A program made the position numbers and the translations under genes. Shown here piece after piece: positions 1-34,210 of a stretch of DNA of 34,210 bases; position 1 is the first letter of the stretch, and each line of letters begins with the position of its first letter. Where the stretch lies: positions 84,092 through 118,301 of the forward strand of contig JAKAQO010000006.1 in assembly GCA_021822495.1 (NCBI GenBank), read 5' to 3'. The notes beneath the pieces are model-generated. The model worked only from the letters and a program-made list of their open reading frames with translations. It had not been told where the DNA came from and did not search any database. The stretch is from a bacterium. GTDB lineage: Bacteria > Elusimicrobiota > Elusimicrobia > UBA1565 > UBA9628.

Positions 1-26
1 GAATGTTATATGTAGATTGAGGAGGG
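1..26 (+). promoter_or_regulatory. Candidate extended -10 promoter and Shine-Dalgarno
   Basis: GAATGTTATAT at 1-11 contains an extended -10 like element (TG-T-TATATG). GGAGGG at 21-26 is a strong ribosome binding site eight bases before the ATG at 35. The same 11-mer recurs at 6497-6507 directly before another gene of this cluster, which supports a regulatory role. Any -35 would lie outside the window. The promoter call is inference. Confidence 0.35.
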
Positions 27-34
27 AACAGACT

Positions 35-217
35 ATGAATCCCTTGAACCAAAATCGAAGAGGGCGAAAACATCCATCCGAGTCTCGTCTTGATTTATCA
101 AACAGGCGAAAGTCCGTGGCGCTCATTAGTCATCAAATGACTCTCGGTTCTTTCGACACTTTGAAGGAGAGCTATCACTGGGTCGTCAAACGCGGAACTT
201 GCTTAATCGAGAAATAG
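35..217 (+). CDS. Small leader ORF of unknown function (60 aa)
   Basis: This 60-codon frame begins MNPLNQNRRGRK and ends at TAG 215-217. It has an excellent ribosome binding site (GGAGGG, spacer 8) and overlaps the candidate TTG start of the next gene at 199, so translational coupling is possible. The product would be basic, with no membrane segment or recognisable domain. The same DNA also holds a perfect 6-bp hairpin (AGTCAT at 128-133 with ATGACT at 137-142) and a GGCGAAAGTCC motif, so the stretch could instead be a structured 5' leader. I do not recognise a homologue; a real protein is only moderately likely. Confidence 0.35.
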   Translation: MNPLNQNRRGRKHPSESRLDLSNRRKSVALISHQMTLGSFDTLKESYHWVVKRGTCLIEK

Positions 218-1272
218 AATTTTTCCGCCTCAAGGCGGCGGCTTTTTTATTTGGGTTATTGTTTATGACTTTGGAATTTGTCCAAGCGGGCACGGTTGCC
301 AATCCAAATCTGGATAGCGATTTTACCAACATGATGGGCTGGATGAGCGGACAATTGGCCAACGGGCTTGGTTTTAACGCCGGAGAAACCTTTGATCCTC
401 CCCGAGAAGTGACGGATCGCCGCATCGAGACCGATTTATCCCTGGGTATCGGAAATATGCCGTTCAACAAGGCGCAGTTTCCTCAACTGGATCCTTCTCT
501 CCAAGCGGTTGGGGTTGAAAATTTCTTTCCTGATTCGGTTTTGTTTCCAAATCTCACGATGCATTTAAGGGCCGGGCTTCCCTGGAGATCGGATTTTGCC
601 TTTCGCTTTGCCGATATGACGACTCCGCCGTCTTATCGCCTCTCTAATTCCTTGACAGGAAACGGCCAGTCTAATTCCATCGGAGCCACCTTGCGCAAGC
701 ATTGCTTTGGAGAAGACGGAGAGCCCTTGCTGACTTTCGCGGCCAATTATAACCATGTCTTTGGGCGTTTCGGATACGCGACTTCGTTTTCCGGAAATCT
801 TCCCACCGTGGGCGGCTCAAACACTCCGGTCAACGAAAGCGTGTCGGGCAATTTGGGTTGGAACGTCAACAGTTTTGGCCTCAATGCTATAGTCAGTCAG
901 AAATTCGGGGATTGGATTCCTTTCATGGGGTTGGGATACAACTACGTGACGGGGCTTGTGAATGCGGGGATGACGGCCATTGATTCCAGCGGTAATTTGG
1001 GCCCCATTCAAGGAGCGGCGACCAGTGGGCCGGCGGCGGATAATGCGAGCGCTATTTTTGGCGCGCAGCTCAACCGCTCTTGGGCGAATTGGTTTTTTAA
1101 CGGAGAAATAGAAGTCGTCGGTCCGGATAAGGGACAAGCTTGGATTGCGCAAACGGGCTTTTCTCTTCCGTTCTATATTGGAAGAAGCGGAAAAAACGCG
1201 GGCCAAGATCAAACGGGCCGGAAAAATCCGCCCTTGTCTCTCGAACCGGGAGGAGTGATTTTGTTGCAGTAG
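199..1272 (+). CDS. Exported, putative outer-membrane beta-barrel protein
   Basis: The 357-residue product starts with a signal-peptide-like stretch, basic residues then AAAFLFGLLFM and a likely cleavage after VQA near residue 30. The rest is rich in Gly, Asn, Ser and aromatic residues, with alternating polar/apolar segments such as FGLNAIVSQKFGDW and FMGLGYNYVTGL, as in outer-membrane barrels. No catalytic motif is visible. The start is uncertain: TTG 199 keeps the signal sequence, whereas the first ATG in frame (265) would lose it. A short GC hairpin (CCGCC 225-229 with GGCGG 234-238, T-run from 243) lies inside the signal-sequence codons. The gene is eight bases before the GH13 gene, so it may be a porin-like or glucan-binding partner of the amylases (inference). 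Confidence 0.6.
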   Translation: MLNREIEFFRLKAAAFLFGLLFMTLEFVQAGTVANPNLDSDFTNMMGWMSGQLANGLGFNAGETFDPPREVTDRRIETDLSLGIGNMPFNKAQFPQLDPSLQAVGVENFFPDSVLFPNLTMHLRAGLPWRSDFAFRFADMTTPPSYRLSNSLTGNGQSNSIGATLRKHCFGEDGEPLLTFAANYNHVFGRFGYATSFSGNLPTVGGSNTPVNESVSGNLGWNVNSFGLNAIVSQKFGDWIPFMGLGYNYVTGLVNAGMTAIDSSGNLGPIQGAATSGPAADNASAIFGAQLNRSWANWFFNGEIEVVGPDKGQAWIAQTGFSLPFYIGRSGKNAGQDQTGRKNPPLSLEPGGVILLQ

Positions 1273-1280
1273 GACTCATT

Positions 1281-4200
1281 ATGTTTAAAAAGACGACCGC
1301 GCCTTTTCTTCATCATTCTTGCGGACGGCGCTCTCCCAACCTTGAGATTATGAGGAAAGGGACCGCTTTTTTGTGCGCGTGCCTTGTTCTCTTTGGAAAC
1401 GGCTTTTATTCTTCCGCTTGGGCCGCTGAGATTAAAAATAGTTTTGATCCCCTTTCTCCTGTTCAAGTAGATATTCCGCTTCTCGCGCCGGCAAGTTCGC
1501 TTCTTCCCTCGGGAACGGAAATCCCGAATAATTTCATAAACCTGGATTCCGGGTTAAAGTCCTTAGAGACGACGAAAAAGAAGCTAAAAAACGTTCGAGA
1601 AAAGGAAAAAGCGCTCAACCCGGAAAAAAGGGGACAGTCCCCTTTTTCCACATCCTCGTCTTCCGGTTCGAGGTTACTCTCCCACGGAACTGGGAATATT
1701 GTCTCATTTGCGCCAATTAGAGAATTAAGAGCGGCTGATCATTTTTCTCCGGTAGATTTTGATGGAGACGGCGCGAAAAAATACGCCGCCTTGGATGGGG
1801 TCGAAAGCGGCCCGAGCGTTTCCGAGCTTAAAGGCGTTTTGTCCGATGGCCCCAAATTATCCGGGCAAAGCCTGACCCCATTTTCATTTCATCTGCCTTC
1901 CGGACAATGGGCCTCGGCTCGGGATGAGGGACTGGAGGGTTTTCTCTACTCAAAACTGGAACTGGAAAAACAGGGCCAGGGAAATTTGGAACAGCTGGAG
2001 GATTATTTTCATTATCTCGATTCTCTTTTGTCTCCCATGGGCTGGGCGGCTTCGGATTTAGAATCTCTTGAGAAAATTCATTCTGCTTCTATTTCGTCTC
2101 AACAGAAAAATGCGCAGTTAAACGACTGGCTGGTGTCTGTCGTTTCCAAGTATCAAGCCCAATTAGAGCTTTTAGACCCTTCCTTGTGGGCGAAACAAGC
2201 CTCCATTTATCTGATTTTTGCTCGCGCCTATAATCGCTTGAACCCCGGACAGAATTTCATGGATTCTCTCGATGAGACGGAACTTGCCCGTATCCGAGAC
2301 GAAATCAAGGCCAATTCCTTATGGCTGATGGATATTTTCGAGATTGGAGAAATTCATCGCTGGGGAACCGGCGGAGGTTCGGCTTATTCAATCAAGGGCT
2401 ATCATGTTAAACCGGAATTAGGCGGAGATGAGGGGCTCAAAAAGCTAATTGAGCGAGCGCAGAAAATGGGAATTAAGGTCGGGGTTGATTTTATCCCCAA
2501 TCATGTCTCGCTCGATAGCGATTTCATCAAGGAATTTCCAGAAGGAGTGATGCACGTTGTTCCTCCGCAGAATCTAAGCGATGAAGAAATTATGGCCCAG
2601 GTTCCTCTTCATAACGGTAAGCCGGCTTTTTATCTTTTGCATACCGATCATTACCCGGAGAACGGAAAATTCGCGTCCAAAAAAATCCTCGTTCAATATC
2701 CGATCACCGATTACGGCGGGGATATGTGGACAGACCTTGCCCAGATGGATTACAGCCGTCCGGAAACGCGCCAGTGGGAGTTGGATCAAACATCCAAGAT
2801 GTTCGGCCCTTGGAGCTTGAACTTTGTCCGTCGGGACATGGCCTATGAGATTTTAAACGCGCGCTATTTCCCCCGCTGGCTTTTTATTTTAGAGCATGAA
2901 AGAGACTCTTCCCAAGGCTGGATGAAGGACGCCCTGAATCAATTCATCGAGGATTTTAAAACGCGCTGGAAAAATCTAAACGGGGAAGAGTTCATGGCTC
3001 AAATGGCCCAAACAGCCAGAAAAGAAAATCCCGCGGCCGCTTTATTTGACGAAGCCTATAGCAACTTTAGCGATCTGTCGCGGGCGGGGTCGAGCGCAGT
3101 TTATAACAAAAATACTCATGACGGAAGCCGAGGACAATACGGACTTTATGACGCGCTGGTTTCCGCCGCCTCCGGCGGTTCCGTTGATTTTTTAAGAGAA
3201 GCTTTAAAGAATGTTTCTTTCCGTATGTGGCAGGCAGGCGGCGCCGGCGAACTCAATTTTATCGGCACCCATGACGGCGGCGAGGGAAACCCGGTGGATA
3301 AATTCGGGCGCTATTTTAAAGCCGCGGCTTTGACCGCGCTTTTATTTCGCCCGCTTCTCACCTATAACGGACTTGAGCAGGGCGTGGGTCAGGCGGAAAA
3401 CCTGATTGGAGAACTCTCAAAATCAGTTGACACTCAAAAAGCCATTCCCTTTGATATTCCCGTCCTCATTAATTGGAAAAATTCAAACCCCGACAATCAA
3501 AAATATCTGGAAAATCTTTGGAGCATGGGGGAAAAATATAAAGGGGTGATGGGGAAAGCCTTGGAGGTTTTGTCTCCAAAGACGCAGACTTCCATCGTTG
3601 CCTGGTCTTCCGGTTATTCTGAAAACGGAGTTCAAAAGGCGTTGATAGGGGCTTCAAACTTTGGAGACAGGTCCGGCGCATTTTTTAATATGGATTCTCC
3701 GACCTTGGAGGCCTTTGGGGCGTTTAAGCCGAAAGCGGACCGCGTTTATCTGTTGCGGGATGTTTTGCATCTTAAAAAAGACGGAACTCCGACGGTATAT
3801 ACCAGAAGCGGATCGGACCTGCTTAGAAACGGCCTTTATATCGGTCTTGACGGAGGGGGAACGCAGCTCTTTGAGGTTGAAGAATTTCAGAAGGGTTCTT
3901 CCGGAGCAAAGACAAAAGCGCCTTTGTCGTGGGACGAAAAAACCCAGCGCTTTGTGGAAGGTTCTTGGGGCGTTTTTGCTCTTCTTCAGTTTCCTCAACT
4001 TTGGACCAATGCCGTCAATCTTGCCCAGGTTCACCCGTGGCTTCAAAGCGCGCTTTCTTTCTTGGGCGTTTCCGCCGGTCATGTGGCGGCCATTTCAGGC
4101 ATTCCCTTTATTGGAGTTTTATCTGGCATTCTAGCTGACTCCATTTTAATGTCTTATTTTATTGGAAGCAAGGAATATACTCCGGCTGTGGTTCAGACTA

Positions 4201-4943
4201 TCGGGGTGGTGATGGCGAGTTTGATGCTCAGCCAGGTCGCTTGGGCCGGTTTTGTTCCTTTAGCGGTCTATTTCGCGGCCTTGCCTTTAATCCTGACGCA
4301 TTTAGCTCTTAATTTCCTCAAGTGGAAAGGTCGTCTTCCGGAAAAAATGGCGGGGCTTTCCGTTTGGAGCGCGTGGCAAAAGGGGTTGTCTTTACTCGGG
4401 CTTTTTCTTTTGCCGATGGGCATCAGCGTGATGTTTGTGGGTTCCTCCGGAGTTATTCCTTTAATTTTAGGCGGCGTAGCGGCTTTAACAGGACTAGGAT
4501 TTATGATCGCCCAAAAGCGCGGAAAACTTTCCCCAAAATGGCAGGGCCATTGGGCTTCCTTGGGCGCGTGGCTGGCGACTTTCTTATTTATGTTCATGCC
4601 TCTCGCTCAAATTCACAGCGTGTTCAGTAACGCGGTTGGGATGAAGGGGCTCGCCCTTCCCAGTTTTTTGATGGGGGCGGTGGGAAATTTGTTGATGCTC
4701 CCGCGAGCGATTCTGACCCAAAATAGAATTTGGTTTGTGGGAAGCGCCTGGGCGGTTGTGGTCGGTGGACTTGGGGTTTTTTTGAGTCTGGCCGCTCATG
4801 GAGTTTTTGCGGCCTGGCCGTATTTGGGGGTTCTGACGGCCGCCACTTTTTCTTTTCTCTATTACGCGCTTAAGCGTAATCAAAAATATTTCAAGGAGTC
4901 TTCTCTATGGCGCTCGCTACGTTTTCTCATCTCAAAAAAATAA
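1281..4943 (+). CDS. GH13 alpha-amylase-like enzyme fused to a polytopic PQ-loop-like membrane domain
   Basis: The product is about 1220 aa. All four GH13 regions are visible: DFIPNH (D403, N407, H408), VRRDMAYE with nucleophile D519, LFDEAY with acid/base E591, and GTHDGG with H664-D665. An export signal (FLCACLVLFGNGFYSSAWA) ends near residue 49. From about residue 897 to the end the protein becomes hydrophobic, with some nine membrane segments. These include FPQLWTNAVNL and LPRAILTQNRIW, which resemble the PQ-loop motifs of MtN3/SWEET-type transporters. The catalytic part is therefore probably periplasmic and tethered to the inner membrane. The start at 1281 has AGGA upstream; ATG 1350 (MRKGTAFLC) is an alternative that fits the signal peptide better. 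A palindromic repeat encodes RGQSPFS near residue 115. The gene overlaps the next one by 37 bases. GH13 is sure; the transporter-like assignment is tentative. Confidence 0.85.
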   Translation: MFKKTTAPFLHHSCGRRSPNLEIMRKGTAFLCACLVLFGNGFYSSAWAAEIKNSFDPLSPVQVDIPLLAPASSLLPSGTEIPNNFINLDSGLKSLETTKKKLKNVREKEKALNPEKRGQSPFSTSSSSGSRLLSHGTGNIVSFAPIRELRAADHFSPVDFDGDGAKKYAALDGVESGPSVSELKGVLSDGPKLSGQSLTPFSFHLPSGQWASARDEGLEGFLYSKLELEKQGQGNLEQLEDYFHYLDSLLSPMGWAASDLESLEKIHSASISSQQKNAQLNDWLVSVVSKYQAQLELLDPSLWAKQASIYLIFARAYNRLNPGQNFMDSLDETELARIRDEIKANSLWLMDIFEIGEIHRWGTGGGSAYSIKGYHVKPELGGDEGLKKLIERAQKMGIKVGVDFIPNHVSLDSDFIKEFPEGVMHVVPPQNLSDEEIMAQVPLHNGKPAFYLLHTDHYPENGKFASKKILVQYPITDYGGDMWTDLAQMDYSRPETRQWELDQTSKMFGPWSLNFVRRDMAYEILNARYFPRWLFILEHERDSSQGWMKDALNQFIEDFKTRWKNLNGEEFMAQMAQTARKENPAAALFDEAYSNFSDLSRAGSSAVYNKNTHDGSRGQYGLYDALVSAASGGSVDFLREALKNVSFRMWQAGGAGELNFIGTHDGGEGNPVDKFGRYFKAAALTALLFRPLLTYNGLEQGVGQAENLIGELSKSVDTQKAIPFDIPVLINWKNSNPDNQKYLENLWSMGEKYKGVMGKALEVLSPKTQTSIVAWSSGYSENGVQKALIGASNFGDRSGAFFNMDSPTLEAFGAFKPKADRVYLLRDVLHLKKDGTPTVYTRSGSDLLRNGLYIGLDGGGTQLFEVEEFQKGSSGAKTKAPLSWDEKTQRFVEGSWGVFALLQFPQLWTNAVNLAQVHPWLQSALSFLGVSAGHVAAISGIPFIGVLSGILADSILMSYFIGSKEYTPAVVQTIGVVMASLMLSQVAWAGFVPLAVYFAALPLILTHLALNFLKWKGRLPEKMAGLSVWSAWQKGLSLLGLFLLPMGISVMFVGSSGVIPLILGGVAALTGLGFMIAQKRGKLSPKWQGHWASLGAWLATFLFMFMPLAQIHSVFSNAVGMKGLALPSFLMGAVGNLLMLPRAILTQNRIWFVGSAWAVVVGGLGVFLSLAAHGVFAAWPYLGVLTAATFSFLYYALKRNQKYFKESSLWRSLRFLISKK
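1308..1353 (-). repeat. Second intergenic repeat family, degenerate inverted copy
   Basis: Read on the minus strand, this stretch (AATCTCAAGGTtGGgAgAGC, then GTCCGCAAGAAT) matches the repeat at 6379-6424 with a few changes. It lies between the SD-linked ATG at 1281 and ATG 1350 of the GH13 gene, so it could have lengthened that gene's N-terminus by insertion. Confidence 0.6.
1625..1647. repeat. GGGGACAGTCCCC palindrome inside the GH13 gene
   Basis: A perfect palindrome (arms AAAAAGGGGAC and GTCCCCTTTTT around a central A) sits in frame in the linker between the signal peptide and the catalytic domain, encoding RGQSPFS. The same core occurs at 6355, 6696 and 6858, and as a variant throughout the mobile element. 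Confidence 0.9.
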
Positions 4944-6355
4944 ATCGAAAAAGAACGCTTCTCTTCGCGTTTTCTCTTTTTATTTCCGTTCCCGCTTTCG
5001 CCAAAAAGCGCGAGCCCTTGTCTTTTTGGCTTAAGGATGAGAAAACAGTTGCCGTCAAAAGAATGTTTGCCAATATTTCGCCCAAGGGCGGGGCGGTGGG
5101 CGCGGTCGCGGCTTCTCCGTCTAAAAAAAATCCGGATTACTGGTATCATTGGGTTCGGGACGCCGCAATTACCATGAATGAGATCGTTTACCGCCTGGAG
5201 GGTTTTGAGACGCCGGAAGAAAGGCAAATCGAAACTCAAATGCTCAAAAACTACGTCTCTTTTTCTCGCCTCAATCAAACTTCGAAAGCAAAAACCGGTC
5301 TTGGGGAGCCCAAGTTCAATATGGATGGAACTCCCTTTAACGGGCCCTGGGCCCGGCCTCAAAACGATGGTCCCGCTTTGCGGGCGATTACTTTCCTTCA
5401 TTGGGCGCGTTTGCTTAAATCCTCGGGAAGAAAAAAAGAGGTGGTGAAACTCTATGATCCTAAATTTCCGCAAAATTCCGTGATTGGCGCTGATCTGGAT
5501 TATGTTTCCACTCATTGGAAACAACCCTGCTATGATTTGTGGGAGGAATCATTCGGCTTTCACTTTTTTACCCAGATGGCTGAGCGAAAGGCCTTGCTTG
5601 AGGGGTCTGATTTGGCTGAAGAATTAGGCGATTCTCCGCGTGCTCTTTTTTATAGAAGCGAAGCGAAATCCCTTGAGGCCGAAATTGAAAAACATTGGAA
5701 CTCTGGGCGCGGTTACATCATGCCGACGGTGGACCAAACCAATATGCGCTATAAAAATAGCGGGCTAGATTCTTCCGTCATTTTGGGAGTTCTTATGGGA
5801 AACACCCATGATGGTTTTTTCGCGCCCACAGATGACCGCGTTTTAGCGACCGCCCTGGCGCTTGAGAAAGCGTTTTGGAAAATCTATCCCATTGATCACG
5901 CAAATAAAGCTCCCGGCATCGCCATTGGGAGATACCCTGAAGATCGCTATAATGGAACGAACGTCTTTAAGCCTGATAATGGAAATCCCTGGGTTTTAAA
6001 TACGGAGGCCTTTAGCCAGTTTTACTGGACTCTGGCCGCCGACTACTCCAAAAAAAACGCGATTGCTTTAACGCCTCTTAATCTTTCTTTCTTTAAGGCC
6101 TTGCCGCTCAAGAAAAAGTATCTCGCGTCCTTAAAAGCCGGGGAGACGATTCAAAGTTCAAATCCGCTGTTTCAATCCTTGATTTCGGCTCTTCGGAAAA
6201 AGGGGGACAGCTTCATGGCGGTAGTGCGCCGCTTTATTAATCCCAATGGGACGATGTCCGAACAGATTGACCGCAAAACCGGCCGCATGGTTTCCGCTCC
6301 CAATCTCACCTGGAATTACGCCGGGTTTTTGTCCCAGGACCGTACCCGGCAATAA
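4907..6355 (+). CDS. Exported GH15 glucoamylase (first paralogue)
   Basis: The 482-residue protein has a signal peptide (basic start, LLFAFSLFISVPAFA, cleavage near residue 32) followed by a complete GH15 catalytic domain. Characteristic blocks are PDYWYHWVRDAAITMN, GLGEPKFNMDGTPFNGPW with RPQNDGPALRA, YDLWEES containing the likely catalytic acid E213, and MSEQIDRKTG containing the likely base E452, then LTWNYAGFL. GH15 enzymes release glucose from the non-reducing ends of alpha-glucans. The start follows AAGGAG with good spacing and overlaps the GH13 gene by 37 bases, so the two are probably co-transcribed. The second paralogue is at 6518. Substrate detail (starch, glycogen, maltodextrin) cannot be read from sequence. 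A palindrome begins at the stop codon. Confidence 0.93.
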   Translation: MALATFSHLKKINRKRTLLFAFSLFISVPAFAKKREPLSFWLKDEKTVAVKRMFANISPKGGAVGAVAASPSKKNPDYWYHWVRDAAITMNEIVYRLEGFETPEERQIETQMLKNYVSFSRLNQTSKAKTGLGEPKFNMDGTPFNGPWARPQNDGPALRAITFLHWARLLKSSGRKKEVVKLYDPKFPQNSVIGADLDYVSTHWKQPCYDLWEESFGFHFFTQMAERKALLEGSDLAEELGDSPRALFYRSEAKSLEAEIEKHWNSGRGYIMPTVDQTNMRYKNSGLDSSVILGVLMGNTHDGFFAPTDDRVLATALALEKAFWKIYPIDHANKAPGIAIGRYPEDRYNGTNVFKPDNGNPWVLNTEAFSQFYWTLAADYSKKNAIALTPLNLSFFKALPLKKKYLASLKAGETIQSSNPLFQSLISALRKKGDSFMAVVRRFINPNGTMSEQIDRKTGRMVSAPNLTWNYAGFLSQDRTRQ

Positions 6356-6440
6356 AAGGGGACAGTCCCCTTTCCTCAATAATCTCAAGGTCGGGACAGC
6401 GCTGTCCGCAAGAATTATCAAGAAGAGTCACAGTCCCCTT
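6355..6440. repeat. Composite palindromic repeat between the two glucoamylase genes
   Basis: GGGGACAGTCCCC flanked by AAA/TTT lies at 6355-6373. A second element at about 6379-6424 contains the perfect 14-bp palindrome GGACAGCGCTGTCC (6394-6407). A half copy, CACAGTCCCCTTTT, follows at about 6431-6444. The order outer palindrome, inner palindrome, outer half-site looks like a paired REP-type element. No RAYT or IS200 transposase is present in the window. Confidence 0.75.
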
Positions 6441-6496
6441 TTGGGTCTTTTGCCGGAAACCTTCTAGGCCTTTGGACCCATCCTCTTTGTTCGCCG

Positions 6497-6517
6497 GAAT
6501 GTTATATCTAGGAGGAT
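6497..6517 (+). promoter_or_regulatory. Candidate extended -10 promoter before the second glucoamylase
   Basis: GAATGTTATAT, identical to bases 1-11, gives TGtTATATC, an extended -10 like motif. AGGAGG ends only two bases before ATG 6518, a tight spacing. Transcription from this -10 would begin close to the ATG, so a very short leader is possible. No convincing -35 is seen. Confidence 0.35.
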
Positions 6518-8278
6518 ATGAGACGAGAATGTCTTCTTGCGGCTTTAGCGCTCGCTTTAGGCCCTCTCTCCGCTTTCTCAGGAGAAGAAAGGCTGGCTCC
6601 TGAAAGTCTCAATCCGGCTTCCGTTGAATTTACGCCGCTCTCTCCGGCTCTTCAAGACGTTTCTTTTCAAGAGACCTTGCCGTCCTTACCGGAAGAAAAG
6701 GGGACAGTCCCCTTTTCCCCTTTTTCTAAGTTGACGATTACTCCTGTTTCTCGCGTTTCCGCGCTTCCTGTTGCACAAGAGATTGTCGCCCTCAAGACAA
6801 GTCCGGAATTGGGAAACGCCGCACGCTCTCTAATTCCCAAACGTCTTCTAAGCGAGAAAAAGGGGACAGTCCCCTTTTCGGTCAATTTTGACGGCGCTCA
6901 CGCGGATAATTCTCAAGACTCAGATTTGGACGCCTGGATTTCTCAAGAAGAGCGCGTGGCTTTATCAAGAATGAGTAAAAACATCTCGCCCCCAGGGGAA
7001 GCCAAGGGGGCGGTCGCGGCTTCGCCTTCAAGAGAAAACCCCGATTATTGGTATCACTGGGTTCGAGACGCGGGACTGACTATGAATGCGGTTGCGACCC
7101 TTTATCAGAACGAAACCAATCATGCAAAAAAGCGCGTCTATTTAAAGATGATGAAAGATTATGCGCGCTTTTCTCGGAATAATCAGACTACTCCCACTTT
7201 ATCAGGGTTGGGCGAGCCTAAGTTCAATATGGACGGGACGGCTTTTAACGGGGCTTGGGGGCGCCCGCAAGACGACGGTCCGGCGATTCGCGCTATCGCC
7301 TTGATTCGCTTTGCCAAAGCGCTTATTTCCGAGGGAAATTGGAAATTGGCGCGTCAGCTTTATGACGCCAAACTCCCCACTTCATCCGTGATTAAGACGG
7401 ATTTGGAATACGTGTCTCATTTTTGGAAGCAAACCAGCTATGATCTTTGGGAAGAGGTGCGCGGACATCATTTCTATACCCAGATGCTCCAGAGAAAGGC
7501 CCTCTTGTCGGGCGCGGAACTGGCCCGTATGATGAATGATCCGGGCGCGGCTGATTTTTATGAACAAGAGGCGGCTCTTTTAAAGCCGGAAATCGAACGC
7601 CATTGGGATGAGGAGAAAGGGCTCATTGTCCAAACCCTGGATCAGGACGCGGGCTTAAATTATAAAAAAAGCGGGATGGACGCGGGCGTTATTCTGGCGA
7701 TTTTACAGGGAGCTTTTAAAGACGGTTTTTTCCAGGCGACCGATGATCGGGTTCTTTCCACCGTGGTTCAAATGGCGGAAACTTTTAAAAACCTTTACCC
7801 CTTGAATCAAAAAGCGGACGCGCCGGGAATTGCGATTGGGAGATATCCCGAGGACCGCTATTTCGGGGGAAACCCGTGGGTGATTTCAACCAATACCTTT
7901 GGCCAGTTCTATCTTCGAGCGGCCCAGGATTACGCCGCCCAAGGATTTATAGAAATCACCGCGCGTAATCTCGCCTTTTTTAAAGGCTTAAACTTTCCCG
8001 GAAAAGATAATCTCCGCCCAGGCTTAAAAATTGACAACTTAAATCCTCTCTTTGACCCCATATTAAACGCTCTACGGGAAGAAGGTCGCCGTTATTTAGA
8101 AACCGTGCGCCGCTACGCCAATCCTGACGGTTCCTTGTCCGAACAAATGGACCGGGAAACGGGAATGATGATTTCGGCCCGAGATTTGACTTGGAACTAT
8201 GTCAGTTTTTTAAGAGAAGCGTGCGAGGGCCGAAGCTGTCTTCTCAATCCCTTTCCCAAAAAGCCTAAAAATCCGTAA
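6518..8278 (+). CDS. Exported GH15 glucoamylase (second paralogue) with repeat-invaded linker
   Basis: The 586-residue product has a signal peptide (LLAALALALGPLSAFSG) and a roughly 120-residue Pro/Ser-rich linker containing two in-frame palindromes that encode EKGTVPFS twice. A GH15 domain follows: PDYWYHWVRDAGLTMN, GLGEPKFNMDGTAFNGAW, RPQDDGPAIRA, YDLWEEV with likely catalytic acid E312, and LSEQMDRETG with likely base E542. The catalytic part is clearly homologous to the gene at 4907, so this is a tandem paralogue that diverged mainly in its N-terminal linker. It probably acts outside the inner membrane on alpha-glucans, next to the GH13 enzyme. The short, Lys-rich C-terminus contains one Cys pair (CEGRSC). 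Confidence 0.93.
   Translation: MRRECLLAALALALGPLSAFSGEERLAPESLNPASVEFTPLSPALQDVSFQETLPSLPEEKGTVPFSPFSKLTITPVSRVSALPVAQEIVALKTSPELGNAARSLIPKRLLSEKKGTVPFSVNFDGAHADNSQDSDLDAWISQEERVALSRMSKNISPPGEAKGAVAASPSRENPDYWYHWVRDAGLTMNAVATLYQNETNHAKKRVYLKMMKDYARFSRNNQTTPTLSGLGEPKFNMDGTAFNGAWGRPQDDGPAIRAIALIRFAKALISEGNWKLARQLYDAKLPTSSVIKTDLEYVSHFWKQTSYDLWEEVRGHHFYTQMLQRKALLSGAELARMMNDPGAADFYEQEAALLKPEIERHWDEEKGLIVQTLDQDAGLNYKKSGMDAGVILAILQGAFKDGFFQATDDRVLSTVVQMAETFKNLYPLNQKADAPGIAIGRYPEDRYFGGNPWVISTNTFGQFYLRAAQDYAAQGFIEITARNLAFFKGLNFPGKDNLRPGLKIDNLNPLFDPILNALREEGRRYLETVRRYANPDGSLSEQMDRETGMMISARDLTWNYVSFLREACEGRSCLLNPFPKKPKNP
6696..6716. repeat. GGGGACAGTCCCC palindrome in the GH15 linker (copy 1)
   Basis: The GGGGACAGTCCCC core is flanked by A4 and T4, read in frame as KGTVPF. 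The palindrome is perfect around a central A. Confidence 0.92.
6858..6878. repeat. GGGGACAGTCCCC palindrome in the GH15 linker (copy 2)
   Basis: This is identical in core and A4/T4 flanks to the copy at 6696 and in the same reading frame (KGTVPF). The sequence around it differs, so the copies were inserted separately rather than by duplication of a longer segment. Confidence 0.92.
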
Positions 8279-8291
8279 GATAGAGTAAACC

Positions 8292-8537
8292 ATGGAACAA
8301 AAAAAAGATCCTCTCGCGCTTGTCGCCTCAACCATCGCCCACGAACTAAGAAATCCCCTCGCGGTTTTAAATAATTCTCTTTATTTTATCCGCGCTAAAA
8401 TAGACAACGACGCCTTGGATCCCAAGGTGCGCAAGCATTTGGGATTTTTGGGAGAAGCGATTAAAAATTTAGAGGCGGAAATCGAGCGTTTGCCGGAATA
8501 CCTCAAACCTCTTAAGAATCAAAAGTCTAAACGATAG
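8292..8537 (+). CDS. Stand-alone HisKA-type phosphoacceptor/dimerisation domain
   Basis: The 81-residue protein consists almost only of a histidine-kinase A helix pair. The H-box IAHELRNPLAVLNNS has H17 as the predicted phosphorylated histidine and E18 and N21-P22 as usual, followed by a charged second helix. There is no sensor domain before it and no HATPase domain after it, and the frame ends cleanly at TAG. It could be a phosphotransfer protein, a dominant regulator of another kinase, or the remnant of a truncated kinase. It starts 13 bases after the second GH15 gene and probably shares its transcript. The HisKA resemblance is strong; the function is open. Confidence 0.7.
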   Translation: MEQKKDPLALVASTIAHELRNPLAVLNNSLYFIRAKIDNDALDPKVRKHLGFLGEAIKNLEAEIERLPEYLKPLKNQKSKR

Positions 8538-8552
8538 GTTTTGATTAGACGG

Positions 8553-10340
8553 CTATTTTGAGATAAGGTATCCAACCCCGACACCGATAACCCCAAAGAC
8601 GAACATTCCTATCGGCCCTAAAAGAAGCGCGCCGAGAAGCCCGCCGTAAGCGCCGATGAGGCCCATTCCTTTCCACGGCAGTTTCGGCCAGGAAGATTTC
8701 TTTTGATCTTGGCCGCCGCAATCAACGGAAGCCGTTTTCTTTCCGGAGTCGGTCTTGGCTTCGGAGGTTTGATCTTTCTGGCCGCTAGAGCTTACCGGCG
8801 GCGCGGAAGCGGTTTGAGTGCAAGCGCTACTAGGGGAAGTGTCAATGCTGTTTTTTGAATTATTATTTGGAGCGTTGCTGGGAACACAGGTCCCGCCGCC
8901 GCTGGCAGCGCTAAACACCTGCCCCGCAGGACAATTTTTTGGCTTATTGTCCGATGAAGGAGGCGTGCATTGAGGATTCGCGGCAATTTTCTGGCGCAAA
9001 GAAGTTGCGTTCGTTTGCCATTTCCCTAGTTCCTGGGTGCATGAAATTTTGGGCGTGAGATTCGGTTTTCCCTCCGCTTGATTTTTCGTAACGAGAACCG
9101 GGGCGGAGGTCATGGGGAGGTTCGCCGCGCATTCCGCCTCGCCTTTTTGCTCCGCTTTTTCGCAAGCCTGAATTAAGGTTTTCATGGCGGGACTTTGTTG
9201 CAAGGTTTGAAGACAGGCGTGAATCTGAGCTTCCGCCCTCGTTAGTTGCGCTTTCAAGTCTTGGCAGGAATTGCCTTGAGAAGGCTTGGGGGGGATATCC
9301 GTGCCGGGATTCTGAGATGGTTTTTGAGCGACGGTGCCCGAACCTGGAGCCTTTGACTTTTTTTTCGGCGCAATCCACGAAGGGGTTTGCGTAACCACGA
9401 CGTCAAAGGCATTTTTCCCGGTGGGTATGCCCAGATATTGATTGCCGATTTTGACGGTTGAAGGAGAACCGTTGGAATATCCAATGCTTCCGGCTTGCGA
9501 ATAAATGGTGAGATGAAGCTTCTTTTGCCCGTGAACGTTATCGCTGTCGACCCCGGCGCTCAAGGTGACCTGTTTTCCCAAGGGAAGGCAGGATTTTTTT
9601 AAATTTTCTGTCAGGGTTTTTTTCTGACAAAGATAATCCTTGGTTGCCTTGCTGGGGTGATATCCCGCGTGTCCGTAAAAAATAAATTTAACATTTCGGT
9701 TGAGGCTTGGCGGCAAGCGGAGGGATTTTGCGACTTTAAAGGCATCTCCTGGTTTACAGGCAAAATTAGGCTGATCATGCTGCTGGGAGAAAAAAACGGC
9801 GCAAGGAATATAGACGTAAAGAGGAACGTTGGGATTTTTTCCAATTTTTTTAGAAAGGGAGACGCAGGATTTCTCTGCTTCGCTTCCCCATTGTTTTATG
9901 CAGGCTTTTTGGCTTTCAGCCGCCTCTTTTTCTTTCGCGGTTTTCGCCGCCAACTTGTCGGCCTTAGAGGCATGTCTTGATTTTAATACGCTCTTGATGC
10001 TGACGCAGGCGTTGCCTTTCCAAAATTGTCCGCTGGGGCATTCGATTTTTTTGCCAGGGGATACATTGACGCACTTATTGACTTGTGAATCCCATGCTTG
10101 ATTTGCTCCGCACCCAACGCCCCCCATTAAGGGCTTCGAAGCGGTTTTGGGATAAAAATCATGCGTGCCCCACCAATGTTTAACTTCCGATAACCACGAA
10201 GAATTGGCTTGAGCGTTGGACTTATGGTGGACCGAGGCCAAAACCATGGTGGAGGTTGAAATTCCTTGCGCGGAAATAAGTCCGGTGAAAGAAGAAAAAA
10301 CAATCGCGGCTAAAATTCCCATGCGCGTGAATCTTTTCAT
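8553..10340 (-). CDS. Large exported Cys-containing protein with C-terminal hydrophobic hairpin, unknown function
   Basis: The 595-residue product begins with a signal peptide (MKRFTRMGILAAIVFSSF, cleavage near AQG). The N-terminal part holds repeated C-x(4)-W/F-x(n)-C units such as CGANQAWDSQVNKC and CPSGQFWKGNAC; a third, CPAGQVFSAASGGGTC, lies near residue 475. The middle is a possible globular domain (VPLYVYIPCAVFF and following). A long Gln/Ser/Lys-rich low-complexity stretch follows, then two hydrophobic segments at the C-terminus (GLIGAYGGLLGALLLG, MFVFGVIGVGVGYLI). It is probably a cell-surface or envelope protein. I chose ATG 10340 rather than an upstream start because it gives a compact signal peptide. 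It converges on the HisKA gene and diverges from tsaB. No family recognised. Confidence 0.7.
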   Translation of the reverse strand: MKRFTRMGILAAIVFSSFTGLISAQGISTSTMVLASVHHKSNAQANSSWLSEVKHWWGTHDFYPKTASKPLMGGVGCGANQAWDSQVNKCVNVSPGKKIECPSGQFWKGNACVSIKSVLKSRHASKADKLAAKTAKEKEAAESQKACIKQWGSEAEKSCVSLSKKIGKNPNVPLYVYIPCAVFFSQQHDQPNFACKPGDAFKVAKSLRLPPSLNRNVKFIFYGHAGYHPSKATKDYLCQKKTLTENLKKSCLPLGKQVTLSAGVDSDNVHGQKKLHLTIYSQAGSIGYSNGSPSTVKIGNQYLGIPTGKNAFDVVVTQTPSWIAPKKKSKAPGSGTVAQKPSQNPGTDIPPKPSQGNSCQDLKAQLTRAEAQIHACLQTLQQSPAMKTLIQACEKAEQKGEAECAANLPMTSAPVLVTKNQAEGKPNLTPKISCTQELGKWQTNATSLRQKIAANPQCTPPSSDNKPKNCPAGQVFSAASGGGTCVPSNAPNNNSKNSIDTSPSSACTQTASAPPVSSSGQKDQTSEAKTDSGKKTASVDCGGQDQKKSSWPKLPWKGMGLIGAYGGLLGALLLGPIGMFVFGVIGVGVGYLISK

Positions 10341-10419
10341 CGTAAAATTAGCATAACACACAAACGTTTTTCGCGCAAGGGGAAAAAAGGCCCATTTTAG
10401 AAATAGGTCTTTTGGCCCT

Positions 10420-10480
10420 GGCGGGGCTTATAGCCCTGCCGTGTCAGCCTTTCGGGGCGGCATTTCCTATAATAAGAGCC
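10420..10480 (+). promoter_or_regulatory. Promoter of the tsaB-rimI-TPR-ispE-spoVG run
   Basis: A perfect -10 hexamer TATAAT lies at 10468-10473, only seven bases before ATG 10481, so transcription would start at or next to the start codon (leaderless or nearly so). A 9-bp hairpin (GGCGGGGCT 10420-10428 with AGCCCTGCC 10432-10440, one G-T pair) lies upstream. No clear -35 is seen. Confidence 0.45.
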
Positions 10481-11092
10481 ATGAAATATCCTATTCTTAT
10501 TTTAGATACGGTCGGAGAAGTTTTGAGCGCGGGTCTATTCCATCAGGATAAACTCAAAACGCTGAGGCTCAAAGGTGTGGAGACCTCGGGAGAATATCTT
10601 TTGTTTAAAGCGGTTGACCGACTTCTGTCTGGGGCAAGGCTTCATTTAACGGATATTAAGACCGTGGTTGTTTCCAGCGGGCCTGGAAGATTTACCGGTA
10701 TTCGCATTGGCATGACTTTTGCTTCCATCTTGAGTTCTCAATTGCGAGTTTCCACATTGGCTATCTCTGGCTTGGAGGCGCTTGCGTTTGGAACAGCGGG
10801 GGAAAAAAAATGCCCTGTCTTGGCCGGTTACCGCGGGGAAAAATATTACCAGAGTTTTGAGCGCAAGAGTCTTCATAAGGCGCCGAGGGCCGTTTCCAAA
10901 CCCGCTTGGAGTTCCAAGGAAGATTGGGAACAAAAAAAACTGGAGATTGAATCCCGTTCGTTTCAGATCATTGAGCGGGAGCCCACGCCCGACGATTTTC
11001 TCAAAGCCGCTCTTTTTTGTTTAGAGAAAAACCAAATTCCGAAGTTTGAGCCGCTCTATCTCAAAGCTGCCGGTTATGAGCGAAAAAAATAA
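10481..11092 (+). CDS. tsaB: tRNA threonylcarbamoyladenosine biosynthesis protein TsaB
   Basis: The 203-residue protein starts MKYPILILDT and contains the signature VVSSGPGRFTGIRIGMTF (around residues 63-81) of the TsaB/YeaZ family. TsaB is the non-catalytic ASKHA-fold partner of TsaD in forming t6A37 on ANN-reading tRNAs; it acts in the cytoplasm. I chose ATG 10481 because the product then begins directly with the first beta strand of the fold and lies just after TATAAT. It overlaps the next gene, a RimI-type acetyltransferase, by 17 bases. That is the usual bacterial tsaB-rimI arrangement and strengthens both calls. Confidence 0.93.
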   Translation: MKYPILILDTVGEVLSAGLFHQDKLKTLRLKGVETSGEYLLFKAVDRLLSGARLHLTDIKTVVVSSGPGRFTGIRIGMTFASILSSQLRVSTLAISGLEALAFGTAGEKKCPVLAGYRGEKYYQSFERKSLHKAPRAVSKPAWSSKEDWEQKKLEIESRSFQIIEREPTPDDFLKAALFCLEKNQIPKFEPLYLKAAGYERKK

Positions 11093-11528
11093 TTTAGAGA
11101 TTCGCCTGGCGCGATCTTCGGATATGGAAGCGGTTTTCTCCCTCGAGTCTTATTGGCCTTTTGCTCCGCATTGGTCAAAGCCTCAACTTGAAGCGGAATT
11201 GTCGCGGCCGGGTTCCATTTTTCTCACGGCGCAGTTTCTTTCCGATATTGGAGGTTATTTGATTGGACGCGTTTTTGAAAAAGAGATTCAAATTTTAAGC
11301 GTTTCCGTCAGCCCGCGGTATCCGAGGCAAGGCATCGCCGCGAGCCTTTTAGAAGAGGCGTTGGCCAGCGCGCGCCTTAAGGGTTGCGCGCGCGCAACCC
11401 TTGAAGTTTCAGAGCGGAATCTGCCTGCTTTGAGCCTCTACCGGAAGCTGGGCTTTCAAATCGTGGGAAAAAGAGCTAAATTCTATAATGACGGTTCAAG
11501 CGCGCTTCTTATGGATAAACTTTTGTGA
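11076..11528 (+). CDS. rimI: Ribosomal-protein-alanine-type N-acetyltransferase RimI (GNAT)
   Basis: The 150-residue GNAT protein has the acetyl-CoA loop region SVSPRYPRQGIAASLLEEAL and the RimI-type C-terminal block TLEVSERNLPALSLYRKLGF then VGKRAKFY. RimI acetylates the N-terminal alanine of ribosomal protein S18 in E. coli; here the substrate is inferred from family and from the neighbouring tsaB. ATG 11076 lies inside the end of tsaB. The stop overlaps the GTG start of the TPR gene by four bases (GTGA), so the genes are translationally coupled. Confidence 0.9.
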   Translation: MSEKNNLEIRLARSSDMEAVFSLESYWPFAPHWSKPQLEAELSRPGSIFLTAQFLSDIGGYLIGRVFEKEIQILSVSVSPRYPRQGIAASLLEEALASARLKGCARATLEVSERNLPALSLYRKLGFQIVGKRAKFYNDGSSALLMDKLL

Positions 11529-13708
11529 GGAACCGGTTTTGGCGATCTAAATTCGGATTTTTTCTGTTTTTGGTTCCGCTTTGTTTGCTTACTTTCTTGC
11601 CTTTGGGGGCGACACCCAACCGTTCCAGCGAAAGCCATTACGTCGCCGCGCTTTTGGAACAATACCGGCATAATCCGCATTGGGCGCTTAAAGAGTATGG
11701 TCTAGCTCTGAAACAAGATTCCTCTTCCGCCTTTTTGGCTAATGCCGGCACTTCCGCGGCCCTGGAAGCGGGAAACTTGGCGCAGGCGCGGGCCTGGGCC
11801 GAAAAAGCGATTTCGATCAGTTCCAGCAGCGCGGAAAGCTACCGGCTTTTGGGGCGCGTGTTGTGGGCTCAAAATGATTTACCTCAAGCCGAGGCGGCTT
11901 TTCGAAAGTCTCTTTTCCTTGATCCGATGTCTTCCGATGCGGTCTATGCCTTGGCCGCTTTGACCGCCCTTCATTCCTTCGATGAGGCGGAAAAAATTTT
12001 AAAACAGTTTGCGCTTTTAAATTCGGATGACGCTTCAGATACCTATTTCCAGATTGCGGAGATTGAGTTCAAGCAAAACCATCTACGCCGAGCGATTAAA
12101 TATCTGAAGCGCTCCATTCGGGCTGATCCGGATTCGGATTCCATCCCTTCCCGCTACGCTTTAGCCCAGGCCTACGAACAAGAATATTCGACGGCTTCGG
12201 CGATTAACGAGTATAAGACTATCATTCCCTTTGAGCCGAGAAACGCCAAGCTACTTGATCATATCGCGGAAATTTATTCTCTGGAAAATAATTGGCCGGC
12301 GGCTCGCGATTTCTTCAACCGGTCTTTGGCCGTTGATATTCATGATCCCGAGGCCAATTACTGGATGTCCGTTCATTCCGAGAAAAAGAAAGATTTTTTT
12401 TCCGCGATTCACTATTTGGAATCCAGTTCCGCCTTGCCCAACGATCTCTATCTCAACTTGGAATTAAGCTACGATTATACGCGCGTCAACGACACCAAGG
12501 GCGCGGTCGCAGTTTTGGAAAAAGCCAGGAAAACCTGGCCTAAGGACGGCACGCTTTTTTTCTCATTGGCGTTGGGTCTTGAAGACCTTAAGAAGTATAA
12601 GTCTGCCATCGAGGTGCTTAAGGCTGGGCTTAAGGCTAATCCAACTGATAAGGATATGCTTTACGAATTGGGTTCCGTCTTGGACAAAATGAACGACGTT
12701 TCCGGTTCTGAAAAGGCTTTTCAAACTCTTTTGAAAGAATCGCCCAATGACGCGGATGCCCTCAATTATCTCGGCTATGAATTGGCGCAAAGAGGCATTA
12801 AACTGAAAGAAGCAGAGTCTTTGGTTAAAAAAGCGATCAGCCTTAACCCTGACAATGGCGCCTATCAAGATTCGTTGGGCTGGGTTTATTACCGGGAGGG
12901 ATTTTTTCATCGGGCGCGCAATCAAGCTTTCGCCGCCTTGGAAAAATTCCCCGAGGATAAAGAAATATGGGCGCATTTGTCTGACATCGAAACGGCTCTT
13001 AAAAAACCCAAAGAGGCCTGGGTGGCGATGAAGATGTCGGCGGCTTTTACCAGTCACGGCGACGCGGCGAAGAAAAAACTGGATCAAATGGACAAAAAGT
13101 TGTCCCATCAGGAAATCGGGGAGTATTTTTTAAGCTACTTTTCACTGCTTAACGACGACATTTCGGGTTTTGCCTCGGCTTGCCGTTTCGGCCTGAATGT
13201 TTTTGGCCATCCGGTTTCGTTTCAGGCTTCCTGTTCGTTTCACGCGGCGTCGGATTTCTCCATTGAGGTGATGGGACCGATGTTTTCTTCTTTGTTTGAT
13301 ATGGAAGTTTCCAGCGGTTCTTTTTCGATGGGAAAGATTACGATTAAAGGAATTCCCTATTCCAACGCGAGACGGGCGTCTAGGCAGGCTTTGGGGATGA
13401 TTGCTGATTATTTTTCCGGAGCTCCCTTTTTAGACCGATCGGCCAAATACGTGAGAAGTTTCGGCCATGCCAGCGTGCGGACCCAGAATTGGGTTTTAAA
13501 GCTCAACAAAGAAGGAATTATGGCTTATCAGTTTACGTCTTCTTTGTACCCGCATCTTACTCTTCAGCTTTCTAATTTCCAGAATTTGAGAGGCCATCTG
13601 TTTCCCAGTCTTATCGAGGTGCGGGGGAAAGGTTTTGTTTTTGATCTCGATTTGACCCATTGCAAGGTCCAATTTAACCGTCCGTTTCCGGATGATTTTA
13701 ACCCATGA
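11525..13708 (+). CDS. Exported or membrane-anchored TPR-repeat protein
   Basis: The 727-residue protein has an N-terminal signal/anchor (FGFFLFLVPLCLLTFLPLG) followed by at least ten tetratricopeptide-like helix pairs spanning about residues 40-510. Examples are AESYRLLGRVLWAQNDLPQAEAAF.., DADALNYLGYELAQRG and DNGAYQDSLGWVYYREGFF. The last 180 residues form a different beta-rich, lipoprotein-carrier-like region (VSFQASCSFHAASDFSIEVMG). Such proteins usually scaffold complexes in the periplasm; no partner can be named. GTG 11525 overlaps the rimI stop, and the end overlaps ispE by four bases (ATGA). In position between rimI and ispE it looks part of a conserved housekeeping run. Confidence 0.85.
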   Translation: MRNRFWRSKFGFFLFLVPLCLLTFLPLGATPNRSSESHYVAALLEQYRHNPHWALKEYGLALKQDSSSAFLANAGTSAALEAGNLAQARAWAEKAISISSSSAESYRLLGRVLWAQNDLPQAEAAFRKSLFLDPMSSDAVYALAALTALHSFDEAEKILKQFALLNSDDASDTYFQIAEIEFKQNHLRRAIKYLKRSIRADPDSDSIPSRYALAQAYEQEYSTASAINEYKTIIPFEPRNAKLLDHIAEIYSLENNWPAARDFFNRSLAVDIHDPEANYWMSVHSEKKKDFFSAIHYLESSSALPNDLYLNLELSYDYTRVNDTKGAVAVLEKARKTWPKDGTLFFSLALGLEDLKKYKSAIEVLKAGLKANPTDKDMLYELGSVLDKMNDVSGSEKAFQTLLKESPNDADALNYLGYELAQRGIKLKEAESLVKKAISLNPDNGAYQDSLGWVYYREGFFHRARNQAFAALEKFPEDKEIWAHLSDIETALKKPKEAWVAMKMSAAFTSHGDAAKKKLDQMDKKLSHQEIGEYFLSYFSLLNDDISGFASACRFGLNVFGHPVSFQASCSFHAASDFSIEVMGPMFSSLFDMEVSSGSFSMGKITIKGIPYSNARRASRQALGMIADYFSGAPFLDRSAKYVRSFGHASVRTQNWVLKLNKEGIMAYQFTSSLYPHLTLQLSNFQNLRGHLFPSLIEVRGKGFVFDLDLTHCKVQFNRPFPDDFNP

Positions 13709-14610
13709 TCAAGAAAACGAGCGTTCAATGCCCCGCTAAAATCAATTTATTTCTGGAAATCACGGGCAAGCGCCCCGATGGGTATCACCGGCTTAAAACT
13801 CTGTTCGCGAAAATTAATATTTATGATGTCTTAGATTTGAGCCTCGCTTCGGGCCTTGAGCGTCCGGAACTCTTGGTTGAGGATTCAGAATCCACCTCTT
13901 CCTTATCCGCTGGCCCAGATAATTTAGTCTTGCGCGCGGCGAATCTTTTTTTTAAGGCCTTTGGGGTTAAGGTGGGAGTGCGTCTTTCCCTTAAAAAGAG
14001 AATCCCCATTGGCGCAGGTTTGGGCGGCGGTTCTTCCGATGCGGCGGGAACGCTTTTGGGCCTAGGCAAGCTTTTAGGCTTGGACTCGGGAGGCGCGGCC
14101 TATCGGAAAAAAATTCTTGAACTGGCTCGCGGGCTTGGGGCCGATGTTCCTTTTTTTATTCAGCCTCATTCTTTCGCCTTGGGAGAAGGGATCGGGGATC
14201 GCTTGAACGCGGTTAAAATACCGCAGGCTCTGCCCTATCTGATTTTGGTTTTTCCCGGAGTTTCAATTTCGACGGCAGAATCTTACAAAGCCTTGCCTTT
14301 GCCTGAGCGCAAGGATGTGTTGACAAGATTGTCCCAGCTTGATAGACTGACGGAGGCGCTCAGGCGTGGAAATTCCGTCGAAAAATGGGGACAATTACTC
14401 TTTAACCGCCTGGAGGATTCAAAAGTGGCGGCCGAGCCGATTGTTCGCGAGACGCGGGATATTTTAAGCAAATTGGGCCTTAAAGGGGTTCGGATGTCGG
14501 GATCGGGATCATCAGTTTTCGGCTTTTGCGAGTCTTATGCCGAAAGCGAGAAAATTTTAAACAAGCTCAAAATTTATCCATGGAAGTCGTTTTTGACTAG
14601 TTGTCAGTGA
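13705..14610 (+). CDS. ispE: 4-diphosphocytidyl-2-C-methyl-D-erythritol kinase IspE
   Basis: The 301-residue GHMP kinase starts with CPAKINLFLEITGKRPDGYH, the family's first motif. It carries the ATP-binding glycine loop PIGAGLGGGSSDAAG near residues 101-115, LGADVPFFI, and the C-terminal MSGSGSSVFG. IspE phosphorylates CDP-ME in the non-mevalonate isoprenoid pathway in the cytosol. Length is typical. ATG overlaps the TPR stop by four bases, and spoVG begins two bases after this stop, so all three are likely co-transcribed. Confidence 0.96.
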   Translation: MIKKTSVQCPAKINLFLEITGKRPDGYHRLKTLFAKINIYDVLDLSLASGLERPELLVEDSESTSSLSAGPDNLVLRAANLFFKAFGVKVGVRLSLKKRIPIGAGLGGGSSDAAGTLLGLGKLLGLDSGGAAYRKKILELARGLGADVPFFIQPHSFALGEGIGDRLNAVKIPQALPYLILVFPGVSISTAESYKALPLPERKDVLTRLSQLDRLTEALRRGNSVEKWGQLLFNRLEDSKVAAEPIVRETRDILSKLGLKGVRMSGSGSSVFGFCESYAESEKILNKLKIYPWKSFLTSCQ

Positions 14611-14612
14611 CT

Positions 14613-14879
14613 ATGAATATCACCGAAATTCGCGTTCATCTTTGTCATGAGGACAAGCTTAAGGCTTTCGCGACGGTGACCTTTGACGGCTGTTTTGTCG
14701 TTCGCAATATGAAAATCATCTCCGGCAATAAGGGCCTTATTCTTTGCATGCCTTCCCGACGGCTTGAAGACGGAACTTATAAAGACATCGCTCACCCCAT
14801 CACTGTGGAATTTAGAAAAATGCTTGAGGAGCAGGTTTTGGCCTGCTACGAGGCGGAAGTTAAAAAATCCGCGGCGTAA
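14613..14879 (+). CDS. spoVG: SpoVG family RNA/DNA-binding regulator
   Basis: The 88-residue product starts MNITEIRVHL and contains the SpoVG block KLKAFATVTFDGCFVVRNMKI, then CMPSRR and DIAHPIT. Members bind nucleic acid and act as regulators in many non-sporulating bacteria. ATG 14613 lies just after the ispE stop. The gene is directly followed by the promoter and 5' half of the tRNA-Gln into which the element inserted. Confidence 0.95.
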   Translation: MNITEIRVHLCHEDKLKAFATVTFDGCFVVRNMKIISGNKGLILCMPSRRLEDGTYKDIAHPITVEFRKMLEEQVLACYEAEVKKSAA

Positions 14880-14890
14880 TATTCTTTAGC

Positions 14891-14920
14891 GACAGAAATG
14901 TCAGTCAAAAAAGTTATAAT
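14891..14920 (+). promoter_or_regulatory. Native tRNA-Gln promoter
   Basis: A perfect TATAAT at 14915-14920 sits 36 bases before the tRNA 5' end. A small inverted repeat (GACA-GAAA-TGTC, 14891-14902) lies upstream where a -35 would be; no good TTGACA is seen. After integration this promoter drives only the broken left tRNA half. Confidence 0.55.
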
Positions 14921-14950
14921 GGAAACTCTTAGAGATAAGCGGAATGCTTA

Positions 14951-14995
14951 ATTTATTCCCAGGTGGTGAAATGGTATCACAGCGGACTTTGAATC
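14951..14995 (+). repeat. attL: 45-bp direct repeat, left end of the integrative element
   Basis: These 45 bases are identical to 34148-34192. They begin six bases before the tRNA-Gln 5' end and stop inside the 3' side of the anticodon stem (…CTTTGAATC). Beyond them the two sites differ, which defines the element boundaries. Confidence 0.95.
14957..14995 (+). pseudogene. Broken tRNA-Gln 5' half at attL
   Basis: Acceptor strand TCCCAGG, the D arm and the anticodon loop CTTTGAA are present. After 14995 the sequence turns into element DNA (TTTCAGCG), destroying the anticodon stem and removing the T arm. It keeps the native promoter but cannot make a tRNA. Confidence 0.85.
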
Positions 14996-15036
14996 TTTCA
15001 GCGCCCGTTTCCGATCCGTCCGACGACAAGCCGTAA
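14995..15036 (+). other. Displaced 3' end of the integrase gene
   Basis: Read in the frame the integrase uses through the identical repeat at attR, the left end continues with 13 codons (LSAPVSDPSDDKP) to TAA 15034-15036. In the excised circular form, where the two repeat copies merge into attP, these codons would be the normal C-terminus of the integrase. This follows directly from the sequence if excision occurs between the repeats. Confidence 0.7.
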
Positions 15037-15118
15037 ATTCCCATTTCTACCGACGAGAAACAGCCTTTGTTCTTTTGTGCGCCGCGTATCGCCGCTTACC
15101 GCCGTTTTACATGCGGTT

Positions 15119-15136
15119 TGGACACCCAGATGGACA
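15119..15136 (+). repeat. TGGACA pair, candidate recombinase arm site (left)
   Basis: TGGACACCCAGATGGACA places two TGGACA units 12 bases apart. The same 18-mer with one change lies at 34055-34072 near the right end. The two lie about 123 and 75 bases inside their att repeats. Arm-type binding is a guess. Confidence 0.35.
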
Positions 15137-15374
15137 CCGGTTTAGAGTCGGTTTATTTGTTGAGGCGCCGGGGTCTTGCGTCTGAGGCGCTTCCGTTTAT
15201 TCGGGCAAGCGTTCCGCTGTGTAATCCACGAACTCCTTAAAGTCGTTCTTGCCTGCCGCGCGCAAAGACGCGCCGCCTAGGACCCACAGAAACGACCGGC
15301 AAGCCGTTTAACGGGTATCCATTAACGCCAAGCAACCAAATAATACGCGGGAGAGATTGATAGAATATCCGAAG

Positions 15375-15547
15375 ATGAAAAAAATTTTTAATTCGCGGAA
15401 AATGATGGAATTGGCCGTCAATGTCATGCGCCAATCCGTCATGACGAACGAAAAGCTCAGCGGGTCCTCAACAAGCTAATGGAGAAGAATCTGCTGCGGC
15501 GTGTTGGAAAAGGTCCGGCAACCCGATATGAGGTTGTTCGATCGTGA
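15375..15547 (+). pseudogene. Remnant of a winged-helix (AlbA/deaminase-type) gene
   Basis: ATG 15375 opens a frame reading MKKIFNSRKMMELAVNVMRQ that stops at 15479. An overlapping frame continues to TGA 15547 and reads RVLNKLMEKNLLRRVGKGPA then TRYEVV, which looks like the end of a winged-helix domain. One frameshift near 15450, probably with a large internal deletion, would join them. The two ends resemble those of ATP-binding/AlbA-type regulators such as the intact gene at 27400, but identity to a family is uncertain. Confidence 0.4.
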
Positions 15548-15578
15548 TTGGGAAGGGATGCCAAATTCTGGAGCCCGG

Positions 15579-15613
15579 AATCCCGACAAAAATCCCGACA
15601 AAGTGTCGGGATT
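15579..15613. repeat. Tandem AATCCCGACAAA plus inverted repeat
   Basis: AATCCCGACAAA occurs twice in tandem (15579-15590, 15591-15602). The second copy pairs with TGTCGGGATT at 15604-15613, giving a 10-bp stem and a 3-nt loop. No T-run follows, so this is not a standard terminator; an operator or recombination site is possible. Confidence 0.6.
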
Positions 15614-15625
15614 CGTTCACGGGCC

Positions 15626-15658
15626 ATCGCGCCAAATATCCCGCCATTTTGGCGCGAT
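15626..15658. repeat. 11-bp inverted repeat ATCGCGCCAAA/TTTGGCGCGAT
   Basis: The perfect arms 15626-15636 and 15648-15658 are separated by 11 bases. This is a possible operator or replication-protein site at the left end of the element. Confidence 0.6.
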
Positions 15659-15857
15659 AAAATCCGAGCCGGAGGCATGATCTGGGACCGGTTGCGGGAC
15701 ATGAGGCAAGGGCCATGAAATGGATCGCGCCGCTTTTCGCTCCCAGTTTAAGGTCATTTTGCCACCTTAGCCCCTGGTCCGAATTTTTGGGAGCAACTCA
15801 TTTGGTTCTACGCCCAAATACGGAACCCGTGTATTGAGGTAAAACAGGAGAATGGAA

Positions 15858-16322
15858 ATGAACGCGCAACTAAAAAACAATTTAAGCATTGCATTGCTGT
15901 ATGGGCTATCATTCTTTCTTTTATGGTTTAGAAGAAAATATGCAATCGCTCAATTAATAAAACAATCGGCGAACTCTAACTTTGATGTCCTTATTGGCAA
16001 AAGTCTAGTGTATTTCGTTTCAATTGCTCTATTTCTTGTCGCCTTAATCTCTTCAATCCGATGTCTATCTCCCAAATTTAATATGGAAATTAACAAGCTA
16101 CTTAGCAGCCAACAAGGAGACAATTTAACTAGCGTATCAATATTTGGGCTTGGGTTTATTATGTTATGGTTTAGAAGAAAATATCTAATCGAGCAATTGA
16201 CGAGAAATATAAACTCCCGCTTCAGTGTTTTTATGGCTACAAGTGGAATGTATATCATCATGTTTGGCATGTTTTTTGTCGCCTTGATCTCTTTGTTCCG
16301 TTGCCTATTCGCAAATTCTTAA
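15858..16322 (+). CDS. Small membrane protein with internal duplication
   Basis: The 154-residue product has four membrane segments arranged as two copies of one unit. In each, a hydrophobic helix is followed by LWFRRKY.I.QL, a short polar part, a second helix ending VALIS(S/L)(I/F)RCL. The first unit spans about residues 7-70 and the second about 90-152. ATG 15858 was chosen over 15852 because it sits seven bases after AGGAG. It is the first gene of the cargo array. No family recognised; the intragenic duplication suggests a fused dimer of a two-helix ancestor. Confidence 0.65.
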   Translation: MNAQLKNNLSIALLYGLSFFLLWFRRKYAIAQLIKQSANSNFDVLIGKSLVYFVSIALFLVALISSIRCLSPKFNMEINKLLSSQQGDNLTSVSIFGLGFIMLWFRRKYLIEQLTRNINSRFSVFMATSGMYIIMFGMFFVALISLFRCLFANS

Positions 16323-16335
16323 GAAGCATAATCAA

Positions 16336-16776
16336 ATGAACAAGAAACGAATCGGGCTGTGGACTGGGAGCATCATCGGCGTTGCCTACGCAATCGCAAC
16401 CCAAATTGACACAATACCGCCTCTATGGCTATCGACTTCAATCGTCCATTTTATCGATAACATTTTGGTTATACTGACATTTACAAATGCAGTTATTACG
16501 TTCCTGACGTTACGGTTGGTTCCCATAAGCTCAGATATATCCGATCTGATTTATGAAGCCGCAAGCGTACTGTATTTCGTCATTCTTGGTGTTCTGGTCG
16601 ACAGATTGCGAACGCGCTTTTCTAGGAGCCAGGTATTTTTTATTCTTCTCGGTTTTGTGGTTGTAAACATGGCGCTTATTTTTATTCCACTTTTTTTCTG
16701 GCGGAGACTTTTTGCTTCCGTTTTTATGGGTGGCGTTCCCCCGCTTCTTAGGAAGAACTTCACGGGGCCGCGATGA
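16336..16776 (+). CDS. Small multi-pass membrane protein, unknown
   Basis: The 146-residue protein has about four hydrophobic segments (IGLWTGSIIGVAYAIAT, DNILVILTFTNAVITFLTL, AASVLYFVILGVLV, FFILLGFVVVNMALIFIPLFFW) and a basic C-terminus. It begins 13 bases after the previous gene with only a weak ribosome binding site. The 3' end runs into the first copy of the long repeat module (about 16785). No family recognised. Confidence 0.55.
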   Translation: MNKKRIGLWTGSIIGVAYAIATQIDTIPPLWLSTSIVHFIDNILVILTFTNAVITFLTLRLVPISSDISDLIYEAASVLYFVILGVLVDRLRTRFSRSQVFFILLGFVVVNMALIFIPLFFWRRLFASVFMGGVPPLLRKNFTGPR

Positions 16777-16784
16777 AAAATGTA

Positions 16785-16920
16785 CACAGAGGCAACAACA
16801 GCGGCAAGCGGAAGAAATTATTCTTGCGGGCTTGGAGCGAAAAACAGCGGAAAAAATGAATTCAGAAATTCCGTGGGAGCATGAAGGCATGGGGGAAATA
16901 GGGACAGTCCCCATTTCCCT
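16785..16920 (+). repeat. Long repeat module, copy A
   Basis: It shares CAGAGGCAA…GCGG, GGGCTTGGAGCGAAAAA.AGCGG and the MNSEIPWE coding start with copies at 17878, 22740, 23570 and 25935. It ends in the palindrome at 16893-16919 (GGGAAATAGGGAC / GTCCCCATTTCCC). The MTKREQK part is replaced here. Confidence 0.8.
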
Positions 16921-17050
16921 TGTTCAAGGCGGTCCAGTCATTGAACCGCCGCCTCATTGGATCGTCCCTTTTGAAGACGCCGCAGATCCAAAAACGGGCG
17001 AGTGTAAAATGCATTGCTATAGAAACTTTTCTACTGGCAAATGTGAGTAA
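16856..17050 (+). CDS. Array small protein, MNSEIPWE type with Cys-rich tail (64 aa)
   Basis: The protein starts MNSEIPWEHEGMGEIGTVPI and continues LVQGGPVIEPPP as in the copy at 17990. It then diverges to a tail with three Cys (GECKMHCYRNFSTGKCE). It is soluble by composition, and the EIGTVPIS segment is encoded by the palindrome. The next gene begins 16 bases downstream. The longer frame from 16712 overlaps the preceding membrane gene and is less likely. No known family; partner of the zinc-motif protein at 17066 by position. Confidence 0.5.
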   Translation: MNSEIPWEHEGMGEIGTVPISLVQGGPVIEPPPHWIVPFEDAADPKTGECKMHCYRNFSTGKCE

Positions 17051-17065
17051 AAATTGGAGAGAAAT

Positions 17066-17908
17066 ATGGGATACATAATAGACTCAGATGCCAAAAATGC
17101 TCAAGAGGGCATTAATCCAGAAAAACTACTGTCGTTTGATAACAATGCGTTGTCCAGCTTGCAAGAGTTAAACAAGATAATATCCGAACTCTTAGGCCTA
17201 ATTTTTATAAGGGATGCCAGAAACATAAACCTGCCTACGATTATGTATTCGACGCTTGCATCTAAATATTTAAAAGCTCGACCACGCCTATGGGAAATCA
17301 CTCTGGCCATGAATATGCTGGGAATTAAAACCCCGCTTTGGCGCATCTCCGCAGCAAAGAATATTCATGGATTACGCTTAGAAGGGCCTCAAATAAATCC
17401 TCAGTCTGAATGTAAAGCCTGTTCTGGGTGTGGCCGAATCCTTTCAGTGGAGAGCGGACCCTCATCCTATCGCTATCATCGAAAATTAATCCAGAAAATG
17501 GATATTGCGAATTGCTTGCCTCCATTCTTAGTTGCCCAACACAAGCTGATGGCAAAGGCCATAGACAGAATGCGGGGAGAGGGAGTTTTTGATGATATTC
17601 TTCGGTGTGCGGAACAGTCTTTATTATCCCTCCAACTTCCGATTGACCACTACTCGCTCACTGTCGAGTCCACTATCCACATGAAAACGAAAATTGTCCA
17701 ATCATGCATTGGATTGATTCGTCTTACTCCTCGGATATTTATAAATGTGAAGGGAAAAGAAATCCCAGTTAGTTCTAAATGGGAAGCGCAGAAAATATCT
17801 GGAAAGAAATACCCTGAGCGTGTACTTTTTTTTCAAGCATGCCCTGTTTGCCTTGGCCGAGGGACGCAATATACCCGGAGGCAAAAAACGGGAAGGAAAA
17901 ATAAATGA
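17066..17908 (+). CDS. Soluble protein with two DnaJ-type zinc motifs, unknown function
   Basis: The 280-residue cytoplasmic-looking product contains exactly two CXXCXGXG motifs, CKACSGCG at 116-123 and CPVCLGRG at 259-266, which can together form one zinc site as in the DnaJ cysteine-rich domain. Here they are 140 residues apart rather than adjacent. The N-terminal part is helical (LQELNKIISELLGLIFI, LWEITLAMNMLGI); the middle is rich in beta-type segments (TPRIFINVKGKEIPV). It is one of the few non-membrane cargo proteins. ATG 17066 follows GGAGAG. The stop overlaps the next micro-ORF by four bases. Function unknown; a folding or RNA-binding role is only a guess from the motif. Confidence 0.65.
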   Translation: MGYIIDSDAKNAQEGINPEKLLSFDNNALSSLQELNKIISELLGLIFIRDARNINLPTIMYSTLASKYLKARPRLWEITLAMNMLGIKTPLWRISAAKNIHGLRLEGPQINPQSECKACSGCGRILSVESGPSSYRYHRKLIQKMDIANCLPPFLVAQHKLMAKAIDRMRGEGVFDDILRCAEQSLLSLQLPIDHYSLTVESTIHMKTKIVQSCIGLIRLTPRIFINVKGKEIPVSSKWEAQKISGKKYPERVLFFQACPVCLGRGTQYTRRQKTGRKNK

Positions 17909-18118
17909 CCAAGCGCGAGCAAAAAAGGTTGGTCCGGTCGAATCTGAAAAATATGTTTCTCAGGGCTTGGAGCGAAAAATAGCGGAGAAATGAATTCAAA
18001 AATTCCGTGGGAGCGCGAAGGCATGAGGGAAATAGGGACAGTCCCTATTTCCCTCGTTCAAGGCGGTCCAGTCATTGAACCGCCGCCTCAGCAGGTAATC
18101 GAAGCTCCGCCCGAACCA
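17878..18118 (+). repeat. Long repeat module, copy B (most complete)
   Basis: It runs from the GGAGGCAAAAAACGGGAAGG part through the MTKREQK micro-ORF and the MNSEIPWE start to the perfect 27-bp palindrome at 18027-18053. It continues with the Pro-rich coding part shared with copies A and 20351. Confidence 0.85.
17905..17982 (+). CDS. Micro-ORF of the repeat module, MTKREQK type (25 aa)
   Basis: The basic peptide MTKREQKRLVRSNLKNMFLR plus AWSEK overlaps the preceding stop by four bases (ATGA). Nearly the same frame recurs at 22774 and 25964, a frameshifted one at 23632, and an extended relative at 19572. It is conserved as sequence, but may be conserved merely because the repeat is. Confidence 0.35.
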   Translation: MTKREQKRLVRSNLKNMFLRAWSEK

Positions 18119-18145
18119 GTGATGGAGCCAAGAGGAACCCAATGA
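17990..18145 (+). CDS. Array small protein, MNSEIPWE type with Pro-rich tail ending RGTQ (51 aa)
   Basis: The product starts MNSEIPWEREGMREIGTVPI, then SLVQGGPVIEPPP and a Pro/Glu-rich tail ending PRGTQ. GGAG lies five bases upstream. Its stop overlaps the start of the family-1 membrane protein by four bases (ATGA, 18142-18145), so the two are translationally coupled. The palindrome encodes EIGTVPIS. A very similar tail occurs at 20351, also upstream of a family-1 gene. No known family; candidate cognate partner of the membrane protein. Confidence 0.55.
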   Translation: MNSKIPWEREGMREIGTVPISLVQGGPVIEPPPQQVIEAPPEPVMEPRGTQ

Positions 18146-18813
18146 AACAACCCTTTAATTGGTTTTTTAAAAATAATAACCGCAGAGTACTACTTGTATT
18201 CACCATCGCTTTTCTGCTGGTGGAAGTGTTCTCAGCTTTTGAACCAGAAATGCATCCAATTAGCCATTGGTTGCAAATTCACATACCAGTATGGCTTGCA
18301 ATTTCTGATATCGGTATTGTTGGCATCTGTCTGATGATTACGGCGCATAATCGCCCCTTGGAGCAGGATAAATACGTTTTGTCCATATTGATTCCAGCTT
18401 TACTGATTCTAAGGCCATCTATTAATGTTTTGTTAAACAGTCATGTTGTTTGGGTCAGTGGGGTTGGAGTCATTTTCTTATTAGGATCTACGTTCTATTG
18501 GGCAATTGTGACAATCCTCCGGCCATTTTTAAACTCAAGAAAAAAAGAACCGTTTCCTGAAATCAAAGGGACATACTACGCTCGCGAAGGAGAAACCTGG
18601 ACGGACGAATTCGAGCATTTAAAAGTCAAAGAAGAATTAGAATATGAGCTCTCCCAGGAATTTCCGGATTTTTGGAGCGCTTCTTCGCATTTTACGAAGC
18701 GGAAGAAATTGGAACTCTTGGAGCGGACCGCAGCGAAGTTCCATGAGAAATATGGCCGCGGGAAAATGGCGTTGAGCGTCAAGGAATTAAAAGAACGAAT
18801 AGAATCGGCGTAA
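18142..18813 (+). CDS. Family-1 array membrane protein (4 TM plus charged C-terminal domain)
   Basis: The 223-residue protein has four membrane segments within residues 15-130 and a highly charged helical C-terminal domain (EGETWTDEFEHLKVKEELEY, then FWSASSHFTKRKKLELLER). The segment HWLQIHIPVWLAISDIGIVG defines a family shared with 20596 and 23146. The C-terminal domain is almost identical to that of 20596 but absent from 23146. It overlaps the small ORF upstream by four bases. I know no family for it; the cytoplasmic charged tail might signal or bind a partner. Confidence 0.65.
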   Translation: MKQPFNWFFKNNNRRVLLVFTIAFLLVEVFSAFEPEMHPISHWLQIHIPVWLAISDIGIVGICLMITAHNRPLEQDKYVLSILIPALLILRPSINVLLNSHVVWVSGVGVIFLLGSTFYWAIVTILRPFLNSRKKEPFPEIKGTYYAREGETWTDEFEHLKVKEELEYELSQEFPDFWSASSHFTKRKKLELLERTAAKFHEKYGRGKMALSVKELKERIESA

Positions 18814-18917
18814 TCATCGTTTGCGCCGCTCAAATTCGCGCCTTGGAGGAGTCAAGAATGTCGGAAGATGGCCAAGAAGCCGTGAGGCGGGAAATAGGGA
18901 CAGTCCCTATTTCCACT
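18592..18917 (+). repeat. 326-bp duplicated segment, copy 1
   Basis: This matches 21031-21356 without gaps, with only about a dozen differences by eye. It covers the C-terminal domain of the family-1 protein, the intergenic part, the start of the next small ORF and the palindrome, and stops a few bases after it. Confidence 0.88.
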
Positions 18918-19040
18918 ACCACTCCTGCTGGAGTGCCCGTTGCCGGAGCGCTCAGCGTAGGAATTGTTGGAGTAGGATCCTGGGCCAGCGCGGCAGAACT
19001 TAACGCACTCCTAACTTGCCGACATCAAGGAGGAAAATAA
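18858..19040 (+). CDS. Array small protein, MSEDGQEAVRREIG type with hydrophobic tail (60 aa)
   Basis: TTGGAGGAG lies eight bases before ATG 18858. The product starts MSEDGQEAVRREIGTVPIST and continues into a Gly/Val/Ala-rich hydrophobic segment (GVPVAGALSVGIVGVGSW) ending LLTCRHQGGK. Its stop overlaps the next ATG (TAATG). The same start recurs at 21297 with a much shorter tail. The hydrophobic tail could form one membrane helix, so a bitopic or pore-type peptide is possible, but no bacteriocin or holin signature is convincing. Confidence 0.5.
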   Translation: MSEDGQEAVRREIGTVPISTTTPAGVPVAGALSVGIVGVGSWASAAELNALLTCRHQGGK

Positions 19041-19522
19041 TGAACTGGATCGAATTTACAATTAAATCCTGGTATCACGCCCACTCTAGCCTTTTCCTAA
19101 CTTTCGTGGCAATAGCGGGAATTATTGGCGGACATTTTGAATCTGAGAAAAATCTGGGTGGAGCAATTTTTACTTGGCTGATTTCTCTATCAGCTTTGAT
19201 GGGAGCCATTATGCCTTTTTTCCCGTGCGAACCGTCCTATCCTTGGCATATCGCGATGCTCATCGTTTATTTATGTCTCCCTTTACTTATTATTTTTAGA
19301 CGCAAGAAGCAGAGTGGCGAAGAGACCTCTAAAAAACCATCTCTTAAAAGACCTCGTATGTTATTGATTGTGGGAAAGGGCGCAGGCGGAGGGTTAATCG
19401 CATTTATTACTTGCTGGGGTGTTCATTTGGGTTTAGCAGTAGCTACAATCGTCGGCGGAATCTTTGGGTTAATAGTCATCATTAGTTGGATAATTGAAGG
19501 CAAAAACAATAAAAATCAATGA
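19040..19522 (+). CDS. Family-2 array membrane protein
   Basis: The 160-residue product has AAGGAGG upstream and about five hydrophobic segments. Its N-terminal half (W..AHSSLFLTFVAIAGIIGG, then ESEKNLGGAIFTWLISLSAL) is homologous to 26865 (AHRSISFLILAIFLSIGG, ESKRSLTSAIFTW) and more distantly to 26203. The C-terminal half adds a Lys-rich loop and two more helices. It follows a small ORF with a one-base overlap (TAATG). No known family recognised. Confidence 0.65.
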   Translation: MNWIEFTIKSWYHAHSSLFLTFVAIAGIIGGHFESEKNLGGAIFTWLISLSALMGAIMPFFPCEPSYPWHIAMLIVYLCLPLLIIFRRKKQSGEETSKKPSLKRPRMLLIVGKGAGGGLIAFITCWGVHLGLAVATIVGGIFGLIVIISWIIEGKNNKNQ

Positions 19523-19571
19523 AATATGCTACTCCCTAAAAAGAAATTACGCGAACATATAGGGGAAATAA

Positions 19572-19763
19572 ATGAGCAATCGCGAGCAAAAAAGGTTGGT
19601 CCGGTCTGGTGGAATTGGAGAAATTGGGGGGTATATTAATTTTGGCGGACCGCCAAATGCTGGAATTCAGATACCGACACTGGGAATCGGATGGGGGATA
19701 GGCGGTGGTTATTTTACTGGAGTGATTGATACATCTCCTCTTAGACCTTGGACAATTAAATGA
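19572..19763 (+). CDS. Glycine-rich small protein, MSNREQK type (63 aa)
   Basis: The N-terminus MSNREQKRLVRS matches the MTKREQK micro-ORFs of the repeat modules, but here the frame stays open. It continues into GGIGEIGGYINFGGPP, then IPTLGIGWGIGGGYFTG. The Gly-rich amphipathic part recalls secreted peptides, but there is no leader peptide, double-glycine site or Cys. Its stop overlaps the next gene by four bases (ATGA). GGGG precedes the start. It may be the intact form of which the micro-ORFs are decayed copies. Confidence 0.5.
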   Translation: MSNREQKRLVRSGGIGEIGGYINFGGPPNAGIQIPTLGIGWGIGGGYFTGVIDTSPLRPWTIK

Positions 19764-19993
19764 ATCTAATATGGCAAGCGTTGCTCGATTGGAGCTTTTT
19801 CTTGATTATGTTATTTAAGGGGCAAGAAAACTGCGAAAGAGCGATTAGTATTTCTAAATCCATGCACAAGGAGGGCTGGGAACCGCCTAAGATCACTTTA
19901 TTAATGGTTGATGTTGTGAGATACACGCTAACCATAGGCGCTCTTCTGGCGGCCTGTATTGATACTGTACGATTGTTATCCTCATACTTTTGA
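19760..19993 (+). CDS. Small two-helix membrane protein
   Basis: The 77-residue protein has an N-terminal helix (WQALLDWSFFLIMLF), a polar stretch (GQENCERAISISKSMHKEGW) and a C-terminal helix (TLTIGALLAACIDTVRLL). It starts within the stop of the Gly-rich peptide gene (four-base overlap), so the two are coupled. It is not recognisably related to the other array families. Confidence 0.5.
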   Translation: MNLIWQALLDWSFFLIMLFKGQENCERAISISKSMHKEGWEPPKITLLMVDVVRYTLTIGALLAACIDTVRLLSSYF

Positions 19994-20004
19994 TAAAGGA
20001 GAAA

Positions 20005-20346
20005 ATGGCAGATACAGCTACTCATCTTTTAAAGGCAGGAATAGGTCTCGCGGGACTTATATTCTTTATGGGGATGAGAAAGAGACTTCTTTACGCCGAT
20101 GGGAAATCCCATAAAGCGCTGATAAAGAAAAGTCCCCGGTGGGCGCAAAATATTGCCTCTCTGCTTTTATTCTTTCCACTTTGTCTCGGGATATGCGTTG
20201 AGTTGTTCCGCGCATTCGATCCTGGTTTTATACTTTCTCGACGGGTGTCTTTTGTTTTTTCAGCGGGTTGCCTCGCGGGACTCATGCTTTTGGCATTGGG
20301 CATAAAAATTTATGCAATGTTCTCGAAAAAGCGGGTTAAGGAATGA
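20005..20346 (+). CDS. Family-3 array membrane protein (113 aa)
   Basis: AAAGGAG precedes ATG 20005. The product starts MADTATHLLKAGIGLAGLIF, has a basic loop (KSHKALIKKSPRWAQNIA), then two or three helices and ends KIYAMFSKKRVKE. It is a close paralogue of 29388; their last 50 residues are identical and DNA identity continues through the palindrome downstream. The start MADTAT also matches MPDTAT at 29093. Function unknown. Confidence 0.65.
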   Translation: MADTATHLLKAGIGLAGLIFFMGMRKRLLYADGKSHKALIKKSPRWAQNIASLLLFFPLCLGICVELFRAFDPGFILSRRVSFVFSAGCLAGLMLLALGIKIYAMFSKKRVKE

Positions 20347-20380
20347 CCTCATGAGTGAAACAGGGACAGTCCCCATTTCC
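20194..20380 (+). repeat. 187-bp duplicated segment, copy 1
   Basis: This matches 29574-29760 with about three differences by eye. It covers the end of the family-3 gene, the start of the next small ORF and the palindrome; similarity ends at the palindrome edge (CTTGTTCAAG here, ACTGGTCCTG there). Confidence 0.9.
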
Positions 20381-20458
20381 CTTGTTCAAGGCGGTCCGCC
20401 TCAAACAGTAATCGAAGCTCCGCCCGAACCAGTGATTGCGCCGAGAGGAACCCAATGA
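20351..20458 (+). CDS. Array small protein, MSETGTVPIS type ending RGTQ (35 aa)
   Basis: The product begins directly with MSETGTVPIS and carries the Pro-rich tail LVQGGPP…IEAPPEPVIAPRGTQ seen at 17990. The ATG overlapping its stop is followed by AAATAA, so the gene that should be coupled here is lost. The real family-1 gene starts 138 bases later at 20596. This looks like a module whose membrane gene was cut off and replaced. Confidence 0.45.
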   Translation: MSETGTVPISLVQGGPPQTVIEAPPEPVIAPRGTQ

Positions 20459-20595
20459 AATAATTTCTGAATATTAAAAACTAAGTAGGCAGGTCTTTTC
20501 GACTTTCCCATAAATCAGAGGAACAGTAGTAGCAATAAAAGGAGGACTCAGAGAAATAAATTTAGAAATTTAAAAGTGAAGAGAGGAAATCATTT

Positions 20596-21252
20596 ATGAA
20601 ACGACTATTGAATTACTCCCGAAAGGATAGACCTCGAGGATATATACTTATTGTGCTCTTTGCATCTTTAATAGGGATGGGCGTGTCAGCCCTTAAGCCA
20701 GAAATGCGCTCAGCTAGTTATTGGATTCAGATACACGCTCCAATATGGATTGCAGTGACAGACACTGCCATAGTAGGCTTTTGTTTAATCCTCATCGCAC
20801 ATGCATTGCGCACCAAGTCGCCTAAATCTATTTCAGCCATACTGGCTCTCGCTTATACGACTTTTACTCCTACTTTCGTAGTGATGTATGGCGACACGCC
20901 AAAACTCGGGATGATATTGGAGATTTTTTTAGTTGCATGCGTATTGTATGCAGCTATGATGGTATCGCTTGTAGTGAGTGGAGAGGAAGGTTTTTTGAGA
21001 GAAGTCAAGGATATTCCCATGCAGGGAGAAGAAACCTGGACGGACGAATTCGAGCATTTAAAAGTCAAAGAAGAATTAGAATATGAGCTCTCCCAGGAAT
21101 TTCCGGATTTTTGGAGCGCTTCTTCGCATTTTACGAAGCGGAAGAAATTGGAACTCTTGGAGCGGGCCGCTGCAAAGTTCCATGAGAAATATGGCCGCAG
21201 GGAAATGGCGTTGATCGTTAAGGAATTAAAAGAACGAATAGAATCGGCGTAA
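20596..21252 (+). CDS. Family-1 array membrane protein, paralogue of 18142
   Basis: The 218-residue product follows GAGAGGAAATC and has the family-1 layout: four helices including YWIQIHAPIWIAVTDTAIVG, then the charged C-terminal domain. The N-terminal membrane half is clearly diverged from 18142, whereas the C-terminal domain is almost identical. That mosaic pattern points to recent replacement or gene conversion. The 137 bases before it (20459-20595) contain no ORF apart from remnants. Confidence 0.65.
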   Translation: MKRLLNYSRKDRPRGYILIVLFASLIGMGVSALKPEMRSASYWIQIHAPIWIAVTDTAIVGFCLILIAHALRTKSPKSISAILALAYTTFTPTFVVMYGDTPKLGMILEIFLVACVLYAAMMVSLVVSGEEGFLREVKDIPMQGEETWTDEFEHLKVKEELEYELSQEFPDFWSASSHFTKRKKLELLERAAAKFHEKYGRREMALIVKELKERIESA

Positions 21253-21356
21253 TTATCGTTTGCGCCGCTCAAATTCGCGCCTTGGAGGAGTCAAGGATGT
21301 CGAAAGATGGCCAAGAAGCCGTGAGGCGGGAAATAGGGACAGTCCCTATTTCCACT
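21031..21356 (+). repeat. 326-bp duplicated segment, copy 2
   Basis: Partner of 18592-18917, at the same length with no gaps. Similarity stops just after the palindrome (CCACTGGG here, CCACTACC there). Confidence 0.88.
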
Positions 21357-21374
21357 GGGAGGATAAGGGCCTAG
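21297..21374 (+). CDS. Array small protein, MSKDGQEAVRREIG type, short (25 aa)
   Basis: GGAGGAG lies upstream of the start. MSKDGQEAVRREIGTVPIST then GRIRA and TAG. The first 20 residues match 18858, but the tail is only five residues. The next membrane gene starts ten bases later. It could be the minimal form of the small-ORF family or a truncated copy. Confidence 0.4.
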   Translation: MSKDGQEAVRREIGTVPISTGRIRA

Positions 21375-21383
21375 AGGACAGTA

Positions 21384-22277
21384 ATGAATACAAACAAAAA
21401 AATTCCGTCTCCGGTGGTTGGAATTTATCAGAGCATATCCATAGTTTTCAGTTGTAGCCTGACTCTATGGCTTATACATGCCATCGGATTTAAAATAAGA
21501 ATTCTTCGCGCCATAGGAACATTCACCCTTACCTCTATTTATGGAGTTGTACTCTTTCAAAATAAGCCCGATTTAAGAGGCCTCAAATTCGGCACTTTTA
21601 ATATTTTTCAAAAATTGATTTTTATTTATTGTTTATGTGTTTTGAGCGATATTTCTCTACTCTATTTAAGAGACGGTCAGTTTGTTTGGGTCTTGTTGAC
21701 CTTGACTATAGTCCTCGTCCTTTCTTCAGTTATGTTGTGGATGTTCTATCTGCCAGAAACGAAGTTTTCGGGCAATCTATTTTTCACCTCTCCGTCTAAC
21801 ATGCGGCCCATAACAGAACTTTCTATGGCGTTTTCAATTTTGTTTACATCCTCGTTGCTTATTTTTGCATCCACATGGTTTATTCACGGAAAATCATATC
21901 TCAATGGATTTTTAGCGATAACCCTCTTTTCGATAGTCGGATTCTTCGGAATTTTGCCATTACGCTTAGAATTTTGGGTAAAAAAATATCCTTTTCTTTT
22001 GAATCCGGACGCGTTTTTTGATCTTCCGGAGATACTCCCAGGATTGACGCCCACACTGTCGATATTATTCATATCATCCCTCATTGGATTCCTATTCTGG
22101 CTTAACATAGTTTTCCTAACCCATTTTGGTCCACCGCGAAATGCAGTTCTCAGTTTCGGGATTGAAGCATTATCCATTGGGTTTATTTTTAAATCCTTTC
22201 TTGTAAAAGCCCGTAGGAAAAGCAACAAAAGATTTGATGATGTACCCAGAGACAAAAGAAGCGGGAAGCAGAAATAA
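21384..22277 (+). CDS. Eight-helix membrane protein, unknown
   Basis: The 297-residue product has AGAGGA before ATG 21384 and about eight hydrophobic segments spread over its length, ending in a basic tail (RRKSNKRFDDVPRDKRSGKQK). The last codons coincide with the CAGAG-CAAAAGAAGCGGGAAG start that also begins the long repeat modules, so the gene end was probably shaped by recombination there. It is larger than the other array proteins and shows no conserved transporter motif that I recognise. Confidence 0.6.
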   Translation: MNTNKKIPSPVVGIYQSISIVFSCSLTLWLIHAIGFKIRILRAIGTFTLTSIYGVVLFQNKPDLRGLKFGTFNIFQKLIFIYCLCVLSDISLLYLRDGQFVWVLLTLTIVLVLSSVMLWMFYLPETKFSGNLFFTSPSNMRPITELSMAFSILFTSSLLIFASTWFIHGKSYLNGFLAITLFSIVGFFGILPLRLEFWVKKYPFLLNPDAFFDLPEILPGLTPTLSILFISSLIGFLFWLNIVFLTHFGPPRNAVLSFGIEALSIGFIFKSFLVKARRKSNKRFDDVPRDKRSGKQK

Positions 22278-22291
22278 AAGGAGTGCAAACT

Positions 22292-22762
22292 ATGATCAAA
22301 GTGAAAAATTGGGTTATTTTGATGATGTTGGCAACCATGGCTATTTCTTTGTTTTATGGTTGCGATCTTAGATACGGATTTCTCCTCGGAAATTTTCGCT
22401 TATCGAAGAATTCGAGACTTCCACAATGGATATCAATTCCCCCTGGATATGCAAGATCAGATTTGAACGTCGATATTGTGCAATATTCGTATCGTACAGT
22501 GTTTCTTGTTTATGGTCCGCCGCCAGAGAAGAAACTTCTACTTGAGAAAGCAGGCGTGGAGCGATTGCATCCCGTTTCTCAACGAGAATTCGATGCCCAC
22601 CAGACAGGGGCAGTTTACCCAAATTATTCAATAATCACAGTTGATGGTATCAGCGAAATTTTCGAGCAACAGAAACCAGGAAATGTTTTGTTTATCACAG
22701 ATGATCCATACCTAAAAAAAATACTCCCAAGACAGAAAGCCACTACGATCCAGAAACAATGA
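22292..22762 (+). CDS. Membrane-anchored or lipoprotein-like small exported protein
   Basis: AAGGAG lies nine bases before ATG 22292. The 156-residue product has one N-terminal hydrophobic segment (WVILMMLATMAISLFYGCD), possibly a signal anchor or an atypical lipobox with C24, and a soluble remainder (VQYSYRTVFLVYGPPPEKKL, GISEIFEQQKPGNVLFITDD). No family recognised. It lies 14 bases after the preceding gene and just upstream of repeat copy G. Confidence 0.55.
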   Translation: MIKVKNWVILMMLATMAISLFYGCDLRYGFLLGNFRLSKNSRLPQWISIPPGYARSDLNVDIVQYSYRTVFLVYGPPPEKKLLLEKAGVERLHPVSQREFDAHQTGAVYPNYSIITVDGISEIFEQQKPGNVLFITDDPYLKKILPRQKATTIQKQ

Positions 22763-22957
22763 AAGGAAAATAAATGACCAAGCGCGAGCAAAAAAACTTG
22801 GCCCGGTTGAATTTAAAAAATATGTTTTTCATTGGGAGGGTAGCGGGGAAAAATGAATTCAGAAATTCCGTGGGAGCGTGAGGGCATGAGGGAAATAGGA
22901 ACAGCCCCTGACATGAATTGCCAAGCCTTGGGAGTGGGGGACAGTCCCCATTTCCCC
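22740..22957 (+). repeat. Long repeat module, copy G (degenerate first palindrome, second palindrome downstream)
   Basis: The MTKREQK and MNSEIPWE parts are present. The usual palindrome is degraded (AATAGGAACAGCCCCTGAC at about 22893), followed by GACATGAATTGCCAAGCCTTG and a fresh GGGGGACAGTCCCC at about 22937. The same GACATGAATTGCC insertion is in copy L (27217). Confidence 0.75.
22774..22881 (+). CDS. Micro-ORF of the repeat module, MTKREQK type (35 aa)
   Basis: MTKREQKNLARLNLKNMFF is followed by IGRVAGKNEFRNSVGA and TGA. The frame lacks the TAG found in copies B and J and overlaps the next small ORF in another frame. It is possibly a by-product of the repeat rather than a protein. Confidence 0.25.
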   Translation: MTKREQKNLARLNLKNMFFIGRVAGKNEFRNSVGA

Positions 22958-23149
22958 TTGCAAGGGGGGCGAACCGGGGCTACACTTCTTGGAACGCTTT
23001 TTCGCGAAGGAGGCGGCATGAAAAAAATATTTGGGCGAGCCGGATTTTTCCCTCCCCTTGCGGGAGAAGGTGTCAGGACGAGGGAAATATTATTTTCGGC
23101 GGTTTTGATCGTGGCCTGGACTGTTGTCGCGGCAAGAGGAACCCAATGA
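22853..23149 (+). CDS. Array small protein, MNSEIPWE type with TM tail ending RGTQ (98 aa)
   Basis: This is the longest member: MNSEIPWEREGMREIGTAPD, a Gly-rich middle, a basic stretch (GGGMKKIFGRAGFF) and a hydrophobic segment (ILFSAVLIVAWTVVA) ending ARGTQ. Its stop overlaps the family-1 gene at 23146 by four bases. The RGTQ ending is shared with 17990 and 20351 although the rest of the tail is unrelated. The reading frame was extended through inserted sequence carrying a second palindrome. Confidence 0.5.
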   Translation: MNSEIPWEREGMREIGTAPDMNCQALGVGDSPHFPLQGGRTGATLLGTLFREGGGMKKIFGRAGFFPPLAGEGVRTREILFSAVLIVAWTVVAARGTQ

Positions 23150-23628
23150 GAAAAAAATATGACTCTTTTAAAGAAATTTTCAAGAAAGGTCCCCTAAAGT
23201 TATCTCCAAATCTAAAAGTTACTGATTATATAATTGCATCGTCTGTCATCGTTGTACTTGTGGCAGCCCTTATATTGAGGCATTATACATCCTCTTCGCA
23301 GCCCATCGGCTATTGGCTGGAAAATCATATTCCTGTCTGGTTTGCATTCGCGGACATTGTAATAGTTAGTATATGCGCTATATTAGTTATACATCTGCCC
23401 TTTAGAATAGCCGGATTTTTTTGGGTATTATTCTTGCTGGCTCTCTCGATTCTAATGCCATGTCTTCACATTGCTCTGAACAATCGTTATGGATTGTGGA
23501 CACTAGCTTTCCTCTGCATAAGTTCAATATATAGCGTATTTGGAACTGTATGGCAATCACGCCTCGGCCAGAGGCAAAAGGACGGTGTATCCGGAAGCAG
23601 AAATGACACAGGGAAGCAGGAAAAATAA
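23146..23628 (+). CDS. Family-1 array membrane protein without the C-terminal domain
   Basis: The 160-residue product has about four helices with the family-1 signature YWLENHIPVWFAFADIVIVS. It ends in a short polar tail (RQKDGVSGSRNDTGKQEK) instead of the charged domain of 18142 and 20596. ATG 23146 overlaps the small ORF by four bases. The tail codons are part of the start of the next repeat module (copy H), suggesting that recombination replaced the original C-terminus. Confidence 0.6.
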   Translation: MRKKYDSFKEIFKKGPLKLSPNLKVTDYIIASSVIVVLVAALILRHYTSSSQPIGYWLENHIPVWFAFADIVIVSICAILVIHLPFRIAGFFWVLFLLALSILMPCLHIALNNRYGLWTLAFLCISSIYSVFGTVWQSRLGQRQKDGVSGSRNDTGKQEK

Positions 23629-23781
23629 AATGGCCAAGCGCAAAAAAGGTTGGCCCGGTCGAATCTGAAAAATATGTTTCTCAAGGCTTGGAGCGAAAAA
23701 CAGCGGAGAAAAATGAATTCAGAAATTCCGTGGGAGCGTGAAGGCATGGGGAAAATAGGGACAGTCCCCATTTCCACTCCG
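23570..23781 (+). repeat. Long repeat module, copy H
   Basis: Similar to copy B. In the MTKREQK part a deletion gives ATGGCCAAGCGCAAAAAAGG (23632), so the micro-ORF stops after MAKRKKGWPGRI. The palindrome is at about 23750-23775. Confidence 0.8.
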
Positions 23782-23811
23782 GCCTTCTGCCCATTTGAGG
23801 TTTCAAAATGA
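23713..23811 (+). CDS. Array small protein, MNSEIPWE type (32 aa)
   Basis: GGAGAAAA precedes the ATG. MNSEIPWEREGMGKIGTVPI is followed by a short tail STPAFCPFEVSK. The stop overlaps the next gene by four bases (ATGA, 23808-23811), so this short form still couples precisely to its neighbour. No function known. Confidence 0.5.
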   Translation: MNSEIPWEREGMGKIGTVPISTPAFCPFEVSK

Positions 23812-24665
23812 ACCGAACTTTCACGCCCGAAAAGGAACGGAACCATCTAATTGCCCTACTGATATTATTTATTGTATACCCCATATCTTTTTATGGTGGC
23901 CGGACGGGCCCAATAATGGAGATTTCCAAATGGATTCCCCGTCCTCTTGCCATTCTAGATCTTTTCATCATGCCGCTATCATTCGTAGCAATCCCATTAT
24001 CTATGCCCTACTCACGGAAGATCATCATTATTTTGGTGATTTCCAATTTTGCGAACCTATTAACGTCGCCTAGTATTTCCAGGATCGGCGAAAATTCATT
24101 CGCGGCAGTCATTCTAATGCTATGGGGCGGTATATGCTTTATAGTTTCACAGTATGTAATGTTTTCGGGATATGGAATAAAGGAAGATGAGCAAGTGGCC
24201 AATTTGGCGCAAGCAAAAAAAAATGATTTAGAAAAACCAAAAAAAATAGATTGGCGCGGCAAGAATTTGACATTTCCCAATCAAGAAAAACAGCGCCGCT
24301 TGATTTTCGATTGTCTTATGGTCACAATGCTTCAAGTTCTAGGTCTTGGGACGGCGCTGTCAAACACAAGTTCTTATCCGACGCCGATAAGGGATGCCCT
24401 TATCGTTTGCGGCTTCATCGCCTTTTTCCTTTTTCCGATTTATATTATTTTTCCGCGCTTTGGCGGCAAAATCTATATCGCGGAGGCGATTTATCTGCTG
24501 GTATCACTTTTTTTCGGCTCAAGCTTTTCGCCCGGGCCATTTTTTCTCGTGGATTGTGCCATAACTTTGGGATTCGTTTTGCTGTTTATTATCCCACCCG
24601 CCTTCATAGGGTTCGCCGCACTCAAGGCGTATGCAGCCGGAGATAAAAATGACGAGAGGCAATAG
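23808..24665 (+). CDS. Seven-to-eight-helix membrane protein, unknown
   Basis: The 285-residue product has about four helices (residues 15-130), a charged loop (KKNDLEKPKKIDWRGKNLTF) and about four more helices with FGGKIYIAEAIYLLVSLFFG. The two halves may be a fused pair. It is coupled to the small ORF upstream by a four-base overlap, and its TAG is immediately followed by the ATG of the next small ORF. No recognised family. Confidence 0.6.
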   Translation: MNRTFTPEKERNHLIALLILFIVYPISFYGGRTGPIMEISKWIPRPLAILDLFIMPLSFVAIPLSMPYSRKIIIILVISNFANLLTSPSISRIGENSFAAVILMLWGGICFIVSQYVMFSGYGIKEDEQVANLAQAKKNDLEKPKKIDWRGKNLTFPNQEKQRRLIFDCLMVTMLQVLGLGTALSNTSSYPTPIRDALIVCGFIAFFLFPIYIIFPRFGGKIYIAEAIYLLVSLFFGSSFSPGPFFLVDCAITLGFVLLFIIPPAFIGFAALKAYAAGDKNDERQ

Positions 24666-24860
24666 ATGAATTATTGGAAACCCGGTAAAACAAAGTCATC
24701 TATTACGACTCGCCGATTTCGGCGCGGAAAACCTCTGCCCTGGAGCCTTTGTATTCGCAAAAGCCGCAAGGCCGCTCGCGCAAAAAGGCGGGAAATAGGG
24801 ACAGTCCCTGACAAACAGCGGAGGAGATTTCTGGGCGAGATCAAGCTTCCATGCAAATAA
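24666..24860 (+). CDS. Basic small protein containing the palindrome segment (64 aa)
   Basis: Very basic: MNYWKPGKTKSSITTRRFRR, then RKAARAKRREIGTVPD, encoded across a half-degenerate palindrome (24791-24811), ending LGEIKLPCK. It begins directly after the previous stop and overlaps the next gene by ten bases. It fits the small-ORF position in the array, but its N-terminus is unlike the MNSEIPWE and MSEDG types. Confidence 0.4.
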   Translation: MNYWKPGKTKSSITTRRFRRGKPLPWSLCIRKSRKAARAKRREIGTVPDKQRRRFLGEIKLPCK

Positions 24861-25402
24861 AAAACATAGTTGCATCCATCATGATTATTTTCTTTGAAAA
24901 TACACTTGCAGGGGCTCCCCTAAATAAATATTCTCACAAATTCGTAGATAAACGTTTCGGCGAAATTGTAATTGGTAAAGGTCCACATAAATTAAAAAAA
25001 ATAAAAAATATATATGGAAAAGGCTTTTTTTCTAAATATAACGACCAGCTTTGCTATTTTAACGAAGAACTCAATCAATATCTTGACTTTTTCATTGGTC
25101 CAGATGATTCAATCGAAGGGATTCTTGTTTCATATAAAAGTCCAGGCGCTGAATGCAAAAGAGCGGTTACTCATAAAAAAGGAGGGTTTTGTTCTGAAAA
25201 GGGCATTTGCCTTGGAACATCTTACTCCAAATTGATGAAGATTTACGGTAAACCACATAAAGTTAAGAGAACGAAAGAGGAAGTCCAGGTTGAATACCAT
25301 ACGGATTACAAGCAAGACCCTCAAGTTTCTCTTGCATATGATTCTAGCTATAAATTTAAGCATGGAAAACTTTTTGAATTGATGGTTTGGGATGGTGAAT
25401 AA
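24851..25402 (+). CDS. Exported soluble protein, unknown
   Basis: The 183-residue protein has a signal peptide (IVASIMIIFFENTLAG, cleavage near residue 22) and a soluble part with four Cys. The segment GICLGTSYSKLMKIYGKPHK resembles a motif common in small bacterial secreted proteins (G-x-x-L-G-x-S-x-x-x-x-x-x-x-Y-G-x-P). Its base composition is AT-rich. It is one of only two clearly secreted soluble cargo products, the other being 29927. The start at 24851 lacks a strong ribosome binding site and may depend on coupling. Confidence 0.6.
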   Translation: MQIKNIVASIMIIFFENTLAGAPLNKYSHKFVDKRFGEIVIGKGPHKLKKIKNIYGKGFFSKYNDQLCYFNEELNQYLDFFIGPDDSIEGILVSYKSPGAECKRAVTHKKGGFCSEKGICLGTSYSKLMKIYGKPHKVKRTKEEVQVEYHTDYKQDPQVSLAYDSSYKFKHGKLFELMVWDGE

Positions 25403-25431
25403 TGGGAGGCAAAAAGCGGTAAAGGGGATAA

Positions 25432-25962
25432 ATGATCACTAAAAATATTCAAAAAATAAAAATCATTAATCGACAATTCAAGCTCCTTAAGGAGAAAAAA
25501 TGTTGGTATGTTTCTTGTGGGCGAAACGTTGGCAGTTCTTTCCAGCTTTGCTTGGGAGAAAAGATCAGAAGAAAAAAAGCTCTTGGCAATAAATTCCACC
25601 CTAAGTCTTTTAGAGAAAATACTGCCGAATACGCCTTTCTTGTATGGTGTAGTTGGCGATTATCAAAGGACGAAAAACTGATCGTGACAAGCGACGATTG
25701 TGATAACCATTATAAGTGGTGCAAATACTTACGAAAACTGATCGGATTGAGGATCATCAAAATTCAGCTAATGAACTGTTTTTTTGATTTTAAAATAATT
25801 TTTAATGAAGGTTGGCAAATACATATTTTTTGCGATAACGGCAATAAAGATCCAAGCATAGACACTAATTGGGAAATATTTATTCCTGGAGATTATCTCA
25901 TTAGCGTGGGAACTCATCAAAATATTGATTGCCCCCAGAGACAAAAGAAGCAGGAAAAATAA
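25432..25962 (+). CDS. Soluble protein, possibly immunity-like, unknown
   Basis: The 176-residue protein starts after AAAGGGGATAA. It is Cys- and Lys-rich with no membrane segment. The C-terminal part (DFKIIFNEGWQIHIFCDNGN…NWEIFIPGDYLISVG) has the strand pattern seen in some small immunity-type proteins of contact-dependent systems, but I cannot name a family with confidence. The final codons (QRQKKQEK) belong to repeat module J, as with other genes that end at a module border. Confidence 0.5.
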   Translation: MITKNIQKIKIINRQFKLLKEKKCWYVSCGRNVGSSFQLCLGEKIRRKKALGNKFHPKSFRENTAEYAFLVWCSWRLSKDEKLIVTSDDCDNHYKWCKYLRKLIGLRIIKIQLMNCFFDFKIIFNEGWQIHIFCDNGNKDPSIDTNWEIFIPGDYLISVGTHQNIDCPQRQKKQEK

Positions 25963-26112
25963 AATGACCAAGCGCGAGCAAAAAAGGTTGCTCCGGTTGA
26001 ATCTGAAAAATATGTTTCTCAGGGCTTGGAGCGAAAAATAGCGGAGAAAAATGAATTCAGAAATTCCGTGGGAGCGTGAAGGCATGGGGGAAATAGGGAC
26101 CCATTTCCCCCT
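25935..26112 (+). repeat. Long repeat module, copy J, with a 5-base palindrome deletion
   Basis: It has the same order as copy B. The palindrome (about 26088-26110) reads GGGAAATAGGGACCCATTTC, having lost AGTCC from the centre, which shifts the reading frame of the small ORF. Confidence 0.85.
25964..26041 (+). CDS. Micro-ORF of the repeat module, MTKREQK type (25 aa)
   Basis: MTKREQKRLLRLNLKNMFLR plus AWSEK and TAG. Same length as 17905 with two substitutions. It begins one base after the previous stop. Confidence 0.35.
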   Translation: MTKREQKRLLRLNLKNMFLRAWSEK

Positions 26113-26203
26113 ACAAGTGATTAAAGCAGGATCAATTGCTTTCAGTGAGGTCATCGAACTTGCCGCCGTTCTTGCTTTATCTCATTGTTGGGGTGGGAGA
26201 TAA
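26051..26203 (+). CDS. Array small protein, MNSEIPWE type ending HCWGGR (50 aa)
   Basis: MNSEIPWEREGMGEIG is followed, because of the 5-base deletion in the palindrome, by a new frame THFPLQVIKAGSIAFSEVIE, then LAAVLALSHCWGGR. The stop overlaps the membrane gene start (TAATG, 26201-26205). Without the deletion the frame would stop almost at once (SPYK, TGA). The ending resembles ITHCWAGK at 26861, also before a family-2 gene. Confidence 0.5.
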   Translation: MNSEIPWEREGMGEIGTHFPLQVIKAGSIAFSEVIELAAVLALSHCWGGR

Positions 26204-26682
26204 TGATGTTACATAAAATTTTTACTGCCTACCCAATCGCAAGCTATCTATTGCTATTTGTGGCTCTAATTTTTTCCGCTTACCGCGATTCCAAGAAAGG
26301 CTTAGGCATGGTAGCATTGGAGTGGTGGTACGGGCTCCCCATTCTAATTATGCTCGACATCCCTATTTGTCGGAAATTTCATTTTGGAATTATCATAACT
26401 TGGGCTACGATAATTACATCCCTTATTATTTATATCAGCATGCTTCCATTTTTAACGGCGAAATGGAATAAATCTGGGCGGCCAAATGAAAATTCCAATA
26501 GTATGCAAATTGGGGGTGTCATAGGCTTAGCTATCGGGTTTGTTATTGGGCTAATTAGTATCACTTTAGTAGAGGTTTTTGGGCATTATTATTGGCCGGT
26601 AGGTGTGTTGTCCTGGGGGGCAATGGGTAGCGCTCTAGCAGGATTTATTGTGGGTGCCATTATTGGAAAAAATCGCTCTTGA
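26203..26682 (+). CDS. Family-2-like array membrane protein
   Basis: The 159-residue product has GGGAG upstream and about five helices. The N-terminal part (YLLLFVALIFSAYRDSKKGL) is a distant relative of 19040 and 26865. The C-terminal part is a Gly-rich helical pair (IGLAIGFVIGLISITLVEVF, AMGSALAGFIVGAIIG). It is coupled to the small ORF upstream by TAATG. ATG 26206 is an alternative start. No known family. Confidence 0.6.
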   Translation: MMLHKIFTAYPIASYLLLFVALIFSAYRDSKKGLGMVALEWWYGLPILIMLDIPICRKFHFGIIITWATIITSLIIYISMLPFLTAKWNKSGRPNENSNSMQIGGVIGLAIGFVIGLISITLVEVFGHYYWPVGVLSWGAMGSALAGFIVGAIIGKNRS

Positions 26683-26861
26683 TCATTCGGTTTAACGCAG
26701 TCGGACTTCGCAATCTGGAGGCGCAAAGCGCCGAGGATGTCGAAGATCAATACAGGGAGGTCTTTGGGACTTCAATGAACTCGCGGACTTTTGAGCTGCG
26801 CTTGACGAGGGAAATAGGGACAGCCCCCATTTCCATCACTCATTGTTGGGCAGGGAAATAG
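26679..26861 (+). CDS. Array small protein ending HCWAGK (60 aa, or 28 aa from internal ATG)
   Basis: A frame from TTG 26679, overlapping the previous stop by four bases, reads FNAVGLRNLEAQSAEDVEDQ, then MNSRTFELRLTREIGTAPIS and ends ITHCWAGK. ATG 26775 gives only MNSRTFELRLTREIG onward and has GGGAGG 16 bases upstream. The palindrome (about 26809-26834) encodes REIGTAPIS. The family-2 gene begins three bases after the stop. The MNS start and REIG core place it in the small-ORF family, but its middle is different. Confidence 0.4.
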   Translation: MIIRFNAVGLRNLEAQSAEDVEDQYREVFGTSMNSRTFELRLTREIGTAPISITHCWAGK

Positions 26862-26864
26862 ATT

Positions 26865-27164
26865 ATGCATTATCTAATGCTTTTAGAAACTTGGGGCGAT
26901 GCTCATCGTTCAATCAGCTTTTTAATCCTAGCAATCTTTCTTTCCATCGGTGGTTACCAAGAATCAAAAAGATCTCTTACTTCGGCAATTTTTACATGGT
27001 TCTATGCGTTATCATTTTTCGTTATAGCGGCTGTCGGATTTGCCATGTTTATAGGAGTCGGATCCTCACTCAGTGTACGACTTCTAGTCGCAGTATTTAC
27101 ACTGATTACAGCAATTGCTGTATTGGGGATATATTTAGTTATTCGGTGGAGAAAAAATAAATGA
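26865..27164 (+). CDS. Family-2 array membrane protein (99 aa)
   Basis: Three helices: AHRSISFLILAIFLSIGG, SAIFTWFYALSFFVIAAVGF and LLVAVFTLITAIAVLGIYL, with a basic end (RWRKNK). It aligns with the N-terminal half of 19040 (same AH.S, GG, ES(K/E)…L..AIFTW spacing). Its stop overlaps the next MNSEI start by four bases (ATGA, 27161-27164). Confidence 0.6.
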   Translation: MHYLMLLETWGDAHRSISFLILAIFLSIGGYQESKRSLTSAIFTWFYALSFFVIAAVGFAMFIGVGSSLSVRLLVAVFTLITAIAVLGIYLVIRWRKNK

Positions 27165-27283
27165 ATTCAGAAATCTCGTGGGAGCGTGAAGGCATGAGGG
27201 AAATAGGGACAGTCCCTGACATGAATTGCCAAGCCTTGAGAGCGGGGGACAGCCCCCATTTCCATTGGGATCCCACATGTTGA
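27161..27283 (+). CDS. Array small protein, MNSEISWE type (40 aa)
   Basis: MNSEISWEREGMREIGTVPD is followed by MNCQALRAGDSPHFHWDPTC. Two palindromes (about 27198-27218 and 27243-27263) lie in the frame. No membrane gene follows; the next gene is the regulator at 27400. This looks like a module whose partner has been lost, or the end of the first part of the array. Confidence 0.4.
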   Translation: MNSEISWEREGMREIGTVPDMNCQALRAGDSPHFHWDPTC

Positions 27284-27320
27284 ATGCGGAGTTCATTTCA
27301 ACGGCAAATTCTCGTGGGTC

Positions 27321-27395
27321 TTACATATAGTTCTAGCCGCCAAGAGGGCTTTCTCCGTCGTATTATTACATATAGTTTAAATATAGTTTACATAT
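27321..27395 (+). promoter_or_regulatory. Direct repeats before the AlbA_2 gene, candidate operator
   Basis: TTACATATAGTT occurs at 27321-27332 and 27366-27377, with a related TTACATAT at 27388-27395. ATATAGTTTA is repeated at an 11-base step (27370, 27381), about one helical turn. The cluster ends five bases before ATG 27400. It would suit autoregulation by the downstream DNA-binding protein (inference). Confidence 0.5.
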
Positions 27396-27399
27396 TGAC

Positions 27400-28893
27400 A
27401 TGTCAGCGTCATTAAAGTATCCTATCGTTATGGAATCCAATTCTTGGATCGCTCGCGCTCAAGACTTACTGCGCCGAAGCCTCGATCTATCGGTTCCCCA
27501 TGAGCTCAATGAGCTGGATTGGAAGCGCGAGTTGAGTTCCAACAAGGAGCGCTTTACCGAGCACCTGTCGGCTTTTGCGAACCTTGACCAGGGCGGCTTT
27601 TTGGTTTTCGGGGTGACGCATGACGGCAAAAAAGCCGGGATTGACTCATCGGCCGTTAAAAACATCATTGAGAAGATAGGCAATGCCGCCAGGGACGGAC
27701 TAGAACCGTCCTGCGCGATAGACCATTTCATAGAGAAAACCGAAACGCCGGGCAAGGTCCTGCTTTATATTCACATCCCCGGCTCAACGCAAAAGCCCGT
27801 GCGCCTGCGCGGGAAAAGCCTGGAGTTTTCATTTATCCGCAGCGCCGGACAAACCAGAAAAATGAACGAAAGCGAAATCCGCGCGGCGTTATTGCGCTCA
27901 CGGACATTGCGGTTCGAGGAGCTGACCATCAATTCGGCGGAATCTGCGGCAATTTTAGAGGACTTTGAGATCTCCGCGGTCTGCCAAAGGCTTAAAATCC
28001 CATTTTCAGGCGAGCCCGAGCGGCGCGGTGAAATCATGGTCAATCGCAAATTCGCGGCAAAAACCGCGACAGGCCTCGCGCCAACTTATCTTGGCGTTCT
28101 CGTTACCGGCAAGGATTTCAGAAAATTGCCCGGAGCGGAACATTACGGAATTCGGCTGACAAGATACCGGGGGAATTCCAAATTGGAGGCCGAGCGCGAT
28201 GAATTTTATTTTAAGGGTTTCGTCCATTCCTTGGACCAGCTGATTGATGACATTATGGGCCTTCTTCCCAAGAGCGAAGTCATCGAAAAAGCCACGCGAA
28301 GACAAGTCCCCGTCTATCCGGAGATCGCCCTGCGCGAATTGATCGCCAACGCCGTCATCCACCGAGACTACTCTCGCACCGACAGCTACGTCCAGGTGGA
28401 AATATTCGATGACAGAATCGAAATAACCAATCCCGGCTCTTTGTTGCCCGACATGGCCGTTGACCGACTCATCGATCAGCAGCCGCGAGCGCGCAACGAG
28501 ATCCTGGCCGCCCTCATGCGCGAACTCGGTTTTTGCGAGGAGCGTGGCAGCGGAATAGATAAAGCGGCATCTTCCCTTGAGCTCTACGGCCTTCCGGCCG
28601 TTCATTTCATCAACAATCCCGATTATTTTCGCGCTATTCTTTACGCGCCCAAGCCCTATAAAGCCATGGACAACGAGGAGAGACTGAGGACCGCTTACCA
28701 GCATGTTTGCCTGCACTATGTCGCGGGGCAAAAGGTGACCAATGCTTCATTAAGAGCTCGCCTAAAACTCTCCGGAAACCAGTCGCAACTGGTTTCCGCG
28801 CTGATTCGCAAGGCGATCGACGCTAATTTAATCAAGATCGCCAATCCGGGAGCGTCTCCGCGCTATATTCATTATGTTCCCTATTGGGCATAA
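27400..28893 (+). CDS. AlbA_2 (Schlafen-like) domain plus HATPase_c_4 plus winged-helix protein
   Basis: The 497-residue soluble protein has an N-terminal AlbA_2 divergent domain (ELNELDWKRELS, then FANLDQGGFLVFGVTHDGK; residues about 30-160). A GHKL-type ATPase-like region follows, around 305-395 (ELIANAVIHRDYS, VEIFDDRIEITNPG, ERGSGIDKA). The C-terminus is a winged helix (TNASLRARLKLSGNQSQLVS). Such proteins are common in mobile elements as putative transcription regulators or defence-associated ATPases. ATG 27400 has no ribosome binding site; ATG 27430 (MESNSWIARAQ) is an alternative. GC content is closer to the chromosome than that of its neighbours, so it may be a separate acquisition. 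Confidence 0.85.
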   Translation: MSASLKYPIVMESNSWIARAQDLLRRSLDLSVPHELNELDWKRELSSNKERFTEHLSAFANLDQGGFLVFGVTHDGKKAGIDSSAVKNIIEKIGNAARDGLEPSCAIDHFIEKTETPGKVLLYIHIPGSTQKPVRLRGKSLEFSFIRSAGQTRKMNESEIRAALLRSRTLRFEELTINSAESAAILEDFEISAVCQRLKIPFSGEPERRGEIMVNRKFAAKTATGLAPTYLGVLVTGKDFRKLPGAEHYGIRLTRYRGNSKLEAERDEFYFKGFVHSLDQLIDDIMGLLPKSEVIEKATRRQVPVYPEIALRELIANAVIHRDYSRTDSYVQVEIFDDRIEITNPGSLLPDMAVDRLIDQQPRARNEILAALMRELGFCEERGSGIDKAASSLELYGLPAVHFINNPDYFRAILYAPKPYKAMDNEERLRTAYQHVCLHYVAGQKVTNASLRARLKLSGNQSQLVSALIRKAIDANLIKIANPGASPRYIHYVPYWA

Positions 28894-29010
28894 ATGAGAA
28901 AGCATAAGTTAATATCCGTGGTCGAGAAACCGCGATGAAAAGCCTCAAGGCGTTTATTCGCATCAAACTGGGCGCGCCGTTTTGAAAGTATCCAGTTTTG
29001 GCCGATTTTA

Positions 29011-29057
29011 ATGGGAGCGTGAAGGCATGAGGGAAATAGGGACCGTCCCCATTTCCC
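29011..29057 (+). repeat. Partial repeat module M with palindrome
   Basis: GGGAGCGTGAAGGCATGAGG and the palindrome GGGAAATAGGGACCGTCCCC (with one central change) remain. The MNSEIPWE start is missing, leaving only MREIGTVPISH and a stop. The 200 bases from 28894 to 29092 hold no other gene. Confidence 0.75.
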
Positions 29058-29092
29058 ATTAAACAAATTCGGATTTTAAAGGAGAGAAAAAA

Positions 29093-29362
29093 ATGCCAGA
29101 TACAGCTACTAATCTCAATAATCTAGTTCAGGGCTTGGTCATGTTGACTATGGGTATCATCTTATTTCTCAAGCGCGAAGAATTCATTAATAAGGCGCTT
29201 AGGTCAGAAGAGGTGTTCTGGAATATCAAGTACACTGGCAATGAGCCAGGCATGTGGTTTAAAAAATTCATCGGGAAATTTGTTATCTACTCTATAAGTT
29301 TTGTTTTTGTCGTAGGTGGTTTCAGCTTTGTCTGGACCGCTTGCCGCAACTTAATACGCTGA
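29093..29362 (+). CDS. Small membrane protein of family-3 type (89 aa)
   Basis: AAAGGAGAG precedes ATG 29093. MPDTATNLNNLVQGLVMLTM matches the start of 20005 (MADTATHLLKAG). Two helices flank a polar loop (REEFINKALRSEEVFWNIKY), and the second is FVIYSISFVFVVGGFSFVW. The next family-3 gene starts 25 bases later, so two relatives are in tandem. Confidence 0.55.
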   Translation: MPDTATNLNNLVQGLVMLTMGIILFLKREEFINKALRSEEVFWNIKYTGNEPGMWFKKFIGKFVIYSISFVFVVGGFSFVWTACRNLIR

Positions 29363-29387
29363 CGAAGGAAAGGAGAGAGAGTTAATT

Positions 29388-29726
29388 ATGGAACGTTTAG
29401 AACACTTCTTAAAGGCAGGAATAGCTTTTGCGGTACTTATATTCTTTATGAGGGCCAGAAAAAGATTCATTGACGCGGCCGAGAAATCCCATAAAACGCT
29501 GATAGAAAAAAGTCCCCGATCAGCGCAAAATATCGCTTACCTGCTTTTATTCCTTCCAATCTTTCTCGCGGCCTGCGTTGAGTTGTTCCGCGCATTCGAT
29601 CCTGGTTTTATACTTTCTCGACGGGTGTCTTTTGTTTTTTCAGCGGGTTGCCTCGCGGGACTCATGCTTTTGGCATTGGGCATAAAAATTTATGCAATGT
29701 TCTCGAAAAAGCGGGTTAAGGAATGA
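29388..29726 (+). CDS. Family-3 array membrane protein, paralogue of 20005
   Basis: The 112-residue product has GGAGAG upstream. Its N-terminal half (ERLEHFLKAGIAFAVLIFFM, KSHKTLIEKSPRSAQNIAYL) is diverged from 20005, but the C-terminal half is identical in protein and nearly identical in DNA (29574 onward). The mosaic suggests recent recombination between modules. Confidence 0.65.
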   Translation: MERLEHFLKAGIAFAVLIFFMRARKRFIDAAEKSHKTLIEKSPRSAQNIAYLLLFLPIFLAACVELFRAFDPGFILSRRVSFVFSAGCLAGLMLLALGIKIYAMFSKKRVKE

Positions 29727-29760
29727 TTTCATGAGTGAAATAGGGACAGTCCCCATTTCC
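29574..29760 (+). repeat. 187-bp duplicated segment, copy 2
   Basis: Partner of 20194-20380. Similarity stops exactly at the end of the palindrome. Confidence 0.9.
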
Positions 29761-29865
29761 ACTGGTCCTGTAGCGTACATTTTGAATCGGCTAGAGGTCG
29801 CGCCCGATCTTGCGAAAGCTCTCAGGCAAGGGGCCGCGCCGCGTCGAATATTTGTACTCCGGTGA
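29731..29865 (+). CDS. Array small protein, MSEIGTVPIS type (44 aa)
   Basis: MSEIGTVPISTGPVAYILNR is followed by LEVAPDLAKALRQGAAPRRI and FVLR. It begins four bases after the family-3 stop, as at 20351, but has a different, basic, helical tail. The next gene (29927) has its own ribosome binding site 60 bases on, so coupling is not evident here. Confidence 0.4.
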   Translation: MSEIGTVPISTGPVAYILNRLEVAPDLAKALRQGAAPRRIFVLR

Positions 29866-29926
29866 CGCTTTGTGACGTTACAGGTAATCCCATGAAAATT
29901 GGCGAGTAATTTGTAAGGAGATATCA

Positions 29927-30970
29927 ATGAAAACCGTATTCTTTTTATTTATCGGCGCGGCAATAACCGCAACTGCCGCCAATCAGAACGAATGGTGGAA
30001 AGACCCTAAAACACTGAATTTAAGGATCACCCAACAAGGCGCGGCCTCTGTCTTGAATAAACTTTGCCCAAATACTCAACAAGAGACTCAGGCAGAGTAT
30101 GCTGCGTGGATTAATATCTTGGCCAGCATCGGAAGCGGAACCCAGGCATGGCTGGAGATTGCACAAAGGCTGCGACCTGCTGCAGTTGGACCGCAACTCA
30201 ATGATATAGATACCGCGATAGGTCAAGCTGTAGTCTATAACCCGAAACAAGTTCTAGATTTTATAGCGCTTATGTCTGGGTATGGGTATTATACGCCAGC
30301 CACCGGGAAATATGATTCCAGTTATGTGGATCGTACGTGTGGATTTATAAACGTAGAACAAACAGCGGGCGCTACTTATGACACTCCGGCTCAGTATACC
30401 AATGAAATCAACAAAAGAGAAAAAGCGCTCAAGACTGTAGTAGCCCCATCACTTCAGCCATGGGTACAAATATGCACTAAAGATCTAGAAAAATCTCGAA
30501 AAAACGCGCCTTCTCAATTCGAAGGCCCAAGCAAGACAGATATAAATCAGTTTGCTGATGATTACAAAAAAACGTACGACAGCATAATTGCAAATCCGAA
30601 GCGAGGATGTGGAGTCTTCAAACGCTTCATTCAGAAATACCCAGACCCAATGGAATTTAGTACCAGCTACGCGCCCATCGCGGTCATGCTTTTGGCCAAC
30701 AGGATTTCCTTTGTGCGTTTTATTTCTTTGGCACGAACCGACAAACGATTTTTTCAGATCGTTTTACGCTACATTAAGGAAGCATCTCCCTCGCTGGATC
30801 AAGCAATGTTCAAGCCAGATAAATTGGAATCCATCATCGCTAACACAAAGCATAAATGCCCACATGGCGCAAAAGATATCTGCCTGCCAATAGAGCAAAT
30901 AGCGAAGGAAATTTCTGGGCGGGTTAAAACTTCTAAGCCCAACACTGTCGCCGCGCCCAGGTTGCCTTAG
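29927..30970 (+). CDS. Exported soluble protein, unknown (347 aa)
   Basis: AAGGAG precedes ATG 29927. A clear signal peptide (MKTVFFLFIGAAITATAA) is followed by a mainly helical soluble domain with Cys residues (LNKLCPNT, CGFINVEQ, ICTKDLEK, GCGVFKRF, KCPHGAKDICLP) that may pair in the periplasm or outside. I recognise no catalytic motif or family. It is the largest secreted cargo protein and could be an effector or surface protein; this is a guess. Confidence 0.65.
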   Translation: MKTVFFLFIGAAITATAANQNEWWKDPKTLNLRITQQGAASVLNKLCPNTQQETQAEYAAWINILASIGSGTQAWLEIAQRLRPAAVGPQLNDIDTAIGQAVVYNPKQVLDFIALMSGYGYYTPATGKYDSSYVDRTCGFINVEQTAGATYDTPAQYTNEINKREKALKTVVAPSLQPWVQICTKDLEKSRKNAPSQFEGPSKTDINQFADDYKKTYDSIIANPKRGCGVFKRFIQKYPDPMEFSTSYAPIAVMLLANRISFVRFISLARTDKRFFQIVLRYIKEASPSLDQAMFKPDKLESIIANTKHKCPHGAKDICLPIEQIAKEISGRVKTSKPNTVAAPRLP

Positions 30971-31022
30971 AAGCAGAAATGACAGAGAGAGAAGAAAAGC
31001 ATGAGTCACAAATGAGCAAAAA

Positions 31023-31313
31023 ATGAGGGTAATACTTATGTATATGAAGGAACTCCTAATCCCTGGCTGGTTCGTAGTATCAGCCATGATCCAGCTTGTC
31101 ACCACTTTGGTATTTCGGTGGTGGCTCCGCCAGAGGGGTGTAAAACTTATATCTGCTTTTGTGGGTATCCCTGGCTACCTAGAGTATGTCTATTTTGAAT
31201 GGTGCAGGAAACGGGGATATTCAATTACAAGAGTCCTTGCTTTTCGTATCGTGTTTCTTGTCAATCTTCTCATTGCGATAAGAGCGAATGTGCCCATTTT
31301 AATGGGCAAATAG
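31023..31313 (+). CDS. Small membrane protein, unknown (96 aa)
   Basis: An N-terminal helix (LIPGWFVVSAMIQLVTTLVF) is followed by a basic loop with WWLRQRG, a central part (GIPGYLEYVYFEWCRKRGYS) and a C-terminal helix (VLAFRIVFLVNLLIAI). The start may be 31023, 31038 or 31044; none has a good ribosome binding site. It is the last membrane protein of the array. Confidence 0.45.
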   Translation: MRVILMYMKELLIPGWFVVSAMIQLVTTLVFRWWLRQRGVKLISAFVGIPGYLEYVYFEWCRKRGYSITRVLAFRIVFLVNLLIAIRANVPILMGK

Positions 31314-31323
31314 AAATTGTTAC

Positions 31324-31479
31324 TCCAAGCTAGTAACTCCCCGCCAGATCGCCCCATTTCTCAACAGAAATCGCCTAGTTGAAGCCGCTAAAAAAGACCC
31401 CCGCTGGCTCTATATCAAACGCCGGGCATGGGCTAAGCCGCTTCTGGAATGTGCGGAAATGACCGGCTCAAACGATTAA
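31324..31479 (+). pseudogene. Fragment of an unidentified gene (C-terminal part)
   Basis: An open frame without a start codon reads VTPRQIAPFLNRNRLVEAAK, then KDPRWLYIKRRAWAKPLLEC and ends at TAA 31477-31479. The composition looks like real protein (basic, helical). It lies in the otherwise gene-free stretch between cargo and replication genes and is probably the tail of a deleted element gene. Confidence 0.35.
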
Positions 31480-31506
31480 TAAGTGTAGGGATATCAAACG
31501 AGCAGG

Positions 31507-31879
31507 CTGGCAGCCAGTCAGCATAAATCGGGGGAGAATGCTCCCCACCTGTCGTAATTCCGGCCATAAAAAGGGGGGAAAGCGAATGTCAAATGAGGCC
31601 GCGACATCAGCCGCAGCCGCCTGGTTTCGGAGGCGATTCGCCTCTTCGCCAAGGAAGTCGCCGATGGCAAATTCGAGTTCAGGGGGTGACCAACCCCCGC
31701 TTCTGTCGTCGTTTCTGTTGTTACAGAAGCGAAGGAGAAATGGTCCATCCATGAATTCGACTGATTTTCGCTGCCATTCTTGGTCCGCCTCTTTGTCCCG
31801 AACGGGGACAAATCCTCCTGACCACACCCCCACAACCACATTAAAAATTGTGGTTAAGCATGGTGGTGTGGTCAGGAGG
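31507..31879. other. Cluster of perfect hairpins, candidate origin or control region
   Basis: Seven inverted repeats follow one another: CTGGC-A-GCCAG (31507-31517), GGGGAG/CTCCCC (31531-31546), GAGGCGA-T-TCGCCTC (31630-31644), GGGGGT/ACCCCC (31682-31698), GCTTCTGT/ACAGAAGC (31699-31730), AACCACA/TGTGGTT (31834-31855), and enclosing the last, CCTCCTGACCACACC/GGTGTGGTCAGGAGG (31814-31828 and 31865-31879). The cluster ends 35 bases before the replication-relaxation gene. No intact gene lies in 31314-31914. Such density suggests a replication or transfer origin or a regulatory RNA; which one cannot be told. Confidence 0.55.
31597..31689 (+). pseudogene. Possible remnant of a ribbon-helix-helix protein
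   Basis: A short open frame reads GRDISRSRLVSEAIRLFAKE then VADGKFEFRG and TGA. This is like the end of Arc/MetJ-type ribbon-helix-helix DNA-binding proteins, with S-R-x-L-V-x-E-A-I-R-L-F spacing. No start codon is in frame; upstream is a TGA. It may be a decayed accessory DNA-binding gene. Confidence 0.3.
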
Positions 31880-31914
31880 TCGGCGGGTTTGGGGCAGCAA
31901 AGAGAGAGAAGAGG

Positions 31915-32793
31915 ATGGGAAGTAAAGTGATCAAGGTCAGGATTATGAGAGAGGACTATGAGGTTGGTATTGAGATCAGAAGAGCGGGGTTGAGCGTGAT
32001 GATGGCATTAGAAAGATGGGGGATTTTGAGTTTATCTCAGCTGGATGGATTGATTTTCCATAAAAGATTAGAGGCAAGAAAGAGGCTGGATTTATTTTTT
32101 AGCTGTAAGTTTGAAGGTGAGTATTGCGGCGCGGGCTATAAGGTTTTGAGAAGGCTGGAGAAGCGTGGATTAGCGGCGGTTCGACGCTATGTCAATGCGC
32201 CGCGAGTCTACACCTTAACGCGGAAAGGCCATGAGGTCTTGATGAAGGCGGGGCTGGCGCGGCTCAACGATTACAGGGATTCCGTGGCGGATTCATTGGT
32301 CAAGCATGAGATATTGACCAACGGAATCGGCCTAGCGATCAGCGAACTATTGGGGCTTCCTGTTTCTACCGATTTTGAGCGACAGGTCATGAGCCGAGGC
32401 GCGGCGGGAAACCACGCTCGAGACTCTTTTCCGCTGCCAGATCTTTGGATTACCGATCATGAACAGCCAAAGGCGATTGAGGTAGAGCGAACCCAGAAAT
32501 CGGCGGCGCGCTACCGCAAGCTCTGGGAGTTTTATCGCAATAACCTTCCCCGCACGGCGGTCGTTCTTTACATCAGCTCCTTTCCGAACGGCCCCCGGCT
32601 GCTGCTGTCGCGGGCGCGGAAATTAATGGCTGACTTCATCTATGTTTCCTCCATTGAGGACTTCCAAAAATCGCTGGGAACATGCCCCTTCGTGGGCTAC
32701 CGCGGCGGAGAGATTTATTTGGAGAAACGGCCGGAGCCGATCGTCATTAACGCCGCGGCGGAATTGCGGGGAGGGTATGCGCATGCGCTTTGA
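31915..32793 (+). CDS. Replication-relaxation family protein
   Basis: The 292-residue soluble protein has an N-terminal winged helix (ALERWGILSLSQLDGLIF, YKVLRRLEKRGLAAVRRY, VYTLTRKGHEVLMKAG). The second half contains PDLWITD then KAIEVERTQKSAARYRK, a D…E-x-E pattern like a PD-(D/E)XK nuclease core. This matches the Replic_Relax family, found in plasmids and integrative elements and thought to act in replication or mobilisation. It overlaps the HTH gene by 11 bases. ATG 31915 is taken as start; ATG 31945 is possible. Confidence 0.75.
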   Translation: MGSKVIKVRIMREDYEVGIEIRRAGLSVMMALERWGILSLSQLDGLIFHKRLEARKRLDLFFSCKFEGEYCGAGYKVLRRLEKRGLAAVRRYVNAPRVYTLTRKGHEVLMKAGLARLNDYRDSVADSLVKHEILTNGIGLAISELLGLPVSTDFERQVMSRGAAGNHARDSFPLPDLWITDHEQPKAIEVERTQKSAARYRKLWEFYRNNLPRTAVVLYISSFPNGPRLLLSRARKLMADFIYVSSIEDFQKSLGTCPFVGYRGGEIYLEKRPEPIVINAAAELRGGYAHAL

Positions 32794-33034
32794 TGGTATT
32801 GAGAAAACAGGCGAAGACTCCGGCTTTATAACGGTGGACATCGTGGCGCGCCGCCTACATGTTTCGAGGCGGACTATCTATGAGTGGGTTAGCCAGCGGA
32901 GAATTCCATTTTACAAGATTGGGGGGACGCTGGTTCGATTCCGGCCGGACGAGATTGAGATTTGGACAAAGGAAAAATCTCGCCCGATCAAAGAATTTGG
33001 AGCTAAAAAATTGCTAGAATCGGAGGTCCTATGA
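32783..33034 (+). CDS. Excisionase-like helix-turn-helix protein
   Basis: The 83-residue protein contains one MerR/HTH_17-type domain: FITVDIVARRLHVSRRTIYE, then WVSQRRIPFYKIGGTLVRF and EIEIWTKEK. Proteins of this kind next to tyrosine recombinases direct excision. ATG 32783 sits eight bases after GGGAGGG; 32777 is also possible. It overlaps the previous gene and shares ATGA (33031-33034) with the integrase start, so replication, excision and integration genes are translationally coupled. Confidence 0.85.
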   Translation: MRFDGIEKTGEDSGFITVDIVARRLHVSRRTIYEWVSQRRIPFYKIGGTLVRFRPDEIEIWTKEKSRPIKEFGAKKLLESEVL

Positions 33035-34210
33035 GCGTGTATCGGAAACAAAAATCGGACGGCAGTTGGGATTGGTATATTGATTACCGCTTCCAGGGCC
33101 GGAGGATTCGCGAGCGGATTGGGCCGAACAGGGCCCAGGCCGGATTGGTTTTGCAAAAACGCCGTGTTGAAATCGCCGAGGGCAGATTTTTAGAAAAGCG
33201 CCAGGAGTCGAATACGACTCTTGGCGAAATGGCCGAGCTTTACGTTGAGAACCATGCCCGACCGTCCAAAAAATCATGGAGAGATGACAAGCGGATTCTC
33301 GGGGGCTTCGTCAAATACTTTGGAAGCGTCCGCCTCTCGGAGATCACGCCGCTGAAACTCGAAGCCTACCGCGCCGAACATCGCTCGAAACTCAAGCCCG
33401 CGACTTTAAACCGGCATATCGCCGCAATCAAGACCATGTTTTCCAAAGCCATGGAATGGGGCAAGGCGACCGGAAACCCCGCCCTCAAGGTTAAATTGTA
33501 CTCTGAAAACAACGCTCGCGTTCGCTTCCTCGAAAAGGGCGAGATAGCCGCTTTGCTTGCGGCCAGTCCGGAGTGGCTTCGTCCCATAATCATTGTGGCC
33601 GTATGCTCGGGAATGCGAAAGGCCGAGGTTTTGGGTTTGACCTGGGATGATGTGGATCTTCAAAACATGGTTCTCCGAGTTCGCGATTCCAAGAATGGAA
33701 GCTCCCGTTTTGTGCCGATGAGCTTGCCGGTTTTGCGAACTCTTCGCTCCATTCAAAAAGTCACGGGTTCGCCCTACGTGTTTCCGAGTCCCGGAAGTCG
33801 GACTCGCTTGTATGGGCGGGTTAGGTATGCTTTTGATCGGGCGGTTAAAGAGGTGGGACTTTCGGATGTCGTGTTTCATACCCTTCGGCATTCAGCGGCG
33901 AGCCATTTAGTTATGGGGGGCGTGGATATTTCGACCGTTGGCGCCATCCTAGGCCATAAATGCTCGCGTATGACTGAACGCTATTCCCATCTCGCTCCCG
34001 CGCACAAGTCGCGGGCCATTAAGGCGTTGGACTCCATCGTTCCCGCTTTTCAAATGGACACCCAGGTGGACAAAACCGCTGAGCGAAAGAGCGTTGCCGA
34101 AGCCGATGCATTTGCTAAAATAGATGGAAATTATTATGAAAATTGCGATTTATTCCCAGGTGGTGAAATGGTATCACAGCGGACTTTGAATCCGTTATTC
34201 CTGGTTCGAG
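33031..34210 (+). CDS. Tyrosine recombinase/integrase, open at window end
   Basis: At least 393 codons, without a stop before the window ends. The SAM-like N-terminal domain (LGEMAELYVENHARPSKKSW, LKPATLNRHIAAIKTMF) is followed by a complete catalytic domain: R196 in CSGMRKAEVLGL, K221 in DSKNGSS, H283 and R286 in HTLRHSAASHL, H309 in AILGHK and nucleophile Y318 in TERYSHL. After the usual end (near residue 345, PAFQMDTQVD) the frame continues through a candidate tRNA promoter, attR and the tRNA-Gln 5' half (LFPGGEMVSQRTLN) and into chromosomal tRNA sequence. In the circle it would instead end at 15036, giving about 400 residues. It overlaps the HTH gene by four bases. Confidence 0.95.
   Translation, partial: MSVYRKQKSDGSWDWYIDYRFQGRRIRERIGPNRAQAGLVLQKRRVEIAEGRFLEKRQESNTTLGEMAELYVENHARPSKKSWRDDKRILGGFVKYFGSVRLSEITPLKLEAYRAEHRSKLKPATLNRHIAAIKTMFSKAMEWGKATGNPALKVKLYSENNARVRFLEKGEIAALLAASPEWLRPIIIVAVCSGMRKAEVLGLTWDDVDLQNMVLRVRDSKNGSSRFVPMSLPVLRTLRSIQKVTGSPYVFPSPGSRTRLYGRVRYAFDRAVKEVGLSDVVFHTLRHSAASHLVMGGVDISTVGAILGHKCSRMTERYSHLAPAHKSRAIKALDSIVPAFQMDTQVDKTAERKSVAEADAFAKIDGNYYENCDLFPGGEMVSQRTLNPLFLVR
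34055..34072 (+). repeat. TGGACA pair, candidate recombinase arm site (right)
   Basis: TGGACACCCAGGTGGACA lies inside the integrase gene, 75 bases before attR. It differs by one base from 15119-15136 near the left end and has the same orientation. Confidence 0.35.
34094..34121 (+). promoter_or_regulatory. Element-borne promoter candidate for the restored tRNA-Gln
   Basis: TTGCCG (34094-34099) and TAAAAT (34116-34121) are separated by 16 bases and lie 32 bases upstream of the tRNA 5' end, within integrase codons. Because integration separates the tRNA from its native promoter, the element must supply one; this is the best candidate seen. Confidence 0.5.
34148..34192 (+). repeat. attR: 45-bp direct repeat, right end of the element
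   Basis: Identical to 14951-14995. To its right the tRNA continues normally (CGTTATTCCTGGTTCGAG), showing that this side keeps the chromosomal 3' half. Confidence 0.95.
34154..34210 (+). tRNA. tRNA-Gln (anticodon TTG), restored at attR, cut by window end
   Basis: Acceptor TCCCAGG, D arm GTGA/TCAC, anticodon arm GCGGA-CTTTGAA-TCCGT (anticodon TTG), then a short variable loop and the T-arm start CCTGG-TTCGA are visible. The T arm and acceptor 3' strand lie beyond the window. It is read in the same direction as the integrase, whose frame overlaps it. Confidence 0.9.

Follow-up and report, generated by a model that had tools for sequence, protein, structure and literature searches.

REP palindromes tend to be regarded as debris lying outside genes. 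In REP/RAYT systems such palindromes, for which a GT(A/G)G head serves as a criterion (PMC2817692), are extragenic, reach high copy number and flank the RAYT gene. Rickettsia palindromic elements (RPEs, ~150 bp, with a conserved coding frame of their own) are mobile palindromes inserted in-frame into coding genes, where a favoured frame yields a recurring peptide (PMC10969869). Integron cassette arrays consist of co-oriented modules with palindromic sites between them, and short ORFs across attI1/attC traverse the stem-loop, end at or near the next start and relieve the stem-loop barrier via termination-reinitiation (PMC8876359). tRNA-integrated genomic islands carry direct repeats at a tRNA gene and an adjoining tyrosine integrase.

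The locus studied here lies in a 34,210-nt stretch of DNA (the window: JAKAQO010000006.1, positions 84,092-118,301, forward strand; GCA_021822495.1, UBA9628, Elusimicrobiota), where small genes alternate with short ORFs between ~15.85 and 29.87 kb. An earlier note on this DNA had placed the array on one strand inside an integrative element, and both points held, as the array is co-oriented and the element has the 45-bp att repeats in tRNA-Gln, the tyrosine integrase and the excisionase of a tRNA-integrated island (Table 1), differing from such islands in its cargo, orphan membrane-protein genes in an array that palindromes punctuate. An Rfam search matched tRNA only, and the element is without any RAYT gene. 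The reading that we favour, and to which we give an even chance, is that the orphan-gene array is exchanged at RAYT-type palindromes and that leader ORFs keep ribosomes moving over the hairpins.

Table 1. Features of the array and of the surrounding element, in positions of the window.
Feature	Position	Strand	Remark
Left attachment repeat	14951..14995	+	exact 45-bp copy, 5' part of tRNA-Gln
Membrane protein, family 3-like, internally duplicated	15852..16322	+	alignment
Small membrane protein, singleton	16336..16776	+	no family match
Small ORF, MNSEIPWEHEGMGEIGTVPISLVQGG...	16856..17050	+	stop 16 nt ahead of next ATG
Palindrome 1	16893..16918	+	
Soluble cysteine-rich protein, zinc-ribbon-like	17066..17908	+	
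Small ORF	17990..18145	+	ATGA overlap with 18142
Palindrome 2, perfect stem	18027..18052	+	RNA z -6.8 with flanks
Family 1 membrane protein	18142..18813	+	4 predicted membrane helices and helical C-terminal domain
Small ORF, MSEDGQEAVRREIGTVPIS...	18858..19040	+	TAATG overlap with 19040
Palindrome 3	18889..18914	+	
Family 2 membrane protein	19040..19522	+	alignment
Gly-rich small ORF without palindrome	19572..19763	+	ATGA overlap with 19760
Family 3 two-helix membrane protein	19760..19993	+	alignment
Family 3 membrane protein	20005..20346	+	alignment
Small ORF, then MK* (coupled gene missing)	20351..20458	+	
Palindrome 4	20355..20380	+	
Family 1 membrane protein	20596..21252	+	alignment
Small ORF, MSKDGQEAVRREIGTVPIS...	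21297..21374	+	stop 10 nt ahead of next ATG
Palindrome 5	21328..21353	+	
Multi-pass membrane protein, singleton	21384..22277	+	no family match
Lipoprotein-like protein	22292..22762	+	
Small ORF, 98 codons, spanning double palindrome	22853..23149	+	ATGA overlap with 23146
Double palindrome	22890..22955	+	
Family 1 membrane protein, short	23146..23628	+	alignment
Small ORF	23713..23811	+	ATGA overlap with 23808
Palindrome	23750..23775	+	
Multi-pass membrane protein, singleton	23808..24665	+	
Small ORF	24666..24860	+	overlaps start of 24851
Half palindrome	24790..24813	+	
Secreted-like protein	24851..25402	+	
Soluble orphan	25432..25962	+	
Small ORF	26051..26203	+	TAATG overlap with 26203
Family 2 membrane protein	26203..26682	+	alignment
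Small ORF, MNSRTFELRLTREIGTAPISITHCWAGK	26775..26861	+	
Palindrome	26809..26835	+	left junction of module missing in G002
Family 2 membrane protein	26865..27164	+	alignment; missing from G002 element
Small ORF spanning double palindrome	27161..27283	+	
AlbA_2 / HATPase_c_4 protein	27400..28893	+	common to G002 element
Palindrome	29031..29057	+	G001 homology begins at 29058
Family 3 two-helix membrane protein	29093..29362	+	alignment
Family 3 membrane protein	29388..29726	+	alignment
Last small ORF (MSEIGTVPIS...)	29731..29865	+	
Last palindrome	29735..29760	+	
Excisionase-family HTH protein	32783..33034	+	TIGR01764 1e-13
Tyrosine site-specific integrase	33031..34128	+	PF00589 7.8e-32
Right attachment repeat, at tRNA-Gln gene	34148..34192	+	exact 45-bp direct repeat; contig end falls within tRNA

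The palindrome of ~25 bp (GGAAATAGGGACAGTCCCTATTTCC) is not confined to the array, where 10 exact cores were found in 14 kb against 0.9 expected; the genome holds 142 GGGACWGTCCC cores, compared with 0 in the reversed control. Within this genome and genus it brackets RAYT genes (loci L013 and L045), at G000:C11 (NF047646 82.4 bits, above the NCBIfam cut-off of 80) and in the sister species G002 (79 bits, just below that cut-off). Unlike classical REPs it has no GTRG head beside it, it punctuates a gene array of a mobile element, and 28 of 39 sampled cores are within mechanically called ORFs of at least 80 codons rather than extragenic; of those ORFs, at least the one that holds the five L013 cores runs antisense to the RAYT gene. 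Within ORFs the reading frames are distributed 15:3:4 in favour of the GTVPxS frame (P=0.0009; hand count, L013 left out), a preference for in-frame insertion that recalls RPEs, from which the palindrome differs in its RAYT link and in being far shorter than a ~150-bp element with its own coding frame. A RAYT-linked palindrome is here found mainly within ORFs, with one frame preferred, and in a single mobile element it punctuates a gene array whose modules come and go at its copies, while short frames pass through it as far as the next start. The EIGTVPIS that the earlier note saw shared among the small ORFs is present, and it is this palindrome translated in one frame (GAA ATA GGG ACA GTC CCT ATT TCC); since that translation recurs genome-wide, mostly within other ORFs, the motif by itself gives no grounds for inferring a family of peptides.

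Junctions in the array and in related elements show the palindromes to be the places at which neighbouring modules have entered, dropped out or been swapped as mosaics. By hand count, 8 of 17 repeat blocks of at least about 60 bp end within 3 bp of the right edge of a palindrome and 6 more have ends inside one, and the 3' half of the 20596 gene with its spacer and palindrome is 96.7% identical to 18588-18917. A near-identical element in G002 is without exactly one palindrome-to-palindrome module, which runs from the palindrome at 26835 to the one at ~27271 (right junction near 27271) and contains the 26865 gene; the 26203 gene is identical across the shared 345 bp, and the 27400..28893 block is shared at 98.8% DNA identity. 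Homology to G001 C180 begins one base past a palindrome (Table 1). A point against our favoured reading is that the G001 ortholog of 18142 is preceded by a different, frame-altered leader. Exchange may have been RAYT-mediated or may reflect ordinary recombination between repeats; a search of the literature on REP join points gave no result.

Co-oriented orphan genes separated by a palindromic site, and a tyrosine recombinase at one end of the array, are also what a true integron cassette array would present, an explanation that we consider highly improbable and largely refuted. No integron integrase above cut-off was found anywhere in the genome (best TIGR02249 score 69 bits against a cut-off of 265), the element's own integrase scores far below it and is located at tRNA-Gln with the att repeats, the GTTRRRY/RYYYAAC core sites are out of register with the repeats, and the palindrome is dispersed genome-wide. 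The array works like an integron array, with short ORFs that cross the palindrome towards the next start as those of integrons cross attI1/attC, yet is not one.

All six pairs of tiny ORF and membrane protein claimed in the earlier note were found where it had placed them, four overlapping as ATGA and two as TAATG (Table 1), with more ORFs of the same sort at 16856, 20351, 21297, 24666, ~26775, 27161, 29027 and 29731. The placement that the note gave to several of these stood only in part, as those at 20351, 27161 and 29731 leave 31-138 nt between their stop and the following gene, and so does 29027 (4 of 13 palindrome ORFs). The 19572 ORF has only MxxREQKRLVR in common with the others, and in the 26051 ORF a 5-nt deletion in the palindrome (26094 copy) joins the conserved head and an open tail in one frame. 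The claimed coupling to the next gene went beyond chance: of 13 ORFs that span a palindrome, 8 have their stop no more than 10 nt from the next start (mean of shuffles 3.1, P=0.00025; mean 4.4, P=0.00025 with the 12 nt upstream of the start fixed), compared with 1 of 13 for the alternative frame that stays open through the palindrome (Fisher P=0.006), in tests that are not fully independent because the array copies share ancestry. This supported selection for read-through coupling, which the array may share with other loci, since for 2 of 6 background palindromes that lie between co-oriented ORFs a stop again falls no more than 10 nt from the next start.

Under our favoured reading, the element would bear a co-oriented, operon-like array of orphan genes, chiefly for membrane proteins, punctuated by RAYT-associated palindromes, and the tiny ORFs would be leader ORFs whose shared head is repeat flank plus translated palindrome and whose tail is whatever sequence separates palindrome and next gene. 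Selection appears to hold the frame open up to the next start codon; ribosomes would melt the hairpin and re-initiate on the downstream gene by translational coupling, against which speaks the uneven stability of the hairpins (z -6.8 to about -0.1). Evidence for conservation of the peptides is weak, and in themselves they probably matter little. If this is confirmed, cassette-like arrays could form where no integron is present, and translation of the palindromes would offer a means of keeping exchanged genes expressed.

The coincidence of stop and next start, far above that in shuffled spacers, tells against the small ORFs being fortuitous open frames, neither translated nor functional, in a repeat block duplicated with the genes. 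That explanation, which we judge rather unlikely, agrees with the MGTVPIS ORFs that repeats on the opposite strand likewise yield, with frame-breaking indels in upstream parts of the repeat, and with the diverged G002 spacer, where 7-nt and 1-nt indels lie upstream of the presumed small-ORF start. Substitution patterns, too, show no clear preference for the frame. A dN/dS-like test of the heads and tests of codon composition and third positions tend towards coding, and these are weak or flawed.

One small ORF for every membrane gene, in tight overlap and with tail and membrane gene in the same module, could alternatively mean that the small ORFs encode functional bacteriocin- or toxin-like peptides with a conserved head and a variable tail, the next membrane protein being the cognate immunity or partner protein, and that palindrome exchange swaps tail and partner jointly, as in miniature polymorphic-toxin cassettes. 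Tails are hydrophobic or Gly-rich (18858, 19572, 26051; G001 C180 tail ...GVGGIGIGIGGGASS...), their codon score is -0.042 per codon against -0.025 for real genes and -0.19 for stop-free shuffles (with the 16856 tail scored mis-framed), and the third-position excess is 12/25 (P=0.09). Of a conserved double-glycine leader, a feature of class II bacteriocin/immunity loci, the small ORFs show LVQGG only, in 3 of 14. We think this explanation unlikely, as the heads are mobile repeat rather than a conserved leader, tails are unconserved between species, family searches matched none of the small ORFs, and the dedicated C39 peptidase-ABC exporter of class II bacteriocin/immunity loci is absent from the element, the single clear C39 match in the genome being a 216-aa ORF too short for such an exporter. 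A palindrome-based cassette system, in which RAYT-type palindromes are both exchange points and fixed-frame linkers and each tail/membrane pair may be peptide and partner, seems to us similarly doubtful; any exchange would then leave a leader ORF joined to a downstream membrane-protein gene.

At least three unrelated membrane-protein families plus singletons had been proposed, and alignment supported three (Table 1), with 29093, 19760 and 15852 more distant from the family 3 pair 20005/29388. The array membrane proteins gave no Pfam match above cut-off and no convincing PHROGs or PADLOC match, and the families were found in the same genus only (family 2 was sought solely within the genus, and family 3 has no block conserved enough for scanning). 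Viral contigs scanned with family 1 only, and plasmids scanned with one protein of the membrane families, gave no match; nor did the predicted family 1 structure (pLDDT 69, pTM 0.35) in Foldseek against the PDB at E<=0.001. The defence, exclusion or signalling repertoire conceived earlier is unsupported by these searches, and a defence system was rejected, as PADLOC profiles were matched by the AlbA_2/HATPase protein alone, within domains shared with the profiles. The least unlikely guess is that the membrane proteins are cargo that the element carries for selfish ends or for interaction with its host. The cargo is not all membrane proteins: 17066-17908 is zinc-ribbon-like and soluble, 27400-28893 has AlbA_2/HATPase_c_4 domains, and the proteins at 22292, 24851 and 29927 are secreted or lipoprotein-like by appearance.

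The peptide EIGTVPIS, which the earlier note had described as shared by many small ORFs of the array, does recur among them but proved to be a genome-wide palindrome in translation, as GGAAATAGGGACAGTCCCTATTTCC, a near-perfect palindrome, gives EIGTVPIS on translation. The GGGACWGTCCC core of this repeat was found in 142 copies in this genome and in 13-100 copies in the four other members of the genus, and some other genera of the order were also rich in it; the reversed control gave 0-3. As 152 and 34 cores were counted in two genomes from another family of the order (G042 and G038, respectively), the palindrome family extends beyond this genus. The repeat is associated with REP-associated tyrosine transposase (RAYT) genes. 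This genome carries two Y1_Tnp genes, of which the one on contig C11 (locus L013) exceeds the NCBIfam RAYT cut-off, and a RAYT homologue in the sister species (G002:C34, locus L045) scores one bit under it; both RAYT genes are flanked on each side by GGGACWGTCCC palindromes. One further palindrome lies within the 3' part of the L013 gene.

Outside the array, 28 of the 39 cores at 25 sampled loci fell within ORFs (mechanically called, at least 80 codons). Reading frames, counted by hand without L013, where the ORF is antisense to the RAYT, were distributed 15:3:4 with GTVPxS favoured (P=0.0009), and this placement of a palindrome within ORFs in a preferred frame resembles that of the Rickettsia palindromic elements (PMC10969869). 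The host part of the window held four more cores, three of them in ORFs; the AAAAGGGGACAGTCCCCTTTT palindrome found there was read as RGQSPFS or KGTVPFS in its three ORF copies, with one copy directly after a stop codon.

The integrative element claimed by the earlier note was recovered, with exact tRNA-Gln repeats at its two ends and Tyr integrase and excisionase genes at its right end, and on these sequence features it is a ~19-kb integrative element bounded by the repeats. The window spans 84092-118301 of contig C14 of this genome (G000), and its right end coincides with the contig end. The array itself had been described as one of small membrane proteins, which held for its single strand, its nearly gapless arrangement and its three recurring membrane-protein families besides singletons, but not for every gene, as some encode soluble or secreted proteins. 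When searched against Pfam, PHROGs and PADLOC, an AlbA_2/HATPase_c_4 protein was the sole array product with a convincing relative, the others giving no convincing match in these databases. Among 295 genomes from the phylum, two carried family 1 (18142, 20596 and 23146), each a member of this genus. Family 2 (19040, 26203 and 26865) was present in 2 of 5 genomes of the genus in a search covering those five only, and family 3 (20005 and 29388, with 29093, 19760 and 15852 more distant) in 2 of the 57 relatives searched. Gene 15852 contains an internal duplication and appears to be two fused hairpin-type membrane units.

Coordinates of features in the window and in L062, the related element locus on G002:C140
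Feature	Position	Remark
tRNA-Gln 5' part, exact 45-bp repeat	14951-14995 and 34148-34192	
Array	15852-30970	about twenty genes, all + strand
Internal duplication, gene 15852	15921-16317	69% DNA identity
Spacer after gene 26203	26715-26790	strong divergence from L062
Gene 26865	26865-27164	
Host-part palindrome	1631, 6359, 6701, 6863	
Truncated family 2 gene with IS3-like transposase genes	L062 11717-12852	
Type I restriction-like HsdR and neighbours	L062 12948-18566	

Every small ORF except 19572, the only one without a palindrome, crosses the palindrome in one common frame, which the 26051 ORF reaches via a 5-nt deletion. That small ORFs overlap or touch the next start codon, as previously noted, was borne out by their stop positions, which are not random: 8 of 13 palindrome-spanning ORFs have their stop codon no more than 10 nt from the start of the following gene, compared to 3.1 of 13 expected when spacers were shuffled with dinucleotides kept (P=0.00025). 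The excess persisted when shuffling spared the 12 nt immediately upstream of the start codon, and the alternative open frame through the palindrome gave a stop near the next start in 1 of 13 cases. As 2 of 6 background palindromes between co-oriented ORFs also had a stop near the next start, this property may extend outside the array.

We propose that the small ORFs may be translated and that their translation could be coupled to that of the next gene. In integrons, short ORFs across attC relieve the stem-loop barrier by termination-reinitiation (PMC8876359), which gives the array layout a functional precedent. The array was also considered as an integron itself, and the features tested (integron integrase and attC core sites) were absent. 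A small ORF and the membrane protein following it might alternatively form a peptide and immunity pair, which we regard as less likely. Regarding the peptides themselves, 12 of 25 changes in the small ORFs were at third positions (P=0.09) and the small-ORF heads showed 4 synonymous versus 6 non-synonymous changes, which is weak evidence that the peptides may be conserved; a family match was looked for and none was found.

Module junctions lie mostly at the palindromes. By hand count in a self-comparison, 8 of 17 repeat blocks (about 60 bp or longer) end no more than 3 bp from the right edge of a palindrome, and 6 end within one. Homologues of array genes in G001, another genome of the genus, are located at other loci, where homology to 29093-29726 begins at 29058, immediately 3' of a palindrome, and where a homologue of 18142, on a contig with chromosomal-type genes, has a different, frame-altered leader. 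The related element on G002:C140 shares part of gene 26203 at full identity; this stretch is followed by a diverged spacer and by a palindrome joined directly to post-27271 sequence, so that gene 26865 and its repeat are absent. The divergence of this spacer despite the identical flanking gene suggests local exchange, and modules may be exchanged by the RAYT or by ordinary recombination. The IS3-like transposase genes in L062 truncate a family 2 gene, and the same IS end is also found upstream of family 3 genes at another locus (L061); the HsdR-like gene and its neighbours lie near the related element.

Follow-up and report, generated by a model that had tools for sequence, protein, structure and literature searches.

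Integrases whose C-terminus is altered by integration are already known, and the idea that such an alteration acts as a switch has been published for Mx8 (PMC6070905, PMC4701971). Mx8 and Mx9 carry attP within their tyrosine integrase gene, the 3′ end of which is exchanged for a new one upon integration (PMC6070905); for Mx8, a C-terminus of 112 residues is replaced by one of 13 residues, resulting in a less active enzyme (PMC4701971). In the rumA-targeting streptococcal ICEs, attR lies in the integrase gene and the C-termini of the excised and integrated forms differ (PMC4701971), and in the integration-dependent immunity of mycobacteriophages, attP lies in a coding sequence and integration alters both the C-terminus and the fate of the protein (PMC9934374). 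The orders and orientations of integrase and tRNA genes, including KplE1-type arrangements, have been surveyed (PMC2951348), and recombination with the 5′ region of a tRNA is described as considerably less frequent (PMC6563490). The Islander passages on this class count 159 of 3919 islands with a 5′ tDNA fragment, a minority class, and permit integrases that extend across attP, citing Mx8 and SSV (PMC4383910).

We analyzed a window of 34 210 nucleotides, the end of contig C14 in a 2.2-Mb assembly (genome G000), in which an exact 45-bp direct repeat occurs on the forward strand at 14951–14995 (attL, including the displaced 5′ part of a tRNA-Gln gene) and 34148–34192 (attR). Our main reading, to which we assign a probability of about 0.6, is that the locus is an integrative element of ∼19.2 kb, in which a tyrosine integrase recombines the 5′ half of the tRNA gene with attP, crossing over near the anticodon loop, and int overlaps attP, and that the tail exchanged upon integration is mostly neutral, the main change being that of the gene context, with a lowering of Int at the RNA level. 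An exact copy of the final 127 bp of the window terminates contig C15 in reversed orientation, which indicates that the window sequence continues on C15; such an overlap is expected between neighboring contigs of a de Bruijn assembly, and we infer the join of C14 to C15 on this basis. In G002, G003 and G022, the junction of int (or its remnant), tRNA-Gln and glmU was found on single contigs. From the joined sequence, ARAGORN detected tRNA-Gln(UUG) at 34154–34225 on the forward strand, 34154–34210 of which lies in the window; this tRNA was detected at attR after joining and at the empty site as deduced, but not at attL. ARAGORN reported no tRNA from the window alone, because the window end cuts the tRNA gene.

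The att repeats are direct, one lying in the intact tRNA gene and the other holding its 5′ fragment, and when the interval between them was removed in silico, a normal tRNA-Gln was obtained behind spoVG. The left chromosomal flank contains, both on the forward strand, an ispE-like ORF (13705–14610), named from a reading of its translation, and spoVG (14601–14879), supported by a Pfam SpoVG match (E 5.9e-31) and the spacing in relatives. In most relatives with an unoccupied site, spoVG was found directly 5′ of tRNA-Gln, and the locus of G004 has the order of spoVG, a short relic and an intact tRNA. Extra 34-bp copies of the tRNA-Gln 5′ end were also observed just 5′ of the att site in G002 (L119, near 7690) and G004 (L122, reverse strand, near 4808), each of which is probably a scar of an older integration.

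The integrase has a PF00589 match with an E value of 9.4e-32, and R196, K221, H283, R286, H309 and the catalytic tyrosine Y318 were invariant among 17 sequences. Its start is overlapped (ATGA) by a xis-like gene with an HTH_17 domain (32777–33034, forward strand, chosen start codon; Pfam E 4e-12), which presumably encodes the excisionase. The last ∼65 codons of int coincide with the left arm and core of attP. The core is flanked by a direct repeat, TGGACACCCAGRTGGAC, of which one copy lies within int, ∼95 bp before the core (34055), and the other ∼125 bp beyond it (15119); the window contains two matches, compared with an expectation of 0.02. The left copy, TGGACACCCAGGTGGAC, occupies 34055–34071 within the int coding sequence and the right copy, TGGACACCCAGATGGACACC, occupies 15119–15138, both on the forward strand, and relatives have matching repeats, the right copy at the same position. 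The same pair occurs in a second element of G000, which lies in tRNA-Tyr, and in G002, while G047 carries GACACCCTAATGCCACCTGG on both sides of the core and G216 carries the repeat pair TTAGCACA. These paired repeats flanking the core are likely arm-type integrase sites, and since the left repeat lies inside int, an arm site is translated there, giving the peptide MDTQVD of the Int tail. A further copy of the attP right arm (L068:739–885) lies ∼4.9 kb from the attR tRNA and passes at GAATC into sequence that is not a tRNA; this may be a secondary-site or rearrangement junction.

The cargo of the element has several features of its own. From 16881 to 29777, copies of a 25-bp palindrome, GGAAATAGGGACAGTCCCTATTTCC, and its variants are scattered between small ORFs, and the element accounts for most of the exact or near copies in the genome; these palindromes are perhaps REP-like. 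Two pairs of 300-nt stretches are duplicated (18588–18887 and 21027–21326 with 96% identity; 20029–20328 and 29409–29708 with 88%), many of the cargo ORFs resemble small membrane proteins, and the region of 27400–28893 encodes an AlbA_2/Schlafen-like protein with a RecG-type C-terminal domain.

The ORF of int (forward strand, 33031–34210 and a further 38 bases of the next contig) has no stop from its ATG at 33031 to 34209 and, across the join, passes through the 45-bp att repeat and the whole of tRNA-Gln(UUG) to a TAA at 34246–34248, where the int stop and the glmU start (34248) overlap as TAATG. The integrated Int thus has 405 codons and 405 aa with the tail PLFLVRAQAWERGFTEEA, and the circular Int deduced from the joined frame has 400 aa, ending in LSAPVSDPSDDKP and a stop at 15034–15036, 13 codons beyond the core; this circular 3′ end occupies 14996–15036 on the forward strand. 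Residues 1–387 are common to both forms and the last 13 residues are replaced by 18, which are encoded by the 3′ half of the tRNA and the glmU leader. The int frame therefore spans the crossover block and its C-terminus is altered by integration. The preliminary description of this DNA had claimed a stop-free frame from 33031 to the window end that enters tRNA-Gln through the repeat, a circular Int of ∼400 residues closed by the stop near attL, and an att site belonging to int such that the two forms differ in their C-termini; all of these were borne out by the ORF listing, the joined C14/C15 frames and the relatives. The integrated tail, which it had left undefined in length, was delimited by the sequence past 34210 on C15.

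When the 38-codon tail preceding the core was shuffled, the frame was still open in about 8% of cases, so that one open frame alone is weak evidence, while the recurrence of run-through among several related elements takes it beyond chance. A sequencing error or missed stop, one of the two weaknesses that the preliminary description had named for itself, was ruled out by the open frame in G002, in G022 and in the tRNA-Tyr element of G000. The other, a stop before attR in related elements, does not occur in these three closest relatives but is often found in more distant ones, as described below.

Relatives were collected by a protein search of 57 relatives and then of 235 genomes of the class, together with a tRNA search, and the same layout of an integrase running into a tRNA was recovered among them. 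In G002, whose Int is 93% identical, both attR and attL were found on separate contigs, giving the circular tail LSEPVSSPSDDKP and the integrated tail PLFLVRVQAWESVFWGGS. The frame of G022 (67% identity) runs through to PLFLVRIQAWEGAP. The tRNA-Tyr element of G000 (C7:2937–4137 and C6:192801–192884), whose attR is on C7 and whose other repeat copy, exact over 81 bp, is on C6, encodes an Int of the same integrase family with 57% identity that also runs through; its integrated form stops inside the tRNA and its circular form ends in SLFEPFEFSEEEPKKPPFSDEK. Run-through was also found in tRNA-Tyr elements of G047 and G216, which belong to other families of the class and have repeats of 40 and 39 bp, respectively, and the repeat ended at tRNA position 39 in all five delimited run-through elements. 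The circular tails of the tRNA-Gln elements of G000 and G002 are similar and equal in length, and the remaining circular forms end in short tails, often with an acidic or Pro-rich composition. For G022, G189, G050, G046, G062 and G036, no attL was found in the sequence stretches examined.

We scored 25 integrases that are closely followed by a tRNA on the same strand: 10 continued past position 39 (two of them borderline, with stops at positions 42 and 44), 2 stopped in the repeat region and 13 stopped before the tRNA; run-through is therefore not general to this integrase family. The trait was clustered on the tree with five changes, a number as low as which was obtained in 1 of 500 shuffles, and six run-through integrases from tRNA-Gln and most tRNA-Tyr elements formed one branch with a support of 94/90. 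In the tRNA-Arg element of G004 and the tRNA-Thr element of G211, int stops at tRNA position 8, before the repeat end, and no C-terminal swap results.

We then asked what the swapped tail contributes as protein. Between the tRNA-Gln integrases of G000 and G002, dN/dS was 0.15 for residues 1–335 and about 1.0 for residues 336–387, with 34.5 synonymous and 18.5 non-synonymous changes in the former against 3 and 11 in the latter (Fisher P = 0.006), the tail value resting on 14 changes in this single pair. The tail dN/dS between G000 and G022 was 0.42 with synonymous sites near saturation, so that the tail may be under some constraint, possibly on its DNA sites, and the run-through common to the six-member branch may reflect some constraint on the open frame. 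In an AlphaFold model (17 sequences) with a mean pLDDT of 79.5, the last catalytic helix spans residues 323–336 and most of residues 340–393 scored under 50; the Int tail is accordingly disordered in the prediction, and the swap point lies ∼50 residues beyond that helix and about 70 after the catalytic tyrosine. A conserved protein domain in the tail was ruled out by the dN/dS of ∼1 and the predicted disorder. When integrated and circular tails were compared by eye across elements, no common ending or ssrA-like tag was seen, and a degron was ruled out since the integrated tails lack a common ending. Thus, the C-terminal swap is real but probably has a minor effect on catalysis, and the tail looks like an unconstrained read-through of the att site rather than a tuned protein switch.

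The near-neutral dN/dS of the tail and the presence of int stops before, inside and after the tRNA within one family would also suit a plainer explanation, that the overlap arose by accident from the proximity of attP to int and is selectively neutral, with no consequence at either the protein or RNA level. We consider this possible but somewhat unlikely, given that all six integrases of one branch run through, in tRNA-Gln as well as tRNA-Tyr, and that RNase P should in general process any transcript that enters a functional tRNA. The preliminary description had proposed instead that the swap switches the activity or stability of the recombinase, with a circular C-terminus that is active for integration and a tRNA-encoded tail giving a weaker, altered or unstable Int that limits re-excision. 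Although the swap is in frame, G000 and G002 have similar circular tails, those of other elements share a short and often acidic or Pro-rich character, and the less active C-terminus of Mx8 Int offers a precedent (PMC4701971), this proposal is not supported by the disorder predicted so far past the catalytic tyrosine, the loss of constraint just before the swap or the lack of a degron-like end. Furthermore, the circular-tail DNA of G000 and G002 is no better conserved in alignment than the noncoding bases after it, and 13 of the 25 scored relatives stop before the tRNA; we therefore regard a protein switch as doubtful.

The main reading places the larger change in the context of the host genes. 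Most relatives that lack an element here have a gap of 1–27 nt between the end of spoVG and tRNA-Gln, and spoVG extends over the first 15 bases of the tRNA in the three genomes G010, G011 and G017 (L061, L063 and L064); from this spacing and overlap, the usual locus looks like a spoVG–tRNA-Gln–glmU operon joining mRNA and tRNA, and glmU also lies 3′ of tRNA-Gln in G002, G003 and G022. A protein gene overlapping tRNA-Gln thus occurs at these three loci without any element. Among the 49 tRNA matches, the anticodons of which were checked, there was one Gln(UUG) and one Gln(CUG), and tRNA-Gln(UUG) is probably essential because it is the only CAA reader found. Integration into the 5′ half would cut the link to spoVG and make xis–int the 5′ neighbor of tRNA-Gln(UUG) and glmU, and with the host leader so displaced the element would have to supply transcription of the tRNA and perhaps of glmU. 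This altered context is perhaps more consequential than the protein swap.

A TATAAT at 14915–14920 (forward strand), read in the sequence, is tentatively the −10 box of the native tRNA-Gln promoter that integration separated from the tRNA; a similar TTATAAT is present in G004, and the promoter scan did not flag the site at 14915–14920. The scan matched TTGCCG-16-TAAAAT within int (34094–34121, forward strand) as a possible element-borne promoter of tRNA-Gln, where 0.8 such sites are expected by chance in that stretch, and −10-like bases occur at the corresponding place in G002 and G009. As a match no better than chance, a promoter inside int was dropped as a firm claim and is kept as a possibility. 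The decayed copies of G003 (an int pseudogene with an internal stop and a deletion) and G009 (only two int ends left) have both retained the int 3′ end next to the tRNA, as would suit a leader but also plain relics. That the element has become fixed, with int mattering only as a source of a leader or promoter for tRNA-Gln and glmU, would agree with these two copies but is very unlikely in view of the intact int of G000 and G002, the purifying selection on its body (dN/dS of 0.15) and the exact att sites at both ends.

RNase P cuts pre-tRNAs at the 5′ end of the tRNA, which at this locus falls after 374 full int codons and one base. In the RNA-level part of our main reading, integration would join attP to the tRNA 3′ half and create a complete tRNA within the int message; if int is co-transcribed with the tRNA, an RNase P cut after codon 374 would remove the stop codon from the int message, and this stop-less message would be a substrate of tmRNA, trans-translation removing the product. 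A tmRNA gene is present in the genome. A circular transcript could not form the tRNA and would keep its stop, and the lowering of Int would be limited to the integrated state because attR RNA folds as a tRNA and attP RNA does not. Co-transcription of int and the tRNA, RNase P cutting at this site and the action of tmRNA are assumed on general grounds. As a material control of Int, this RNase P route is speculative and on balance unlikely, and we hold it similarly improbable that tRNA folding is how the element perceives its integrated state, with Int turned down at the RNA level and the int 3′ end doubling as a leader or promoter of the tRNA and glmU. A literature search for integrase and attP with RNase P or trans-translation returned nothing on point, which is not proof that the idea is unpublished. 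If the RNase P prediction is true, the element would have a simple, repressor-free way of tying recombinase supply to its integration state, and this would explain how the leader of a single-copy tRNA can be displaced without host death; if it is false, the locus cautions that a C-terminal swap at the sequence level is alone no evidence of a switch.

Compared with the described systems, this locus resembles Mx8 and Mx9 in having attP inside int and a C-terminus changed on integration, but differs from them, so far as Mx8 is described in the papers citing it, in that 13 residues are replaced by 18 within a tail predicted to be disordered and in that the new end comes from the sense-read 3′ half of a tRNA and the leader of the next gene. 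The mycobacteriophage systems likewise have attP in a coding sequence, but their gene is a repressor whose phage form carries an ssrA-like tag, no counterpart of which was seen here. The rumA-targeting ICEs differ in using a serine integrase and a protein-coding target, and in KplE1-type arrangements the att region overlaps the int promoter rather than the int 3′ end. As in the 5′-fragment islands of Islander, it is the 5′ part of the tRNA that is displaced; the passages on those islands contain no analysis of effects on the protein, tRNA transcription or the int message. The present elements document an integrase branch that targets the tRNA 5′ half with a coding sequence including both attP and the tRNA, and what is new relative to all of these systems is the sense run-through of the tRNA 5′ half, common to one integrase branch, with both protein ends defined in five elements.
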